Assembly: GCA_947184155.2 (NCBI GenBank)
Contig: CAMXCT020001546.1
Location: 352,001 to 416,000 of the forward strand
Length of the DNA stretch: 64,000 nucleotides
Direction: 5' to 3'
From: Cladocopium goreaui
Lineage: Eukaryota; Sar; Dinophyceae; Suessiales; Symbiodiniaceae
How positions within the stretch are numbered: position 1 is the first letter of the stretch; each line of letters starts with the position of its first letter. The notes under the pieces are model-generated. The model worked only from the letters and a program-made list of their open reading frames with translations. It was not told the origin of the DNA and made no database searches. The position numbers and the translations under genes are program-made. This document shows positions 1-64,000 of this stretch, piece by piece.

Positions 1-65
1 CCTTCTTCTCCATCATAGTCAACTGGGTTGCCATCATCATCATAGGCAGTGTTGTCCCCGGGGTA

Positions 66-746
66 TTATTCTCCATCATCTTCATAGTACACCTCGTCCT
101 CGGCAAAGTGGGCACGGTCAGTTTTCCATCGACCACGCATGTTGTTGAACTTTGCAGGTGAGGGCACTTTGTGATTCTGGCCAAGGGTGAGGTAGAGCGC
201 TTTCTCAACCTTCTCAACTGTAGTTTCCGTTCCTACCGTTGTTTGAATCAGCTGCGTTTGCTCTTTTGTCAGACCGGCTCTGCGCATCAGCAACCATCCA
301 GCAACCTCATCTGGAAGTGTCACCTTGTATTTTGACAACTCTCGCAAGGCTTGTCCAGATTGGGTGCAGTAGTCCAACATAGTCTGATTCATGGTGCGGT
401 AGGTCTTGTAGAAGTACTTTTCGAAGGCTTCTGGCATTTCGATCTTTGCATCGTGCTGCCACTGCGCATCTAACCTGTCCAGAATTCTTCCCAGTCCATC
501 GGCCGTTTCCAAATCCTTGACTTCGAGGTCTTCGCATTGACGCCAGGAGGCACCAGTTAACGTGGACAAAACAGAAATCCCTACTTCAGACTCTCGTTTT
601 TGAATGGCCATGCGTCTTGCATATAGCTGTATCCGCTTGCGCCATTCCTTGTAACCAGCAGCTGTATTGTCAAACCGTGGTATGAAGGTGTCCTTTGTGA
701 GGGTCTCGGCATTGTCACTAGTTCCAGTGGCCATGTCTTTCAGCAA
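66..746 (-). CDS. Copia-type retrotransposon Gag-like protein (nonsense-interrupted)
   Basis: The predicted 226-residue protein begins MLKDMATGTSDN; the second Met (position 734) is an equally good start. Residues about 20-45 (IPRFDNTAAGYKEWRKRIQL) resemble the N-terminal Gag region of Ty1/Copia elements, which are abundant in dinoflagellates. The C-terminus is acidic (EDEVYYEDDGE). The frame ends at TAA (66-68), but the same frame stays open from 65 to the window edge and still encodes an acidic Asp/Gly-rich stretch. The TAA is therefore either a nonsense mutation or a recoded stop before downstream polyprotein. No zinc knuckle, protease or integrase is visible inside the window. A primer-binding-like site lies 35 nt upstream of the start. 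The Gag identification rests on remembered family resemblance. Confidence 0.6.
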   Translation of the reverse strand: MLKDMATGTSDNAETLTKDTFIPRFDNTAAGYKEWRKRIQLYARRMAIQKRESEVGISVLSTLTGASWRQCEDLEVKDLETADGLGRILDRLDAQWQHDAKIEMPEAFEKYFYKTYRTMNQTMLDYCTQSGQALRELSKYKVTLPDEVAGWLLMRRAGLTKEQTQLIQTTVGTETTVEKVEKALYLTLGQNHKVPSPAKFNNMRGRWKTDRAHFAEDEVYYEDDGE

Positions 747-780
747 CGGTTTGGATCACTTAAGATCCCCGGAGCACTTA

Positions 781-793
781 AGCTCCGCTACCA
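781..793 (-). other. Putative LTR-retrotransposon primer-binding site
   Basis: The minus strand reads TGGTAGCGGAGCT, complementary to a 3' end ...CUACCA of eukaryotic initiator tRNA-Met, a common Copia primer. It sits 35-47 nt upstream of the Gag starts. An LTR would then end near 797-798 (minus-strand CA) and extend rightward. Confidence 0.5.
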
Positions 794-796
794 ATA

Positions 797-1810
797 TGAA
801 GAGTTGGGGTAAAAACCAAACCAACAGACAAACCACACTCTAAGTTGGATGTCCTTTCGGGAGAAACACGTGCAGGCACCCAAAGTCCCACAGCGACTTT
901 TACATGGAACATGCTCAAGGGCCCTGTTGGCCAGTTTGATCCCAAATGGTGGCGACGAAGTCGACATAGGTTCAACCTGGCAAGGGGCTTCTCGATTTGT
1001 GCGTGTCATCCAAATCAAGTTGACGGCGTCAAATTCACAGGGCTCACAAACCACTTGTAGACTGGGATGCGCATCCAAGTCAGTGCTTGCTTTGTCCCAA
1101 CATCGTCGGTGAGGGATTTCAATATGGGAAACGTGGCGCCTTATGCCATGACTTATCAACTCAACGAGGGACGTCAACCATCTGCAAACCAAAGGTGCGG
1201 GCAATCAAACAGTGAATTCTTTGGACCTGGACTTATTTGTCCGGCTTTGAAACCATGATTTGTTGCCTGGTCATGGGTTTTGTTTCAATCCACACCACAA
1301 ATCTCTTGGGGTATGTATGGGCAGTAGACTTAAAACCATCGAAAAATTGACCATATTTCTCTGGTACTATGGCTATGAAACTTCTTGGGTCCAGCCATGC
1401 TCATTTCCGCACCTGGCTACTAGCACAGGTCACTCATGTGGCTTTGTCCAAGAAATGGGTACAATATGGTACCCATTTAGTACATTCCAGCATTTTTATC
1501 ATCTGAAAAATTGAAACAGCCATCATTCGCTCCTCTACCCCATTTATGAACAAATCCATGGTTCGCCAGAGACATGACTCGGTATGACCATCCCCTTGAG
1601 AAAACTAGCATATATAATCATATACATATGTGTATATATGTATATACATAAAATCATAATTTTATATTAGATTTTACCAGTAGTACCGCACAAGGCGGTG
1701 GCGGAAGTTTCAAAAATAAGAAACCTATAGGAGAGGTTGGTTGTTGTGAATCAGGGATGGCAGAGCGAAGCCACTGATGGATTGAAAGGTGCTTGATCTC
1801 TCTCACTCTT
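797..1810. other. No gene recognised; possible 5' LTR of the minus-strand Copia element
   Basis: Short overlapping frames on both strands code for nothing recognisable. If the primer site is real, the LTR begins at about 797. I could not locate its outer end because no second LTR is in the window. Confidence 0.35.
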
Positions 1811-1920
1811 TCTCTCTCTTTCTCTGACTATCTACCTACCTACCTATCTATTTTCTATGTATCTATCTATCTCTCTATCTAGCTATCTATCTGTCCCTCT
1901 CTCTCTTTCATTTGATGACC

Positions 1921-1973
<53 letters not shown>

Positions 1974-2079
1974 AACCTATCTATCTATCTATCTTTCTCT
2001 CTATCTATCTCTCCGTCTATCTATCTATCTCTATGTATCTATCTAGCTCTCCATGTATCGATCTATGCATCTATCGATG

Positions 2080-2175
<96 letters not shown>

Positions 2176-2180
2176 CTATC
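1810..2180 (+). repeat. CTAT tetranucleotide microsatellite
   Basis: Long runs of CTAT with CTCT and CTAC interruptions; the longest pure block is about 2077-2174. The long open frames over it (Ile/Tyr/Leu/Ser) are artefacts. Confidence 0.95.
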
Positions 2181-2189
2181 TATCGATCT

Positions 2190-2227
2190 ATTGTTGTTGT
2201 AGTTGTAGTTGTAGTTGTTGTGGTTGG

Positions 2228-2264
<37 letters not shown>

Positions 2265-2350
2265 GCTGTTGTTGCTGTTGCTGTTGCTGTTGTCGTCGAG
2301 GTTAGGGTAGTTAAGTTAGTGAAGTTAGTTAAGTTAGTCAAGTTAGTTAA
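2190..2350 (+). repeat. GTT/GTA trinucleotide microsatellite followed by AAGTTAGTT repeats
   Basis: TTG/TTA repeats run to about 2300. Several degenerate copies of the 9-mer GTTAAGTTA follow to about 2352. Confidence 0.9.
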
Positions 2351-2379
2351 GTTAATCAGTGTCTACTTTTTCGACATCT

Positions 2380-2600
2380 TCACGTCAAAAAAGGCTCAAA
2401 ACCCTCAGTTTTTTACACTTTTGACTTCGAAATGTGCTTCGCGCCACAACGGCGTGCACTTTTTTGACACTTTTCCGACATCTGAACCTCCAAAAGTGGT
2501 CCGAGACCGTCAGTTTTTAACACTTTTGACTTGGAAATGTGCTTCGCGCCACAACGGCGTGCACTTTTTCGACATCACAACTTCCAAAAGTGGTCCGGAG
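2380..2600 (+). repeat. Dispersed repeat, two copies (GCTTCGCGCCACAACGGCGTG motif family)
   Basis: A unit of roughly 115 bp (TTTTGACTTCGAAATGTGC, the motif with ACAACGGCGTGCAC, then TTCGACATC and CTCCAAAAGTGGTCCG) occurs near 2415 and 2530. It returns at 4255-4440. Confidence 0.85.
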
Positions 2601-3300
2601 CTGAGGTGTTTTGATCCTCTCAACTACTATCCCCAGACCCTAGGAAACTTCATTGTAGACCCTGGATCTAGGGTCTAAAGTGGGGTCTGGAATGATAAAT
2701 ACCTAGGTGATTCCAGAAACATAACGGAACCATGCTAGACCTTACCTAGGGGTCCGGGAACTTGCACATAACACAGCTATGATACTGGAAGGCTCAGAGA
2801 GGTAACTTCACTTTAGACCCCTGGGCCCGGCATCTCCGGCAGTAAGCCTAACATCAAAGCTTGAAGTACCTTCCCTCAGGAGCATATCTCCTATATTCTC
2901 TTATTTAAGGGTTATATTGTGGTTATTTCGAGACTATATTGATTTAGTATTAGTCTATTTGTTTTACATGCAGATGGAATTCAAATTAACAATTTTTGGG
3001 TTATACAATAAACATGAATAAATATTTGTCACACTCTGGTGCCTTAAGATTTCCTAACATAGGGGGTAAGTTTAAAAAACATGATTTTTCTCGACTCGAG
3101 TAAAACCAACTTACCCCAGAGTTATCCTGAACTGTGTCTACCCACAACTTTGAATAAACCAATCCCAAATATCCAAATCTTGCCATTCGACCATTCCACC
3201 GAGGGCAGTTTGAAAAAGCTCTGATTAACACGACGCATCCTGACAGCTTCCATTGCAAAATGCTCGCCTTGCATTTTTTCCGCCAGATAGAATTATTTCC
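2600..3300. other. No gene recognised
   Basis: A+T-rich sequence with only short random frames. 'Gacccta/gggtct' words recur near 2635-2770 and again at 4070-4210, suggesting old repeat debris. Confidence 0.5.
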
Positions 3301-3307
3301 ACCTTCG

Positions 3308-3824
3308 AGGTATTTTGGGGTTGGATGTGGAATTATGTGATGTGACCCAATATGTTTTTCTTATCTTTTCCTCATCTTCATGGGTCTGAAATGGTTTACC
3401 ACATCCTGAAACCAGAAATATTCACTACAAATGCTATGGGAACATCATTTCAGACCCATCAAGATGGATCATTCCCAACTACACAGAAGAGAAACCATCA
3501 CCATCAACAAAGATATCAATGATATGTGTTGATACCAATGAGTACTTGATTTGGAATCATGCCAACCTTCCAGGTATTTTGGGGTTGGATGTGGAATTAT
3601 GTGATGTGACCCAATATGTTTTTCTTATCTTTTCCTCATCTTCATGGGTCTGAAATGGTTTACAACATCCTGAAACCAGAAATATTCACCACAAATGCTA
3701 TGGGAACAACATTTCAGACCCATCAAGATGGATCATTCCCAACTATACAGAAGAGAAACCATCACCATCAACAAAGATATCAATGATATGTGTTGATACC
3801 AATGAGTACTTGATTTGGAATCAT
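3308..3824 (+). repeat. 264-bp tandem duplication (1.95 copies)
   Basis: AGGTATTTTGGGGTTGGATG begins at 3308 and again at 3572. The copies stay nearly identical (a few substitutions such as accaca/acaaca) until AGTACTTGATTTGGAATCAT at 3805-3824. No coding content. Confidence 0.92.
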
Positions 3825-4254
3825 TTCCCAATATGTTATTATGCGATTCGCAAGCATTCATCAAATATGTTATTCGTTTATTTGTGTAATTATGCACCAT
3901 TATGAACCATTACAATCCATTACATAAAAAATAACATCGCCATTTTACCATCATCTTGTGACAACAAGATTGCGCCTTATGTCTCCACTGGTTGTGGTTG
4001 ATTGATGTTGGTTGTGGTTGCTTGGTATGCGTTTGGCAACCTTTATTAAGGTTCCAAGGATGCAAAGGGTCTAAGATGAAGTTCCCTATGCAAAAGCCAA
4101 AAGGTCTAGAATGGATTTCCCTCATGATAGTAAGGGTCTAACATGGTAGGAGGCAAAAGGTCTACAATGATTTTCAGACCATCTTAGACCTTCCATCTTG
4201 GGAGCCCTAGGCAAACCATCTTAGACCCTCTAGTAGTTGAGGGGATGTGTTTTG
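3825..4254. other. No gene recognised
   Basis: A+T-rich sequence containing several copies of 'aggtctaana' words (about 4065-4225). Nothing coding was recognised. Confidence 0.45.
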
Positions 4255-4440
4255 TACATTTTGACTTCGAAATGTGCTTCGCGCCACAACGGCGTGCACG
4301 TTTTCGACATCTCAACTTCCAAAAGTGGTCCGAACCCCTGGTGTTTTGTACATTTTGACTTGGAAATGTGCTTCGCGCCAAATGTTTTTCGACTTCAACC
4401 TCCAAAAGCGCCAGTTTTTAACGGCGTGCAATTTTTCATC
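4255..4440 (+). repeat. Dispersed repeat, further copies of the 2380-2600 family
   Basis: Two units at about 4257 and 4353 share the GACTTCGAAATGTGCTTCGC, GTGCACGTTTTCGACATC and CCAAAAGTGGTCCG segments. The second is internally deleted. Confidence 0.85.
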
Positions 4441-4905
4441 TCTCATCTGGCCAGCTGGCTCCGCACCCGCCGCTTTAGCGAGCCTACTTTTCGACCCTCC
4501 GGAGCCCCAAATCATTGGAAAAACACAGTGTTTCGCGACTTTCCTACCTTTTCGCGCATCTGCATCTTCTTTCTTCTTACTCTTTCTCTTCTGATCTTCT
4601 CTCTGCTAATCTTCCTCTTCTCTCTGCCTCTGCCCTGCTCTGCTTTTCATCTGTCCATATTGTCGGAAGTTTGACTTCTAAACTTCCTTCGATTAGTATG
4701 TAACTATTATATATGTATAAAATTATGCTATTGGACCATTTTCCATGGCAAACAGTTAAATGGAGGCTATTGAGATGTTTTTTTGCGCACCCGCGTCACG
4801 TTCCCCAGGCCCCACCAGAAATCTGTTCTGATATTGCGCAGGCTCGGCAAGCACTCCTGACAAGGCCGGTGCCATGTCGGATCTTCTAACATCCGTGAAA
4901 GTCCA

Positions 4906-5244
4906 TCAATAGTAGAACCGATATATTGAGATATATATCAACGCCTGCAGACTTTCCTGGTCGTCGTCTTGCCGATAATCCTCGCCCAAGACCTGCAACA
5001 GGATTTGATCGTCGCATCGCTGAAGCATCATTGCAATGCTCCGGTCATCGCCTGAAGTCTGAGTGGAAGAGCTGCACGAAGATGACATCGATGTTGAGCA
5101 AGTCGGGTTTGCAGCCGGCTTTGCCTTTGGCTGCGCCTTCGGCTTTGGCATGGGCTTGGCAAGCGGAGGTTGGGCAGGATGCTTCTTGCCACGATTGCCA
5201 CTAGTGGCAACCACGCACAAAACAAGCACGGCCAAGCGCAGCAT
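4906..5244 (-). CDS. Small candidate secreted Lys/Pro/Ala- and Ser-rich protein
   Basis: Starting at the Met encoded at 5244 gives 112 residues. MLRLAVLVLCVVATSG is a good signal-peptide-like segment (short basic n-region, hydrophobic core, small residues at -1/-3). It is followed by a low-complexity Lys/Pro/Ala region (residues about 17-48), a Ser/Thr tract and an acidic Asp/Gln-rich end. The longer open frame upstream (to 5361) is judged untranslated because the signal-like segment begins exactly at this Met. No domain is recognised and there are only two or three Cys. It could be a chance frame; the supporting points are the signal peptide and the composition. Confidence 0.35.
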   Translation of the reverse strand: MLRLAVLVLCVVATSGNRGKKHPAQPPLAKPMPKPKAQPKAKPAANPTCSTSMSSSCSSSTQTSGDDRSIAMMLQRCDDQILLQVLGEDYRQDDDQESLQALIYISIYRFYY

Positions 5245-5375
5245 CCGATTAACACAAAAGCGAGAAAAGAAGCGCGGTTCTAAAGTACAGTGGAAAACGC
5301 ACATGCAAAGAAACTGGACAAAAGCATGCGTTTGTGTGAAAGAAAGGTGGACAAACATCACCTGGAATACAAGGG

Positions 5376-5465
5376 AAATATATTATCATTATTATTAATT
5401 ATTATTATTGTTATTATTATTGTCATTATTATCATCATTACTATTATTATTGCTATTATTGTTAT
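5376..5465 (+). repeat. ATT-rich trinucleotide microsatellite
   Basis: Repeated ATT/ATC/GTT triplets; the Ile-rich frame through it is not a gene. Confidence 0.9.
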
Positions 5466-5611
5466 ATCCCCTGAAATCAAAGATTGCACTGGGAAATCCC
5501 TATAAGTGAATGTTTCAAATGGTTTCAATGGAAAAACAAACTACACATGGAAGATTTTCCAGCCATGTGTGACTACCGCAGGGTAAACAGACACACATAA
5601 AGTTGAACTGG

Positions 5612-5743
5612 GATTTAAGATGATTTACCCTCTGGTAAACTAACATAACTATAGACCATAACCATTTTTAATTGGTAAATCCACTATAAATGGCAATTTT
5701 CAATAGCTATGTTAGTTTACCAGAGGGTAACCAATCTTAAATC
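5612..5743. repeat. Foldback (MITE-like) element
   Basis: Arms of about 41 bp at 5612-5652 and 5704-5743 are inverted and nearly perfect (key word ACCCTCTGGTAAACTAACAT on the left, its complement on the right). They enclose a 51-bp A+T-rich spacer. No convincing target duplication was seen. Confidence 0.75.
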
Positions 5744-7671
5744 AACAAAAAACATGTCTAATGTACATCCAAGTAGTGATTGGTTTCGTTACCAGGCTCC
5801 AGGGTAGACTGAGGCAACTACCGGTGATTTCGGGCGAATGACTTGAGCCACTAAACAATCTTGGATAGGTCATGGAGTCAGTTCTCTAGTTACTAAATGG
5901 AATTATAGCAAGTTATAAAGCAATTACCTCATCCCATGGACCATCTGCAATGGGATATTTGGAATTTGGGATGTTTGATGGGATTTCCTTACATCTATCC
6001 AGTCAATAACCGGATCACCAAAAACTGGTATACCACAGAGATGCCACTAGTTGATGAGGCCAACGTGATGGTACGCACTAGTTTCACTACTTGGCACTGA
6101 CTCAATTGCCGCTGATGTGGATCTGTAAGACATGGCACCCCAGAATCCTCTGGTTGATCATCATGTTCCAGATCACATGGCGACATTGTTGGGTATACAG
6201 TGTCTTTTTTGGTGGCAGACCCAAATATCATACACCAGTGGTTACATATACCATTATACACTGCAAATAAGAAAAAACATTGTATATCCAAGATATCCCT
6301 ATCAAAAATATGAAATATATCCACTTAAATTACTGATTTGTTCTATCCCCCACAATACATCCCAAATCTATCTTTTAAACATGAATGATCATGCCATTCC
6401 CATGTGACACCCAGCACCCGACTTGCACTCCTGAAACACGGCATCACATGTGGATACGGTCTGGTTATTGTTACTGTTTGCTATGGTATAGATTGCCCAT
6501 TTAGTTCGATGATTTTCGTTGATTTACCATTTGTCAAAATCATGGTAAGTTTCCATAGCTACTAGTATGCCAAATTGCCAGAGAGTATGGTGTTTTCTTT
6601 ACAAAGACCATAATGTCTGCTTAAACATCCAATAACATCTTCGCAATACTCCAACTGTTGCTGGAGATTTCCTCAAAAAGACAAGCAGTGATGGCATATT
6701 CTACCGCTGGGCAAACCCGTCGCTTGTCACCCAACATTTCAACTCTTGGAATTAAACATAGTGATCCTAAAGTATTCAAACATGGCAACCTGGAATCATC
6801 ATTTTCTAGCAGGTAAACATGATCTACACTCGCTGGATTTGCTTCTGGTATTTTGGAGTACCTGGCGATAAACAGTGTTCATCATCCCTTACATGAGCAG
6901 CAACCGAAACATTCAGTGCGCTTGTCATCGCTGGTCGTGCGTGAAATGTGCATGAAACACGGACCAAAACAATACATTTCACTTCAAGAAGGCCAGGAAG
7001 AACCCACCACAAAGTGGCGTCCTGAAATACAAATTTGCTTTAAACCATGCAACTGTAGAAATCTATCAAACATACATCCATCCTCTGGCCTGAAGTTGTT
7101 TTTTTCACCAACAGAAACCGAGTTATGATTTAAAAAAACGGAGAAATCACATGTTTGTTGGTAAAATCAGATAAACTCAATTTGTTGCAGGTGAAAATTC
7201 CATGCTTTGGTTGGTTGAACTCTATCTATTCTAATCAATTCTCCGGTTCGGTTTCTTAGGTTTCTTAAAATCCCGTTCAGATTCCATACATGGTTGTTGC
7301 TTAATTCCTTATTTTGGCTACTGAAACCCACAGTCGTTTGGCTTGGTCCCTCAATCGATTCCCCAGTCGTAGTGGATTTCCCATATGGGGAAAATAAGCC
7401 AAATCATCGACGCACTCAATTTCAGGATACTTGATTTTCCCCCTAAACCTCCATTGATATATTTTCCATGATGTTCTTGATGATTTTCCCCCGAAACTCC
7501 ATGGACACGATGAAGTTTTTGTTGTACCCTCTGATAAACATACAAAAAACTATGGAAAATCATCATTTTTCATGGGTAAATCAACGAACTAACTGGCCAT
7601 TTTCAATACCTTTTTCATCCTTTTTCCCGAGAGCGCCTGCGAAGGGTTCTTCGTAAAAAAGCAGCCGTTAT
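5744..7671. other. No gene recognised
   Basis: About 1.9 kb of A+T-rich DNA. Fragments resembling the foldback arms (ccagagggtaa/tggtaaac words) recur near 6480-6600 and 7140-7200. All open frames are short and unconvincing. Confidence 0.5.
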
Positions 7672-7673
7672 AC

Positions 7674-8150
7674 TAGATCTTCACTCCTTCACATCTGCTG
7701 ATCTAGATCTTCACTCCTTCACATCTGCGGATCTAGATCTTCACTCCTTCACATCTGCTGATCTAGATCTTCACACCCTCACACCTGCAGATCTAGATCT
7801 TCACTCCTTCACATCTGCTGATCTAGATCTTCACTCCTTCACATCTGCTGATCTAGATCTTCACACCCTCACACCTGCAGATCTAGATCTTCACACCCTC
7901 ACACCTGCAGATCTAGATCTTCACACCCTCACATCTGCAGATCTACATCTTCACACCCTCACATCTGCCGATCTAGATCTTCACACCTTCACAGATCTAG
8001 ATCTTCACACCCTCACATCTGCAGATCTAGATCTTCATACCCTCACACCTGCAGATCTAGATCTTCACACCCTCACACCTGCAGATCTAGATCTTCACAC
8101 TCTCACATCTGCCGATCTACATCTTCACACCTTCACATCTGCAGATCTCC
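7674..8150 (+). repeat. 30-bp tandem satellite
   Basis: About 16 copies of a unit close to AGATCTTCACTCCTTCACAT + CTGCTGATCT, in two interleaved types (CTCCTTC and CACCCTC). One copy near 7985 lacks about 15 bp. Each junction carries the palindrome AGATCT. Confidence 0.95.
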
Positions 8151-8179
8151 TCTCGCTCTTCTTCTATTCTCCCAGAACA

Positions 8180-8290
8180 TCCAACCTTCTTTATTTAACA
8201 TTTAAGGTAACCTCTCTTAAATTATTTAAGGAAGGTTAGCTTAATTAAGGAAGATTGTTACCTTCGTTAATTAAGGAAGGTTTTCTGTAG
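8180..8290. repeat. TTAATTAAG-rich block (left border of the gene island)
   Basis: Repeated TTAAGG, CTTAATTAAGGAAG and AACCTTCC words. A similar block lies at 12310-12530, on the other side of the two genes. Confidence 0.6.
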
Positions 8291-8339
8291 GTTTTTCCAC
8301 GAGTTATTTTGTGACATTGATGCCACCTTGTATTTGTTG

Positions 8340-8740
8340 TTTTTAATTTATGTTTGTTGAAAGGATTCAGTGTGCAAGCAAGTCGATGAAACTGTTGGTT
8401 AAAACTTCGAAATGATTTGTTTTGATCCGATACACGGAAGGAATAGATTTCATTTTTTTGGTTATGGATGTTTGGTTTGACAGTGTTTTTTGTAAAGAAA
8501 GTAGTGTGCAATCGCGTCGATGAAGTTGCGTGCACAGTGATGGATATACAAGTAAGAGGTTTGCCTTTCAGTGTTTGCTTACGGTGGCTTGCCCCGGGTA
8601 GTTTAGAAATCGAATTTCGTAATTGTTTGTTTGCGTCGTTCGTTGCATGCTCAGGGATGTACATAGGTAAGAGGCTTGCTCTTCACTGTTCATAGTTGGT
8701 GGCTTGCCCCAAGAAGTAGGTAGTTTTGAAGTCGAATGGT
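8340..8740 (+). repeat. Degenerate tandem duplication
   Basis: 'GTGTGCAA...GTCGATGAA' recurs at about 8369 and 8502. 'GTAAGAGG(T/C)TTGC...GGTGGCTTGCCCC' with a following 'GAA(A)TCGAA' recurs at about 8550 and 8667. The units are roughly 110-130 bp. Confidence 0.6.
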
Positions 8741-9068
8741 TGGATGTTGTTGGACCAGTTGTGTTTGTTAAAAGGACGAAAGGGTTTGGCTTGTTCACGT
8801 GGATGAGAATATGTGAGACATATATATGATTGCTTTGCATTTCAAAATCAATATAGTTTCTGTGAGTTTCTCTTGCATTAAGACGCCCATGGAATCTGTA
8901 GCACGCCTTCTTGTTTTCGCCCTGTCATTGGATCTGGCTCAATATATCGCTATGTTCGCAAGGCTTTGCCTGTGTTTCAGAAGTCAACAGGGCTTTGCCT
9001 GTTTTTTCTCCGACAAGGCGTTGCCTGTTCTTTTTGCATTGCAAGTCTTTGGTTGCATCTTTTAGGCG

Positions 9069-10163
9069 ATGGGTAGTAGCAGAGCAAAAGACACGTTGGA
9101 AGCAAGGGATTATAGCAAGTTGTTGCGCGCAAATGTTTCGGAGTTGCTCGCTTCTGAATACAACGTCATTGACCTTGTTAAGATCGTGACAGCCTATCGT
9201 GACTTCTTGTGCGACGTGGCGGAAAAGACGAGTCGCGTCAACGAGCAACCACTGAGGGAAGGAGCTATGCATGCCTTTGAAATCAAACGAGGTGAGGCAG
9301 AGGTGTTCGCTGAGCGCGTTTCGAAGGCGTTCCGGATGTGCGTGGAGAAAAGCAGGCATGCCGTTTCCGGGAAGAGGCTTGTCCCTTCTGTCTTGTCTGT
9401 TGTGAAAGTTCTTCAAGGAGCAGTTTCCAAGGCCAAGGTCGCCAAGGCGAAAACGCCTCGTAAAAGTGGAGCTGGGAAGATGACAGAAAAAGGTGCAACC
9501 TCCAACGCGGCTCGTCAAGCAACACCTGGCAAATCAGCAAGCAAAGCTGCTCGGAATAGCCACGAACCTCGGTCGCCTGTGACTCGACCGACGTCTTCGC
9601 CTAGCAAGAACACTGCAAGCAAGTTTCAAACGCCTGACAAGCAAATTATCTTGTTTTCTCCTCAGAAGCCGAAGAAAGGTGAGTCATGGCAGCTGCCTGC
9701 AACGCCCACAAAAACTTCATCCTCCTCTGCGCAGCGTGGCTTGCCCGCTTCTTTACCGTGCTCGGGCAAGACGCAATCTCCTGGCAAGGTGGCTCTGCAG
9801 TCGTGTCAGAAGCGTCCTGCAGCAAGCAGCAAGGTGACTGGTGCGCAGAAAAACATCATTGCCAACGAGAATGGCAAAATTTTGAAACGTCCTGCAGCAG
9901 CTAAGCCTAGCAACGTTTGCTCTGCTTTGCTCAACATCACAGTGACTAGTACCAAACAAAGTTTGCCGATTCGTTCCTACGTGCAGGCCTGCACGTCTCC
10001 AAAAGGGGTCAAGCGGCTAATCGTGGAATTCTCCGAAAAACAATTTAGCAATCACAGAGAGCTTGCGGAAAAAGCCAAGTCTGACATTGTCACCAAGGGC
10101 TTGAGTTACACGGACGCCCGAAACCTGAAGATGCAGTATCTGGCAGAGATGCAGAAGCGCTAG
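9069..10163 (+). CDS. Lys/Ala/Ser-rich hypothetical protein
   Basis: This is a single-exon, 364-residue protein starting MGSSRAKDTLEARDY. The N-terminal about 125 residues look helical and globular (repeated Leu/Val with charged residues, e.g. IVTAYRDFLCDVAEKTSR). Residues about 125-290 are a basic, disordered Lys/Ala/Pro/Ser tract with 'TPRKSGAGK'- and 'KRPAA'-type words reminiscent of histone-H1 or nucleolar tails. The C-terminal about 65 residues are again globular (SYVQACTSPKGVKRLIVEFS...). I do not recognise a family. The composition suggests a nuclear, nucleic-acid-associated role, which is inference only. Its coding sequence contains two family-2 hairpins (9371 and 9733). The next gene starts 457 bp downstream on the same strand. 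Confidence 0.7.
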   Translation: MGSSRAKDTLEARDYSKLLRANVSELLASEYNVIDLVKIVTAYRDFLCDVAEKTSRVNEQPLREGAMHAFEIKRGEAEVFAERVSKAFRMCVEKSRHAVSGKRLVPSVLSVVKVLQGAVSKAKVAKAKTPRKSGAGKMTEKGATSNAARQATPGKSASKAARNSHEPRSPVTRPTSSPSKNTASKFQTPDKQIILFSPQKPKKGESWQLPATPTKTSSSSAQRGLPASLPCSGKTQSPGKVALQSCQKRPAASSKVTGAQKNIIANENGKILKRPAAAKPSNVCSALLNITVTSTKQSLPIRSYVQACTSPKGVKRLIVEFSEKQFSNHRELAEKAKSDIVTKGLSYTDARNLKMQYLAEMQKR

Positions 10164-10619
10164 CGTGTGAGGCTTGCCCACAAGCAGATCGGATGCTGGG
10201 AGGCGAGACCCCTGATAAGACCTCTGGATGTAACCCATTCAATTGTCGGGAATGTACCTTTTTTGACATGTGCGGGCCAAAAGACAGGTGTCGTCAGCCA
10301 CTCACCGCACGTTTGTTTGCTCTCATGGGTAGATTGGGATCGGGGTGGAGTAGCAGGATAATCACGTGCATTTGAACAGACCCGTCACGTTGCAATATGG
10401 TTTCAAACATGCATGGCCATATAGACGGAAAACATGCAGTGCATTTAAAACATGTATATGATGAATACATCGATGTCCTTATATCGTTTGGTTTTGGCTC
10501 AGCAGCTCCTTCTTCTTGGGTTTCGATTGCCGCCTTCGCACGCGGCGTGACCCGTGCAGCACTCGATCGCGGCTTGCCCGACAAATTGCTTTGCGTCGGC
10601 TCGTCCGCGGCTTGCCCGG
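10164..10619 (+). other. Intergenic region between the two island genes
   Basis: Contains family-2 hairpins at 10166, 10567 and 10604 and a spliced-leader-like word at 10492-10502. No independent gene was recognised. Confidence 0.5.
10492..10502 (+). other. Possible relict spliced-leader fragment
   Basis: TTTTGGCTCAG matches the 3' end of the dinoflagellate spliced leader (...ATTTTGGCTCAAG) apart from one missing A. It lies 118 nt upstream of the start codon of an intronless gene, the arrangement expected of a retroposed mRNA. An 11-mer alone is weak evidence. Confidence 0.35.
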
Positions 10620-12098
10620 ATGGCTTCTTCAGATGACCATGTGACTGCATACATCGGCCCAGTGCAATTGCCTGACGGCACCGGTTACCTGACGGTGGCG
10701 CAACGCGAGGAGATTCTCCAACAATATGGCGTCACTGCCGTGGTCCGCAACCGGCCGCAATGGGGGATCCGCTGCCTGTCCTTGAGCGGGCCAGTGGGTA
10801 ACTTGCTGGCTGCGCGCCGCAGGTGCATGGAACTTCTCCACGTCGAGGATTTGCAGGATGCAGCTGCCTCCAAGCATGGCGCTGGTGGCCCTGACTTGAT
10901 GGTCAAACAGAGAAGTGCCACTGATGACGCCAGGCCATTCTCGAAGCACCCGCCACCAAAGAGCGCCAAGTCTGCGGGGAAGGGGAATTCACCGGCTCCG
11001 AATCAACCGCAGGTGGATCCCTACAATGGCTGGACATGGTGGCCGGGGTACGTGCAGCCGTGGTGGACATTCTGGCCTCCTCCGGCCCCTGCCGCTCCAG
11101 CCGCAGACGAAGAAAGCTGCGCCAACTGGTCTGACGCAAGATCCCGCCGGTACCCTGCCCGTGCCACGAACCAGGGAACGACTTCAAAGGCCAAAGCCGT
11201 CCCGAAGACACCGCCGGCCACAGAGAACGATGACAACATGGAGGAGGTGGAGGTTGAGCCGGAGTCCTCTGAATCTTCTGAGAGCCTCAGCAGTCCTCGG
11301 GCAATTCCCGGGCCTTCCGCCAAGGACCCGCACACGCCGCCAGGCTTTGAGAGGGTTAAAGACTCTGAGAAGTGTGCTGCACGGGTGCAGCCGATCAAAC
11401 GAAAGGAAGGCATGCCTCCGTCTGCTGACCGTGCTGAGGCAAAGGCAACTGCAAGTGGATCGGCCAATGTCGCAGGCGCTGAAGCAGCAGCAGCAGCAGA
11501 AGAGAATCGACCGGCAACGGACACTGCTGCCGCGGAGCACCCGGTGATCAAGGCGGAGGAGAAGGAAGAGCCGACAGAACCTAAAAGTGAGCTCAAGGAG
11601 ATCAAGGAAGAGCCAACCGAGCCGTCCGGTGCGAGTGGCACCACCTCGGCGAAGGCATGCCTCGCTGTCAGCCCTTTGCCTCGGATGCTTCATCGTGTGA
11701 AGAAGGAATCCGCTGCAGCATCAGCTGCAAAAGGAAGCATCCTGTCGATCCTAACACGCTTTTCTCCTTTGAAGCGGCTTGCCCTTCAAATGTTAGATGA
11801 CATCTTGCCCTTCCTCGACTTCAACACTCTCTTGCAGTCGCGCTCTTGTTCCAAAGCAACTTGCTGGTCCGTGGAACAAATCAAAACCTTTGAAGATCGC
11901 TATGCCGAAATGCTACAAAAGATGAACAAGGTCCCGGACGAAGTCGAAGATAATCATTCTGAAGAAGAACGCGTCTTGTCCGAACAAGCAGAAGAAAAGC
12001 GTCGAGCTCGAAGCAGATCCGTCGCGCGTGGTCGGATCAAGGCCGCGAAACGACAGAGAGGTTGCTTGAATCCATCATCGAACAGCTCGACTTCTTAG
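10620..12098 (+). CDS. KH-like domain protein with Trp-rich and acidic/Lys-rich linkers
   Basis: The ATG at 10620 (MASSDDHVTAYIG) gives 492 residues; an earlier in-frame ATG at 10554 would add 22 residues with a poor, hairpin-derived sequence. Residues about 20-73 resemble a KH RNA-binding fold: a REEILQQYGV helix, then a strand ending CLSLSGPVGNLLAARRRCMELL, the usual G-x-x-x-x-v-x-x-A-x-x-x-i pattern. The classical GxxG loop is not obvious, so this is tentative. Residues about 135-155 hold six Trp in a Pro-rich stretch. Glu/Lys/Ala-rich disordered sequence follows with 'KEEPTEPS' repeats. A possible F-box-like helical patch (LALQMLDDILPFLDF) sits near residue 385, and the tail is basic. A family-2 hairpin spans the start codon and another (11768) lies within the coding sequence. 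Confidence 0.7.
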   Translation: MASSDDHVTAYIGPVQLPDGTGYLTVAQREEILQQYGVTAVVRNRPQWGIRCLSLSGPVGNLLAARRRCMELLHVEDLQDAAASKHGAGGPDLMVKQRSATDDARPFSKHPPPKSAKSAGKGNSPAPNQPQVDPYNGWTWWPGYVQPWWTFWPPPAPAAPAADEESCANWSDARSRRYPARATNQGTTSKAKAVPKTPPATENDDNMEEVEVEPESSESSESLSSPRAIPGPSAKDPHTPPGFERVKDSEKCAARVQPIKRKEGMPPSADRAEAKATASGSANVAGAEAAAAAEENRPATDTAAAEHPVIKAEEKEEPTEPKSELKEIKEEPTEPSGASGTTSAKACLAVSPLPRMLHRVKKESAAASAAKGSILSILTRFSPLKRLALQMLDDILPFLDFNTLLQSRSCSKATCWSVEQIKTFEDRYAEMLQKMNKVPDEVEDNHSEEERVLSEQAEEKRRARSRSVARGRIKAAKRQRGCLNPSSNSSTS

Positions 12099-12585
12099 TG
12101 CTCGTGCAACTTAACCATCGATCATGGCTTGCCCTGATCGCACCTCACGGCTCTGTCCTGATGTGCAACCTTTTCTTCCCAGAGCTTATCATTTCTCACT
12201 CCCACAGAGGACGAAGAAATATTTCAAAAAAAATATTTTAAAAAATATTGCAAATTATTACCTTCTTCTATAAATGCTGCAACATTCACCGAAACCACTT
12301 TTTTTTCGCAACTTTTCCGTTCTACCTCCTTAATTTGAAATTAAGAAACCTTTCTTAATTAAGAAAAACTTCCTTAAATAGCAGAACCTTTCTTAAATAT
12401 TACCTTAATTAAAGATGATTTTCTTAATTAAGAAAGGAAAACTCTTAATTAAGATAATCTCTCTTAAATAAGTTAGGTTGATTAAGAGAGGTTTCCCTAA
12501 TTAAGAAGGATTTCATTAAATAACAAAGGTTGGAGGTCCTGGGCTCTCTTAAGGCGGGGGCGGTGCCGCCGGAGCGCCACGAAAC
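12099..12585. repeat. TTAATTAAG/AAATATTT-rich block (right border of the gene island)
   Basis: Dense TTAATTAAGAAA, CCTTTCTTAA and TTAAATA words (about 12310-12530) mirror the block at 8180-8290. The hairpin CGATCA/TGATCG at 12119-12140 follows the upstream stop by 20 nt. No gene. Confidence 0.6.
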
Positions 12586-13078
12586 GCAACCCTTTCGCAC
12601 GAAATGGACGTTGGACGCCAAAAACTGAGGTAAAATTGCGATTTTACTTTGTCCATTGCAACCCTTTCGCACGAAATGGACGTTGGACGTCAAAAACTGA
12701 GGAAAAGTTGCGACTTTGAAGCGTCCCGCGCAACCCTTTCGCACGAAATGGACGTTGGATGTCAAAAACTGAGGAAAAATTGCGACTTTACTTTGTCCAT
12801 CGCGACCCTTTCGCACGAAATGGACGTTGGACGTCAAAAACTGAGGAAAAATTGCGACTTTGAGGTGTCCCGCGCAACCCTTACGCACGAAATGGACGTT
12901 GGACGTCAAAAACTGAGGAAAAATTGCGACTTTGAGGTGTCAATCGCAACCCTTACACACGAAATGGAGGTTGGACGTCAAAAACTGAGGAAAAATTGCG
13001 ATTTTACTTGGTCAATCGTAACCCTTTCGCACGAAATGGACGTTGGACGTCAAAAACTGAGGAAAAATTGCGATGGAC
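12586..13078 (+). repeat. 72-bp minisatellite, seven copies
   Basis: CGCAACCCTTTCGCACGAAA starts near 12586, 12657, 12729, 12801, 12873, 12945 and 13017. Each unit continues with TGGACGTTGGACGTC, CTGAGGAAAAATTGCGA and a variable TTTACTTTGTCCAT or TTTGAGGTGTC segment. Because 72 is divisible by three, both strands stay open across it; neither frame is credible as a gene. Confidence 0.95.
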
Positions 13079-13415
13079 GCTTTCGTTTCTGTACAAGTGT
13101 CTGTGTGTAAAAGCGTCTGTGTGTAAAAGCGTTTGTGTTTGAAAGCGTGTGTGCGTGTGTAAAAAGCATCTGCGTGTAAAAGCGTCCTGTGTAAAAGCGT
13201 TTGTGTGTCAACGCGTCTGTGTGTAAAAGCGTTTGTGTGTGAAAGCGTGTGTGCGTGTGTAAAACGTATCTGCGTGTAGAAGCGTCTGTGTGTAAAACCG
13301 TCTCTGTGTAAAAGCTTTTGTGTGTAAAAGCGTCTGTGTGTAAAAGCGTCTGTGTGTAAAAGCGTTGCGTCTGTGTGTAAAAGCGTCTGTGTGTAAAAGT
13401 GTTTCTGTGTAAAGG
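13079..13415 (+). repeat. GTGTGTAAAAGCGTCT tandem repeat (about 16 bp)
   Basis: About 20 imperfect copies with variants (GTGTGAAAGCGTG, CTGCGTGTAGAAGC). The antisense Thr/His/Arg/Phe-rich frames are artefacts. Confidence 0.9.
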
Positions 13416-13577
13416 AGTTGTAGAGGTTACCAAGTACTTCTTTCCTGGGCTCAGACGTGGACGTAGAGACAAGATGCATTGTGCACAGAGTGAACATCCA
13501 TATTCTTATATGTACGCTGAATGTTCGTGAAACAAGTGAGGATTGGCAAACGGGTATCTGTAACATTTCTTGCACTT

Positions 13578-13615
13578 CTCGAGGTTTCTGTAGGGTCAGT
13601 CCATGAGATCTCGAG
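13578..13615 (+). repeat. Family-1 hairpin, CTCGAG subclass (degenerate core)
   Basis: Arms CTCGAGGTTTC/GAGATCTCGAG; core TGTAGGGTCAGTCCAT. It lies 155 nt upstream of the ATG of the truncated J-domain gene. Confidence 0.7.
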
Positions 13616-13770
13616 AATTGCAGTGTTTGTTTACGATGCAGTGGATCTATGTGATGTATAGCACGAAAAACATATATGTGTTGTTTTCATTCAAATTATG
13701 AGCAGTGGACAAAAAAAATAAATAATTCGGGAATCACTGCGCCGTTCAATTTTGTCTGGGCCGCTCGGCA

Positions 13771-13956
13771 ATGGCCGCGTGGAGACCGCCGGAGGATGAG
13801 GAAGTGGCATGGGTGTTGGAAGTTGTGGGGTGCAAGCGATCTCATCTTGGAGACATGTCGGAGGATGAGTTCCGATACATCTATTCAAATGAATATCATG
13901 TGGTTTTAGTCGGCGATTCACGGGACCCATTTGCTTTTTTTTTTGAAGTGTGTTGA
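13771..13956 (+). pseudogene. Truncated copy of the J-domain gene at 32947
   Basis: The first about 36 codons (MAAWRPPEDEEVAWVLEV...) match the start of the 32947 gene almost exactly. The match breaks at about 13878, where the sequence switches to a dispersed 'CTATTCAAATGAA' repeat also found at 14126 and 32060. The fragment ends before the HPD motif, so no functional J-domain remains. The frame then runs a further 26 codons into repeat and stops. Confidence 0.75.
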
Positions 13957-14864
13957 TTTGATGTGTTCATTGCAAGCTTCACTGTTCAGTTTGCAGGTCT
14001 CTGCGACAATGGTGCCCATGCCCAGTGTCAAACTTAGCAATTGTGCCCTGAGCGTCGAAGTCGGAGAACGATTTCTTGGCATTGGATTGTGTGAGTGCGT
14101 AGCTCACTGCATCTTTCTCACTGCATATTCAAATGAATAACATGTGGTTGTAGTCGGCGATTCACGGTACACAATTTTTTTGAAGTGTGTTGATTTGATG
14201 TGTTCATTGTAAGCTTCACCGTTGACGCGTTCAGCCTTCAGTTTGCAGGTCTCTGCGACAGTGGTTCTTTGCCATGTCAAACTCATGAGTGGTGTTCTCA
14301 GTTTGGAAGTCAGAGAACAACTGCTTTGCAGTGGATTGTCCAACTTTGCAGCGACAAGCATAGTTTACCTCTTTATCTCTTTCCTGGGCTCAGAGGTGTA
14401 CGTAGAGACAAGATGCATTGAGCACGGAGTGAACATCCATTGAGACAAGATGCATTGAGCACGGTGATGTACGCTGAATGTTCGAGAAACAAGTGACGAT
14501 TGGCTAACAGGTATCTGTAACATTTCTTGCACTTCTTGAGGTTTCTGTAGGGGCTGTCTGTGAGATCTCGAGAATTGCATTGTGACAATGTCAGTGTTTG
14601 TTTACGATGCAGTGGATCTATGTTACAGCAAAAAAACATTGAAATGCATGAGCAGTGGACAAAAAATGATACGGGAATCATTATACCGTTCAATTTTGTA
14701 CCGTTCAATTTTGTGTTGAAATCAAACATGTCATGGCATTGTTTTGAAAGCAAGAGAACAAAGATGCGTGTCTCGGAATTTTTCAATGCAAAATGTTTGT
14801 TTGAAGTCACGCGCCGGTGACGTTTGTGGACGTTCTGTGGTCGCTGTTTCATTTGCTGAAGGGA
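13957..14864 (+). repeat. Dispersed repeat module preceding the Helitron-like gene
   Basis: Two imperfect copies (13930-14100 and 14160-14345) of a segment with GATTTGATGTGTTCATTG, AGTTTGCAGGTCTCTGCGAC and a TGTCAAACTTAGCAATTGTG-type word. It occurs again at 32100-32300 and 34140-34290. A 'TTTCCTGGGCTCAGA...AAGATGCATTG' module (14387-14470) follows; it recurs at 13443, 32343 and 34388. Confidence 0.75.
14535..14572 (+). repeat. Family-1 hairpin, CTCGAG subclass
   Basis: Arms CTTGAGGTTTC/GAGATCTCGAG; core TGTAGGGGCTGTCTGT. It lies about 290 nt upstream of the first Helitron-like exon. Confidence 0.75.
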
Positions 14865-15119
14865 ATGTCTGTGCGAATGGAGCATGCGACCGCGTCATCC
14901 GCGTCGTCCGATGCCGTGGAACTTCGGTTGCAGGAGCTGCATAGCAGTGCTGTGACCAGGGGTCGCGAATGGCTCCAGGATGCCCTGGCCCAAATTTCCG
15001 TAATGGAGCTTCGCAAAATGGCACAGGCTCGGAATGTTGGCCGTGGACCGGACAAGAAGTGGTTTGCGGTTGAAGAGCTGCGCGCTCGATTGCTGGATGT
15101 CTTGGCACCTCCAACGCAG
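14865..15119 (+). CDS. Helitron-like gene, exon 1
   Basis: Starts at ATG 14865 (MSVRMEHATA; a second ATG lies at 14877) and ends at CAG|GTCCGG in phase 0 (85 codons). It encodes a diverged version of the 72-residue unit of the following exons (VELRLQELHSSAVTRGREW ... MELRKMAQARNVGRGPDKKW). The intron 15120-15226 is GT-AG. The exon may not be the true first exon; a leader with a CTCGAG hairpin lies upstream. Confidence 0.6.
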
Positions 15120-15226
15120 GTCCGGTGGGGCAGACGAGGATTGTGACGAAAGCTGCATGTTTGTCACATGGTGGAATGTTGTGGGATGATTTTTGTTTTG
15201 TGGTGGCAGTGTGTCGGATGCTGTAG

Positions 15227-15442
15227 GTGGACGAGGCATCGGCTGCCAAATTGGAAGAACTTCGCCTTGGAGCTGTTTCACAGGGCAAGGAGTGGCTCAG
15301 TCGTGCTTTGTACGAAATGCGAAAAGAGGAGCTTCGAGTCCTGGCTGCTGCGGGTGGTGTGGAGACACGATCCGGCAAGGCTTGGCTGCCTGTAGCAGAA
15401 CTGCGCAACTCATTGATGAAAGTCTTGGAACCCGCCACGGAG
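15227..15442 (+). CDS. Helitron-like gene, exon 2 (72-codon repeat unit, intact)
   Basis: Exactly 216 nt, phase 0 at both ends, bounded by CTGTAG| and GAG|GTTGGG. The unit carries AAKLEELRLGAVSQGKEWLS and ELRVLAAAGGVETRSGKAW, a helix-extended loop-helix pattern reminiscent of SAP/HeH DNA-binding motifs. That comparison is tentative. It is the first of four tandem exon-plus-intron copies. Confidence 0.7.
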
Positions 15443-15575
15443 GTTGGGTTCAACCAAAAATGTGTTTTGACATGAATTGTTTTTGTGACTGGATTTGCAT
15501 GTTTGTCAGACATGGCATCATGTTTGTGAAATACCAGGGATCGACAAACGAATATCTTCAACATTTGTTGCATCT

Positions 15576-15613
15576 CTTGAGGTCTCTGTAGGGGCTGTCC
15601 GTGAGATCTCGAG
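15576..15613 (+). repeat. Family-1 hairpin in intron
   Basis: Arms CTTGAGGTCTC/GAGATCTCGAG; core TGTAGGGGCTGTCCGT. Inside intron 15443-15751. Confidence 0.8.
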
Positions 15614-15751
15614 AATTGCATAGTGATCATGCCCATGTTCGTTTGTGATGTAGTGGATCTATGTGTTATTATTTCATTGATATGCATGAGCAGCGGGAAA
15701 AAAATGTAGGATGATGGTGGTTTTGTGGTGGCAGTGTGTCGGATGCCGCAG

Positions 15752-15968
15752 GTGGAAGAGGCATCGGCTGCCAAATTGGAAGAACTTCGCCTTGGCGCTG
15801 TTTCACAGGGCAAGGAGTGGCTCAGTCGTGCTTTGTACGGAATAGGAAAAGACGAGCTTCGAGTCCTGGCTACTGCGGCTGGTGTGGAGACACGATCCGG
15901 GCAACGCTTGGCTGCCTGTAGCAGAGCTGCGCAACTCGTTGATGAAAGTCTTGGAACCCTCCACGGAG
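15752..15968 (+). pseudogene. Helitron-like gene, exon 3 (repeat unit with +1 frameshift)
   Basis: The copy is 217 nt instead of 216. Exon 2 has GATCCGGCAAGGC and exon 5 GATCGGGCAACGC, but this copy has GATCCGGGCAACGC, one extra base near 15900. Downstream of it the frame leaves the conserved AWLPVAELRNSL sequence. If the exon is spliced in, the whole downstream protein is out of frame; skipping it would restore the frame. Confidence 0.7.
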
Positions 15969-16101
15969 GTTGGGTTCAACCAAAAATGTGTTTTGACATG
16001 AGTTGTTTTTGTGACCGAATTTGAATGTTTTTCAGACATGGCATCATGTTTGTGACATACCAAGGATCGACAAACAAATATCTTCAACATTTGTTGCATC
16101 T

Positions 16102-16139
16102 CTTGAGGTCTCTGTAGGGGCTGTCCGTGAGATCTTGAG
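16102..16139 (+). repeat. Family-1 hairpin in intron
   Basis: Arms CTTGAGGTCTC/GAGATCTTGAG; core TGTAGGGGCTGTCCGT. Confidence 0.8.
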
Positions 16140-16270
16140 AATTGCACATGCCAATGTTCGTTTGTGATGTAGTGGATCTATGTGGTATTATTTCATTGAT
16201 ATGCATGAGCAGCGGGAAAAAAATGTAGGATGATGGTGGTTTTGTGTTGGCAGTGTGTCGGATGCCGCAG

Positions 16271-16486
16271 GTGGAAGAGGCATCGGCTGCCAAATTGGAA
16301 GAACTTCGCCTTGGCGCTGTTTCACAGGGCAAGGAGTGGCTCAGTCGTGCTTTGTACGAAATGCGAAAAGAGGAGATTCGAGTCCTGGCTACTGCGGGTG
16401 GTGTGCAGACACATTCCAACCGGAATTGGCTGCCTGTAGCAGAGCTGCGCAACTCGTTGATGAAAGTCTTGGAACCCTCCACGGAG
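16271..16486 (+). CDS. Helitron-like gene, exon 4 (72-codon repeat unit)
   Basis: 216 nt, phase 0, flanked by CCGCAG| and GAG|GTTGGG. It is intact. The unit differs from the others mainly at VQTHSNRNW in place of VETRSGKAW. Confidence 0.7.
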
Positions 16487-16620
16487 GTTGGGTTCAACCA
16501 AAAAATGTGTTGTGACATGAGTTGTTTTTGTGACCGAATTAGCATGTTTGTGAGACATGGCATCATGTTTGTGACATACCAGGGATCGACAAACAAATAT
16601 CTTCAACATTTGTTGCATCT

Positions 16621-16658
16621 CTTTAGGTCTCTGTAGGGGCTGTCCGTGAGATCTCGAG
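16621..16658 (+). repeat. Family-1 hairpin in intron
   Basis: Left arm degenerate (CTTTAGGTCTC), right arm GAGATCTCGAG, core TGTAGGGGCTGTCCGT. Confidence 0.75.
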
Positions 16659-16796
16659 AATTGCATAGTGATCATGCCTATGTTCGTTTGTGATGTAGTG
16701 GATCTATGTGTTATGTTTTCATTGATATGCATGAGCAGCGGGAAAAATTTGTAGGGTGATGGTTGTTTTGTGGTGGCGGTGTGTTCCATGCTGTAG

Positions 16797-17012
16797 GTGG
16801 AAGAAGCATCGGCTGCCAAATTGGAAGAACTTCACCTTGGAGCTGTTTCAGAGGGTGAGGAGTGGCTCAGTCGTGCTTTGTACGGAATAGGAAGAGACGA
16901 GCTTCGAGTCCTGGCTACTGCGGCTGGTGTGGAGACACGATCGGGCAACGCTTGGCTGCCTGTAGCAGAGCTGCGCAATTCGTTGAAGAAAGTCTTGGCG
17001 ACTTCCATGGAG
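16797..17012 (+). CDS. Helitron-like gene, exon 5 (72-codon repeat unit)
   Basis: 216 nt, phase 0, CTGTAG| to GAG|GTTGGG. It is intact (KLEELHLGAVSEGEEWLS ... VETRSGNAWLPV). The following intron (17013-17112) is only 100 nt, ends in a T-rich tract and lacks the hairpin. Confidence 0.7.
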
Positions 17013-17112
17013 GTTGGGTGCAAGTTTGTGAGATTTCGAGAATTGAATTGTAGACTGTCGGCATTGCAAAAACGTCAAGTGCGGCTGTTTTTTTTTGTTT
17101 TTTTTTTAGCAG

Positions 17113-17670
17113 GAGCCGTGTCACGATGATACCCTTGCATCTGGTGCAAGTGTCTTGTGGGGCTGGCTGAAACGATGTTTGGAAAGTCCTTCGGCGCCTG
17201 ATACTACATTGCTTCGAGATGCTGTTCCAGAACAAAAAGATCGCATGCGTATTTTAGCGGTTTTGGCCGACAAGACCATGGGTCAGGTGGAGGGATTGCA
17301 TCTTTCGCTTGCTTCTTTGGATGCTCGTGTGGTGGATGCGACGTTGCCGCTTCTTGCTACTTTCGATGAAGTGCAGCAATCGTGGCCCAGCAAAGCTGTC
17401 ACGGATTCTGTTGATTTATTAGATTTACCAGGTTACTTCGCCTCCATTGGCATGGAGCATTTGCTGCGGCATCAGGTCGTGGCATTGTTGTCCTGTGTTT
17501 TGCTGAGTGTATCGGAAGAAAGACGACTTCAATGGTGTCGTTTGGTGGGGTTCACCATCGACGCGGACATGTTGCAAGTGGCGAGCCGTTTGTGGGATGT
17601 CCACACACTTACAGCTGCCTGTGAATGGGACAGTTCTGGTGGTTATGAGGATCGTGACAATGTGGTGGAG
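17113..17670 (+). CDS. Helitron-like gene, exon 6
   Basis: Bounded by TTAGCAG|GAGCC and GTGGAG|GTGAGT, 186 codons, phase 0. It encodes a Leu-rich, probably helical region (LHLSLASLDARVVDATLPLL ...) that I do not recognise. Placement in this gene rests on phase continuity and order. Confidence 0.6.
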
Positions 17671-17765
17671 GTGAGTGGTTGTCGAAACTATTGTATGGCC
17701 TGCGTTAGTTTTTTTTTGTCGTGTCTTGCCGGTTCGCGGTTGTTTGGTCTTTGCGTTGCTTGCAG

Positions 17766-18039
17766 GTGGTTCTTGGCATCCTGTGGGGCACGAAAGCGTT
17801 GGTGGTGGATGATGAGGGCGAGGTGCGCCGGCGTCGAGGTAAGTTGGATGCTGCAGACGCGACGTACCTGCGATGCCTGATGCGGAGATATGGTTGGGAA
17901 AGATTTGACCAGGACGTGGAGGTGTGCTATTGGTCCGAATGTTTTCCATCTGCTCGCTATGGGAACAAGAAGTGTTTACAGTTTGCTTGGCTTTTGCTGA
18001 CGCAGTTACTTCATCCTCGCCAGACGCCTGCATTGCAAG
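17766..18039 (+). CDS. Helitron-like gene, exon 7
   Basis: Starts after TTGCAG| and runs to CAAG|GTATGC (phase 1). It encodes VVLGILWGTKALVVDDEGEV ... RYGWERFDQDVEVCYW. The phase does not fit the best acceptor of the next exon, so either a small exon is missed or this copy has an indel here. Confidence 0.55.
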
Positions 18040-18618
18040 GTATGCGCTCACGTCACGATCCAGTGACGGTCGGAGAACTCCGTGATTCCAGGACGAGTGC
18101 GTGTCGTTGTTGTGTGTTTTGTGTACTTTTCTTACCTTTGTCACCTTTGCGAATAACAACATCATGGTACCGAGTTTTTTTTTGGCAATTTATGTGGGTA
18201 TTTGCATGCTAAAATGAATTATCATGTGTTATACACGGCATCATGGTACCGAGTTGTTTTGTCCCATTTATGGGGAAATGTCCATAATAAAATGACATGA
18301 CATATGTCATAGATGGCATCATGTTTGTGAAATACCAAGGATCGACAAACAAATATCTTCAACATTTGTTGCATCTCTTGAGGTCTCTGTAGGGGCTGTC
18401 CGTGAGATCTCCAGAATTGCTCATGTAAAGCATAATGGTACCGAGCTTTTTTTTGTTTGCGCGATGAATGAGATAACGTATGTTATTTATACATCATGCG
18501 CGTGATCATGGTAGCCAATATATCTCGAGATCATCAGAGATATCTTCTCGAGGTTTCTGTAGGGGCTGTCCGTGAGATCTCGAGGAATTGCATACTGATT
18601 ATGACATCGTGTGTACAG
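18040..18618 (+). other. Intron 7-8 with dispersed repeats
   Basis: About 580 nt holding three CATCATGGTACCGAG-type repeats (18160, 18238, 18431) and two CTCGAG-class hairpins (18377-18414 and 18547-18584). Both hairpins have core TGTAGGGGCTGTCCGT. Confidence 0.65.
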
Positions 18619-19494
18619 GAGCGGCGTGTCTCCGGTTGTCGTTCAATTGGAACTGGATATACGACAATGGCAGGAAGTGCAGCAGTGCTTGCGGTTGCCG
18701 ACTTCAGATGAAGACGGTGTGCTGTTCAAGCGGGTGTCGGAGTATTTGGAGAAGGAGAAGAAGGTGCGCTGTCGTTCCATGAAAGCTGCATTCCCTGGCG
18801 ATGTGGACAACATCAAGGAGTTGAAGTTGGATTGTTTGGAAGCTTCGGATGATGCAGAGAATGGTATCAAATGGAGATCCGACACGGAACGGAACTTGAT
18901 GCAGTCGATTCCTGGGTGGACTGAAGGAACTCTGTGCAAGGCCGCTTTTGTGCCATTGAGTGCCATCCTTTTCGGCGCTGGCACTTCTGTTGTGGAATGT
19001 GTTCCGGAGGTGGATGTGGAAGGGGATGGTAATGCAGTTGTTCCTGACAGCACTGGCTCTTCATGTGTGGAAGTTGCTGAGGAGGCAGATGTGGAGATGG
19101 ATGTTGCTGCGGGCATTGCTATGGAGGCCTTGCCAGAGAATTTGCAAGTTGCCAAGAAAGCATTTGCTGTGTTGGAAAATGTGAATATGAAGTTTGAGAT
19201 CAAGCTGCGTGAAGTTGCGCAGATGTTGGACTGCAGTCCAGCTATCACTGCTATTGGTGAAGCGCTGTCTGGCCTTGTGTTATGGTCTTATGATGATGAT
19301 GATGTTCAGAATCCGCTGGAGCGTTACCAGTGCAGACTGTGCAATTTTGGAACTGGCGGACAGAAAGAGTTTTTGGAACATTTAGTGGAGAAACACAGTG
19401 GAGGTGCCGATGCCAGCCGTGTGCTCATCGAGTATCGTAAGAAGGTCATTGGACTATTGACACACCTGGGCCCCACAGTTTCTTGTCTGCGCTG
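18619..19494 (+). CDS. Helitron-like gene, exon 8 (acidic region and C2H2 zinc finger)
   Basis: Starts after GTGTACAG|. It encodes an acidic segment (VEVAEEADVEMDV) followed by a C2H2-like finger near 19327-19395 (CRLCNFGTGGQKEFLEHLVE with KH following: C-x2-C, H-x4-H). The 'EYRKKVIGLLTHLGP' block resembles the segment that precedes the Cys-rich region in related Helitron proteins. The exact 3' border is uncertain, within about 19450-19494. Confidence 0.65.
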
Positions 19495-19714
19495 ACCTTT
19501 TGTGGGATCGGGGTACTGAGCTTTTTGTAGCTATTTGTGTGGAATTTGTATCATAAACGGAGATAATAGTTTTAATTCACGGCGTCGTGGTACTGAGTTT
19601 TTTGCGTTTTGTATTTCTGTTAGCACGATCGGAGTAGGGTAGTGTAACATGTTTGATGCGAGATATCATGGTAGTGAAATTTGCTGATGATGTTTTGATG
19701 AAGTGATGCATCAG

Positions 19715-20093
19715 GTCACCAGCTTTGCTTCGCAACGTCGCCTCATGGAGAATGCTGATGAAAGGCTTCGACAGCCCGAGCAAGGAGGTCGCTTTGAAAC
19801 TGCATGCGTGGTGTGTGCTCGCAGGTTTTGGCGGGAGCAGCTGAAGATGTTAATCTTATTCCAAGATCCGGCTGGCAGCACCGAGTTGGAGAACGGTGCG
19901 GTGGATGTGATTCCGTGTGGTCAACAGGAACGCTTGTGTCGAATTCTTGGAGTTGAAAGATACAGTCGAAGATGGCCGAATATCCCTTTGGAGGCTCTGC
20001 ATGCTTCGGCTGTTGAACATCCATACTGCAAGGGGGAGCATTTGCTCTTACACAAGCGTCGGATGCCGGTGGACTTGAAGGACCCTTACCACT
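19715..20093 (+). CDS. Helitron-like gene, exon 9 (Cys-rich)
   Basis: Acceptor CATCAG|GTCACC. It encodes CVVCARRFW and, further on, YSRRWPNIPLEALHASAVEH and LLLHKRRMPVDL, a block typical of DUF6570-type Helitron proteins (known from memory). The 3' splice border lies in the last about 20 nt before the in-frame stop. Confidence 0.65.
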
Positions 20094-20235
20094 GACTGCA
20101 CGGGTTTGTTGCTTTCATTGAGGGATCACGGTATACCAACTTGTTTGTAGCTAATTTTCTGTTCACGGCATCGGATTACTCGACTTTGTTTGGGTGAAGT
20201 TCTAGTAGTATGTTCGGATGTCACTGCAATTGCAG

Positions 20236-20874
20236 GATCCTTGCCTGGTGTGCAGTGACTGCAAGGGCTCGTTGATGTCATCTAGTCTGACGTTGCCTCG
20301 GCACAGCTTGGCCAATGACCTTTGGATGGGCGAGCAACTGTCCGCATTGCGTGGCCTGGCCTCGGCCACGAAGCGACTTTTGCCGATGACACGGGCGTGC
20401 ATGCAGGTTGTGGTATTGCAGCCCGGGCATTTGTCGCGTGAGGAACGTCAGCATGGCTTTGTAGGGAATTCGATTTTTCTCCCGCAAGCGAAGCCGTCTT
20501 CAGTGCTGACCACGCTCCCTCCAAAAGATGTTGATATGCAAGATGCAGTTTTGTTTGTTTTGGTTGGAAGCCAGAAGGATGCAGTCAAGGGCTCTTCTTT
20601 GTTGCGTGCCCCGAGAGATGAGTACACTGCCGCTGTTGAATGTTTGAGGAAAACGAATCCTTTCTATGCGGAGGTGGAACTGGGAGATGGCAGTGATGAT
20701 CTTTTGGAGGGCTGTGTCCTGGAAACTGCGGAGGATTCTGCATTGGCGCAGGAGTTGCTGCAGCGAGGTCCTGCAGACGCACAGGGACAAGACGCGTCGG
20801 ATGATGAGAAGATGGACGATGCGAGTGAAGAAAAGCGTGAAGGCCTAGATGCACCAGGCAGGGTTCTGAATTGA
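20236..20874 (+). CDS. Helitron-like gene, exon 10 (DUF6570-like)
   Basis: Acceptor TTGCAG|GATCC. It encodes CLVCSDCKGSLMSS, LPRHSLANDLWMGEQLSALR and LLPMTRACMQVVVLQPG. This is the conserved 'ANDLWMG' block of the DUF6570 region upstream of Helitron nucleases. The C-terminal part is acidic and diverged. A stop (20872-20874) is followed after 17 nt by a GCTTCAT-armed hairpin, so the exon either ends in a 3' UTR or is spliced just before the stop. The domain order of related proteins favours splicing. Confidence 0.65.
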   Translation, partial: DPCLVCSDCKGSLMSSSLTLPRHSLANDLWMGEQLSALRGLASATKRLLPMTRACMQVVVLQPGHLSREERQHGFVGNSIFLPQAKPSSVLTTLPPKDVDMQDAVLFVLVGSQKDAVKGSSLLRAPRDEYTAAVECLRKTNPFYAEVELGDGSDDLLEGCVLETAEDSALAQELLQRGPADAQGQDASDDEKMDDASEEKREGLDAPGRVLN

Positions 20875-21275
20875 ATTTGGTTTTATTGATTGCTTCATGG
20901 TAGGGACTGTCCGAATGAAGCGATCGAAAACGATGTTAATATCGAGTTTTGCTTTGTAACGTCTGCCTTTCGGAACCATTTTGTTTTGTGTGGCAGAAAG
21001 TAAATATGGAAAACTCGCGCACACATTGCAGGTGCAGGTGATTGCTTCATGGTAGGGACTGTCCGAATGAAGCAGCGTGAAGGCCTAGATGCACCAGGCA
21101 GGGTTCCGAAGTGAATTTGGTTGTATTCATTGCTTCATGATAGGGACTGTCCGAATGAAGCGATCGAAAACGATGTTAATATCGAGTTTTGCTTTGTAAC
21201 GTCTGCGTTTCGGAACCATTTTGTTTTGTGTGTGTGAAAGTAAATATGGAAAACTCACTCACGCAAACATTGCAG
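20835..21275 (+). repeat. About 237-bp tandem duplication carrying three hairpins
   Basis: GTGAAGGCCTAGATGCACCA occurs at about 20838 and 21075; downstream sequence (GAATTTGG..., CGATCGAAAACGATGTTAAT, TTGTAACGTCTGC) is duplicated too. Hairpins with arms GCTTCAT/ATGAAGC and core GGTAGGGACTGTCCGA (third copy GATAGGG) lie at 20892-20921, 21044-21073 and 21132-21161. Confidence 0.88.
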
Positions 21276-21801
21276 GTCATTTGATGTCTTCCATTGTTGG
21301 CTTGAACGATGGTGCGGATGAACAGAACAAGTGGGTGCGTGTGTTGAAGGATGTGGAGGAGGTCTGTGTGAGACAGGGTGGGCGGCGAAGGAGCGATGCT
21401 GCCGATGTGCTTCGCAACCGCATCAACAATGAAATGCCGGCCCCGGATGCATCTGTTCCTGGTGAACTTTTGGGTCGTGAAGGAGCCCAAGAGAGGCGAA
21501 CACTTCAAAAAATTCGGAGAATTCAGAAGATTGCCCGTGGCACGGCTGAAAATGAGCGCAATGTGGAATCAGCTATGTTCCAAGTCAAACCTTCCAAGTT
21601 GGTTGTTCCGACCAGAGACGAACCGCTGTCGATGTTTGATCCGGCCACCTGGGGCATGTCGTTTCCGGATTTGTTTCCATGGGGTGATGGCTTGCCTTTT
21701 TTGAAGCGTGAAGCCAACATGGATGCAACAGAAGTGTTTCGATATTTGTTGCTTCGGGAAGAACTGCATTACAGTGAGGGTGATGCCTTGTTGCCAAGAT
21801 G
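21276..21801 (+). CDS. Helitron-like gene, exon 11
   Basis: Acceptor TTGCAG|GTCATTTG, reading HLMSSIVGLNDGADE. It carries the diagnostic PLSMFDPATWGMSFPDLFPW and the GDGLPFLKREANMDATEVFR stretch, the conserved segment directly upstream of the Helitron nuclease domain. It ends at about 21799-21801 after LLPRW; the donor phase could not be matched cleanly to the next exon. Confidence 0.7.
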
Positions 21802-21935
21802 GTCGCTTTCAGTGCTTTGGATTTGGTTTATTCAATTGTTGCTGAGTTTTCTGTTTCCCCAGGATGGTTTGGTGGTTGTGTTTTGGTGGTTTCAGTTTTT
21901 GAGTTTGGTCGCCTTTGTTCCAAGTATGCGGGCAG

Positions 21936-23130
21936 GAGACGTTGCTTCCAGTGATGTACGACGTGCAGCGTCGATTACAGTTGATGCGTGCGACGAAAGC
22001 GCATGTGATGCGTCGTGGCTTTGGCAAACATTGTCGTGTTATTTCTGAAGTCAACACGGACCAATTGCTCAAGGCAATGGCATTGCATGGAGACAATGCG
22101 GACCTCAGGGAGTTGCTGCGAGATCCGCAGGTGGATGTGGCCTTGAAGCGAGCATTGGGAGGAGTGCTTCAGGCAACTTCGAGCATCATTGGCATGGAAG
22201 GGCACCGCAGCCAGATCCGGTTGCGTGGACATGCGGCTGGGTGGCATTATGGTTCTGCGCATCTGTTCGTCACGCCCAACATCGCAGATATGCGCTCGTC
22301 CTTGCTACTTCAATTGCACCTGCAGAATGTCAAAGTGGAAGAGTGCAAAATTGATTTGGACTGGGAGGCGGAGATGCCCGAATTGCCCAGCGCAGCTGCT
22401 ATGCGACGGATTGTCGCGAGCGATCCCGTCGCTCAAGCGCGTTGCTTTGCCTTGATGATGGATTTGTTCTGTGAGGAAGTGTTGGGCATTCTTCCACCTT
22501 TGACCAAGGGAAGTTTTCGTGTTGGCGTGGCAGCAACCTTCGAAGATGGCATTGCGAGTTCCCTGCAAGGAGGTGTTTTCGGTGATATTGTGGCGTTGAA
22601 CGGCCCGTTGGAGACTCAGGGTCGTGGTTCTTTGCACCCCCACATGCTTATTATCTTGCTGGGACACGACCTGGGAGATCGCTTGCGGAAACTGATTCAT
22701 CGGGTGCAGCATGGTGAGTTGGTCGTTGAGTTGCAGCGGTGGAGTCGTCGTGTTTTGGAGGCTGTGCAGCGTTTTCAGTATGATTCTCAATTGGCCTTGT
22801 CGGAGCAGTTGAGCAGTCCGACACAGCCACTGCCTCTGAATGAACGTCAGCGATCAGAATGTGGTCACCAGTATGAATCCGCGCCTTTGGTGCCTACGGA
22901 GCCGGATGGACACGAATTGGAAGCCTTGAAGTTGGGCGGATCCGTGGCTGGCAAGGTTTTGACATTGACCGGATGCTATGCTTCTTTGCGACCCAAGTAT
23001 CTGCGACGCAGTGAACGTTCTGCGGGAGATGGTCTTGAGTGGAAGAAAAAATTCTGTGAGGATTACAGACGTTTGGTGATCCAGAATCATTTTCACAAAT
23101 GCACGAAATCATGTTTCAAAAAGTTCCTCG
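21936..23130 (+). CDS. Helitron-like gene, exon 12: HUH (Rep) nuclease domain
   Basis: The 5' border is GGGCAG|GAG or the AG at 21951. YDVQRRLQLMRATKAHVMRR is the typical beginning, followed by HLFVTPNIADMRSS, the DPVAQARCFALMMDLF helix and ETQGRGSLHPHMLIILLGHD, which supplies the HxH metal-binding motif (His codons 22635 and 22641). The end, near HKCTKSCFKK, enters an intron at about 23120-23145. In Helitrons this domain nicks and rejoins DNA during rolling-circle transposition. No disabling stop was seen in the exon. Confidence 0.8.
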
Positions 23131-23157
23131 CAATGAGCTTGGCAAAGTTGTGGTGGT

Positions 23158-23190
<33 letters not shown>

Positions 23191-23454
23191 CGTGGTTGTT
23201 GTTTTGGTTGTGGTTGTGGTTGTGGGTGTGGTTGTTTGTTTTTGTCGTTATTTTTGAGTTACGTGCGGTTTCGGCTTGGTCATGGCTTTTGTTGTTCGTT
23301 TACATGTTGCACGGTTGCTGTTACGGTATCAGTTAGCGTAAAACATTTTTGTGTAGAATGGAAAAGAGACGTCTGGAGTGTACAACGTGCATAGTTGGCT
23401 GTCAACGTGAAGAAGTATGTATATGTAAACACGACATGTTGCTTTGGCTGAGGA
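23131..23454 (+). other. Intron 12-13 with TTG/GGTTGT microsatellite
   Basis: GTTGTTGTTG and GGTTGTGGTTGT repeats at 23150-23260; the rest is unremarkable. The intron limits are approximate. Confidence 0.6.
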
Positions 23455-24200
23455 AAGCCGTGAAAGGCAAACGTGGGTGTCGCTTTGGTTGCTTTCACGT
23501 TGAAATGATTCTGGGCAAGGAGGACAAGCCGAAAGTGTTATGTCGGAAAGGTTGGCCTCGAGTTGCGAAAGCAGGTTTTTCTCGGTTGCAATATGAGACA
23601 GTAGATTTGAAGGAGGTTGAAGAGTTCAAAAACGAAAACCCGCATGTGTTTCAAGCTCGGCGTGATCACCCTTTTGAAGGGATGTCGAACCCGGTGGCGC
23701 AAGCAGTGATGCGATGCAATGTGGATGTCAAGTACATTGGACGCAATTTTTCAGAAGCAGACCTTTTGAAGTTTTGTGATGGGAGCATAGACCAGGAGCC
23801 TGGAGTCGAAGTTCCTGCTTCTGCATCTTCTCTGTTGGAACTGTCCGGGAGTGGATTGCAGGAGATGGAACTTCAACGCCCGGCGCTTGGTTCGTCTTCG
23901 GATGCTATATCGGGTGCTGATGCCTCACATGCAGAGCAACCTGTGTCGACTGAGTTGGATGCTTCGGATCCGCCGCCGAAGAAGCAATGCATGGGTCGTG
24001 TTTTGGACACGGAGCATAAGAAGATGCAGACGATGAGAAAGGCGCTTGAGCGCATTCTGGTGGACCTTGCAAGAGATATGATGAATGTTGGTTTTTACAC
24101 TGGTGAGTATGCTGCAAAGAAGTTTGAAATTTCGCGGAGTATGTTACCTGAATTGTATGCAGGACTGTTTGCTTCGGGGCGGTCGAAACGGAAATTTTTG
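23455..24200 (+). CDS. Helitron-like gene, exon 13: two-tyrosine motif of the Rep nuclease
   Basis: Encodes KGKRGCRFGCFHVEMI, then RRDHPFEGMSNPVAQAVMRC with NVDVKYIGR, an acidic Ser/Asp-rich insert, and GFYTGEYAAKKFEISRSMLP. The last supplies a Y-x3-Y-x2-K motif (Tyr codons 24096 and 24108, Lys 24117), matching the paired catalytic tyrosines of Helitron Rep. The borders are approximate: the 5' end is set by KAVKGK after a gctgag/gaaag acceptor, and the 3' end lies between ELYAGL and the next intron. Confidence 0.75.
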
Positions 24201-24388
24201 ACGATATTTTTTCTTACCGACTTTGTTTTGCAGTATTTTGTGCAAATGTCCTTAGTAAAGTAATGTAACATATCTGATTTGGAACATCACGATACCGACT
24301 CCTTTTTTGAGGATTTGTATGGGAATTCCTACAATGAAATGAGATGGTATAGATTATTTTTTGGTGTGTGCCTTAATTTGGTTCTCAG

Positions 24389-25039
24389 TAAACGGCAACA
24401 TTGAAGGAGTGCAGCGATTGGAAGAGGAGGAAAGGGAAAGGGCAAAGGAAGCTGCAGCGGCCTCCGAGCAGGAGCCCCTGGAGGGGGACAGGGACCCTAC
24501 TATGACAGGGCAACAGAGGCGTGCATTGACGATTTTGAGAAGACTTGCCTTTGGAATGAATCGTTGTGTGGCCAAATCCAACGGTGAAATGGCGTATCAG
24601 ATGTTATTCGAGCAGGAGCAACTGGTGACGTATCGTGGCTACAACATGTTCTTCCGCTATGTGCCGTATGCAATCATGCGTTGCAGACATGAGGACATGG
24701 AGGAGGTTTTGCAAGCTAGGCCGCATCTCAATGGCTCGCCCTTGGATGTGCTTCCTGACCCCGAAGGAGAGGCACCAGTGGTGGTGGATGAGTTTGCGGA
24801 GGTTGTTGATGAGGGAGGTGATGTGCCTAGAGTCCAGCAGGTGCATGTGAACTTCAACCAGAAAGACGATTACTTGCACAGGGGCTCTTCGGTTTTGTTG
24901 CAATGCATGTCTCTTTTGATGTATTCTCGCTTCGTTCGCAGAGTTTCGAGGAACAAAGCCGGCAAGGTGGATGGAGTGAAGTTTTTCGACTTTGATGAGC
25001 ACTATGCCCACTTCAGTTCCTCCGTTCAGGATTGCTTGC
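24389..25039 (+). CDS. Helitron-like gene, exon 14
   Basis: Acceptor GGTTCTCAG|. It encodes a charged segment (RLEEEERERAKEAAAASEQE), then LRRLAFGMNRCVAKSNGEMA and FRYVPYAIMRC, the linker between nuclease and helicase in related Helitron proteins. It ends at about 25039 before a T-rich intron. Confidence 0.65.
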
Positions 25040-25161
25040 GGTGGGTGGTTCTGTTTTTTTTTTCGTTCTTACTTTGTTTGGTGTCTTTAAGTTTGATATT
25101 TGGAAAGTGTTAACAAGTTCGGGTGAAGTTGTTTATTTCTGTGTTGAGCTGAAATTCGCAG

Positions 25162-26054
25162 GAAGTGAGAGCAGCAGATGACAGTGTTGTGGTGCCTTCA
25201 GATTTGCACCTTCCGAAGGATGCTGAGGTGCAGAAGTACGCAGCTCACATGTTGGGATTATCTTTTCCATTCCCAACGTGTTCTGGAGATTGCAGTTTGT
25301 CACATCGATGCTTTGCTTGCCACACCATGGAAGAAGATGCAAAGCAAGGCGTTCTTTTTGCTCGTTTTACGCTGCATTGGAAGCACTGGAAAAGTTACAT
25401 GTCAATGAGGAGGTGTTTGGCGGAGGAAAGAGTTTTGGCCGGTTTGTCTGCTCCGGTCATCCGGGATGTTGCATCATCCGGGATGTTGCATCAGTGCGTT
25501 CCTATGTTGCTGGCATTGGTGACACCAGCAGTGCTTTTAGATGTTTGGAGAAGCTGTTCGGTGGAGCAGAAGGAGCGGATTGTCGCTATCATGACATGCT
25601 GCGCATCTGTGAGCGCGTTGCCTGGTTCGCAGACTTGTCCGTTCCGTTTCATTACACTCAGTTGACATCGCAAGAGTTCTTGGCCTATATTCAGACATCG
25701 TGGTTGGAGCGTTTCCAGCAGCACTGTGCTGCACGTCGTCTCAGCAGCAGTCGTCGGACAGCTGAGCGTTATGCTTTGATGACTGCTTTGGACAAGGAGG
25801 AGGACCTGGAAGATGATTCGGCACCGCCGGTTATAGAAGGACACGAGGTCGAGGATGATCTGCTATTGCAAGAAGAGTTGGACAACTTGGAACGTGCGCA
25901 GTGGCCGGTGGATGGAGAAGCATTGCACGAAGCTATGTTTCGGGAAGAGGATTGGATGAAGGTGTTGGGCAATCGAAAGCCATCTGTATTGCAGGACATG
26001 GTATCGAGCTTTTTGGGCGATGTTCGTGGGAATTTCCCTGATAAAAGGAGATGA
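25162..26054 (+). CDS. Helitron-like gene, exon 15 (frame switch inside)
   Basis: Acceptor TTCGCAG|GAAGTG. The first frame reads AAHMLGLSFPFPTCSGDCSL and HRCFACHT, as in related proteins. From about 25345 the conserved sequence continues in another frame (ARRSFCSFYAALEALEKLHV, then RICERVAWFADLSVPFHYTQ and SSSRRTAERYALMTALDKEE). This is a one-base frame switch near 25330-25345, or a very small intron. An 18-bp tandem duplication (CATCCGGGATGTTG word) lies at about 25458-25493. The end of the frame runs into a CATCATGGTACC-type repeat at about 26000. Confidence 0.6.
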
Positions 26055-26351
26055 TATATGTTTTTCGCAGCATCATGGTACTAAGCTGTTGTTGTGTAAC
26101 GTTGTTGATGATTCATCTTTCAGCGGGTGTGAGATGTGCCGAATAAAGCATGATATGCCTTGTGTTGCAACATGCGTTGTTTGCTGCATCATGCTAGCAA
26201 GCTGTAAGTAGTCATCCGTGTGGAAAATGTCTACTAAAAGGATATGATACGTTCCATGATCACCAGTATGTGGTACCGAGCTTTTGTGATATGGCCTTGT
26301 TGACGAGAACATATGTTACCGACAAACAATCATGTAGCTGCGGTGCTGCAG
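26055..26351 (+). other. Intron 15-16 with CATCATGGTACCGAG repeats
   Basis: Copies at 26071-26085 and 26265-26280. Each has the associated 'GTGGGAATTTCCCTGATAAA'-like tail; no coding content. Confidence 0.6.
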
Positions 26352-26530
26352 GATGCGTTGCAGCGTTTGCGTGACTTTGTGAATGGTTTGGGAGGTGTTC
26401 CGGATGCGAGGATTGATTTGGGAATCAAAGGCAACGCAGCCAGTGGATTGGAGCGTAATTGGACGTTCGCCGAAGCCCAGAGGTCTTTGATGCTGCAGAA
26501 GCAATATTTGGAATTTTGCGTTGGAGGCGG
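26352..26530 (+). CDS. Helitron-like gene, exon 16
   Basis: Acceptor GTGCTGCAG|GATGCG. It encodes DALQRLRDFVNGLGGVPDAR and LMLQKQYLEFC, joining to the helicase exon. The 3' border is approximate; the following intron is T-rich with a poly-G run at 26631-26639. Confidence 0.6.
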
Positions 26531-26690
26531 AGCTTTGTGGTTGTGGATGAGTTTTGTTTTGTTTTTCTTTTTTGTCGTTGTAACATATAGCTGATTTGCT
26601 GAATATGTCAGTTCTGTTGTTTTTTTTTCGGGGGGGGGGAATTTTGTTTGCTTGTTGTGTTCTCGTTGGTGGGTCTTCATGCAGCAGGTG

Positions 26691-28651
26691 GTGAAGAGGA
26701 TACTGAGATGATGGCAGATCATGTTTTTCGGCCTTTGCCAGAGACGGAAGATGCCTTTTTGGTGGAGCTGAACCAGAGGAATGTGGGTCCGAGTGATTAT
26801 GCTTCTGCCTTGCTTGTGGAGCACAGTCTGAATCGCCAACAGATTTTGGCCATTGCGCCCATTGCTTGGGTCATGGAACAGATGTGGCTTAACCGAAGCA
26901 ATCCGGACAATTGCATTGCGGATGGTGCGTGCAATGAAAGGTGCAATTGTCTTTGGCTCGGAGCTGGTGGATCTGGAAAGACGTATGCATACAGCAAAGT
27001 ATTGAGGCCACTCTTTCGACGCTTCTTTGGACAGGATGGTTATGTTGCTGGTGCTCCGACTCACGCTGCTGTTCGCCTCCTGGGGCCTGAGGCCAAAACT
27101 TTGCACAAGTGGGCCAATGTGCACAAGAGCAGCAGCTTGGATCGCCGCTCCTTGCGTTCGGCGAAGAGCAAGGGCAGCCCGATCGAAAAGAAGATCGAAG
27201 GCATCATGGCCATGCTGTTGGACGAGTTGTCGATGGTTCCTTCGGATGTGTACCATGCTGCTTCGCTTCGATTTGCCACTGTTCGACAAGCTCGACTTAT
27301 GCTTGACATGGGCGATTACTTGAAGCAGTGGTTTGGGAAGGTGCCCATTGGTGTGCAAGTTGCTGACTTTCTACAATTGCGACCCACTGCGCAAGCATCC
27401 TTGTGCGAATGGGTGGATGCGCCACGAGCTACTGATCCTGCACCGCCTCAAGACCAAGAAGACCAAAGCGATGCCGAAGAGGCCGTGGAGAAGGAGGCGG
27501 CTGAACGCACCAGCAATGCCTCAGAACTTGGACGGATCGCGTTCAAGCAATCGCTTCAGCGAGTTGTGCACTTCACTGGATCCGGTCGTTTTTCGAAGTG
27601 TGCATCCGGACAGCAGCTTGTGAGGATTCTTTTGTCCATGCGGCGAGGCGAACATCTGGAGGATGCATTGTGGGGAGCTTTGGAATCTCGAGTGATCAGC
27701 CGAGAGCAACTTTTTTCTGACAATTCCTTGCGCTCAAGGTTGTTGAGTGCTCACTGGGGCGGCCTGGCGTGGGAACAGGTTGCTCGTTTACAGCATTTGC
27801 GGGTGGCTTGGGAAGCTCAACAGAGGTCCACGACTCTTTTCTTGGTGCAAGCTATTGATCGTGCATCGGGGCCCACAGATTTGACAAGGGAGCAGAGCCT
27901 GAAGGCATTGCAGGTTGTGAACATGACAAGAACGCAGTATCTCATGGGCATTTGCCCTTTGTATGAAGGGATGGCAGCACGTGTTAGTTGCATTTTGGAC
28001 ATGCCGATGCTGAGTCGAGAGTTGCCGGTCATTGTTCGCTCCATTAAGTTGCACCCGAAGGAACCTGTAATTTCAAACAGCAGTGGACGTGTCGTTTTGC
28101 AATATCAGCCGTTGGCCGTCTTGGTCGAGATCGATGACCCGGAATATCGTGCCATTGAATTGCCAGATGGCAGTGCTCCGAAGGGACACGTTTGGCTGCG
28201 TCCCGTTACATGTGATCAGGCCTGGGATCTTCCTCTTGGGGGCAATCAATTTATGCAGGTTCATCGCAAACAGTTGCCACTGGCACCTCGTCACGTTCTC
28301 ACGCACTACGGTTTGCAGGGCATCACTGCCAGACAAGGGCTGCTTGCTTTCATGTCCAAACCGTCCTGGATGAGTCAAGCGGACTATGGCTTGGCTATGT
28401 ACGTGATGTTGTCAAGGCCAACCAAGCTGGAAGATCTGTGGATAGTGGATTTGCCGCCTCGCAATGTGTTCGAAAAGTTTCTGCACGAACACAATCCTCT
28501 TTTGGTGCAGCGGATGCGGGAGTTTGAAGGTCAGGCCTGCGTGGACGAGCGGAAGGCGCTGAAGTATGTGCATAGACTTTCATGGCAGTGCATCCCTTGG
28601 GTGTCACAGCATTTGTCTGCAGATGAAATGTCTGCTGATCTTTTTGCTTAG
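26691..28651 (+). CDS. Helitron-like gene, last exon: PIF1-family helicase
   Basis: Acceptor CATGCAGCAG|GTGG. Helicase motifs in order: Walker A GAGGSGKT (26960-26983); motif Ia APTHAAVRLLG with TLHKW; Walker B LLDELSMVPSD (about 27218-27250); motif III VADFLQLRP (Val where most PIF1 proteins have Gly); motif V HYGLQGITARQG; and motif VI YVMLSRPTKLEDLW. The exon is open throughout (about 653 codons) and ends at TAG 28649-28651. In Helitrons this domain unwinds the donor strand during rolling-circle transposition. Three hairpins begin 117 nt after the stop. Confidence 0.85.
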
Positions 28652-28756
28652 CATTGCTGGCGGGGAGCTTTGTCAGCTGCCATGTAGCGTTGTTTAGATT
28701 TACCGGATGTCTTTGTTCGACATGGTCATCTTATTTCGACGGTATACTACACTGCG

Positions 28757-29024
28757 ACCTGACGTATGTTTCTCGCGGTAGGGACTGTCCGAGCGGGGAG
28801 CAGGCGTTGCGTCATGAAATTAGAGTTAGAAGATGTAAAACATGACCCAACGTATGTTTCTCGCGGTAGGGACTGTCCGAGCGGGGAGCAGGCATTGTAT
28901 CATGAAATTAGAGTTAGAAGATGTAAAACATGACCTGACGTATGTTTCTCGCAGTAGGGACTGTCCGAGCGGGGAGCAGGCGTTGCGTCATGAAGTTAGA
29001 GTTAGAACATGTAAAACATCTACC
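28757..29024 (+). repeat. 88-bp tandem repeat, three copies, each with a family-1 hairpin
   Basis: CGTATGTTTCTCGC recurs at 28763, 28851 and 28939. Hairpins at 28769-28800, 28857-28888 and 28945-28976 have arms TTTCTCGC/GCGGGGAG (complementary with G-U pairs) and core GGTAGGGACTGTCCGA (third copy AGTAGGG). Confidence 0.9.
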
Positions 29025-30180
29025 TGACTTCAAAGGCATCCCGTAAAACTGACATTAGATTAACACTGGAGCCGGCACGTTCGTTGACTGTCATCTCTCG
29101 ATCTCTGCACACAGCATTTACCTTGATGAAAAAGAGAAATGCACTTCGCTGTGAAGTTGACTGATGATCGACTTGCTGTGTCGTGTTGACAATGAAACTG
29201 ACCTGATGCTGGTTTCGCAGTGCAGTTGATGTATTTATATATAGCATGTGTATTGTTTGGATGTTCGCCATTCTTTGATAGACGTTGTTCGTGAAGCAGC
29301 AGTTGAGTCTTGAGCTTGTAGGTCATTCGCCAGAGGATGGTGCTTTCTTATCGCAAGCTTCGGAGTCGCGATCCCAGTCTCGAGCTTCAGCGAGCATGCT
29401 TTGTGTTGCTCCATGGGAATTCATTGTTTCACGTGCAGACCTTGTTGACCTCTTTGCTCCATAGATGTGAATCAAACATTCCGGGGCTCAGATGGCAGGA
29501 AATGGACAAGACAAGAGTGACGCATGGGGAAACAAAATACCATGCGGCATGAGCAAACAGTGTAGGCATGCTTGACAAGACACCCCCAACAGTTGTGGCA
29601 TTTTTCGAAATTTTTGAAGGGACCGTCCGTGAGATCTCAAGATTTGAAACTGCCCGATGATGTTCTCCAACATGTAGTCATTGGAAATTTGAGACATAGC
29701 CTTTCTCTTTTCAAGTGTGCCGCCATGTCGTTGGAGTCTGGATCTCTACACGGAACATTTACCTTGATGAAAAAGAGAAATACACTTTTCTGTGAAGTTT
29801 ATCGCCTTGCTGTGTTGTATGATCGACTTGCTGTGTCCTGTTGTCAAAAGGTTAACGTTTAGTGATGCCGAACTTTCATGTGCTCCAGGTGTGTTGCTTC
29901 CTTGCTGTTTGGCACTCAATGTTTTGTTATCAATTCTTTTGTGGACATGTCCATGATGATTGTTTTGTGCACAGAGTGAACATTCTTATTCCCATATGTA
30001 CGCTGAATGTTCGTGAAACAAGTGATGATCGGAACGCATGGTTTTTGACAATGAAAATGATCTGATGCTGGTTTCGCAGTGCGGTTGATGTATTTATATA
30101 TAGCATGTGTATTGTTTGCATGTTTGCCATTCTTTGATAGACGTTGTTCGGGAAGCAGCAGCTGAGTTTTGAGCTTGCAG
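29025..30180 (+). repeat. Repeat-rich intergenic region
   Basis: A 'TTTACCTTGATGAAAAAGAG' segment occurs at 29117 and 29760. A GTATTTATATATAGCATGTG segment occurs at 29228 and 30090. TTTGATAGACGTTGTTCGTG, a hairpin variant with arms CTTT/GAAG, occurs at about 29274 and 30134. No intact gene. Confidence 0.7.
29318..29640 (+). repeat. About 330-bp dispersed leader module, copy 1
   Basis: From GTAGGTCATTCGCCAGAGGA to a hairpin (29606-29639, core TGAAGGGACCGTCCGT). Copies also lie at 30178-30480 and 35928-36252. After the hairpin, copies 1 and 3 share sequence up to ATGTCGTTGGAG (29728 and 36336). In copy 3 this is the start of the kinase-like gene; in copy 1 the coding part is lost after a few codons. 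Confidence 0.85.
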
Positions 30181-30480
30181 GTCGTTCTCCAGAGGATGGT
30201 GTCTTCTTATCGCAAGCTCAGGAGTTGCGATCCCAGTCTCGAGCTTCACAGAGTATGTTTTGCGTTGGTCCATGCTAATTCACTGTTTCACGTTCAGACC
30301 ATGTTGACCTCTTTGCTCTATAGATGTGAATTGATCATTCCTTGTCTTAGATGTGAGCAAATGGACAAGACAAGAGTCACGCATGGGGAAACAAAATACC
30401 ATGCAGCATGAGCAAATAGTGTAGGCATGCTTGACAAGACACCCCAACGGTTCTGGCATTTCTCGAGATTTTTTGAGATT
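30178..30480 (+). repeat. About 330-bp dispersed leader module, copy 2
   Basis: Same order of words (CCAGAGGATGGTG, CGCAAGCTC, ATGGACAAGACAAGAGT, GTAGGCATGCTTGACAAGAC). Its hairpin region is degenerate and lacks the ACTGTCC core. Confidence 0.8.
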
Positions 30481-30827
30481 TCTGAACGTGGTTCGATCCT
30501 GTGCGGGCCGATCTTGATCTGCCGCCATTTTTAAGTCGGGACCTTGAAGGTTTCGTGACGCTGAAATTTCGCCTCCTTGAAGTATGCTCTTTCCGTGCCG
30601 TCTGGAACATGTGTTTGTTTTCTCAGATCGACGCGAAATGCTGAGGTGGCACTGGGATCATGGTTTTTTTCATGTGAAGGACCGTCAGAATTTGAAGCAA
30701 CTGTGTGCTGTTAGTGTCAAAATGTCATCATTTCGATTGAAAGAACAGTCGGGCCGATCGAATTCTTGGCATTTTTTGAGTTTCAACCTTGAAAACATTG
30801 CTGCCCCCCGGGGCTCAAGAAACTGTT
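30481..30827 (+). other. No gene recognised
   Basis: Unique-looking sequence; the frames on both strands are short. Confidence 0.4.
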
Positions 30828-30862
30828 CTCGAGGTTTTTGTAGGGCTTGTCCGTGAGACTTC
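30828..30862 (+). repeat. Family-1 hairpin immediately upstream of a small gene
   Basis: Arms CTCGAGGTTTT/GAGACTTCG (imperfect); core TGTAGGGCTTGTCCGT. It ends 10 nt before the ATG at 30873. Confidence 0.7.
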
Positions 30863-30872
30863 GTCACTCGCA

Positions 30873-31465
30873 ATGGTCTTATCAGAACTGCGGACGTGGG
30901 TAGGTCTGAGCGCTGCCGATGCGGTGAGCCTTTTCGAGGAACGTGTGGAGATCGAGCCACATTGGGGCGGTCGTTGGGGCTTGAAGCCGTCGGCGACGGA
31001 GGTGCGGACATGTAGTTCACAACGTGGTCCATTTTCAATTGTACGTCATGTTTGATAGTGTTCCTTGGGCATGTGAATGCAGGCCATTCTGCGAGCACAG
31101 CAAAGTGATCCAGCGGGTGCTTCTGCCAAGGAGTTGGAAGCACACGAAATTGTCTTCACACCCGTGGGTGTGTTGAATTTGGTGGTCTCTTAGCATTTGC
31201 TGCTTTTGGGTTGGGTGTTTGTTCGTGTTTGTTATTTGCCGTGTCATGTTTGTGATTGTAGCTTTTTGTGTTCTTTGATGTTTCATGATTGTTTTTCAGT
31301 TTTGTGCATTTTCGGATGTTGTCGTCTAAGGCTGAGGGCAAACTGTGGCAATTCGAGAACTTTCCGGGATACTTTCGATTGTTCGACAAGTTGTCTGCGG
31401 AGAAAGTGGGGCCGGACGGCACATTGTATTATACAGTGATGCCGACTGCGTATGCCATCCAGTGA
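30873..31465 (+). CDS. Small three-exon hypothetical protein
   Basis: Exons 30873-31001, 31083-31181 and 31331-31465 all join in phase 0 with GT-AG borders (GGAG|GTGCGG, TGCAG|GCC, TTTG|GTGGTC, CTAAG|GCTG). They give 120 residues beginning MVLSELRTWVGLSAADAV and ending TVMPTAYAIQ. No family is recognised; the central part is charged and helical, the end aromatic (WQFENFPGYFRLFDKL). A family-1 hairpin ends 10 nt upstream of the start, and another begins 12 nt after the stop. The second donor could instead be three bases later, which adds one Val. Confidence 0.5.
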
Positions 31466-31477
31466 TGTGGAGGGACA

Positions 31478-31505
31478 ACGTGCTGTAGGGTCTGTCCGTG
31501 CATGT
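31478..31505 (+). repeat. Family-1 hairpin 3' of the small gene
   Basis: Arms ACGTGC/GCATGT (one G-U); core TGTAGGGTCTGTCCGT. It lies 12 nt after the stop. A near-duplicate lies at 31574-31601 (core TGTAGGATTTGTCCGT), in a 96-bp direct repeat. Confidence 0.8.
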
Positions 31506-31573
31506 ATCCTTCTGCTTCTCGGGCCTCTGTGAGCCCATTTGTTTTTTTTGCCATGCAGTGATGTGGAGAGACA

Positions 31574-31601
31574 ACGTGCTGTAGGATTTGTCCGTGCATG
31601 T
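31574..31601 (+). repeat. Family-1 hairpin (duplicate)
   Basis: Arms ACGTGC/GCATGT; core TGTAGGATTTGTCCGT. Confidence 0.75.
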
Positions 31602-32437
31602 ATCCCTCTGCTTCACGGGTCTCTGTGAGGCCATTTGTTTTTCACCATCTGTTAACAACATGTGGAACTGTTGTTGGCGATGTGGACAATCCTGGACGTC
31701 ATGCGAGAGAAACACAGAGTTCTGCGAATTGATGCGCGGGACAGTATATAGGTTGTTTATCATCTGATGCGATTGGGAAAGTGACATCTTCCATTAGGCT
31801 TGATCAACAGGTGTCACACTTGAAGTTTTTACTTACAAATTGCATGTGCGTCTTTCGTTGCCATGTCTGTTGTTAATGTTTTTTGTCACAGTTTGTCTTT
31901 TGAAGGACTTGGCATTCTGCAGAGTCTTCTATGCTGCTGAGGGGATTTGAATGTGCGTGATGCTCGCTTACCTTGAACTCATGAAGATGACGGATGTAGT
32001 TTATAGCATCATGGTACCGGCTTTTGCTTGTTTTTGTTGGCAAACTGTGTGGGAAATCGTCTATTCAAATGAACAACATGTGGTTTTAGTTGGGAATTCA
32101 CGGTACCAGATTTCTTTGAAATGTGTTGCTTTGACGTGTTCATTGCAAGCTTCACTGTTCAGTTTGCAGGTCTCGGCGACAATCGTGCCCATGTCCAGTG
32201 TCAAACTTAGCAGTTGTGCTTCGAGTTTCGAAGTGCGAGTGCGTAGCCAAGTGTCAAACTCATGAATTGTTTTCAGTTTCGAAGTCCATGATGATGCAAC
32301 ACGGAACAAGCATAGTGCACCTCTTTACTTCTTTACCTCTTTTCTGGGCTCAGACGTGAACGGAAAGACAAGATGCATTGTGCACGGAGGAAACAAGTGA
32401 CGGTTGGCAAACAGTTATCTTTAACATTTCTTGCACT
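31602..32437 (+). other. Repeat debris, no gene
   Basis: Contains a GCATCATGGTACCGGC repeat (32006) and the CTATTCAAATGAA / AGTTTGCAGGTCTCGGCGAC module (32060-32300) known from 13.9-14.3 and 34.1-34.3 kb. Confidence 0.6.
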
Positions 32438-32475
32438 TCTCGAAGTTTCTGTAGGGGCTGTCCGTGAGATCTCGA
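32438..32475 (+). repeat. Family-1 hairpin, CTCGAG subclass
   Basis: Arms CTCGAAGTTTC/GAGATCTCGAG; core TGTAGGGGCTGTCCGT. First of two in the leader region of the J-domain gene. Confidence 0.8.
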
Positions 32476-32745
32476 GAATTGCATTTTGGTAATGTCAGTG
32501 TTTGTTTATTACGATGCAGTGGATCTATGTGATGTATAACACGAAAAATATATGTGATGTTTTCATTGAAATGCATGAGTAGTGGACAAAAAAAACATAT
32601 TACGGGAAGCATTGTAGCGTTCAATGTTGTACCGTTCAATTTTGTCAAAACGCATGAACAGTGAACAAAACAAATTATATGGGAATCATCGTACCGTTCA
32701 ATTTTGACGATCGGCCATTTTATATCTTGGACATTTGTTGCACTT

Positions 32746-32783
32746 CTCGAGGTTTCTGTAGGGGCTGTCCGTGAGATCTCGGG
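32746..32783 (+). repeat. Family-1 hairpin, CTCGAG subclass
   Basis: Arms CTCGAGGTTTC/GAGATCTCGGG; core TGTAGGGGCTGTCCGT. It ends 163 nt upstream of the J-domain gene start. Confidence 0.8.
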
Positions 32784-32946
32784 AATTGCATTGTGATGAT
32801 GTCAGGTTTTGGTTACGATGCCGTGGATCTATGTGATATATAGCACAAAAAAATATATGTGATGTTTTCATTCATTTCAATGCAGCAACAGTGGAAAAAA
32901 AGTACGGCAATCATTGCGTATTTAATTTTGTCTCGGCCGCGACTCA

Positions 32947-33789
32947 ATGGCCGCGTGGAGACCGCCGGAGGATGAGGAAGTGGCCTGGGTGTTGGAAGTT
33001 CTGGGCTGCAAGCGATCCCATATTGTGGACATGTCGGAGGATGAGTTCCGATACATTTTGAAGCCGCGGCGGAAGCAAGTTGCATTGGCACTGCATCCGG
33101 ACAAGCAAGACGATGAGAGAAGGATGATGGCGGAGGCTCAAATGAAACGCTGGAATGTGGCCTGGGAGAGACTGATGCGTAGTGTTCCGCGACAGTTCAA
33201 AGCAGCTGGTGTAGACGTCGTCCCGGCGCGAACTCAAGCTGCGCTGAATGCTCATCCTGGGATGTGGGAAGAGCCCTGGCGTGTTCCTCCTTTGTTGGTT
33301 CGGCAGTGGAGACGCAGAGGTGCAGGGCATCAGGAGTCTGAATCAGGAGATGGCGTTCCAAGTGGTTCGCAACAGCCTGGCGCGCAGTCTGCACAGGCAG
33401 GAACGGGTACCGGTGCTACTAGTTCGGATGGTGGTATGCCCAGTGCTTCAGCGGGCAAGGATCCAGAAGGTGATGCTGGCACTTCGCAGTCGGATTCGAC
33501 CAAGGCTTCGGAGCCTTGCACTGGTACGCCTCACTGTGTTGATTTTGATACTAGGCATGGTGCCGTTCCTGCTCAAAAATTGCTCGAATACAAGTTTTTG
33601 TATTCCGCACATGGAAAATGCGTTCAGTGCATGGATTACTACGCGAGGCAGCCCGGTCTTGATGTGACCTGTAAATCTTGCAACATGAATGCTCGCCAAT
33701 GGGCTGCCAGTTCCACGGGTAGCAGAAAGCGTACCACGGTACCTATCCCAGATGATGTGGAACGATGGCTGCAACGCCACAACTTGTGA
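32947..33789 (+). CDS. J-domain protein with C-terminal zinc-ribbon-like domain
   Basis: 280 residues from ATG 32947. Residues about 10-80 fit a DnaJ J-domain: WVLEVLGCKRSHIVDMSEDE, then LALHPDKQDD with the HPD triad at residues 50-52, and a last helix QMKRWNVAWERLM. J-domains stimulate Hsp70 ATPase. A Gly/Ser/Ala/Gln-rich disordered linker follows (residues about 115-190). The C-terminal about 85 residues contain CVQCMDYYARQPGLDVTCKS with a further C, i.e. C-x2-C-x13-C-x2-C, which suggests zinc binding, and end WLQRHNL. The next gene downstream (34790) has the same C-terminal domain. A 5'-truncated paralogue lies at 13771. Two 3' hairpins begin 35 nt after the stop. Confidence 0.75.
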   Translation: MAAWRPPEDEEVAWVLEVLGCKRSHIVDMSEDEFRYILKPRRKQVALALHPDKQDDERRMMAEAQMKRWNVAWERLMRSVPRQFKAAGVDVVPARTQAALNAHPGMWEEPWRVPPLLVRQWRRRGAGHQESESGDGVPSGSQQPGAQSAQAGTGTGATSSDGGMPSASAGKDPEGDAGTSQSDSTKASEPCTGTPHCVDFDTRHGAVPAQKLLEYKFLYSAHGKCVQCMDYYARQPGLDVTCKSCNMNARQWAASSTGSRKRTTVPIPDDVERWLQRHNL

Positions 33790-33824
33790 TAATGTGTATA
33801 TAGTTTGCTTCGATGGCCAACATT

Positions 33825-33863
33825 CCACTCGCATCTAAAGAGACTGTTCGTGATGCGTGGTGG
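33825..33863 (+). repeat. Family-1 hairpin 3' of the J-domain gene
   Basis: Arms CGCATC/GATGCG, extending to CCACT../..TGGTGG; core TAAAGAGACTGTTCGT. Inner stem GAG/TTC instead of GGG/TCC. Confidence 0.85.
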
Positions 33864-33935
33864 GTAACATAAGTGCCATTTTGAAAAGTTCAACTTGTGA
33901 GAATGTGTGTATAGTTTGTTTTGAGAGCAAACATT

Positions 33936-33974
33936 CCACCCGCATTTAAAGAGACTGTTCGTGATGCGTGGTGG
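33936..33974 (+). repeat. Family-1 hairpin (second copy, 111 bp downstream)
   Basis: Arms CCACCCGCATT/GATGCGTGGTGG; core TAAAGAGACTGTTCGT. Confidence 0.85.
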
Positions 33975-34473
33975 TTAGCGGAAGTGCCGTTTTGAAAAGT
34001 ACACTCGCGGTTGACCGTCATCCATGCAGTGATGTCATGCATTGAGATGCACTGTTATGATTTGTTCTGAGATTTCACCAGCATCAGGTCATTTTCATTG
34101 CACAACATGTGGTTTGATTCGGCGAGTCACGGTAACCGATTTTTTTGAAGTGTGTTGATTTGATGTGTTCATCGCCAGCTTCACTGTTCAGCAGTTTGCA
34201 GGTCTCTGCGACAATGGTGTCCATGCCCAGTGTCAAACTTAGCAATTGTGCTCTGAGTTTTGAAGTCGGAGAACGAATTCTTTGCATTGGATTGTGTTCT
34301 CAGTTTCTCTTGAACAAGACGAAACAAGCATAGTTTGTCTACGATGATGCAAGACGAAACAAGCTGCTCTTTGCCTCCTTACCACTTTCCTGGGCTCAGA
34401 CGTGAACGGAGAAACAAGATGCATGGCAGGAAACACGGTTGGCAAACAGATATCTTGAACATTTCTTGCTCTT
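33975..34473 (+). repeat. Intergenic repeat module
   Basis: Copy of the TGATTTGATGTGTTCAT / TTGCAGGTCTCTGCGACAAT module (34150-34290) and the TTTCCTGGGCTCAGACGTGA module (34389). No gene. Confidence 0.65.
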
Positions 34474-34511
34474 CTCGAGGTTTCTGTAGGGGCTGTCCGT
34501 GAGATCCCGAG
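34474..34511 (+). repeat. Family-1 hairpin, CTCGAG subclass
   Basis: Arms CTCGAGGTTTC/GAGATCCCGAG; core TGTAGGGGCTGTCCGT. It lies 278 nt upstream of the next start; the GTGGATCTATGTG and AAATGCATCAGCAGTGG words follow, as in the 15-16 kb introns. Confidence 0.8.
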
Positions 34512-34789
34512 AATTGCAAGTGGTAATATCAGTGTTTGTTTACGATGCAGTGGATCTATGTGATGTATAGCACGAAAAAAAAATGTGATGTTTTTGTTTT
34601 TCATTGAAATGCATCAGCAGTGGAGAAAAAAATATTACGGGAAGCATTGTACCGTTCAATTTTATACCGTTCAATTTTGTTGAAACGCATGAACAGTGAA
34701 CAATATAAAAATATATATTCAAATTGGTAGACGTTGTTCGGGGTGTGTGGTGGTGTAGTGTAACATTGTAGAAAAACTCGGTTCGCGAC

Positions 34790-35641
34790 ATGTCGAACCC
34801 CAGTGTTAACGTCCAAGATCAACAAAAAATTATCGAGTTCCTGCTTTTGAAGTATCAGAATTTGCTGTTGGAGCTTGGGGTGGTGCTCGATATAGAGGAC
34901 GTGTCCTTGGAAGTTGTCGAGAAAGCTGCCCGAGATGTCATGGCCTCTTATCCGCAGCCTCCGAGGGACGAGAGTGAAGAAGAACATTTGCGTGAACTGA
35001 AAGGATTATTGCTGGAGTTTGAAGATTGGAAGTTGTGTGATATTCGGGACAGACAGCACATGTTGATCTCAAGATTCAGAAATTTGCTTTTCAATTTGGG
35101 ATGCAACGACAAGACATGCAAGGAAGTTTCGTTGCCCTATTTGCAGAATGAGCTTGGGAATCTCGAATCGCGTGGTCATTCACTCCGATTTGTTTCGAAC
35201 TTGAAGTGCATTCTTCGGGACTTGAAAGCTTGGAGAATGCTATGTGAAGGCCGGCTCGGCGAGGAAATGGATGATGGTACCTTTTGGCGCAAAATGAGAT
35301 TTGCACCACCGTCTCCGAGCGATGAAGACTCGGATAGTGAAGGTCCGACACTGTGTCGCGACGCTCCACATTGCAATGACTTCGATGAGAACTATCCTCT
35401 GGGACATGGTATCTCGAAGAAAAGAAAGAAGACGATCACCGAGGAGAGACGGATGGAATACAAATTTCTCTTTGCGGCTGAGGCTCATTGTTTGAGGTGC
35501 CTGAAATATTATGCGGCGCAGCCAGACTTTGATGTCAATTGTGAGTCGTGCGGGAAAAATGCTCGGGGGTGGGCAGATTCGAACACGACTTACAACATTC
35601 CCACGGACATCGATGCGTGGCTCCGTGACAAGAATCTTTAG
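34790..35641 (+). CDS. Hypothetical protein sharing the zinc-ribbon-like C-terminus of the J-domain protein
   Basis: 283 residues from ATG 34790 (MSNPSVNVQDQQKIIEFLLL). The N-terminal about 165 residues are helical, Leu- and Glu-rich, and unrelated to a J-domain (no HPD). A short acidic Ser/Asp linker follows. The last about 95 residues repeat the neighbour's C-terminal domain: 'APHCNDFDENY', a short basic KKRKK patch, 'MEYKFLFAAEAHCLRC', then LKYYAAQPDFDVNCESC with identical C-x2-C-x13-C-x2-C spacing, and 'DIDAWLRDKNL'. This looks like domain shuffling onto a common C-terminal module. Two 3' hairpins follow, the first 12 nt after the stop. Confidence 0.75.
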   Translation: MSNPSVNVQDQQKIIEFLLLKYQNLLLELGVVLDIEDVSLEVVEKAARDVMASYPQPPRDESEEEHLRELKGLLLEFEDWKLCDIRDRQHMLISRFRNLLFNLGCNDKTCKEVSLPYLQNELGNLESRGHSLRFVSNLKCILRDLKAWRMLCEGRLGEEMDDGTFWRKMRFAPPSPSDEDSDSEGPTLCRDAPHCNDFDENYPLGHGISKKRKKTITEERRMEYKFLFAAEAHCLRCLKYYAAQPDFDVNCESCGKNARGWADSNTTYNIPTDIDAWLRDKNL

Positions 35642-35653
35642 AAGCGTTTCACA

Positions 35654-35683
35654 GTGACACTGTAGGAACTGTCCGTGTGTCAC
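35654..35683 (+). repeat. Family-1 hairpin 3' of the 34790 gene
   Basis: Arms GTGACAC/GTGTCAC (perfect); core TGTAGGAACTGTCCGT. Confidence 0.9.
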
Positions 35684-35698
35684 CTGAAGCCCATTGAA

Positions 35699-35730
35699 GG
35701 TGACATTGTAGGAACCGTCCGTGCGTCACC
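35699..35730 (+). repeat. Family-1 hairpin (second copy)
   Basis: Arms GGTGACAT/GCGTCACC (one mismatch, one G-U); core TGTAGGAACCGTCCGT. Confidence 0.85.
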
Positions 35731-35927
35731 TGAAGCTGCCCGGGATGTGATTCCCGTTTTGTGAGGAAAGGATGGCAGCTTTGTAGAGCGGAATCATACA
35801 CAGCGCATGTCATACAGGTGATCATGGTGCCGAGCTTTTCTGATGTACTTGCTTTGGCATGTCGTGGTAAGGGTAGTGTCACACGAGTCTTGTCAGGGTG
35901 AAGAAGCAGCAGTTGAGTCTTGAGCTT
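35731..35927 (+). other. Short intergenic segment
   Basis: Contains a GATCATGGTGCCGAGC repeat at 35820-35835. Confidence 0.6.
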
Positions 35928-36252
35928 GCAGGTCATTCTCCAGAGGATGGTGCTTCGTTATCGCAAGCTCCGGAGTCGCGATCCCAGTCTCGGGCTTCAG
36001 CGAGTATGCTTTGTGTTGCTCCATGGGAATTCATTGTTTCACGTACAGACCTTGTTGACCTCTTTGCTCCATAGATGTGAATCAAACATTCCTGGGCTCC
36101 GATGGCAGGCAATGGACAAGACAAGAGTCACGCATGAGGAAAGAAAATACCATGCAGCATGAGCAAATGGTGTAGGCATGCTTGACAAGACACCACCAAA
36201 CGGTTGTTGCATTTCTCGAGATTTCTGAAGGGACTGTCCGTGAGATCTCGAG
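35928..36252 (+). repeat. About 330-bp dispersed leader module, copy 3, with hairpin
   Basis: Same module as 29318. Its hairpin at 36215-36252 has arms CTCGAGATTTC/GAGATCTCGAG and core TGAAGGGACTGTCCGT. It lies directly upstream of the kinase-like gene. Confidence 0.85.
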
Positions 36253-36335
36253 ATTTGAAACTGACCGATGATGTTCTCAAACATGTAGTCATTGAAAATT
36301 TGAGACATAGCCTTTCTCTTTTCAAGTGTGCCGCT

Positions 36336-37286
36336 ATGTCGTTGGAGCCACTTCGCTCCCATAGGCTCGTGGAGGCCAAGATCTCGGATCTCGAGATAAC
36401 ATGGAGAAAGGTTTCTAAGAAAGCGCCAGCCCAAGCTTTGATTCTCAGAGCAAGTGTGACGCTGGTGTTTGGGTCTCAGGAGGACCCAAATGTGATTTCA
36501 ACTATCCGAGATGTCATGACACCTGCCGGCTGTGGCGCCTTCAAAGATGTTTACGTTTTGGACAACCATCTCCTGGTGGTGAAGATGATGTTGAAGCATC
36601 GCAATAGTGCAACGTGGCCACATGGAGGTGCAGAAGAAGAGCAGAAGCGGTTTGACATGTACCGTGGCAGTCTTTCGGACTGGATGGCCTTTTGTTATGG
36701 TCAGGTGTATCTTCGAAGTAGCCTTCCAGCTGGCAAGGATGGTATTTTGTTCCCAGGAAACAGTTTCTATGGTCAGCAAGTGCCGCGCTTGTCGGCTGCA
36801 GATGTTGTCGCATCTATCACGGTCCAGGAAAAGTTGATGGCGGTCGGATTGGAAAAGGTTCGATTACTAGTTTCCAAGCAGCAGTGTGACGCCGACGGAT
36901 GGTGGGAAGTCTGCAAGGAGTACATGAACATGTTGGAAGTGTTGTTCGAGTTCATGAGAAAAGGTGTTTTTCCGTGGGACGCAAAGCTGGACAACTTGGG
37001 CATCGCGCAGAGGGGCGTGGTCGGCAAGTGGGTGATGCACGATCTGGATGGTTTGCGTGCCGTGGGTGAGGAAGACAAATACAAGACTCTGGGAAAGGGG
37101 ATGAGAATGATTTTCCAGAACCTTGTTTCCCAGGATCGAGGGTTCCTTGCCGAACTGCGGAGACAAGGTTTGATTGGAGATTCTTGGCACGAACAATTTC
37201 AGAAATTGCTTGACTTGGTCTCCACACACCTCGCACATCGTGAGTTGGGCAGTTTCTATTCAGATCTGAAACAGTGGCTTGCATAA
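36336..37286 (+). CDS. Protein-kinase-like fold protein
   Basis: From ATG 36336 (MSLEPLRSHRLVEAKI) the protein has 316 residues; the earlier open frame is part of the dispersed leader module. Kinase-like signatures: a Gly-containing loop CGAFKDVYVL; VVKMM with a candidate ATP-anchoring Lys83; a catalytic-loop-like WDAKLDNLG (Asp215, Lys217, Asn220), where HRD is replaced by PWD; and HDLDG (Asp236-Gly239) in place of DFG, 16 residues after the Asn. The metal- and ATP-binding residues are therefore all represented in an atypical form. Substrate unknown. Unlike its neighbours it has no hairpin right after its stop; the next ATG in the array (37425) follows after 138 nt, and the two could be one transcript. 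Confidence 0.55.
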   Translation: MSLEPLRSHRLVEAKISDLEITWRKVSKKAPAQALILRASVTLVFGSQEDPNVISTIRDVMTPAGCGAFKDVYVLDNHLLVVKMMLKHRNSATWPHGGAEEEQKRFDMYRGSLSDWMAFCYGQVYLRSSLPAGKDGILFPGNSFYGQQVPRLSAADVVASITVQEKLMAVGLEKVRLLVSKQQCDADGWWEVCKEYMNMLEVLFEFMRKGVFPWDAKLDNLGIAQRGVVGKWVMHDLDGLRAVGEEDKYKTLGKGMRMIFQNLVSQDRGFLAELRRQGLIGDSWHEQFQKLLDLVSTHLAHRELGSFYSDLKQWLA

Positions 37287-37424
37287 ATATATCTATATGT
37301 AAGGTTTTCTTTCTTTAATTCTATGTTGTTACGTTTTTTTCTGTACTTCTATTACTCAAGAACGAACAGGTTTCAACCGGGAGAGCCCAGAGAATGGACG
37401 AAGTTTCAAGAGGCTGTGTCAGCT

Positions 37425-38843
37425 ATGACCGTTGAGTTTCGAGCAGTTCGTCGGAGCAATTTTCCATACCCTTGGCACGAGGACAAACTTCCACGAACGC
37501 AGGCTGCTGGTGCTGCTTCCAGCTCTTCTTTTCATCCCAACGTCGCTAGATCTCCAGAGGTTGTTGTGCAAGAGGTTCCACCTCCGAGGGAGATCGACAC
37601 GTGGGGTGACACCATTTGTGTTGAACTTCTCCGGGAATCGCCGCTGGTGGTTTGCAAGGTTGAAATGAGTACTGCTAGAGGACGCCAAAGCACGGTGATG
37701 CTGCATTGTTTTGCATCTGAAGAGCCGACGCAATGGGCGGTTGTCATCTTGGCGGCGCCAAAAGAGCTTTTGATGGAGAAAGGACATGCGAACGTGGCGG
37801 TGTGCAAAAGACATGGTGAAACTAGACCTGAGAGCAAAAAACAGATCTCCGGCAGTTATTTGGTTATCACTGAATGTCTCCACCCGTCTTCGCGCATGGC
37901 TTCGTTTTTGTGGAACAAGATCACATCGGAGTGCTTCAATCCTTCACTGCAGCATTTTGCGCAGGAAGTGCTGGGTCGCATGGATTTGGACGTGTGGCAA
38001 AATGAAGTCATGAAACAAGGACTGCAAGACCTCGAAGACAAATTTGCGGTTCGACCAGGTCAGAAAGGTTTCTTTGCGAGGCCCACTCGAAAGAATGAGA
38101 CTTTGACTTTTGTGGAAAGACAGGAACAAGGCCACCTACCATTCGAACTTGACAAGAATAAGGAAGGAAAACGTCAAAGAAGAAAGGACAAATTGCCAGA
38201 CGGCGTTTCGGACCACAATGTTCACTCGGTCATGCAGGAGTTGCGTTGGAAACCGCTGGTTTTCGCTTTCATGTTATTTCCGTTGTTTTTCGATTTTAGA
38301 TTTGAATTTTTGGATATATGGCTGATGATTTTAATTGAAGTGTTTGACACCTGATGACTGGTGCTGCATGTGCAGGATTTGATGCGAACTATTCATTCTA
38401 TGTTGCCTCTGGAAAGAATTATTTGGGCCAACCGGGTGACGCCTTCTGGGAAAGTATTCTGTTGGGAAGCTACAAGTCAATGTGCCTACAACTTTGCGAC
38501 TTCAGATCGCCTCATTGCTTTGCTGAAGCACATGAAGGGCGAGTGGTTCTATCCCGGAGAGAAAGAAGAAGGGGGACGCATTCGCTATGGGATTCGCCCA
38601 GATTATCTCAACGACGTGATCGAAGGCGTTTGCTGTTGGATGCTTCCAAGAGCTGGGCCTTCTGTGCAGAATGAGGAGCATTGGCAAAAACACCTCTTAT
38701 TCCATGACTTCGAAATGACTGCACAGGAGATTAAGCAACTGGTTCGAGCAGCTGTGATCGTGACTTTGTTTCGATGGCAATGGATCACTTGTTGGATTGA
38801 AGTGAGAAAATCTGTGCGAGATGATGCGCGGGATGCGCTGTAG
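37425..38843 (+). CDS. Two-exon hypothetical protein
   Basis: Exon 1 37425-38258 (ATG at MTVEFRAVRRSNFPYPW; the open frame extends to an AG|G acceptor at 37369, so an upstream exon is possible) and exon 2 38376-38843 join in phase 0 across a 117-nt GT-AG intron (CCGCTG|GTTTTC, TGCAG|GATTTG). The product is about 433 residues. No known domain: the N-terminal half carries CVELLRESPLVVCKVEM and VMLHCFASEEPTQWAVVILA, a plausible beta-rich fold; a basic patch (KRQRRKDK) precedes the intron; the C-terminal part has WEATSQCAYNFATSDRLIAL and GIRPDYLND. It ends 38 nt before a family-1 hairpin. Confidence 0.55.
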
Positions 38844-39053
38844 TGCCATGTGTTTGTTGCCGTGTGCTTTTGCGTTCAGTACTCATTGCGGAAGGGACTG
38901 TCCGAGCAATGGGGAAATAACGCAGTTTCACTGGCATCGTCTGCACGATCGCGCTTCGCGGCTCTTGCTTCGAAAAAGACAGAGTTTAGTGGTTCATCTC
39001 TGTGCGAGGTGCATTGTCGTCAATCAAAATTTGATGTGAATGCATGTGTTTGA
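38816..39053 (+). repeat. About 237-bp 3'-flank repeat, copy 1
   Basis: From GCGAGATGATGCGCGGGATG to GTGAATGCATGTGTTTGA, nearly identical to 39775-40012. It overlaps the last codons of the upstream gene. Its hairpin at 38882-38912 has arms CTCATTGC/GCAATGGG (one G-U) and core GGAAGGGACTGTCCGA. Confidence 0.9.
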
Positions 39054-39384
39054 GACGCGGCATGCGGCACCGAGGATATCAGGGCGTGACGCTGCATGCC
39101 ACAGTTTGCCGAGATCTCACGGACAGGTGTCATCATGAACGGTTTGTTTTTGATTTGCTGTAGTGAAACTGTGAGTTTAGGCGTGTGGAGTTGTCATGTT
39201 GAACTGGAAGTTGACTGTAGACTTGTCTGTCGTTGGTTTGGGAAGAACTGTAAGCGGTAGAGTTCACAGTCTAGAGATCAGCATCGACATAGATTTGCAG
39301 TGAGTGTCAATCCACATGTAAGGCATCGGTGTCGCGAAGCCATTTTCTTTGCTGAGTCTGGGAAGCAATCTCGGTTTGAACTCA
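39054..39384 (+). other. Intergenic; half-hairpin on the minus strand
   Basis: Around 39109-39127 the minus strand reads CTGTCCGTGAGATCTCGG, the 3' half of a CTCGAG-class hairpin in reverse orientation. Nothing else was recognised. Confidence 0.5.
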
Positions 39385-39768
39385 ATGGAGGATAGTATTC
39401 GTCTGTGGATAGCTCTCGCCCCACCACAGATGGAGGAGCTGCGGACGCATCATAGAATCCAGCCAGACATCTTTACCTCCAGGATCGATTTGAGTGCGAC
39501 TCAAATGCCTCTTGGGCGTGCCACAGATGTTCAATGGTGTCACACTTACAACTACTTCGATTACAGCTTCCTCCAGGTAGAAATAACTGCTCTGGGTTAC
39601 TTTCGAAAGATGGAGGCAAATGTCTTGGAGAAGGTCCAACCTGGTGAGTTTCGTTGGTATGGATTTCTTGTTCCAGAAGAACGTGATGAGCACGGAAGAT
39701 TGCTCTATCAGATCATCGACCCCATGGTTGCTAATGAGCCGGTTCATGAGCGTCCTGCTAGGAACTGA
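39385..39768 (+). CDS. Hypothetical protein
   Basis: 127 residues from ATG 39385 (MEDSIRLWIALAPPQMEELR); the frame is open upstream to 39349, so it may be the last exon of a spliced gene. It has GYFRKMEANVLEKVQPGEFR and WYGFLVPEERDEHGRLLYQI, an alternating pattern that looks folded. No family is recognised. A family-1 hairpin follows 71 nt after the stop, within the 237-bp repeat. Confidence 0.45.
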   Translation: MEDSIRLWIALAPPQMEELRTHHRIQPDIFTSRIDLSATQMPLGRATDVQWCHTYNYFDYSFLQVEITALGYFRKMEANVLEKVQPGEFRWYGFLVPEERDEHGRLLYQIIDPMVANEPVHERPARN

Positions 39769-39774
39769 GGAATG

Positions 39775-40012
39775 CGAGATGATGCGCGGGATGCGCTGTA
39801 GTGCCACGTGTTTGTTGCCGTGTGCTTTTGCGTTCAGTACTCATTGCGGAAGGGACTGTCCGAGCAATGGGGAAATAACGCAGTTCCACTGGCATCGTCT
39901 GCACGATCGCGCTTCGCGGCTCTTGCTTCGAAAAAGACAGAGTTTAGTGGTTCATCTCTGTGCGAGGTGCATTGTCCTCAATCAAAATTTGATGTGAATG
40001 CATGTGTTTGAC
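39775..40012 (+). repeat. About 237-bp 3'-flank repeat, copy 2
   Basis: Near-identical to 38816-39053. Hairpin at 39840-39870 (arms CTCATTGC/GCAATGGG, core GGAAGGGACTGTCCGA). Both copies stay open in the frame MFVAVCFCVQYSLRKGL...; this is judged a by-product of recent duplication. Confidence 0.9.
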
Positions 40013-40205
40013 GGCGGAAGATGATGGCTCCGACATGGTTTTGGTTACGGAAAGAGTCTTCAAATTGCAATCGGAGGAACAGGTGAAAGCGATCATGGCC
40101 GAGCGTGCCGCCATCGCAGCTGTGCAGATGATTTCTTCGAAAAAAAGACACGCCGTCGACTTGGTTGAGGAAACGCCCTTGAAAGTGAAGGGTGCCAAGT
40201 GGTAG
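40002..40205 (+). CDS. Small acidic/charged hypothetical protein
   Basis: 67 residues from an ATG that lies in the end of the 237-bp repeat (MCLTAEDDGSDMVLVTERVF ... VEETPLKVKGAKW). It is helical and charged, with no known domain. It may be a last exon. A hairpin with arms GTGATGC/GCATCAC begins 34 nt after the stop, as for the other genes in the array. That is the main reason for calling it. Confidence 0.35.
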   Translation: MCLTAEDDGSDMVLVTERVFKLQSEEQVKAIMAERAAIAAVQMISSKKRHAVDLVEETPLKVKGAKW

Positions 40206-40239
40206 TTTTTTTTTGGCCAATGCAATATCATTGCTGACA

Positions 40240-40269
40240 GTGATGCTACAGGGACTGTCCGTGCATCAC
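40240..40269 (+). repeat. Family-1 hairpin 3' of the 40002 frame
   Basis: Arms GTGATGC/GCATCAC (perfect); core TACAGGGACTGTCCGT. Confidence 0.9.
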
Positions 40270-40377
40270 GCAGCGTGATTCTTTGCACCACGGCTTTTTT
40301 TTTTATTTCAACCAGCGTGGTATTTCTGGCTAGGAAAGATCCATGCTGTGGAGGGTCGCAGAAAGTGTGTTGCGTCC

Positions 40378-40560
40378 TGAAATGTCTGTTAAACACAGAA
40401 TTTTGACGGGCTTGATGCTTCAGGGACTGTCCGTGCATCGAGCGAAAAAGCAAGGCAAATGGTGCTATCCGTGCCATCATGATAAGCATTCGTTTGCGTG
40501 CTTTTGTTATTCTTTGTTTACAGTTTCACCGTACAGAGAAAGTCGTGCAACTGAGGTCAC
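40378..40560 (+). repeat. Dispersed 3'-flank module (copy at 41510-41690) with hairpin
   Basis: TCTGTTAAACACAGAATTTT to AAAGTCGTGCAACT recurs with small changes at 41510-41690. Hairpin 40410-40443: arms GCTTGATGC/GCATCGAGC (one G-U), core TTCAGGGACTGTCCGT. Confidence 0.85.
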
Positions 40561-40857
40561 AGAGCAGTGTGTTGCGTCCTCAAAAATGGGGCGATGCGAC
40601 TTTCTTTCAAAGGATGTCATCGACAGCATCATGGCATTCCACTGCAGCATGGCACCACTTTTGTAGAAGTATGCATAAATCAATGATATAACGTCTGTTT
40701 TTGACAGCATCATGGTACCGAGCTTTCTTTGGCTATTCACGCATAGGTTTGCCAGTGATTTGTTGATGGATGTTGCATTTCCGGCTTACATGTCCTAGAT
40801 TTGTCTTTTTTGCTTTTTGTTATTGCCCTGCCCTCGTTCCCTGTCTTTCCGTGCAAG
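40561..40857 (+). other. Intergenic; CATCATGGTACCGAG repeat
   Basis: A GCATCATGGTACCGAGC copy at 40707-40723; otherwise nothing. Confidence 0.6.
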
Positions 40858-41514
40858 ATGGAGCCGGCAGATGAACACGCGTCGCCGAACTTGGCGGAGA
40901 CACAGCCCATGTCGGTAGAGATTTGTTTTCGTTTGAGCATCTGGCCTCTCCAGCAGCTGAGTGCCCTTCCGGAGTTTCATTTTCTAGTCGACATGGACCC
41001 ACGGGATGCCAGTGTCGATCTCTTATACCAAGAGCATGTACTGCAGTGGATGACTGTGGTGGATTTACTGGGCGACTTGGTTGGTCGCATAGAAACGCAT
41101 CATGGAGGACGTTGTGACAAAAGATACATTTGCATCGCAGCGGAAGGTCATCGCCGATTCGCGGCTCGTGAGAGTTTGACTATTCTTCGTGAGCTTGCGG
41201 ATGAGAATTCTGTGGTCTCTCTTGTTGCTCGCCCTTCCAGCGTTGGTAAACAAATGCTGGCTCAATTCTGGCTTCCCAAGCTTGACGCAAAGCTGGCAGC
41301 TCCAGCGTTGGCCCGACTGGACTTGCATTGTTTCCAGGTGATTCTGGCTTGGATCTCACTTTGCGGGTGGTACAACCTATGCAGAGTGAATAGACAGTGG
41401 AGCCGCTGGCTTCGTGCAAACCCGACCTTTCGATCTGTGGTCTCGGATGCGCGTTGGGCCAAGGATCCCGAGTTGCTGGCCATCCAACGGGAGGTGCGAG
41501 CCAACGAGGAGTGA
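40858..41514 (+). CDS. Hypothetical protein, possible F-box-like C-terminal segment
   Basis: 218 residues from ATG 40858 (MEPADEHASPNLAETQPMSV); the open frame upstream is hydrophobic leader-like sequence and probably untranslated. Residues about 20-140 carry alternating hydrophobic strands (VEICFRLSIWPLQQLSALPE). Near residue 160, LDLHCFQVILAWISLCGWYN followed by LCRVNRQWSRWLRANPTFRS resembles an F-box helix set (L..L...IL.W..L......V.R.W). This is tentative. A family-1 hairpin begins 26 nt after the stop. Confidence 0.5.
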   Translation: MEPADEHASPNLAETQPMSVEICFRLSIWPLQQLSALPEFHFLVDMDPRDASVDLLYQEHVLQWMTVVDLLGDLVGRIETHHGGRCDKRYICIAAEGHRRFAARESLTILRELADENSVVSLVARPSSVGKQMLAQFWLPKLDAKLAAPALARLDLHCFQVILAWISLCGWYNLCRVNRQWSRWLRANPTFRSVVSDARWAKDPELLAIQREVRANEE

Positions 41515-41540
41515 TCTGTTAAACGCGGAATTTTTGACGG

Positions 41541-41574
41541 GCTCGATGCTACAGGGACTGTCCGTGCATCGAGC
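41541..41574 (+). repeat. Family-1 hairpin 3' of the 40858 gene
   Basis: Arms GCTCGATGC/GCATCGAGC (perfect 9 bp); core TACAGGGACTGTCCGT. The flanking module is shared with 40378-40560. Confidence 0.92.
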
Positions 41575-42134
41575 GAAATGCAATGAAAAGGATGTCTTCC
41601 GTGCCATCATGATAAGCATTCGTTTGCGCGCTTTTGTTATCCTTTGTTTACAGTTTCACCGTACAGAGAAAGTCGTGCAACTAAGGAAGGTCATCCACTG
41701 CATCGCGGTACCGAGCTTATTTGGTGAATTCTATGAGATTTTCGATATGAAAACTCGTGAACAGGTGAGATCATCGGCATTATGGTAAGGAGCATGTTTT
41801 TTCCGTATATGCTCGTACAGCAGTTTCTGTTACGCATGCCATGGAGGAGGGCTGGAAACAGCAGTGGTTCTACAGCATCATGGCATCGAGTTTTGGCTTG
41901 CAACTCAGTGTCCGACTTGGAAGTAAGTACTCAGCTAGATCTTAGCGCACCTCTGGTTGAAGGCATCGTTGCATGCTGTAACCGTAGATTAAAACAATGA
42001 TCTGTAGTTGTGTTTGCATTGTTGTCGTTCGCGTGGCTTGCGGATGAATGACCTGTAGTTGTGCATTGCGGATCTGTTAAATTGCTTGAGTCGTGTTCAA
42101 GGTAGGAAACGTTTGTTCGATCACAGTGGCAGCC
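41575..42134 (+). other. Intergenic region
   Basis: CATCGCGGTACCGAGC (41701) and GCATCATGGCATCGAG (41875) repeats. No gene recognised. Confidence 0.55.
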
Positions 42135-42866
42135 ATGACCACTAGCGCTCGTGAGTGGAGAGCGGCGCGCGAAGAAGATATCAGGAAGGCTTACGCCGAC
42201 AAAGAATGTTGGACTGACCTTGACCGCATTACCTGTTGGCACCCTTACTGTTTCGGGTCCATAGAGGAGTGGCCATTGGACGCTGCCGTGATCTGCAAAC
42301 CTACGGATCGAGCGTCGGTGCTGCTTGGCAGCATCAAAGCGGCCTGCAGCTTGGAAGACATTTGCCAGGCTCTGTCGGTGAAGGTCACCGTGGTGGTGAC
42401 CATGTGCGCAAATGAAATGAAGATTCGAGGCGCCCCAAAGGATTGGGCGCAGTATTTCCAGCAAGAAAATGTCTATCACGTCAAGTGTCATTTGGAAGAC
42501 ACGACATTGAAGCCGCCGCACCGTTGGGAGGAAAGAATCCCTGACTTGGTAGCTTCTTGTTTGGAACAGTGGAAAATTGTTTGTGGCCAACTCTGGAAAC
42601 AGTCCATGCTGGCAGTGACCAGGGGCGAATCCATGCACGTGCTCTTTCATTGCTTTGGAGGCATCAATCGAAGCGCTGGGGCTTTATGTGCTTGGCTCGT
42701 CGTGGGTTACAACTACCCTGCAGAGGATGCCGTCCAGTTGCTGCTTAAGAAAAGACCTTCCTTGCGCCCTTGGCACAATCGCCCCTATGTCTTGGAGGCT
42801 TTGTGGCAGCTGGAAGGTTTGCGGGCCGAGTGGCACATGGAACTGAGCGCGGCGTGCACAAATTGA
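42135..42866 (+). CDS. Dual-specificity-phosphatase-like protein
   Basis: 243 residues from ATG 42135 (MTTSAREWRAAREEDIRKAY). The signature HVLFHCFGGINRSAGALCAW contains the cysteine-phosphatase loop H-C-x5-R-S (Cys173, Arg179), with Ser after Arg as in dual-specificity phosphatases. A C-terminal helix (EDAVQLLLKKRPSLRPW) matches the usual 'A...v...Rp' that follows it. A candidate general acid is an Asp in HLEDT, about 35-45 residues before the Cys. Substrate unknown; it could instead be a related PTP-fold enzyme. A 3' hairpin begins 11 nt after the stop. Confidence 0.65.
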   Translation: MTTSAREWRAAREEDIRKAYADKECWTDLDRITCWHPYCFGSIEEWPLDAAVICKPTDRASVLLGSIKAACSLEDICQALSVKVTVVVTMCANEMKIRGAPKDWAQYFQQENVYHVKCHLEDTTLKPPHRWEERIPDLVASCLEQWKIVCGQLWKQSMLAVTRGESMHVLFHCFGGINRSAGALCAWLVVGYNYPAEDAVQLLLKKRPSLRPWHNRPYVLEALWQLEGLRAEWHMELSAACTN

Positions 42867-42877
42867 TTTGCACCACT

Positions 42878-42907
42878 GTTCGCCTGGAGAAACTGTTCGT
42901 GGCGAAC
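42878..42907 (+). repeat. Family-1 hairpin 3' of the phosphatase-like gene
   Basis: Arms GTTCGCC/GGCGAAC (perfect); core TGGAGAAACTGTTCGT, inner stem GAA/TTC. Confidence 0.92.
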
Positions 42908-43707
42908 GTGGTAGATCAGTAGCCAACTGTTGTTTGTCTGTAACAATTGTTCGATCCTGTAGGGACATCGAAGAAATGGAGTGCAACAGGTGTTATCTAT
43001 GCCATCATGCTATCGAACTTGTTTTTGTGGAATCATTCACTGCGTACACAAACGAATTTGCACCACTGTTCGCCTGAGGAAACTGTTCGTGGCGAACGTG
43101 TGACATGAGTAGCCAAGTGTTGCTTCTCTGTAAGTATTGTTCGATCCTGTAGTGACATCCGAGAAATGCAGTGAGCGAAAACTCGTCCAGGCCATCATGA
43201 TATCGAACTTGTTTTGTGCCCGGAATCATTCACTGCGTTCACTTGTTGTTTTTTGGATACCAATTTTTAAACATTTCCAATCCAAAGCTGTGTTTGCGCA
43301 CCTTTGTTTGGAAGTGAGGTCATACACGGCATCATGGTACCGGGCTTATTTGCTATGTCAAACTCCGGAGTCGTGTTTTCACGATGCGTTTCGCTGAATA
43401 GATGTGACGTTTGTAGGTCAAGCTGTGGTGGAAATATCGAAACCTTGCGCTTTCAACTAATACTTCTGTAGCCTGCATTAACAGCATGTCGCGCCTGGCA
43501 GCCGATTGCTTTACAGCTGCGGGGAGATTGCAATATACTTGTATTACATTCTGTTTTCAAATGAAGAAGCAAGAGATTGTACCCATTATGGGTCTTGGTG
43601 TTGAAGGATACCCGGCGGCAGCGCCCACATCGTTGGACATGACAGCAGTTAACAACAAACAAAATTTTGGTGCACAAACGTGTCGCATAAAGTATTTGGG
43701 GATTTAA
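42908..43707 (+). repeat. Intergenic repeat module (two copies) with further hairpins
   Basis: A segment of about 190 bp (AACTGTTCGTGGCGAACGTG, TAGCCAA, TTGTTCGATCCTGTAG, GCCATCATG) repeats at 42890-43065 and 43080-43240. Hairpin 43068-43097 has arms GTTCGCC/GGCGAAC and core TGAGGAAACTGTTCGT. A shortened relative TTCGAT-CCTGTAGGGAC-ATCGAA lies at 42950-42972. CATCATGGTACCGGG copy at 43329. No gene. Confidence 0.75.
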
Positions 43708-44274
43708 ATGTGGTCTGCCATGGCAGCGAATGCGGAGGGAATCCGTGCAAGGGCGGATGTCTTTGATGAACAAATTCTACGACACGTTCTTTCATTTGTG
43801 CCTGGGAGCTCTGAATTGGCTCCAAAATATTCTTTGCAACCAGAAACCGGACACTATCTGGTAAAAGCTGGTTGGCCAGTTGTTTTGAAGGAAATGGGTC
43901 ATTGGAAGGAGGCAGACACCACCATCTGTATTTGCTGCGGTGCCAACCAAGAACCCGGCGATCCAAACGAGTCAGACGATAGCTGGACATCTCAGCAAAT
44001 CTCTGCTGGCTGTGCAAAGATCATGACCGTGACAATACCACACTTTCGTCATCATCATCTGAAATATATCAAAAAAACAGTCAGAAGCATAGAACATGTT
44101 TGGAGGACAATGGCAGCCGAGAGATGTTACATCTGCGGGCACTGCAACGACTGCGTTGTGAATCTCGAGTATGAGCATCCTGCTGACTGGCTGGAAGATC
44201 TTTCTGCGTTCACAGAGATGCTGGAACTTAGGTCGTGTCCGTGGAGGTGCCCAGATAAAGATCGACCGCAGTAG
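43708..44274 (+). CDS. Cys-rich hypothetical protein
   Basis: 188 residues from ATG 43708; a second ATG lies four codons later. It begins MWSAMAANAEGIRARADVFD. The segment VFDEQILRHVLSFVPGSSEL is F-box-like (helix plus 'LSFVP'), then a central TTICICCGANQEPG and a later ERCYICGHCNDC. The Cys pairs (CICC and C-x2-C-x2-C) could bind zinc. No family is recognised. A pair of hairpins begins 148 nt after the stop. Confidence 0.45.
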   Translation: MWSAMAANAEGIRARADVFDEQILRHVLSFVPGSSELAPKYSLQPETGHYLVKAGWPVVLKEMGHWKEADTTICICCGANQEPGDPNESDDSWTSQQISAGCAKIMTVTIPHFRHHHLKYIKKTVRSIEHVWRTMAAERCYICGHCNDCVVNLEYEHPADWLEDLSAFTEMLELRSCPWRCPDKDRPQ

Positions 44275-44422
44275 CCGGATTGCTGCAGTAGTAAAAGCGG
44301 CAAACATGCCACATCTGCAGCATCATGGTACCGACCTTTGCTTGGACGCAGCTTGTGGGAGCTGGAAGGCTTGCGTACCGAGTGGCACTGAGTGCAACTG
44401 GCGCAAATTAATCTGTAGCACT

Positions 44423-44452
44423 GTTCGTCTGGAGAGACTGTTCGTGACGAAC
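44423..44452 (+). repeat. Family-1 hairpin 3' of the 43708 gene
   Basis: Arms GTTCGTC/GACGAAC (perfect); core TGGAGAGACTGTTCGT. Confidence 0.9.
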
Positions 44453-44467
44453 ATGCAAAACCAGTAT

Positions 44468-44497
44468 GTTCGTCTGGAGAGACTGTTCGTGACGAAC
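44468..44497 (+). repeat. Family-1 hairpin (tandem 45-bp duplicate)
   Basis: Identical arms GTTCGTC/GACGAAC and core TGGAGAGACTGTTCGT, 45 bp downstream of the previous copy. Confidence 0.9.
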
Positions 44498-44990
44498 ATG
44501 CAAAACCAGTAGCCAACTGTTGTTTGTCTGTAAAGTTTTTTTTCCATCCTGTAGGGACATCGGAGAAATGCAGTGAAACAGGTGTTATCCTTGCCATCAT
44601 GCTATCGAACTTGCTATCATTCACAGCATTCTTGCACGGAGTTCTAGTTTCTTACGGAGCCTTTGTTTGTGTACTTTTGCATTTTGTAGCATTTTCATTG
44701 CGACTATGTTTGCCCACCTTTGTTTGCAACTAAGGTCATCCACGGCATCATGGTGCCGAGCTTCTTTTGTATCTCAAAGGTCTTTGTGTGGAAATGCGTC
44801 TGACCTCTCTCTCTCTCTCTTTATCTCTTCCCCCTCTTTCTCTCTGTGGTTGCAAGACACATGTCATCTGATGCCCTTTACCAAATATTCTCTTCTTGAT
44901 CAATCTTACTTTTTTACATCATGTCTTTCCATAGCTCATATAAAATTCACCAATAAAATTCACCAACTATTCACCGACTATCTTTTACGA
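44498..44990 (+). other. Junction between the gene array and the retrotransposon cluster
   Basis: CATCATG repeats at 44594 and 44744, a short CT microsatellite (44803-44840), then A+T-rich sequence. No family-1 hairpins were seen beyond this point. Confidence 0.6.
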
Positions 44991-46720
44991 CTACCATACT
45001 CAGAGCTGCTTGAAACACATCTTTGTCGCTCTCGGGCCAACCGTCGTCTAGTTCTCAGAACCCTGGAAGTGGAGCACCCGTTGGATAGCCCGCAACTGGT
45101 TGACCCGAACAATCTGAGAGCTATCAGGTTCATTCGTGACCATGATGCTGCAGAAGTGGCCAGGTTTAGAGTTAAGCAACTCAAGAGGTTCTCACAGAGA
45201 GCCAAGGAACTTGCGTGTCAAGAGGCTGAGTTGAAGGCTTCACTGGACGCTGATGTCAGGACGGTTCTGGCTGACAAGCGGCTTTTACTTTTCAAAGAGA
45301 TGGCTTGCGAGGCAGGAGTGGGTGATGAGGGCCTATTTGAGGAGTTGGTGACGGGTTTTTCTTCAACGGGATCAATGCCACAGTCGGGGTCATTTCCGAC
45401 GAAGTTGAAGCCTGCACAGATTTCTGTGCAGCAACTGAAGGAGTCAGCAGTATGGGCTCGAAAGATGATCCACTCGTCTTGCCGCAGAATTTCAAGTGAC
45501 AAGGAAGTAGCCCATGCAGTTTACCAGGAGACCTTACAACAACTGGAAGATGGATGGGTCAAAGGCCCGTTTACCGAGGCTCAGCTGGACACCAAGTATA
45601 ACAGTTGCTGGATCCCATCCAAAAGGTTCGGGGTCAGGCAGGGTCAGAAGATCCGAGCAGTTGATGACTTCAGTGAGTTTCTTATTAACGCGTCAGTGTC
45701 GTCAACTGAGAAGCTTCAACTTTTTGGCATTGACGAGGTCATCAACACTGCCAGGACTTTCCTGGGATGCGAAGGCTTGGATTTTGGCGAGGATGGTGCC
45801 TGGTTGAAAAGTGGACCATATTATGGCTGTGAGCAGCCGCTTTGGCATAACCTTAAGGGAAGAGCACTGGACTTGAAAGCGGCCTACAAACAACTTGCTC
45901 GTGCCCCCAAAGATGCGTGGGCGTCCATCTTAGCTGTCTGGAATGATGAGTTACAGAAGGTAGAGTTCTTCGAGTCCATAGCATTGCCATTTGGATCCGT
46001 TTGTGCGGTGATGGCCTTCAATCGTATGGCACGAGCTTTGCGAATAATCATGTCATCACTCTTCATGCTGGTTAACACCAACTTCTTTGACGATTTTTGT
46101 CAACTGGAAGTGGATGCTCTTTGCGATTCCTCGTGGCAGACTGCTGAGTTAGTGATGAAGCTTTTGGGCTGGAGGATATCTATGTCGGAGGACAAACGCC
46201 TTCCCTTCGCTCCAGAGTTTAGCATGCTTGGTGCGGTCGTGGACCTTAGCCACACAGCTCAGGGCATAGTGAGTGTCCGCAACAAGGAGAGCCGAGTCAA
46301 AGACATTGGAAAGTTGGTTGATGAGGTCTGTGGCAAGAGCCTTGTGCCCATGTCCCTGGTGGAAACGTTGAAGGGCAGGTTGCTTTACGCCGCAGGTCAC
46401 ACCTTTGGACGTTGCACTCAGCTGGCCATACAATTGGTGTCAAGGCTTGCAAGGCGTGGACCAATGCTTATGGTTGACGACTCTTTTCGAGGCGTTCTCA
46501 GAAGTGCGTTTGCATGTTTGTCAGCAGCAAAGCCGCGCAAGGTATCTGCTTGGTCGAGGCGACCTCCTGTGATCATCTTTACAGATGGTGCATGCGAAGA
46601 AAATGGACAAGCTGTGACCCATGGAGCAACTCTTTTTGATCCCGAGTGCGGGGCATCTCTGATGTTTGGGGATAGTGTACCGCATGAATGGGTCGATAGG
46701 TGGCGATCGCAAGGAAAGAA
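44990..46720 (+). CDS. Element A reverse transcriptase / RNase H, N-terminal part
   Basis: The frame is open from 44667, but recognisable protein starts near 44990 (YSELLETHLCRSRANRRL). RT signatures in order: KRFGVRQGQKIRAVDDFSEF, GRALDLKAAYKQLARAPKDA, ESIALPFGSVCAVMAFNRMA and the active site NTNFFDDF (Asp-Asp in an FFDD variant of YxDD). The start of RNase H is at VIIFTDGACEENG, with the first catalytic Asp. The frame is broken inside a Lys codon after 46720 by insertion of element B; the remaining RNase H is at 55523-55940. The usual methyltransferase-like N-terminus of element B pol is absent. Confidence 0.8.
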
Positions 46721-46980
46721 GCAACACCTCTTTGAGAATCAAAGATGAATGCCTTATTCTCACGACAACAAAAATTTGTCCCAGTGGGACAAATTAACAA
46801 GACCAAAAAAAAAAAATCTCTGAAACCACCAAACAACAAACAAACACAAACAGTAAACAGTTTGTTGGTTGTCTCCCTGTTTAACTGGAAACATCGATGA
46901 TACTTCATGTTCACATGTGTGATTTTTCATTCGTTTGATGTTTTCCGTTTCAAGGGAGGGAGAGGGCAGCGTTGGCAATG
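46721..46980 (+). repeat. Element B repeat A1
   Basis: About 255 bp matching A2 (54752-55000). It contains a 10-bp-stem hairpin AATTTGTCCC-AGT-GGGACAAATT (about 46775-46797), a poly-A run and AAACAACAAACAAAC. Confidence 0.9.
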
Positions 46981-47423
46981 GGCAAAGCAGTGGCGCGTGG
47001 CCAAGCGTTGCTTCGGTCTCCTGTGGTTTTTCAACCAGTGGTACCTGTTCCATTTCCGTATCGGCTGTGCATTTTGTCAGTGATTTCAGGTTTTGGCACT
47101 GCATTTGTGATTTTCTTCGCCTGGATTTGGACTCTTTAGGAGATCGTCTTTTATGCAACACAGGTCACAACCTCGGCTTCCTGTGTTTAGGCCGCTGGTG
47201 CCACATCGACCATTGCAATCTGATTCTACATCTTGCAGTTACATTCTTGCAGGTGGTGGTTCTGCAGTTTTGTTGCAACACAGCATCCTGTCGTATTTGT
47301 ACACGCCTGGTGCTAGGAATCCAGATATTTTTCATTTGGGTAACACTGCGCCTGCCATTCGTATCATTACAGGTTCCTGGACACAGGTGGACACTCCCAG
47401 CGTGTCTTCTCAACGGGCAGAAA
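46981..47423 (+). other. Element B 5' leader
   Basis: Open in the YR frame but of non-conserved composition, with several TTGCAG|G and TTACAG|G acceptor-like sites. Probably an untranslated leader with one or more introns. Confidence 0.4.
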
Positions 47424-49448
47424 ATGACTGAGGCCACAGATACGAATCCTGACCTTTTTCCTATGGGAGATTTTGCGGGGTCAGGTTTTGATGTTGGATA
47501 CCCATATGGTGGTGAACAGTCTGAACCCTTTTTTGATGACGCCAGGGTTGATCCATCTGAAACAGTGGGGGACCAATTGGACGACTGGGATGTTACGGCA
47601 GTAAACTTTGCTGGTTCAGTGTTGGACGGTTTGCATGTTTTCACTTCCGGTGATTTTCAAAATGCATTGGACAGAGCATGGCAATCTTTGGAGCCGGCGC
47701 CACAGTGGACGATGCCTTGGGAAACGGGCGTGTGGAAACATATTTTTGATGTGTCAGAGCGTTCAAGTAGCTTGACAATGCCTGTTTTGAGTAGACCTGC
47801 AGTGGCTCCTCTGCCAGATGTCTTGCCAGTGCAACACCCGGCTTTGAAAAGCAGGCGCGTTGCAGCTGAACCTCAGGCCTGGCAACAAGTGGTCATGGCC
47901 TCGGATGTGGCGTCATGGCAGGAGCTTCATGAAGCCAAGCTGGACGTGGCTTTGAAACGCTGGTATGACGTGGTGATCATGTTTCCAACGTCATTTATCT
48001 TGGTGGCTCAACTGGCTGAATTACCCACCTTGGGTGAGCAAATGTCCATGATGAGAGATGTTTTGAGTGGCAGATCACCTTTGACCTTGTTGAAACGAGT
48101 GAACTCCATTACACGGTACATGACATTTCTGCGCAATCACGGGATGACAGCGCCTGGGGTTGAGTCAGACTTGTATGCTTTTCTCAAGGAGCAAAGGTCT
48201 GAAGGCGCACCTCAGTCGAGACTTGCAGCTGTGATTGAGTCCATCAGGTTCATGGAGCATGTGTTAGGCCTCAATGGTTTGACAGACCTGCTGTCCAAGC
48301 GCTGCTTAGGTGCGGCAAAGCAGACAACAGCTGGGCCAAACCGTCAGGCAGCACCGCTGACAGTTGCAGAGCTGCGGGTACTTCATGACATCCTTGCTTC
48401 ACCTGATGCAGATGTTTGGGATCGTAACATGGCTGGCGCTTTCCTGGGATGTGTTTATACAAGGTCGAGGTGGTCAGATTTTCAGCACTCGAATGAAATG
48501 ACAGCAGATCCACACCCTCATTGTCCTGAGTTTGTGGAGTTATCCATTTCAGAGTACAAGACAAAGTATGCAAATGCTTGGAGGGGTGGTTTGCTTACAG
48601 CAGTGGCCCCAGCCATCGGTGTGTCGGCAGAGAACTGGGCGCAGAACTGGCTGGTAGTTAGAAACATGTTGCAGGCACCTTTGCATGAGGATTTTCCCAT
48701 CATGCCAGCACCGAACGCTGCAGGGGAGGCCACCAAAAGGCCCCTTACCACTAAGGAAGTTGCGGAGTGGATCCGTTTGCTTTTGAGGAGAGGTGGCATA
48801 GCAATGGGTGAACGCAGAATTTCATCCCATAGTGCCAAAGCCACCATCCTTTCATACTTAGCGAAGTATGGAGCAGAGATATCAGTGCGTGAGATTTTGG
48901 GGGCCCATGTTTCCCACTTGCAGTCGGTCATCAGATATTCAAGAGACGCCCTGGCTGAGCCCTTGCGGGTTATGGCACGCATGCTGGCTGACATACGCAG
49001 TGGCATTTTTATGCCGGACACCACAAGGTCTGGATACTTTTCAATGAACTTGGACCCAGCCACAGAGGAGATTGACAGTACAGTTATTCTGGTCAGTGAT
49101 GATGAGGACGTTAAGCATGAGATGGCACAGGTGGAACAAATTGCTGAGTCTGACAGTGAGGACGAAGCTGACACCTGTTCAAGCTCAGATGAAAGTGCAG
49201 TGGCATCTGCAAGGTGCAGTCGACCCGTAACCGTGCCAAAGGCGCCGGTGGGCTTCAAGATGTACCAGCACACCAAGAGCCGCATGCTTCACCTCATGGA
49301 GTTGGAGCACCATAGGGTGTTCCAGTGTGGAAGGATGGCTGGGGAAAAGCATGAGATTTCCCAGGCCAGCAAACTCCGTTGGGACACCCCTTGCTGTGGC
49401 CGATGTTGGCGCACAGCTGGGCACCCGCTCGTGTCTAGGGTCGGATGA
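47424..49448 (+). CDS. Element B tyrosine recombinase
   Basis: ATG 47424 (MTEATDTNPDLFPMGDFAGS) gives 674 residues, matching the 676 of element C's recombinase. Catalytic pattern: Arg349 in YTRSRWSDFQHS, His469 and Lys472 in SSHSAKATILSYLAK, His495 in ILGAHVSHL and nucleophile Tyr505 in RYSRDALAEPL. The second canonical Arg (HxxR) is Lys. A Cys-containing tail shared with element C follows (APVGFKMYQHTKSRMLHL, FQCGR, then LRWDTPCCGRC). The enzyme would integrate circular cDNA without target duplication, as in DIRS-type elements. An acidic Ser/Asp/Glu linker separates catalytic core and tail. Confidence 0.85.
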   Translation: MTEATDTNPDLFPMGDFAGSGFDVGYPYGGEQSEPFFDDARVDPSETVGDQLDDWDVTAVNFAGSVLDGLHVFTSGDFQNALDRAWQSLEPAPQWTMPWETGVWKHIFDVSERSSSLTMPVLSRPAVAPLPDVLPVQHPALKSRRVAAEPQAWQQVVMASDVASWQELHEAKLDVALKRWYDVVIMFPTSFILVAQLAELPTLGEQMSMMRDVLSGRSPLTLLKRVNSITRYMTFLRNHGMTAPGVESDLYAFLKEQRSEGAPQSRLAAVIESIRFMEHVLGLNGLTDLLSKRCLGAAKQTTAGPNRQAAPLTVAELRVLHDILASPDADVWDRNMAGAFLGCVYTRSRWSDFQHSNEMTADPHPHCPEFVELSISEYKTKYANAWRGGLLTAVAPAIGVSAENWAQNWLVVRNMLQAPLHEDFPIMPAPNAAGEATKRPLTTKEVAEWIRLLLRRGGIAMGERRISSHSAKATILSYLAKYGAEISVREILGAHVSHLQSVIRYSRDALAEPLRVMARMLADIRSGIFMPDTTRSGYFSMNLDPATEEIDSTVILVSDDEDVKHEMAQVEQIAESDSEDEADTCSSSDESAVASARCSRPVTVPKAPVGFKMYQHTKSRMLHLMELEHHRVFQCGRMAGEKHEISQASKLRWDTPCCGRCWRTAGHPLVSRVG

Positions 49449-49918
49449 ATGAGCCAGACAACATGAGCGCTGGACCTTTGCAGCCAAACACTTGGCAACG
49501 CAGAGCTATGAGCCTTCTTGTGGAAAAAATTTGACAGGCAGCATCTCCTTGTGCAAATCATTCACCAGTTAGTGTCAACATGAGACACGGTGAGAACGCA
49601 CACATTGAAAACCACCTGTCAAACATTTCATTCCACTTGTCATACATGTCGGCTCCAGGTGTGCAACATGAAGTGCATGATACGTTTGTTTGGCTCATTT
49701 CATCATGCATGTCAGGAACGTCCAGACCTTAACCCAGGCACTCTCAACTTGTTGCAAATTGCATAAGTGAGCATGTCATATAGATACAGAAGTTGATAAA
49801 CCACACTCCATTCTAAATACACCCTCTTTTGGATCTGACCCAGTTTTTCTTTCACTTTGACAGCTGGTTCATTGTTTCTTTTGTTGTAGGGACCTCAAAC
49901 GCTACCCGTTGCTGAAAC
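49449..49918 (+). other. Element B spacer between YR and gag
   Basis: About 470 bp without a coding frame; it ends in a T-rich tract (49840-49890) and TTGTAGGGACC shortly before the gag ATG. It could hold a promoter or an intron. Confidence 0.45.
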
Positions 49919-51103
49919 ATGGCACTGGTGGAATCAGAGGCCGCTTTTCAAAAGCGTTGTGATGAACTGGAGGACCAGCTCTACACGAAGTGTAAGGCCC
50001 AGGACATCACGTCTTTTTCAACTCTGGCATTTTCGTTGGGGTCACCTCAGAACCAAGTCAGTGAAACAGAGCTGTCAGATTTGGCGGGAAAAATTCATGG
50101 AGGAGTGGCCACAGTGGGGAACACAGCCAACATAAGGAGACTCCATTTTGAGGCTTGTACATTTCTTATGGCAGATATGAAGTCGCAGGTAACAGCAACT
50201 GACCCGTCAGAGCCTGTGCGTAAACTTCCATTTGTTGAAAAGCAGAATCGCCTTGAAATGCAGAAGCGCCGAATCAGTGGGTTGTCGCACCGACCTGAGC
50301 AGCAGCCAGCCCACCAGTTGATTGACCAGGTGTACAACTTGATAGAGTCAGGTGCCATCATTTACATTCATCCCTCAAAGTGCCATTCAAGGGAACACGA
50401 GATTCAGAATGAGGCAAAACAGAAGACCAAGCAAATCGTTGCCCTTGAACAGGGGGCCTTGAAAACAACCACAGCCAATGCCATGACAGACATTGACACT
50501 TCCACTGAGTTGAAGGTTTACTTTGCTTTGATGCGACGGCACTTGGCTTTCGAGATGCTTCATTTGCTTTCCTGGGAGTTGTGTCAACTTTGGTTGGACA
50601 AGCTCATGACCGTGCTGATCTCAGATGCTCCAGCAAATTTTTCAGCAGTTGGAGTGAGTCAGATTCTCAAAGCTGATCGGGAGATGTTTACATTGCTTGT
50701 CATGGAACATACAGATGGTTTGAAAGCATTGCCTGGCAGAGAGCCGCCGTTGGACAAAACGTTCAAGCGCCTGATGCACGACCCACGCATCAATGTTCAT
50801 TTGATTGCATACCCAAAGCAGCAGCCAGTTGCACCGAAAACCCCAAAGCGTCCTGGTGATGAGCCTGGAGATAAACCAAGTCCTAAAAAGCCAAAAAACC
50901 AGCCGCCGAAGCCCGTGCCTCAGATGCCAGCTGAGTTGAAAGGGTTGACAAGTAGGACTGCAGACGGCAAACCCATTTGCTGGCATAGGAACCTTAAGAA
51001 AGGGTGCAATAACACAGTCAAGAATGGCCGGTGCAGATTTGGGATGCACGTATGCATGAAGTGTCACAAAACGGGACACGGAGCAGCAGATTGCCCTGGT
51101 TGA
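49919..51103 (+). CDS. Element B Gag with CCHC zinc knuckle
   Basis: 394 residues from MALVESEAAFQKRCDELE, homologous to the element C gag at 63333. A helical N-terminal and central region is followed by a Lys/Pro-rich linker (about residues 300-340), a CRFGMH segment and a terminal zinc knuckle CMKCHKTGHGAADC (C-x2-C-x4-H-x4-C). Gag would form the particle that packages element RNA. It terminates at TGA 51101-51103 followed by CTAG; the same frame is open beyond, into pol. Confidence 0.85.
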   Translation: MALVESEAAFQKRCDELEDQLYTKCKAQDITSFSTLAFSLGSPQNQVSETELSDLAGKIHGGVATVGNTANIRRLHFEACTFLMADMKSQVTATDPSEPVRKLPFVEKQNRLEMQKRRISGLSHRPEQQPAHQLIDQVYNLIESGAIIYIHPSKCHSREHEIQNEAKQKTKQIVALEQGALKTTTANAMTDIDTSTELKVYFALMRRHLAFEMLHLLSWELCQLWLDKLMTVLISDAPANFSAVGVSQILKADREMFTLLVMEHTDGLKALPGREPPLDKTFKRLMHDPRINVHLIAYPKQQPVAPKTPKRPGDEPGDKPSPKKPKNQPPKPVPQMPAELKGLTSRTADGKPICWHRNLKKGCNNTVKNGRCRFGMHVCMKCHKTGHGAADCPG

Positions 51104-51107
51104 CTAG
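51101..51107 (+). promoter_or_regulatory. Candidate stop-codon readthrough site between gag and pol
   Basis: TGACTAG: a UGA followed by CUAG, the best-known leaky stop context. The pol frame (51152-54346) is the same frame as gag (49919-51103), and no other stop occurs between 51104 and 51152. Confidence 0.6.
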
Positions 51108-54100
51108 AAACATCAGATCAACAGGGTGCATGTGAGCCAAGGCCTTGTACAGTGGGCCATCCAATTTTTGCTCAAGATTTTCCAATGTGTCCTATAAAGG
51201 ATGTCGATCGGCCTGGTCCCATTAGTCAGACGCAGCCTGCCAGCCATCAGTTGCCTGGCGATTCAATGTGCAATAAGGGTACAGGACTGGTCCTTGAGAT
51301 TTTTGCCGGATCGTGTCGGCTCAGCAAAGCTTGTCGTGGAATTGGCCTACAAGCATTGTCGGTGGATAAAGACTTGAGTAGAGCAGAAAACGCAGCAGTT
51401 GCAAAATATGACTTGTGTGATAAGAATCATTTTTCAATACTGGAGGGCTTGGTCAAAGCCGAGAGGCATCGGCTCTTGCATGCGCACTTCGCGCCCAGTT
51501 GTGGGACCGCTTCCAAAGCCCGGGAGCGTTTGGTCCCTGGATTGCCTAAAGAGCGCCAACCACGGCCCCTTAGGTCCGAGGAGAAGCCTGATGGCCTTGA
51601 CAATTTGACTTCAAGTGAAGCTGCAAGGGTGATATCAGCCAACGATTCATATGAAGCCGCAGTGAGGCTCATCTTGCTCTTGGTGGATCTGGGAATTTCG
51701 GTCTCAGTAGAGAACCCTAAGAACTCACTTTTCTGGTTGACATCAATGATGCAAAGGCTCTACAAGGCAGTCAAAGGAGGTCATGAGACCATTTTTCACA
51801 GTTGCATGCACGGTGGCACCCGAGACAAAGCAACAAAGTTTTGGTCTTTTAACCCTCGCGCCCCAGAAATAAACCTGTTTGCATCATTGGCTCTGGAGTG
51901 TGACAGGAGCCATCCACACCAGTCATGGCGGCCTCGGTTTGTTGATGGCCGATGGATTTTTCCAACCAAGGACGAAGCTGCATACCCAGTTCTTCTGTGT
52001 GAACGCATGGCAAGCATCCTTTTGCAAGAAGCAACCTGCCGAGGCTTAGCACCAGATGACAGTTTGACACAGCAGCTGCAACACGACAGCGCAGTCGGAA
52101 AAAGGCAGTTGTTCACTACACAACCTCGTCAGCAGAAGTTGCGGCCGATTTTGTCTGAGTTTGGTCATTTTCTAGTCATGGCAGTAAGCCTGGAGGATGC
52201 TTCAAAATTGCAGTTGGAAAAACTTTGTCCTAAGGGTTCAAAAATAGTGTCACGTCAAATTCAATGGGGGTTTAGGCGGGACGTTTTCATGACCCAAAAG
52301 GGTGCCACCATGGTCTCCCATTTGGATGATGGAGAAACCTTCGAACTGGTGAAAGTAGGCGTTCCAAGAGATCCAACCGAGTTCATTGCAGCTGCAGTGG
52401 CATTAGGGCATCCACGTTTCTTGCTTGCAAGGGTGAGTAGTGAGGCTGAAGTTGCTGTGGATCATCTTTTGGGGAATGCGGCGAAACTTTCTTTGCTTAG
52501 AGCCCGGTTTTTGAAAAAATGGTTGCAAAGGGCAAAAGAGTTGCATGAACATGAGGAGGATTTGCACTCCAAGTTGCCTGCACACTTGCGCAGGGTCCTG
52601 GCAGGCAAACGCCTCTTATTGTGGCGTGAAATTTTGCTTGAACTAGGATACCAAGATGCCAAGGTGGTGGACGAAATCATCCGAGGTTTCCCTATGACAG
52701 GTTGGACCGAAGAATCAGGAGTTTTTGTGCCTGATGTGCGGCCTCCAGACATGACCGTGGATCAATTGCGGGGCATTGCACTTGGACTGAACCATGCAGT
52801 GGTGGAATCGTTGGCACAGGCCGGAGATTCAGAGTTGGATGTCCCGGCTTGGGAAGAAACCCAGGCAGAGATTCAGAATGGGTGGCTAGAACCTTGTGAA
52901 GTTTCAGATTTGCGTGTGGTGCATGTAGCCAAACGCTTTCCTTTGCAGCAGGGCGGTAAATTGCGGTTGATCGACGATTTTTCAGCAGCTGGAGTTAACC
53001 AAACGGTGGGCATGGCCGAAAAACTCAGGGTGGAGTCGGTGGACGAGCTGACGGCCACCATCCTTGTGATGTTGAAAAAATGCGGTGAAAGTGCTCTGCT
53101 GAATCTTGTGGGTAGGACGTTTGACTTGAAAAGCGCTTATAAGCAATTTGGGGTCGACGTCGAGCACCAAAAAACTCTCAGGATTGCCCAGCGTCACCCG
53201 GGCGGCGGAGTCAAGTTCTTTGCGGTCCAATCGCTACCGTTCGGGGCCACAGCCTCTGTCTCTTCATTCTTGCGCATAGCAGCTTCCATTAAGTTCATTG
53301 GCACGGTGGGGCTGCGGCTCATTTGGACCAATTTCTTTGATGATTATACTGCTTTGTGTACCAGGCAGACGGCTCAAGAGGTGACCTTCTGTGTAGAGTC
53401 CTTGTTGCGTTTGCTTGGAGTGAAATATGCTGAGACGGGCCCCAAGGCCCCAGACTTTGCGGAGAAGTTCAAAACCCTGGGGTTGGAATTCGACTTGTCT
53501 GAAACCGACCATGGGTCTTTTGTCTTAGGTCACACTGACAAAAGACGAGAAGAGCTCCTAGCCACATTGCATGAATTTTTGCAGGTCGAGACGGTAGAGG
53601 TGAAAGCGCTGGAGAAACTGCATGGTCGGTTGGTGTGGTTCAGTTCCTATGTTTTTGGCCGAGAGTTGAATACTGCAGTGAGGGTGATTTCGAGATACGC
53701 AAGGTTCAAAACCAAAACCATCAACAAGCCCGATGACCTGAACCATGCGTTGAAATTTCTGGCGGAGGAACTGGTCAGAGCCAGACCAGTCCAAGTCTCC
53801 CTATCTCATTCCAGCACCTTCTTTGTCTTCACGGATGGAGCGTTTGAACCCACTTCCAATACACCTGCCACTGTTGGTGGCCTACTAGTTGATGAATGGG
53901 GAAGGTCATTAGAGTTCTTTGGGTTGCCTGTTCCACAGACCTTGCTGGACCAATTCCTGGAACATTCAGAACATCCAATATATGAGCTTGAGATCCTCCC
54001 AGTCCTGGTAGCCATCAGGATATGGGCCAAGTTGTTGGAGAAGAGCCACGTTGTGTTTTACTTAGACAATACTGCAGCACATAGTGCCTTTGTCCGTGCG

Positions 54101-54346
54101 GAGGGAGCCACCCCAGCGGCAGCAGGCATGGTGCGAGACTTTGTCAAGTATGAGAAGTTGTTAGGTTTGTTACCATGGTTCGGACGAGTCCCGTCCGCTA
54201 GCAACCCAGCAGACGACGCATCTAGGCTGAACTTTAACGTGGCCTGGCTTACCCAAGCCAAACTTCTCTCAGTGGTTCTTCCTGCACACTTAAGTCAGTG
54301 GGGTATATCAACGGGTGTTCCGGAAGCATGCAACCGGAAAGCTTGA
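51104..54346 (+). CDS. Element B Pol: methyltransferase-like domain, reverse transcriptase, RNase H
   Basis: The frame is open from just after the gag stop; the first ATG is at 51185. Residues about 46-200 (counting from 51152) look like a SAM-dependent methyltransferase related to the DNA C5 type: LVLEIFAGSCRLSKACRGIG (motif I), SVDKD, HAHFAPSCGTASKARER in the position of the catalytic PC loop, and ISVSVENPKNSLFW like the ENV motif. RT follows: KRFPLQQGGKLRLIDDF, GRTFDLKSAYKQF, VQSLPFGATASVSSF and WTNFFDDYTAL (active-site FFDD). RNase H: FVFTDGAFEP (Asp), YELEILPVL (Glu), VFYLDNTAAHSAF (Asp) and ASNPADDASRL (Asp). It is complete and uninterrupted. The last codons lie inside repeat B1. Confidence 0.82.
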   Translation, partial: LETSDQQGACEPRPCTVGHPIFAQDFPMCPIKDVDRPGPISQTQPASHQLPGDSMCNKGTGLVLEIFAGSCRLSKACRGIGLQALSVDKDLSRAENAAVAKYDLCDKNHFSILEGLVKAERHRLLHAHFAPSCGTASKARERLVPGLPKERQPRPLRSEEKPDGLDNLTSSEAARVISANDSYEAAVRLILLLVDLGISVSVENPKNSLFWLTSMMQRLYKAVKGGHETIFHSCMHGGTRDKATKFWSFNPRAPEINLFASLALECDRSHPHQSWRPRFVDGRWIFPTKDEAAYPVLLCERMASILLQEATCRGLAPDDSLTQQLQHDSAVGKRQLFTTQPRQQKLRPILSEFGHFLVMAVSLEDASKLQLEKLCPKGSKIVSRQIQWGFRRDVFMTQKGATMVSHLDDGETFELVKVGVPRDPTEFIAAAVALGHPRFLLARVSSEAEVAVDHLLGNAAKLSLLRARFLKKWLQRAKELHEHEEDLHSKLPAHLRRVLAGKRLLLWREILLELGYQDAKVVDEIIRGFPMTGWTEESGVFVPDVRPPDMTVDQLRGIALGLNHAVVESLAQAGDSELDVPAWEETQAEIQNGWLEPCEVSDLRVVHVAKRFPLQQGGKLRLIDDFSAAGVNQTVGMAEKLRVESVDELTATILVMLKKCGESALLNLVGRTFDLKSAYKQFGVDVEHQKTLRIAQRHPGGGVKFFAVQSLPFGATASVSSFLRIAASIKFIGTVGLRLIWTNFFDDYTALCTRQTAQEVTFCVESLLRLLGVKYAETGPKAPDFAEKFKTLGLEFDLSETDHGSFVLGHTDKRREELLATLHEFLQVETVEVKALEKLHGRLVWFSSYVFGRELNTAVRVISRYARFKTKTINKPDDLNHALKFLAEELVRARPVQVSLSHSSTFFVFTDGAFEPTSNTPATVGGLLVDEWGRSLEFFGLPVPQTLLDQFLEHSEHPIYELEILPVLVAIRIWAKLLEKSHVVFYLDNTAAHSAFVRAEGATPAAAGMVRDFVKYEKLLGLLPWFGRVPSASNPADDASRLNFNVAWLTQAKLLSVVLPAHLSQWGISTGVPEACNRKA

Positions 54347-54751
54347 CCCTACGCAGATAGCATCATCTGCCACCTTCCTGTGACAAAAACATGATTTGTT
54401 CGCTACAGGTTGAAACTGCAACCTTTCCTGTCTTTACCCCGACTGTGCATTCGAAGTGAATCCGCGACAAAAAGAGAGGCAGCATTCCACCGCCACGTTT
54501 TCATTTCAGTGATGTCCATTGTTTGTTTGTTTCGATTTGCTTTTGTGATTTATCCGCATGTCCTTGTGCAGTTTGATGATCACGATTTGGAAACACACTT
54601 TCGATGGCGCGCGTATCCTCGAGATATTTGTTGTTATATATTATTCTTCTTGATGTTTTATTGTTAGTTTAAATAAATAAACCACATATATGAATATGGA
54701 TCTATACGTTTGATCCTTCCCCATCGTCTTGTGGTTTGTTAGCGAAAATAA
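54300..54751 (+). repeat. Element B repeat B1
   Basis: 452 bp, GGGGTATATCAACGG to GCGAAAATAA, nearly identical to B2 (55071-55522). An 85-residue frame inside (MKLQPFLSLPRLC...) is duplicated with it and is not considered a gene. Confidence 0.93.
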
Positions 54752-55070
54752 GCAACACCTCTTTGAGAATCAAAGATGAATGCCTTATTTTCACGACAAC
54801 AAAAATTTGTCCCAGTGGGACAAATTAACAAGACCAAAAAAAAAAATCTCTGAAACCACCAAACAACAAACAAACACAAACAGTAAACAGTTTGTTGGTT
54901 GTCTCCCTGTTTAACTGGAAACATCGATGATACTTCATGTTCACATGTGTGATTTTTCATTCGTTTGATGTTTTCCGTTTCAAGGGAGGGTGGGTGGGAA
55001 TTCCACCCTTTTTAAGAGGGCAGCGTTACCCACCCTACTTTCACTACGTTCACCCACCCACGCTGCGGGG
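54752..55070 (+). repeat. Element B repeat A2 plus G/C-rich junction
   Basis: Begins GCAACACCTC like A1. Near 54990 it gains a GGGTGGGTGGGAATTCCACC segment with inverted CCCACCC copies (about 55030-55065), absent from A1. Confidence 0.88.
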
Positions 55071-55522
55071 GGGGTATATCAACGGGTGTTCCGGAAGCAT
55101 GCAACCGGAAAGCTTGACCCTACGCAGATAGCATCATCTGCCACCTTCCTGTGACAAAAACATGATTTGTTCGCTACAGGTTGAAACTGCAACCTTTCCT
55201 GTCTTTACCCCGACTGTGCATTCGAAGTGAATCCGCGACAAAAAGAGAGGCAGCATTCCACCGCCACGTTTTCATTTCAGTGATGTCCATTGTTTGTTTG
55301 TTTCGATTTGCTTTTGTGATTTATCCGCATGTCCTTGTGCAGTTTGATGATCACGATTTGGAAACACACTTTCGATGGCGCGCGTATCCTCGAGATATTT
55401 GTTGTTATATATTATTCTTCTTGATGTTTTATTGTTAGTTTAAATAAATAAACCACATATATGAATATGGATCTATACGTTTGATCCTTCCCCATCGTCT
55501 TGTGGTTTGTTAGCGAAAATAA
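55071..55522 (+). repeat. Element B repeat B2 (right terminus)
   Basis: 452 bp matching B1; it ends at AATAA (55518-55522), directly abutting the resumed RNase H frame of element A. Confidence 0.93.
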
Positions 55523-55940
55523 ACAACTGATATGCCAGGCTGAGATTTTTCCAATACTTGTGGCGAAGTCGACTTGGCCACATATAATCTCCTGTCGAGC
55601 GGTGCTTTGGTTTGTGGATAACAACTCGGCATTGGCAGCTGTGATCAGGTCCTTTTCTCCGATTGTCGAGAACTTTGAATTGCTTGTGCTGAACGCAGAA
55701 CTTGATGTTAAGCTTCAGAGCCTGAACTGGTACAGCCGTGTGCCGTCGAAGTCAAACCTTAGTGACAGTCCCTCCAGAATGGACTTCAGTGAACTTGCAG
55801 CCAAAGGTTTCCAAAGATGTCAGCCTAATTACGAAACTCTCACAGTCAAGAAAAAGTGGGGAGGAAGGCGTGAGAGGCAAAAGTGTCGCCACGCAAAAGC
55901 GAAGCGCTCTGACTCCCCAATTTTTGGAAAGAATAAGTGA
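55523..55940 (+). CDS. Element A RNase H, C-terminal part
   Basis: Continues the frame broken at 46720: the split AA|A codon rejoins as Lys, then QLICQAEIFPILVAKSTW supplies the catalytic Glu, ALWFVDNNSALAAVIRSF the second Asp and KSNLSDSPSRMDFSELA the last Asp. It ends in a basic tail and stops at TGA 55938-55940, within repeat B1 of element A. Confidence 0.85.
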
Positions 55941-56172
55941 GAGCAATTTTTCAGTTGTGCTGCTTCAGTTCACGGTTTGGCGACATGTCGTTTTGCACTG
56001 ATTTCAGTTTCTGCATGTGCAATTTTTTTAAAGATATATATATATATATACAATTGAGTTTATATATATATATATTTTTGATTTGTTACTGGTTGACACG
56101 TTGGTGTTTAACTGGTTAATGCGTAGGGCGGCGCGAGTCAGTAAGAGTGAAGAAGTGAACCTGAGTAAATAA
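55868..56172 (+). repeat. Element A repeat B1
   Basis: GCGTGAGAGGCAAAAGTGTC to CTGAGTAAATAA, with two TA-rich tracts (56035-56075). Repeated at 56535-56844. Confidence 0.9.
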
Positions 56173-56534
56173 GTTGCGCCTCACTTTAGTGATGAGCCTT
56201 TATTTACGCGGTTCATTGGTGGTGAGCCACCTCCTTCTTCACTCCCTCCTATCGCGTCCTTCCCTTGCGCTCGCGTACGCGTGTGGCCAGGTGTGGCACT
56301 CCTTTACCTTTGTGTGGCAGCGCTACAAAGGTTAAAAAAAAAAAGAGGAACGGAAACAAACAAACAAATCTGAAACAGAAACTCTGACTTGTGTGTCGTT
56401 TGGCCTTGTGTGGCTTTTCTGAGTTTACCTGTTTCTGATTATTTGTTTCTCCGTTTTTTTCCATTCAAGGGTGGGTGGGTCGGAAATACTCTCACGACCC
56501 GTAGGTGTTGACTCACCCGTCCGACCCCCCTCCG
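56173..56534 (+). repeat. Element A repeat A2 plus G/C-rich junction
   Basis: Begins GTTGCGCCTCAC directly after AATAA and ends in GGGTGGGTGGG and CACCCGTCCGACCCCC inverted sequences. The corresponding A1 copy is not in the window. Confidence 0.75.
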
Positions 56535-56844
56535 GGCGTGAGAGGCAAAAGTGTCGCCACGCAAAAGCGAAGCGCTCCGACTCCCCAATTTTTGGAAAGA
56601 AAAAGTGAGAGCAATTTTTCAGTTGTGCTGCTTCAGTTCACGGTTTGGCGACATGTCGTTTTGCACTGATTTCAGTTTCTGCATGTGCAATTTTTTTAAA
56701 TATATATATATATACAATTGAGTTTATATATATATATATATTTTTTTTTTTGATTTGTTACTGGTTGACACGTTGGTGTTTAACTGGTTAATGCGTAGGG
56801 CGGCGCGAGTCAGTAAGAGTGAAGAAGTGAACCTGAGTAAATAA
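56535..56844 (+). repeat. Element A repeat B2 (right terminus)
   Basis: Copy of B1 with a longer TA/T tract. It ends CTGAGTAAATAA at 56844, after which the sequence becomes unrelated. Confidence 0.9.
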
Positions 56845-57950
56845 TTTGTACTATATGTATTGACCTATCGAACTTGGGCGATATGTGCTGGAGTCTGGAT
56901 GGGTTACAGCTATACATGGAATGGAGTTCATCTCAAAAGGGGGTGTGAAAATTTCCGACATCTGTGGTGAGATGAATCCATTGGTCTTTTCTGCATTGGA
57001 AGAAGTGAATTTAGTTTTCATCTTGATGATGAGCTCAACCGTGATGGTTGACATCGTCTTTGCACGTTTCATGTTTTGCACGTTTTATTGGAGATGACGA
57101 AACCCAACAAGGATATACTTTTCGTCTTCTTTAACTACTTTGATTGCACGGAGAACATCGTGAGGATTTGAATTTGTATAGTGACATGGAAAATCAAACC
57201 ATTTTCCATATGTTTTGCTTTAGTTTTGCCGGCAGAATCATCGCAGAATGATCGACGAAGTGCACGAAGGAATCGTGAGAAGATCGTAGAATTCATTTTT
57301 GTGACTTCGGAAGAAGGAACTTTGTTTGACATTGATTGGAGAAGAGTAGTGTGTTTTGTCTCTCAATGATGATAGCGAGAGCAACGTTCTGAAAGGCATT
57401 CAGAACTGGAGTTGCTAACAGATCTGAGGGAGACATCATGAATCATGTTTTGGTGCTTGAAATGTTTCAACGTTTTTCAAACACTCAAACTTATTTAAAC
57501 AAACAAACCATGTCTTGATGTAAAGACTTTTTGTGAGGACATGTGTTTTTGATCGCTTTTGTGAAAGTTAGCAGAAAGATGCTGACTGGCGACTCCGCAT
57601 CATTTTGTGTCAAGGCGTGACACACCAACAAGAACCATAGCGACATGAGCAGACATTTCTGTGCTTGTGTGTTTGGTAAAAGTGGCTGAGCTCTGGGAGT
57701 GGTTGACTTGGTTGCGTGGACGGTCTTAGTGAGTTAAGGACGACGTCCTGGACGCTGACCCAAGTAGGTTTCGAAGGTTGTAATTACCTTCCGCACCATG
57801 GGGTACCCATGGTTGACTCCTGCTGTGTGAAGCTGACGAGGTGGCAAGCTTGCCTTTGTAACCATGGTAAGGGAGGAAGGGGGAGGGGGGCAATTGTAAC
57901 ACTTTTAATAGGCCACTACATATATATCTAGTTACTGGTAGCGTAGGACG
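56845..57950. other. No gene recognised
   Basis: Moderately A+T-rich. Overlapping short frames occur on both strands (56885-57097 and 57181-57369 on plus; 56851-57081 and 57135-57332 on minus). The minus strand near 57110-57178 reads SNPHDVLRAIKVVKEDEKYI, which looks protein-like but cannot be extended. Confidence 0.35.
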
Positions 57951-58478
57951 ATGTCAAAGTACATCAAGCCATGGCGCCCGTCGCTGTTTTGCTCAGCACA
58001 ATCCAGTACCTTCATTGCTCGAATGCCGCCTGGCCATATGAGTACAGCGCAACCGAGTGAATTGGCATGCCTGCCTCAAGAACCCCTGAGTCACAATGAG
58101 GCACAGGATCTCCTCCTTTTGCAGGACTATGTTTGCAGACTGACGCACACCCTCAGAACACTGGAAGACACCCATGCCTTATTGCAACAAACAGAACTCC
58201 TTGCAGGCGTTATCAACGAGCAAGATTGCAGAGACATTCGCACAGCCTGCTGTTGCATAAGGAGTCTGCGCATTCGTGTAGAGGCCCGTGCCAATGTTAC
58301 AGAACGTGAAGTTATAAGTCGACAGCTACAGCTCATGCAAGCGAGCGTACAACATTACCCGACAGAGGACCTCAACACAGCTGACACAAGTTGCCTGTCC
58401 AGAACCTCGGCTGAACACTTTGATGATAGACCTGGTCCCTGTTCAGAGGAAAACGCTCGCATTCCTGTATCAATGTGA
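57951..58478 (+). CDS. Hypothetical protein
   Basis: 175 residues (MSKYIKPWRPSLFCSAQSST...). From the Met at MPPGHMSTAQ onward it has helical sequence (SHNEAQDLLLLQDYVCRLTH, TLRTLEDTHALLQQTELLAG) with a CCC cluster (IRTACCCIRSLRIRVEAR). No family is recognised. A short frame (58475-58675) overlaps its end. Possibly a fragment of a larger spliced gene or of an old mobile element. Confidence 0.35.
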   Translation: MSKYIKPWRPSLFCSAQSSTFIARMPPGHMSTAQPSELACLPQEPLSHNEAQDLLLLQDYVCRLTHTLRTLEDTHALLQQTELLAGVINEQDCRDIRTACCCIRSLRIRVEARANVTEREVISRQLQLMQASVQHYPTEDLNTADTSCLSRTSAEHFDDRPGPCSEENARIPVSM

Positions 58479-60399
58479 CTGAGCCAGCTACCATGGCCAA
58501 CCGACCGCATCAAATGCAATTGGTTGCAACACCTGCTAAGTTGACCGCTCGAGCAGCTCTACGCTTGCAAGCCTGCATCAATGCTGTCGAGCTAGCGATC
58601 ATCGCTAACTCGATCGCATTGGATTCAGTTTTGAAAGCGGTATGCACCGCAAGAGTGCACTACAGCTCCCAATGATGATGATGCTTGGAAAAGAACAACT
58701 GAGCGGACTCTGAGTGTGCCCTGAGTGCCGTAGCTATTGCTGTCATTTTCACCTTAGATCTTGTTTCACCTTCCCGTTTCACCCTTTTTTCGTTTCTCAC
58801 CACTCTCGTTGCGACCCGGCGTTGTCGGTGTTTGCTTCGAAGTGCCTGGGTGTAATGTCATGCCTGAACGGCTGCTCTTTGTGATCTCGGGGATCCTGGC
58901 TGGGGGGATCCCTGGTTTCCGCATGGAGCTTTGTTGCTTCTCTCACCCACCAACGTAGCCCTTTGGTGTGTTTTGTGTTTGTTCTGTTGTGTTTCTTATT
59001 TTGGGCCATTCTCAGAATGACACATAAGACATAAGATGTCATCATGCATGTAATTCCCATTGCTGGTTGCGATCCCACTTCTCTCTGTCGTTTTTGTTTG
59101 GTTTTTGTTTTGGTTGTGTGTTTTTCCTGTTGCTTTGTTGTTTTTGGTTTGCTTTCTTGTCTGTTCTCTTGCTGGGACAGTTTCTGGACTGCGTACTGGT
59201 CCACAACCGGCACTTTTGTGGCTTTCGACAAATTGACAGCCCTGCATGTAAACTACAATTCACCTGTTTGCCGCGATTGAATGTGTGTAACGACCTGGCG
59301 GAAGCCATGAAGGCGTTGGACGGAAAAAAAAGCCCTTGTGTGTTTTGGTTTGTTGTTTGCTGCCCCTTTGCCCTGTCCTTTTGTTGTGTTTTTTGGTGTT
59401 TTTGTCTGGTGTTTGGTCTGGTCTTCCCTGTCTTTTGGTTGGTTTTGTTTTGTCGTTTTTGTTGTGGGTTTGGAGAGATGTGCTCGCTGCCTGCTTACTA
59501 AGGTGACTAAGGACTACTAAGGACTACCAACCCCAACATCACACACATACCCATCACAGTGCTTTCCTGCCTCCCGTCACCGTTGGAGGTTGGTTCGTCT
59601 CTGTCTTTGGTATTGGGCCCTTTTTCGGTTGTCTTGGCTGCTCTGTCGCCTCGGACCAGGCTGCACTGCAGCGAGTTGCACTGGCGCGTTCCAGTGGCAC
59701 TCCCTGTGGGACAGCCCGGGGCGCCCGTGAGCAGCAAAGACTGCGCACATGGATCGTTTTCCCCTTTTGCGGATCAGAGGCTATCTGGTTGGCTCACTCG
59801 TCGGGAGAGTGGTGTTCTTTCTGGATTTCCTCGCTGACCCAATGGTATTGCTATGCTGCAATGCACTGCAGGTACTTGCTGAGACGAAGACGCTCTGGGA
59901 GCACCTGAACAGTCCTGCAGCTACTACACAGTTTTTGCGCCCCCGTGACAGTGCATGTATTGGTGAAGAGTTTGCGGCTATGGCAAGCATGCCTTTCGAC
60001 ATTACGATGAGGTGCTGACCATGCTTGATTGTGTCTGCGACGTGTTCCCTCTTTGACGTAGCACATAGTCATGTCCACCCTGAGACGCCCTTGATGTATT
60101 TGTGGCTTTTGACGGATGGTCACTTACCTGGCCCTGGGTGACCGCTTTGTCCTAGCCAATTGGCCGCTCCCCGCAATGGGGAGGGGCGTGCTGACACCTG
60201 GCCGCCTATGTCTTCTTTCTCCGGCTACCACTGACGTTTTATGGTACCTGCTCATGCTTTGTACATGGGCTCATGAACAAGTGCTGGTGAGAGGACTCTG
60301 AGAGGCTGGGTTAGGCGAGAGTGTACAGTAACTGCGACCCATTGTTGTTTTCTTGGCAACAACGTTGATCGCATGTCTCACTTCATTGGGTGGCAATTA
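58479..60399. other. No gene recognised; T/G-rich low-complexity stretches
   Basis: TTTTGTTTGG- and TTTGGTTTG-type sequence dominates 59085-59170 and 59330-59470 and creates spurious Phe/Cys/Val-rich frames. 59505-60300 holds short frames only. Confidence 0.5.
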
Positions 60400-60428
60400 A
60401 TTCGTTTGCTGCATGTTTTTGAGTTTGC

Positions 60429-60531
60429 GACACAGTGGGTTTTCACCACTGTGTCCGTTTGAACTCCCGAAGGGATGAAAACTTTATTCTCAATTTTTGA
60501 AAACTCTTGTGGTTTTTAAACAACAAGAGTT
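60429..60531 (+). repeat. Two hairpins in the presumed A1 region of element C
   Basis: GACACAGTGG (60429-60438) with CCACTGTGTC (60446-60455), 7-nt loop; AACTCTTGT (60502-60510) with ACAAGAGTT (60523-60531). Element B's A1 also has a 10-bp-stem hairpin at the comparable place. Confidence 0.7.
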
Positions 60532-60719
60532 AGCTGAGGTTAACAGGTTTTACTCCATGCTGCCTTAAACAAAAACAGAAAACAACTCAACTCATTTGTC
60601 AAACAAATGAACGTCCTTTTTAATTTCATGTTGTGTGCAACATTATGGTTTAAGGGTGTGGTGGGAGGCTTTTCCTCCTTCTTTTTGCGGTTGGTTGCAA
60701 AACTGCAAGGGGGAAATTC

Positions 60720-62750
60720 ATGGCTTCAGAACCTGGTGGTGTTGCGTCTTCTGGTCTTGGTGATGAGAACCTTTTCGGAGATGTTGCTTCGGAGTTGCCT
60801 TCACCTTCTTTGGCTTCAACATGTCATTTGCAAGGCAACCAAGTGGACCAGGTACAAGATGCAAAGCAGGGCCAGCCTTCGAGCCATGTGAACTTTGAGC
60901 ACGTAGTTGGGGCAGCGTGGAACTCTTTGACTGCTGACACTGTTGAACCCATTTGGAACACTGGTTTTTGGAAGTGTATTTTTGGCAGTGACGTCTTACA
61001 GCCGAATTTAGAAAACACCTTCAAACGTCCAGTTCCTGTTGATGAAACTGCAGTTGATGACAATGCCGGAGACGATGCTTGCAAGAAACCATGTTTGGCA
61101 AAGGTTGGAATTTCCAAGGAGCCATTGTTCAAGACATGTGTAAAGAGTACAGACGATGTGCATTGGCAAGAACAGCGTGAAGCACACTTACAGAGAGCTC
61201 TCAAACACTGGTTGGTCATTGTAACTTCTTGGTCATCCAATGTTGAGTTTGTGCAATGTCTTGCAGGTTGTGATTCAGTCAATGCGCAGTTGATCATGCT
61301 TGGAGATGTCTTCAGAGGAAAGGCGCCTAGCACACTCACAAAACGAGCAAACAGCATGAGACTTCTTTGTGAAAAACTTGAACAAGTTGGTTTGGAGTTT
61401 CCATGCAACGAGCCTTCCTTGTACGGTGTCATATGCGAGCTTCGTCGACTTGGAGCCCCAGTTTCGAGGTCAAAAGGAATCTTGGAGTCCATTGCATTTG
61501 TAAGGTATACTATGGGAGTACTTGAGTGCGATGCCTTGTTGAAAGGTAGGCGATGTTGGGGCGCTTCCACAAGTGATGAACCTTTGCATAGAAACCAAGC
61601 AAGTCCTTTGAGTGTTGAAGAGTTGCGCAAACTTCATGAGGTGCTTGAACATGGCCAGGATGTGTGGAACAGGATGTTTGCAGGGGCTACTTTGTTCGTC
61701 GTTTATGCCAGGGCTAGATGGAGTGATGCACAGCATTCTTCAAAACTTTCGTTTGACAGAGACGGTGAGAAAGTTTGTTTTGTTGAAGCTGTCACTGGAC
61801 TTCACAAGACGGTGAGAGCCTTGCAGCACAGACACCAGTTCTTGCCGTTGGTCGCGCCCTCAACTGGAGTTACTGACAGCAATTGGGGTGAGCTTTGGGA
61901 AACAGTTAGAAGTGAGCTTGGGATCAACTTTGAAGCAGGGCACCCGTTGATGCCAGCTCCATTGGAGAGTGGGGCACCTGGCAAACGTGCTTTGGACTCC
62001 CAGGGGGCAGGCAGGTGGCTCAGAGCTCTTTTGGAGTTGGATGAGAGTTCATTGCAAGGCAGAAAGGTTTCTAGTCATTCAATGAAGAGCACGATGCTTT
62101 CTTTTTTGGCAAAAAGGGGTGTTGACAAGCCAGATCGTTTACTGCTGGGATATCACACCTCACCTTTCACCATGGGATTGACGTACAGCAGGGATGGCAT
62201 GGCAAGACCGCTGCAGATACTGATGAACATGCTGGAGGAAATTCGCAAAGGGCTTTTTCTTCCAGACTGCACACGCAGTGGTAGGCTTGTGCAACCTGAA
62301 GGCAAGAAGGTCACAGTTCACGGCCCGGAGCTCAATCAGGATGTTGTCAAAGTTGAGATCAGTGATGACGAAGGTGATTTCAATGTGTGGGATCTCATTC
62401 CAGAGAGTCACAATCAGCAGAAGCCTTTGGTGTTGCCTGACAGCATACCGGAAACTTGTGAGGAAGAAGTGAACGATGCTTGCACAGAAACTTCAAGCAG
62501 TGACATGTCAGAACCAGAGAATGGTGGATCAACTTTTGAAGATTCAGGGCGTAGGACTTTTGCACCTCCAACTGCGCCTGCAGGATTCACGATGTGGCAG
62601 CATACCAAGTCCAAGATCTTGCATTTGTGCGACTACAAGACACCGAACGTCTTTGAGTGCGGGCGCAAGCCGGGAGCCTTCCACACTTGCAATGACTTGA
62701 GACCTCGATGGGATAGTGGTATCTGTTGGAAATGTTTCAAAAACAGGTAG
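60720..62750 (+). CDS. Element C tyrosine recombinase
   Basis: 676 residues from ATG 60720 (MASEPGGVASSGLGDENLFG). Catalytic pattern as in element B: Arg333 in YARARWSDAQHS, His453 and Lys456 in SSHSMKSTMLSFLAK, His479 in LLGYHTSPF and Tyr489 in TYSRDGMARPL, with the same His-to-Tyr spacing of 10. The Cys tail is also conserved (APAGFTMWQHTKSKILHL, FECGR, LRWD-type block, CWKC). Divergence from element B is substantial, so the two represent different families of the same clade. The frame is intact. Confidence 0.85.
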   Translation: MASEPGGVASSGLGDENLFGDVASELPSPSLASTCHLQGNQVDQVQDAKQGQPSSHVNFEHVVGAAWNSLTADTVEPIWNTGFWKCIFGSDVLQPNLENTFKRPVPVDETAVDDNAGDDACKKPCLAKVGISKEPLFKTCVKSTDDVHWQEQREAHLQRALKHWLVIVTSWSSNVEFVQCLAGCDSVNAQLIMLGDVFRGKAPSTLTKRANSMRLLCEKLEQVGLEFPCNEPSLYGVICELRRLGAPVSRSKGILESIAFVRYTMGVLECDALLKGRRCWGASTSDEPLHRNQASPLSVEELRKLHEVLEHGQDVWNRMFAGATLFVVYARARWSDAQHSSKLSFDRDGEKVCFVEAVTGLHKTVRALQHRHQFLPLVAPSTGVTDSNWGELWETVRSELGINFEAGHPLMPAPLESGAPGKRALDSQGAGRWLRALLELDESSLQGRKVSSHSMKSTMLSFLAKRGVDKPDRLLLGYHTSPFTMGLTYSRDGMARPLQILMNMLEEIRKGLFLPDCTRSGRLVQPEGKKVTVHGPELNQDVVKVEISDDEGDFNVWDLIPESHNQQKPLVLPDSIPETCEEEVNDACTETSSSDMSEPENGGSTFEDSGRRTFAPPTAPAGFTMWQHTKSKILHLCDYKTPNVFECGRKPGAFHTCNDLRPRWDSGICWKCFKNR

Positions 62751-63332
62751 TTGTCAAAGACAAACTTCTGTGTGCAGTTGGACCAGTCCGACACCATTTC
62801 ATGTGTGCTTGAGCTTTCAGTTGATGTTAGGGCCTTTCATGGTTGATTTGTTTCACTTGCATTTTGCATTGCAACCTTGAGCAGTCAGACAAATGTCATG
62901 CGTCTCACGTTTCAACTTCAGCAGATGCTGGACACTTAGCTTCAAGGAAGCCAAAAAACGTGATGAGCTGAATCGTTTGTTGGGGCTCAGTTCGAAATCA
63001 AGGCATGAGGTCAAAAGGCAGCGTGTCAAATCAAGCACAGTTGTGATTTTTTTTAAATTCAGTTCATTCAAGTGTTAAGAGAGAATCTTTTCGTGAACCA
63101 TCGAACCAGTCCGGCCATTCAAGTGGAGTGGACGTTTGATGGCTTGCATGGAACATGTCTATCAAGAAAGAAGCTCTTGGAGACGGGCTCACAGGGCAGC
63201 TGCACTAGCAGGGCCGGAGTGATCTCAAGAGTTTGGCAAGCATGTCATGTTTTTCAGAAACTTTTCATTGAGTGCAAGGGTTTTTCATTTTTCAGTTTTG
63301 CAAACCTGTCGCGGTGCCTGTAGCGGATCAGC
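62751..63332 (+). other. Element C spacer between YR and gag
   Basis: About 580 bp, like the 470-bp spacer in element B. Short frames only; a T-rich tract lies at 63050-63065. Confidence 0.45.
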
Positions 63333-64000
63333 ATGGCCTTGGTCGACAGTGAAGCTGCGTTTGAGCAGCGTGCCAAGGAAGTTGTTACCAACATGGCTGC
63401 CAGGTTAGCAATAGCCAACAGAGGCATCAGAACGTTTAGCACTTTAGCTTTTTCTGCCGGCACACCTCAGTCGCCGCCAAGTGACGATGCATTCAGAAAC
63501 TTTGCAGACGGAGTGCTTCCACCAGGATATGACATGGCCACTTACAGTGCTTTCAGGCGGCTTCACTTTGAAGCATCGACATTGGTGGTTGCCCAGCTTA
63601 AAGCCAAAGTTACAGGTGACCAGGAAGAGGGCCGCCAGAAATTGCCGGTGATTGAAAAACAGACCAGACTTGCAGATCAGAAGAGACGCCTGTTGGGAGT
63701 GGACATAGAAGGTGAGTTACAGCCTTCGTACCATTTGGTGGACACCGTGAACAACATGATCGAGACCAACTGCGTTCAGTGGATAGCGCCAAGCAAGGCG
63801 ACTTCAAGAGATCAGGAGATCCAACATGGAGCAAAAAACCTTCCATCGGTTGTGCAGCTCGAACAACATACGTTAAAGCTGTCAGCCCCTGACAGCTCGC
63901 TGGAGGCTGAGTGTGCTTCCACACTCCAACTACAATGGTGTTTGCAGAGGAGGGCCTTAGCCCTTGATCAAGTTCGACTTAGCAGTTGGGAGTGCCAGTC
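63333..64000 (+). CDS. Element C Gag, partial (runs off the window)
   Basis: ATG 63333 opens a frame with no stop to the window end (222 codons). It aligns by eye with element B Gag: MALVDSEAAFEQRAKEVVTN; FSTLAFSAGTPQS; FRRLHFEASTLVVAQLKAKV; LPVIEKQTRLADQKRRLLGV; and YHLVDTVNNMIETNCVQWIA. The zinc-knuckle end is outside the window. Confidence 0.82.
   Translation, partial: MALVDSEAAFEQRAKEVVTNMAARLAIANRGIRTFSTLAFSAGTPQSPPSDDAFRNFADGVLPPGYDMATYSAFRRLHFEASTLVVAQLKAKVTGDQEEGRQKLPVIEKQTRLADQKRRLLGVDIEGELQPSYHLVDTVNNMIETNCVQWIAPSKATSRDQEIQHGAKNLPSVVQLEQHTLKLSAPDSSLEAECASTLQLQWCLQRRALALDQVRLSSWECQ

Follow-up and report, generated by a model that had tools for sequence, protein, structure and literature searches.

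The IRE, the SECIS element, the histone stem-loop and the Roquin CDE each hold a constant tip on paired arms of variable sequence, lie in untranslated regions and offer one site common to many mRNAs. Integron attC cassettes follow a related logic in DNA, in which a gene and a hairpin succeed one another in one direction and structure is kept over sequence. Helitrons transpose the + strand. In Helraiser, the 3' hairpin supported about 90% activity with a foreign stem and was inactive with a changed loop (PMC4778049). Helitrons pick up gene fragments, and maize Helitrons reach 39 kb; capture of full-length genes is described as exceptionally rare (PMC6431247).

Here we describe a row of genes and hairpins in a 64,000-nt stretch of Cladocopium goreaui DNA (the window; Table 1). 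The gene array is the cargo of a Helitron2/Helentron-like transposon of about 37 kb, which the sequence-only reading had missed, and this element contains every hairpin of the window. It runs from TCCCGAG to CTAG between unrelated flanks, thus carrying a 5' TC and a 3' CTRR, and CCCGAGAGCG at its 5' end and CGCTCTCGGG 15 nt before its 3' end form the asymmetric terminal inverted repeats of Helitron2/Helentron. The 5' end was seen in the window and in related loci L039 and L041, the 3' end in the window, L040 and L042, and a T lay on the outer side of the element ends that were read. The Rep domain scored 53 bits against a cut-off of 28.9 (PF14214). Among the cargo, gene 34790..35641 has 11 relatives at 39-89% identity beyond its own cluster, and one ORF of the row has relatives that match it along its whole length at about 50% identity. 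Gene 36336..38843 carries what we take to be kinase-like motifs, and gene 40858..41514 presumably has an F-box-like end.

Table 1. Features of the element and its hairpins, in window coordinates; distances are in nucleotides, and single numbers are start positions.
Feature	Position	Strand	Remarks
Giant Helitron2/Helentron-like element, TC...CTAG	7625..45051	+	homology of copies C2024 and C748 ends here; flanks unrelated
5' terminal repeat CCCGAGAGCG	7626..7635	+	
3' subterminal repeat CGCTCTCGGG	45027..45036	+	asymmetric partner of 5' repeat; 11 nt before CTAG
Insertion in window copy	8169..12543	.	missing from two compared copies, L039 and L041
Rep part of RepHel (Helitron_like_N, motif ETQGRGSLHPH)	21954..23336	+	PF14214, E 6.5e-14
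Pif1-like helicase part	26708..28651	+	PF05970, E 3.6e-4, 20.6 bits, below cut-off 25.9
Cargo gene, weak DnaJ similarity	32947..33789	+	E 0.0073, below cut-off
Cargo gene, Cys-rich end (our reading)	34790..35641	+	
Cargo gene, several exons (introns by our reading)	36336..38843	+	ORFs; no Pfam match
Cargo gene	40858..41514	+	in window copy, fusion of two L044 genes
Cargo gene, dual-specificity phosphatase-like	42135..42866	+	PF00782, E 9.8e-8, 32.3 bits, cut-off 33.5
Last cargo gene	43708..44274	+	no family match
Hairpin B1	20890..20923	+	16 nt past stop 20874; 39.9 bits
Hairpin B2	21042..21075	+	37.7 bits
Hairpin B3	21130..21163	+	38.0 bits
Hairpin C1	28768..28801	+	behind stop 28651; 37.8 bits
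Hairpin C2	28856..28889	+	88-bp tandem with C1, C3; 37.8 bits
Hairpin C3	28944..28977	+	88-bp tandem; 35.5 bits
Hairpin D1	31475..31508	+	behind stop 31465; 34.7 bits
Hairpin D2	31571..31604	+	26.3 bits
Hairpin E1	33827..33860	+	behind stop 33789; 38.3 bits
Hairpin E2	33938..33971	+	29.5 bits
Hairpin F1	35652..35685	+	behind stop 35641; 41.1 bits
Hairpin F2	35698..35731	+	25.3 bits
Hairpin G1	38881..38914	+	behind stop 38843; 39.6 bits
Hairpin G2	39839..39872	+	behind stop 39768; 39.6 bits
Hairpin H	40238..40271	+	behind stop 40205; 39.1 bits
Hairpin I1	40410..40443	+	second past stop 40205, within reading frame 40343-40666; 37.7 bits
Hairpin I2	41541..41574	+	behind stop 41514; 43.0 bits
Hairpin J1	42876..42909	+	behind stop 42866; 39.5 bits
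Hairpin J2	43066..43099	+	32.9 bits
Hairpin K1	44421..44454	+	behind stop 44274; 42.2 bits
Hairpin K2	44466..44499	+	41.9 bits
Type A hairpin	32748..32781	+	199 nt upstream of ATG 32947
Further type A hairpins	13580, 14537, 15578, 16104, 16623, 18379, 18549, 30830, 32441, 34476	+	all type A, including 32748: 23.9-38.5 bits
Type M hairpin	36217..36250	+	119 nt upstream of ATG 36336
Second type M hairpin	29606	+	the two type M hairpins: 42.1 and 20.8 bits
Hairpin P	14848..14881	+	at ATG of short ORF; 29.5 bits; relatives in L005, L007, L048
Weak hairpin	23824..23857	+	within ORF 23358-24263; 22.0 bits, E 7.5e-4

A covariance model trained on 12 hairpins of the window and one of the relative L005 found 36 hairpins at E<0.002, all on the + strand between 13.58 and 44.50 kb, with scores from 43 to 20.8 bits (E 2.3e-10 to 0.0017). 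Many are tandem duplicates, leaving about a dozen independent arm types. Each was treated as a 34-nt unit for coordinates and stop distances, with the consensus arm - X N N A - G R R [NCTG] Y Y C - G Y - arm'. The constant part comprises an X.Y mismatch, a two-base bulge, an A.G, a stem of three pairs and the NCTG loop. Among 35 distinct sequences, X.Y was T.T in 29 and G.A in 5, and the third inner pair was G.T in 32. Among 60 sequences selected by core alone, those in which 5 or more of the 7 arm pairs formed had T.T in 46, G.A in 5, G.T in 2 and A.A in 1; 8 of the 60 had fewer than 6 of 7. Across the genome, the T.T pattern occurs at 702 places against 28 for its control, and the G.A pattern at 63 against 7.

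These hairpins are real and beyond chance. Over 13 arm types, 92.3% of arm cells were paired, compared with 60.8% in shuffles. The sequence-only reading had proposed a covariance model and a covariation test, and the outcome was strong: the arms scored 0.917 against 0.240 when shuffled and at most 0.249 when slid. Across 11 families, arms paired with their own partners at 87 of 99 positions, a value that none of 100,000 arm permutations equalled (best 79). The inner stem covaries as well. In the J/K type a single pair reads C-G, T.G or T-A across copies of related gene ends, and compensatory changes also separate different arm types, bearing out the earlier proposal that pairing, not arm sequence, is kept. 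Dimerization through the near-palindromic GGGACTGTCC loop was considered and rejected, as pairing would be poor for the GAGACTGTTC and GAAACTGTTC types and it is the intramolecular register that covaries.

Only one strand, the sense strand, folds, since G.T pairs far exceed A.C pairs: 9:2 in the 11 families, 26:2 in the 35 model-selected sequences and 53:9 in the 60 core-selected sequences taken without an arm filter. Confident hairpins within any one locus share a single strand. By our reading, RNA parameters reproduced the two stems of 8 out of 10 hairpins and DNA parameters those of 4. Against shuffled sequence, type C folded at z -3.03 as RNA and +0.26 as DNA, and type A at z -3.43 and -1.02, respectively. 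RNA folding missed the inner stem of J and K, and DNA folding recovered that of J.

The sequence-only reading held that a hairpin follows nearly every gene of the array. Its ten hairpins are where it placed them, at re-measured distances of 117, 10, 38, 11, 38, 71, 33, 27, 10 and 147 nt from the stops, and an eleventh gene outside its range (stop 20874) is followed by a hairpin after 16 nt. Thus 11 of 11 chosen gene ends, picked with the hairpins already known, have a hairpin 10-147 nt past the stop; when hairpin clusters were placed at random between genes, all 11 first hairpins fell within 150 nt in none of 200,000 trials. In a mechanical test, a hairpin started within 150 nt past the stop in 8 of the 17 + strand ORFs that reach 150 codons; for random positions the figure was 15.3%. 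The count was 9 of 30 for + ORFs of at least 100 codons, and on the minus strand 4 of 25 (at least 100 codons) and 2 of 11 (at least 150). The nine long + ORFs without a hairpin, located at 17245-19495, 21284-26054 and 36336-38354, may be read as exons of longer genes. Fifteen of the 36 hairpins follow no gene; 13 of these belong to types A and M, one sits at a start codon (14848) and one inside an ORF (23824). Types A and M sit upstream of genes or, probably, in introns. Enrichment past stops stands, while "nearly every gene" depends on the gene models, and a preference for 3' flanks is not the whole rule, as hairpins occur upstream of genes too.

AAAA[GC], a poly(A) signal in Amphidinium, where 3' UTRs in gene arrays measure 42-143 nt (PMC2488372), lies within 60 nt past the hairpin in 6 of 11 families (10.7% of random positions) and within 100 nt in 7 of 11 (17.4%). 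Four of the 11 families lack it, and we keep this suggestive link out of the main evidence. Stimulation of stop-codon readthrough was rejected because stop distances of 10-147 nt are too variable; by our reading, a 76-codon open frame past the stop in L043-L045 ends after 23 codons in the window.

Taken with the anatomy, these results lead us to favor, at a little below even confidence, a family of cis-acting RNA stem-loops belonging to one giant Helitron2/Helentron-like transposon family, read by a protein and giving transcripts a common fate. The stems covary on the transcribed strand, as expected of such an element. In transcripts of cargo genes, a hairpin would typically fall within the first ~150 nt past the finished gene's stop, with a second one frequently placed in a leader or intron. 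Recognition would rest on the constant part; the arms would need only to pair and hold it up, so that their sequence may drift until each gene has its own. A putative RNA-binding protein, of the element or the host, would read the site, and its binding might act on 3'-end formation, transcript stability, export or translation. RNA as the folding molecule, its binding by a protein and these consequences are what we infer. The earlier suggestion of a 3' UTR RNA element survives in part: sense-strand folding and, where it holds, position past stops fit it, but hairpins also lie upstream of genes.

An unlikely alternative is that the hairpins act in the ssDNA displaced during rolling-circle transposition of this very long element, as sites for Rep/helicase or SSB, in second-strand priming, or as terminators that remained when genes were captured step by step. 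All copies in the window are inside the Helitron on the + strand, and because the transposed strand is the sense strand here, a bias between strands does not tell RNA from ssDNA. The common strand within each locus suits this explanation, as do hairpins upstream of genes and probably in introns, and the Helraiser 3' hairpin likewise has a constant tip and free arms (PMC4778049). Hairpins would then sit between genes because genes exclude them from coding DNA, which gives no reason for closeness to stops over other intergenic sites. Two G.T-rich types barely fold as DNA, and the element's own last 60 nt have no special fold (z 0.10). Nor are the hairpins Helitron 3' ends, where CTRR comes shortly past the hairpin, because CTRRT follows within 30 nt in only 1 of 36 (background 4.5% per place).

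The copies are confined to the element as far as they were sampled. Of 51 distinct places with the exact core, 50 lie within relatives of a single Helitron family, and the one exception has arms that do not pair; this sampling used the element's own core and would miss host hairpins with another. The covariance model found no hairpin in the 26.6 kb of the window outside the element. These results speak against both a free mobile hairpin and a general element of host genes. A G.A-pattern place in C463 has paired arms, 21.9 bits and surroundings without similarity to the window; we take it as a chance match, although a true hairpin beyond the element is conceivable. Searches of IMG/VR with the exact 17-mer core and with the helicase protein returned no loci, records of this genome possibly being left out there. 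The spliced-leader sequence had no match in the window, and 62 loci contained no copy of a piece of it.

Some of the other elements keep the same arm type and distance at a given gene. A gene ending ..VRANEE or ..VRANDE precedes the type I hairpin by 26-27 nt in 4 of 6 places in one set and 4 of 10 in another, the remaining 6 of the 10 having no such gene end at that distance. The phosphatase-like gene has a hairpin 10 nt behind it in L044 and L048, and in L046 a new gene, a 224-codon ORF, has new arms 43 nt behind. Hairpin J is conserved no better than genes (5.2% versus 5.7%), and conservation of I2 is weakened as evidence because the compared loci were fetched by an exact 14-mer inside it.

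Short hairpins that spread by themselves, or palindromes perfected by template switching, with no function in the transcript, are an improbable source of this pattern. Many tandem copies and the recurrence of arm type A together with its surroundings fit such an origin, but arm types often stay with genes, and neither an empty site the size of a hairpin nor a target duplication turned up in passing. Template switching or cruciform selection should be strand-neutral, yet G.T exceeds A.C. The covariation of the inner stem also counts against this origin. Duplication of one ancestral gene end, with constancy reflecting ancestry only, is very improbable: J and K, I1 and I2, and G1 and G2 do have common flanks, yet arms differ between types and stay complementary, as the permutations attest. 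It is hardly credible that gene and hairpin move together as a unit, with recombination at the folded hairpin like that of cassettes at attC, despite their single direction and the varying gene content among elements, as none of three examined rearrangement junctions (a deletion at 40871, a fusion in L047 and a 400-bp duplication at 44357-44756) lies in a hairpin, the breaks falling inside genes or beside hairpins, and no element recombinase or integrase was named among 20 ORFs scanned with Pfam.

A broader, rather doubtful reading is of a transposon-built regulon, in which cargo genes would bear a structured RNA tag with fixed tip and free arms for one dedicated factor, or in which the tags might double as ssDNA rolling-circle signals, serving both transcript and transposing strand. 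In any case, this ~37 kb element family combines a row of ORFs with a structured signal repeated along the row. If the signal works in RNA, it would give access to the way a mobile element expresses its set of genes; if it works in ssDNA, it would reveal how rolling-circle elements of great length replicate.

Rfam 15 gave no match at gathering score across the 64 kb, in agreement with the sequence-only reading, which knew of no described family; at E<=10, the region 40200-41700 yielded only RyhB (E 9.2), inside an ORF and away from the hairpins. With no Rfam match at any hairpin, a known RNA family was rejected, and kink-turn and loop-E motifs have unsuited positions. The IRE, SECIS, histone stem-loop and Roquin CDE resemble our hairpins in constant tip, variable paired arms and UTR position but differ in core. 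Integron attC shares gene plus hairpin in one direction; here the three rearrangements are off the hairpin and no integrase was recognised among the scanned ORFs. Helitron2/Helentron shares the asymmetric inverted repeats and a Rep motif with S and T flanks, whereas an internal hairpin set behind cargo genes is absent from the available part of its description (PMC4067079). Helraiser's RTS is a single hairpin 11 nt from the CTAG end, unlike the dozens here, far from the ends, but it belongs to the same transposon class, and there too the loop matters and the stem is exchangeable (PMC4778049).

The hairpins lie inside a mobile element of about 37 kb. Pfam searches placed a Helitron_like_N domain at 21954-23333; a match to PIF1 at 26708-28648 was weak. 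Homology with two further copies in the genome (contigs C2024 and C748) runs from 7621-7625 to 45051-45053 of the window, beyond which the DNA is unrelated. The element begins TCCCGAGAGCG... and ends ...CGCTCTCGGGCCAACCGTCGTCTAG, with a T outside, and the window copy holds a 4.4 kb insertion (8169-12543) found in neither of the other two. The Rep domain, the boundaries and the ends together identify what the sequence-only reading took for an accessory array as the cargo of a giant rolling-circle transposon, a context which that reading missed. The dinoflagellate spliced-leader sequence gave 0 matches in the window. We read large + strand ORFs at 44706-54346 and 60720-62750 as DIRS-like, encoding a reverse transcriptase and a tyrosine recombinase; this reading had no support from Pfam.

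The hairpins described earlier were confirmed in place. Aligned on their cores, they share the order left arm, XNNA, GRR, NCTG, TYC, GY, right arm. We aligned 13 different hairpins, 12 from the window and one from a related locus (L005), and built a covariance model from them. Standard pairs filled 92.3% of the alignment cells, compared with 60.8% in shuffles, and both sides had changed in 55 cells, compared with 17.5. The covariation score was 0.917, against 0.240 in shuffles and 0.117-0.249 when one strand was slid. In the inner stem, pair 15-22 has A-T in place of G-C, and at pair 16-21 either G.T or A-T occurs. When arms were swapped among 11 families, the observed 87 of 99 pairs was reached in 0 of 100,000 permutations. 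A larger set of 35 distinct model-selected sequences, drawn from the best 150 of 180 matches, scored 0.890 against 0.230, with no excess of further pair types over shuffles (37 vs 35.7; 188/500). Selection on the core, without any condition on the arms, gave 60 distinct sequences, 52 of which pair at 6-7 of 7 inner positions. The earlier claim that arm pairing is kept stands, with strong covariation computed here and not computable in a sequence-only reading.

Searching the window with the model returned 36 matches at E<0.002, all on the + strand and spanning 13580-44499, partly by construction because the model was built from these hairpins; one extra match had an E of 1.1. At the same threshold, the 26.6 kb of window beyond the element held 0 hairpins. 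Across the genome (1.166 Gb in 6202 contigs), the exact 14-mer AGGGACTGTCCGTG occurs 182 times, compared with 6 for its reversed control, a degenerate 34-place T.T pattern 702 times (control 28) and a G.A pattern 63 times (control 7); since most matches are copies of a few arm types, these counts are not independent events. The 38 loci sampled, 37 distinct places, all carry element sequence over 29-100% of 3 kb. Among 14 additional places, hand-picked from 100 listed of the 182 14-mer occurrences, 13 belong to relatives of the element and have arms that pair, whereas L061 is unrelated and its arms do not. With the element's own core as bait, 50 of 51 sampled exact-core places therefore lie in element relatives, and on this evidence the hairpins belong to a transposon family and not to host genes. 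Among 100 places listed of the 702 T.T matches, we read two as having unpaired arms. Confident hairpins within any one of the loci examined share a single strand.

We compared nine diverged loci (L009, L011, L026, L027, L037, L020, L001, L002 and L006), having dropped the close loci L010, L012 and L019. In I2, a type I hairpin, 2 of 204 positions differ (1.0%), or 2 of 120 (1.7%) after correction for bait, as only 20 of its 34 positions were free to differ because the six covering loci were fetched by an exact internal 14-mer; the preceding gene differs at 5.8% and the spacer at 41701-42134 at 12.3%. The unbaited hairpin J differs at 5.2%, its gene at 5.7% and the spacer behind it at 11.6%. 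In one cargo gene the third codon position evolves faster than the other two (8.5% vs 4.2 and 4.6%); in the other gene it hardly does (6.7% vs 6.3 and 3.6%). One cargo protein has, own cluster excluded, 11 relatives at 39-89% identity, two of them full-length at 50 and 47%. Within 14 arm families (69 distinct sequences, selected for paired arms), two of which look like chance matches, double changes occurred in 6 of 98 pair columns, other changes from one standard pair to another in 9, and one or more breaks in 12. Type I copies mismatched at the second pair, for example in L020, L044, L048 and L053, argue against strict constraint in every copy.

The suggestion that a hairpin follows nearly every gene depends on gene models. 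At 11 gene ends, the ten originally named plus one more, all chosen with hairpins in view, the first hairpin begins 16, 117, 10, 38, 11, 38, 71, 33, 27, 10 and 147 nt behind the stop, and random placement of equal numbers of hairpin clusters between genes gave a sum as small, or all distances within 150 nt, in 0 of 200,000 trials. One of these stops, 28651, closes the helicase, not cargo. A mechanical count of ORFs whose stop is followed by a hairpin beginning no more than 150 nt away is weaker and points the same way: 9/30, 8/17 and 6/15 + strand ORFs of at least 100, 150 and 200 codons, compared with 4/25, 2/11 and 0/4 on the minus strand and 15.3% of random positions. The nine long + strand ORFs without a hairpin fall in 17245-19495, 21284-26054 (RepHel) and 36336-38354, stretches that we read as exons of longer genes. 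Stops 31465 and 40205 are read as closing short last exons, the latter supported by a 272-codon ORF ending ..EETPLKVRSAKW in a relative (L046).

Fifteen window hairpins remain, 13 of them of type A or M. Besides those tabulated, others of type A/M lie, on our reading, inside probable introns of a SAP-like gene. The start-codon hairpin differs between L005 and the window at a single pair (T-A against G-C) and could serve in translation control.

Hairpins of the window away from the chosen gene ends, and genome places with unpaired arms
Feature	Coordinates	Setting	Relatives
Type A/M hairpin	32748	199 nt upstream of ATG	
Type A/M hairpin	34476	314 nt upstream of ATG	
Type A/M hairpin	36217	119 nt upstream of ATG	
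Start-codon hairpin	14848-14881	at ATG of short ORF, read as SAP-like	L005 2307, L007 2302, L048 2228
Weak hairpin	23824	inside an ORF	
T.T place, unpaired arms	C109:55779	3/7 pairs	
T.T place, unpaired arms	C369:538234	1/7 pairs	

Tandem repeats of 45-190 bp with one hairpin per unit, at 28762, 31453, 33780, 42852 and 44422, double or triple five 3' hairpin types; type F is doubled too. With up to 4 mismatches allowed, 19 places (18159-44763) match a second constant motif, GCATCATGGTACCGAGCTT, that frequently carries a T-rich tail; every one of them lies within the element on its + strand, often behind a hairpin. This motif may belong to the same 3' signal as the hairpins.

The association is mixed in relatives whose gene content differs. 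A gene ending ..VRANEE or ..VRANDE (once ..VRADEE) precedes type I by 26-27 nt at 4 of 6 and 4 of 10 places in two samples; at the remaining places such an ORF end is absent or the hairpin is a second copy. In L044 and L048 the phosphatase-like gene ends 10 nt ahead of type J, and in L043 the long frame reads through that hairpin. Type H follows ..KVRSAKW or ..KVKSAKW by 33 and 31 nt in L046 and L059, not so in L044 and L048. In L047 the DnaJ-like end is followed by type E at 38 nt, L046 has new arms 43 nt downstream of a 224-codon ORF, and in L044 a hairpin overlaps the last codons of a gene, Q.

Gene Q and its own hairpin (L044 6701-7700) occupy the site of a deletion in the window copy, where the gene at 40858-41514 joins the opening codons of Q to the gene that follows. 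At L047 5700-7755 a kinase-like gene is fused to the end of the DnaJ-like gene with hairpin E, so cargo genes recombine within coding sequence. L048 (C798:32001-42000) combines several gene-hairpin units with the 3' end of the element, shows no similarity to the window's RepHel part, and is perhaps a shortened, non-autonomous copy keeping those units.

On the sense strand, G.T exceeds A.C by 9:2 in the 11 families, 26:2 in the model-selected set and 53:9 in the core-selected set, which had no arm condition. This excess is compatible with hairpins acting in single-stranded DNA, and is no argument against it because the + strand is the one that Helitrons transpose (PMC6431247). A Helitron can also read a DNA hairpin through its loop with the stem free: the Helraiser hairpin is described as keeping ~90% activity with a foreign stem, a changed loop acting like a deletion (PMC4778049). 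DNA parameters recovered type J, which RNA parameters did not. However, with RNA parameters 8 of 10 hairpins, two of them carrying extra pairs, folded with the two stems in register, compared with 4 of 10 for DNA, and the G.T-rich types C and A gave z of -3.03 and -3.43 as RNA compared with +0.26 and -1.02 as DNA; this folding and the tie to stop codons favour RNA over DNA. The G.T excess speaks against a double-stranded palindrome role, or upkeep by template switching, as sole cause. We put forward the hairpins as a transposon-borne, cis-acting RNA stem-loop whose tip is constant and whose arms are free, and we infer a tie to mRNA fate.

We found no description of this element in titles and abstract openings, which is weak evidence, as most subscription journals fell outside the coverage. 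The element resembles Helitron2 in its TC...CTRR ends with asymmetric inverted repeats, as described for that group (PMC4067079), and Helentrons in its Rep motif, ETQGRGSLHPH, which carries the S given for Helentrons in the same source.
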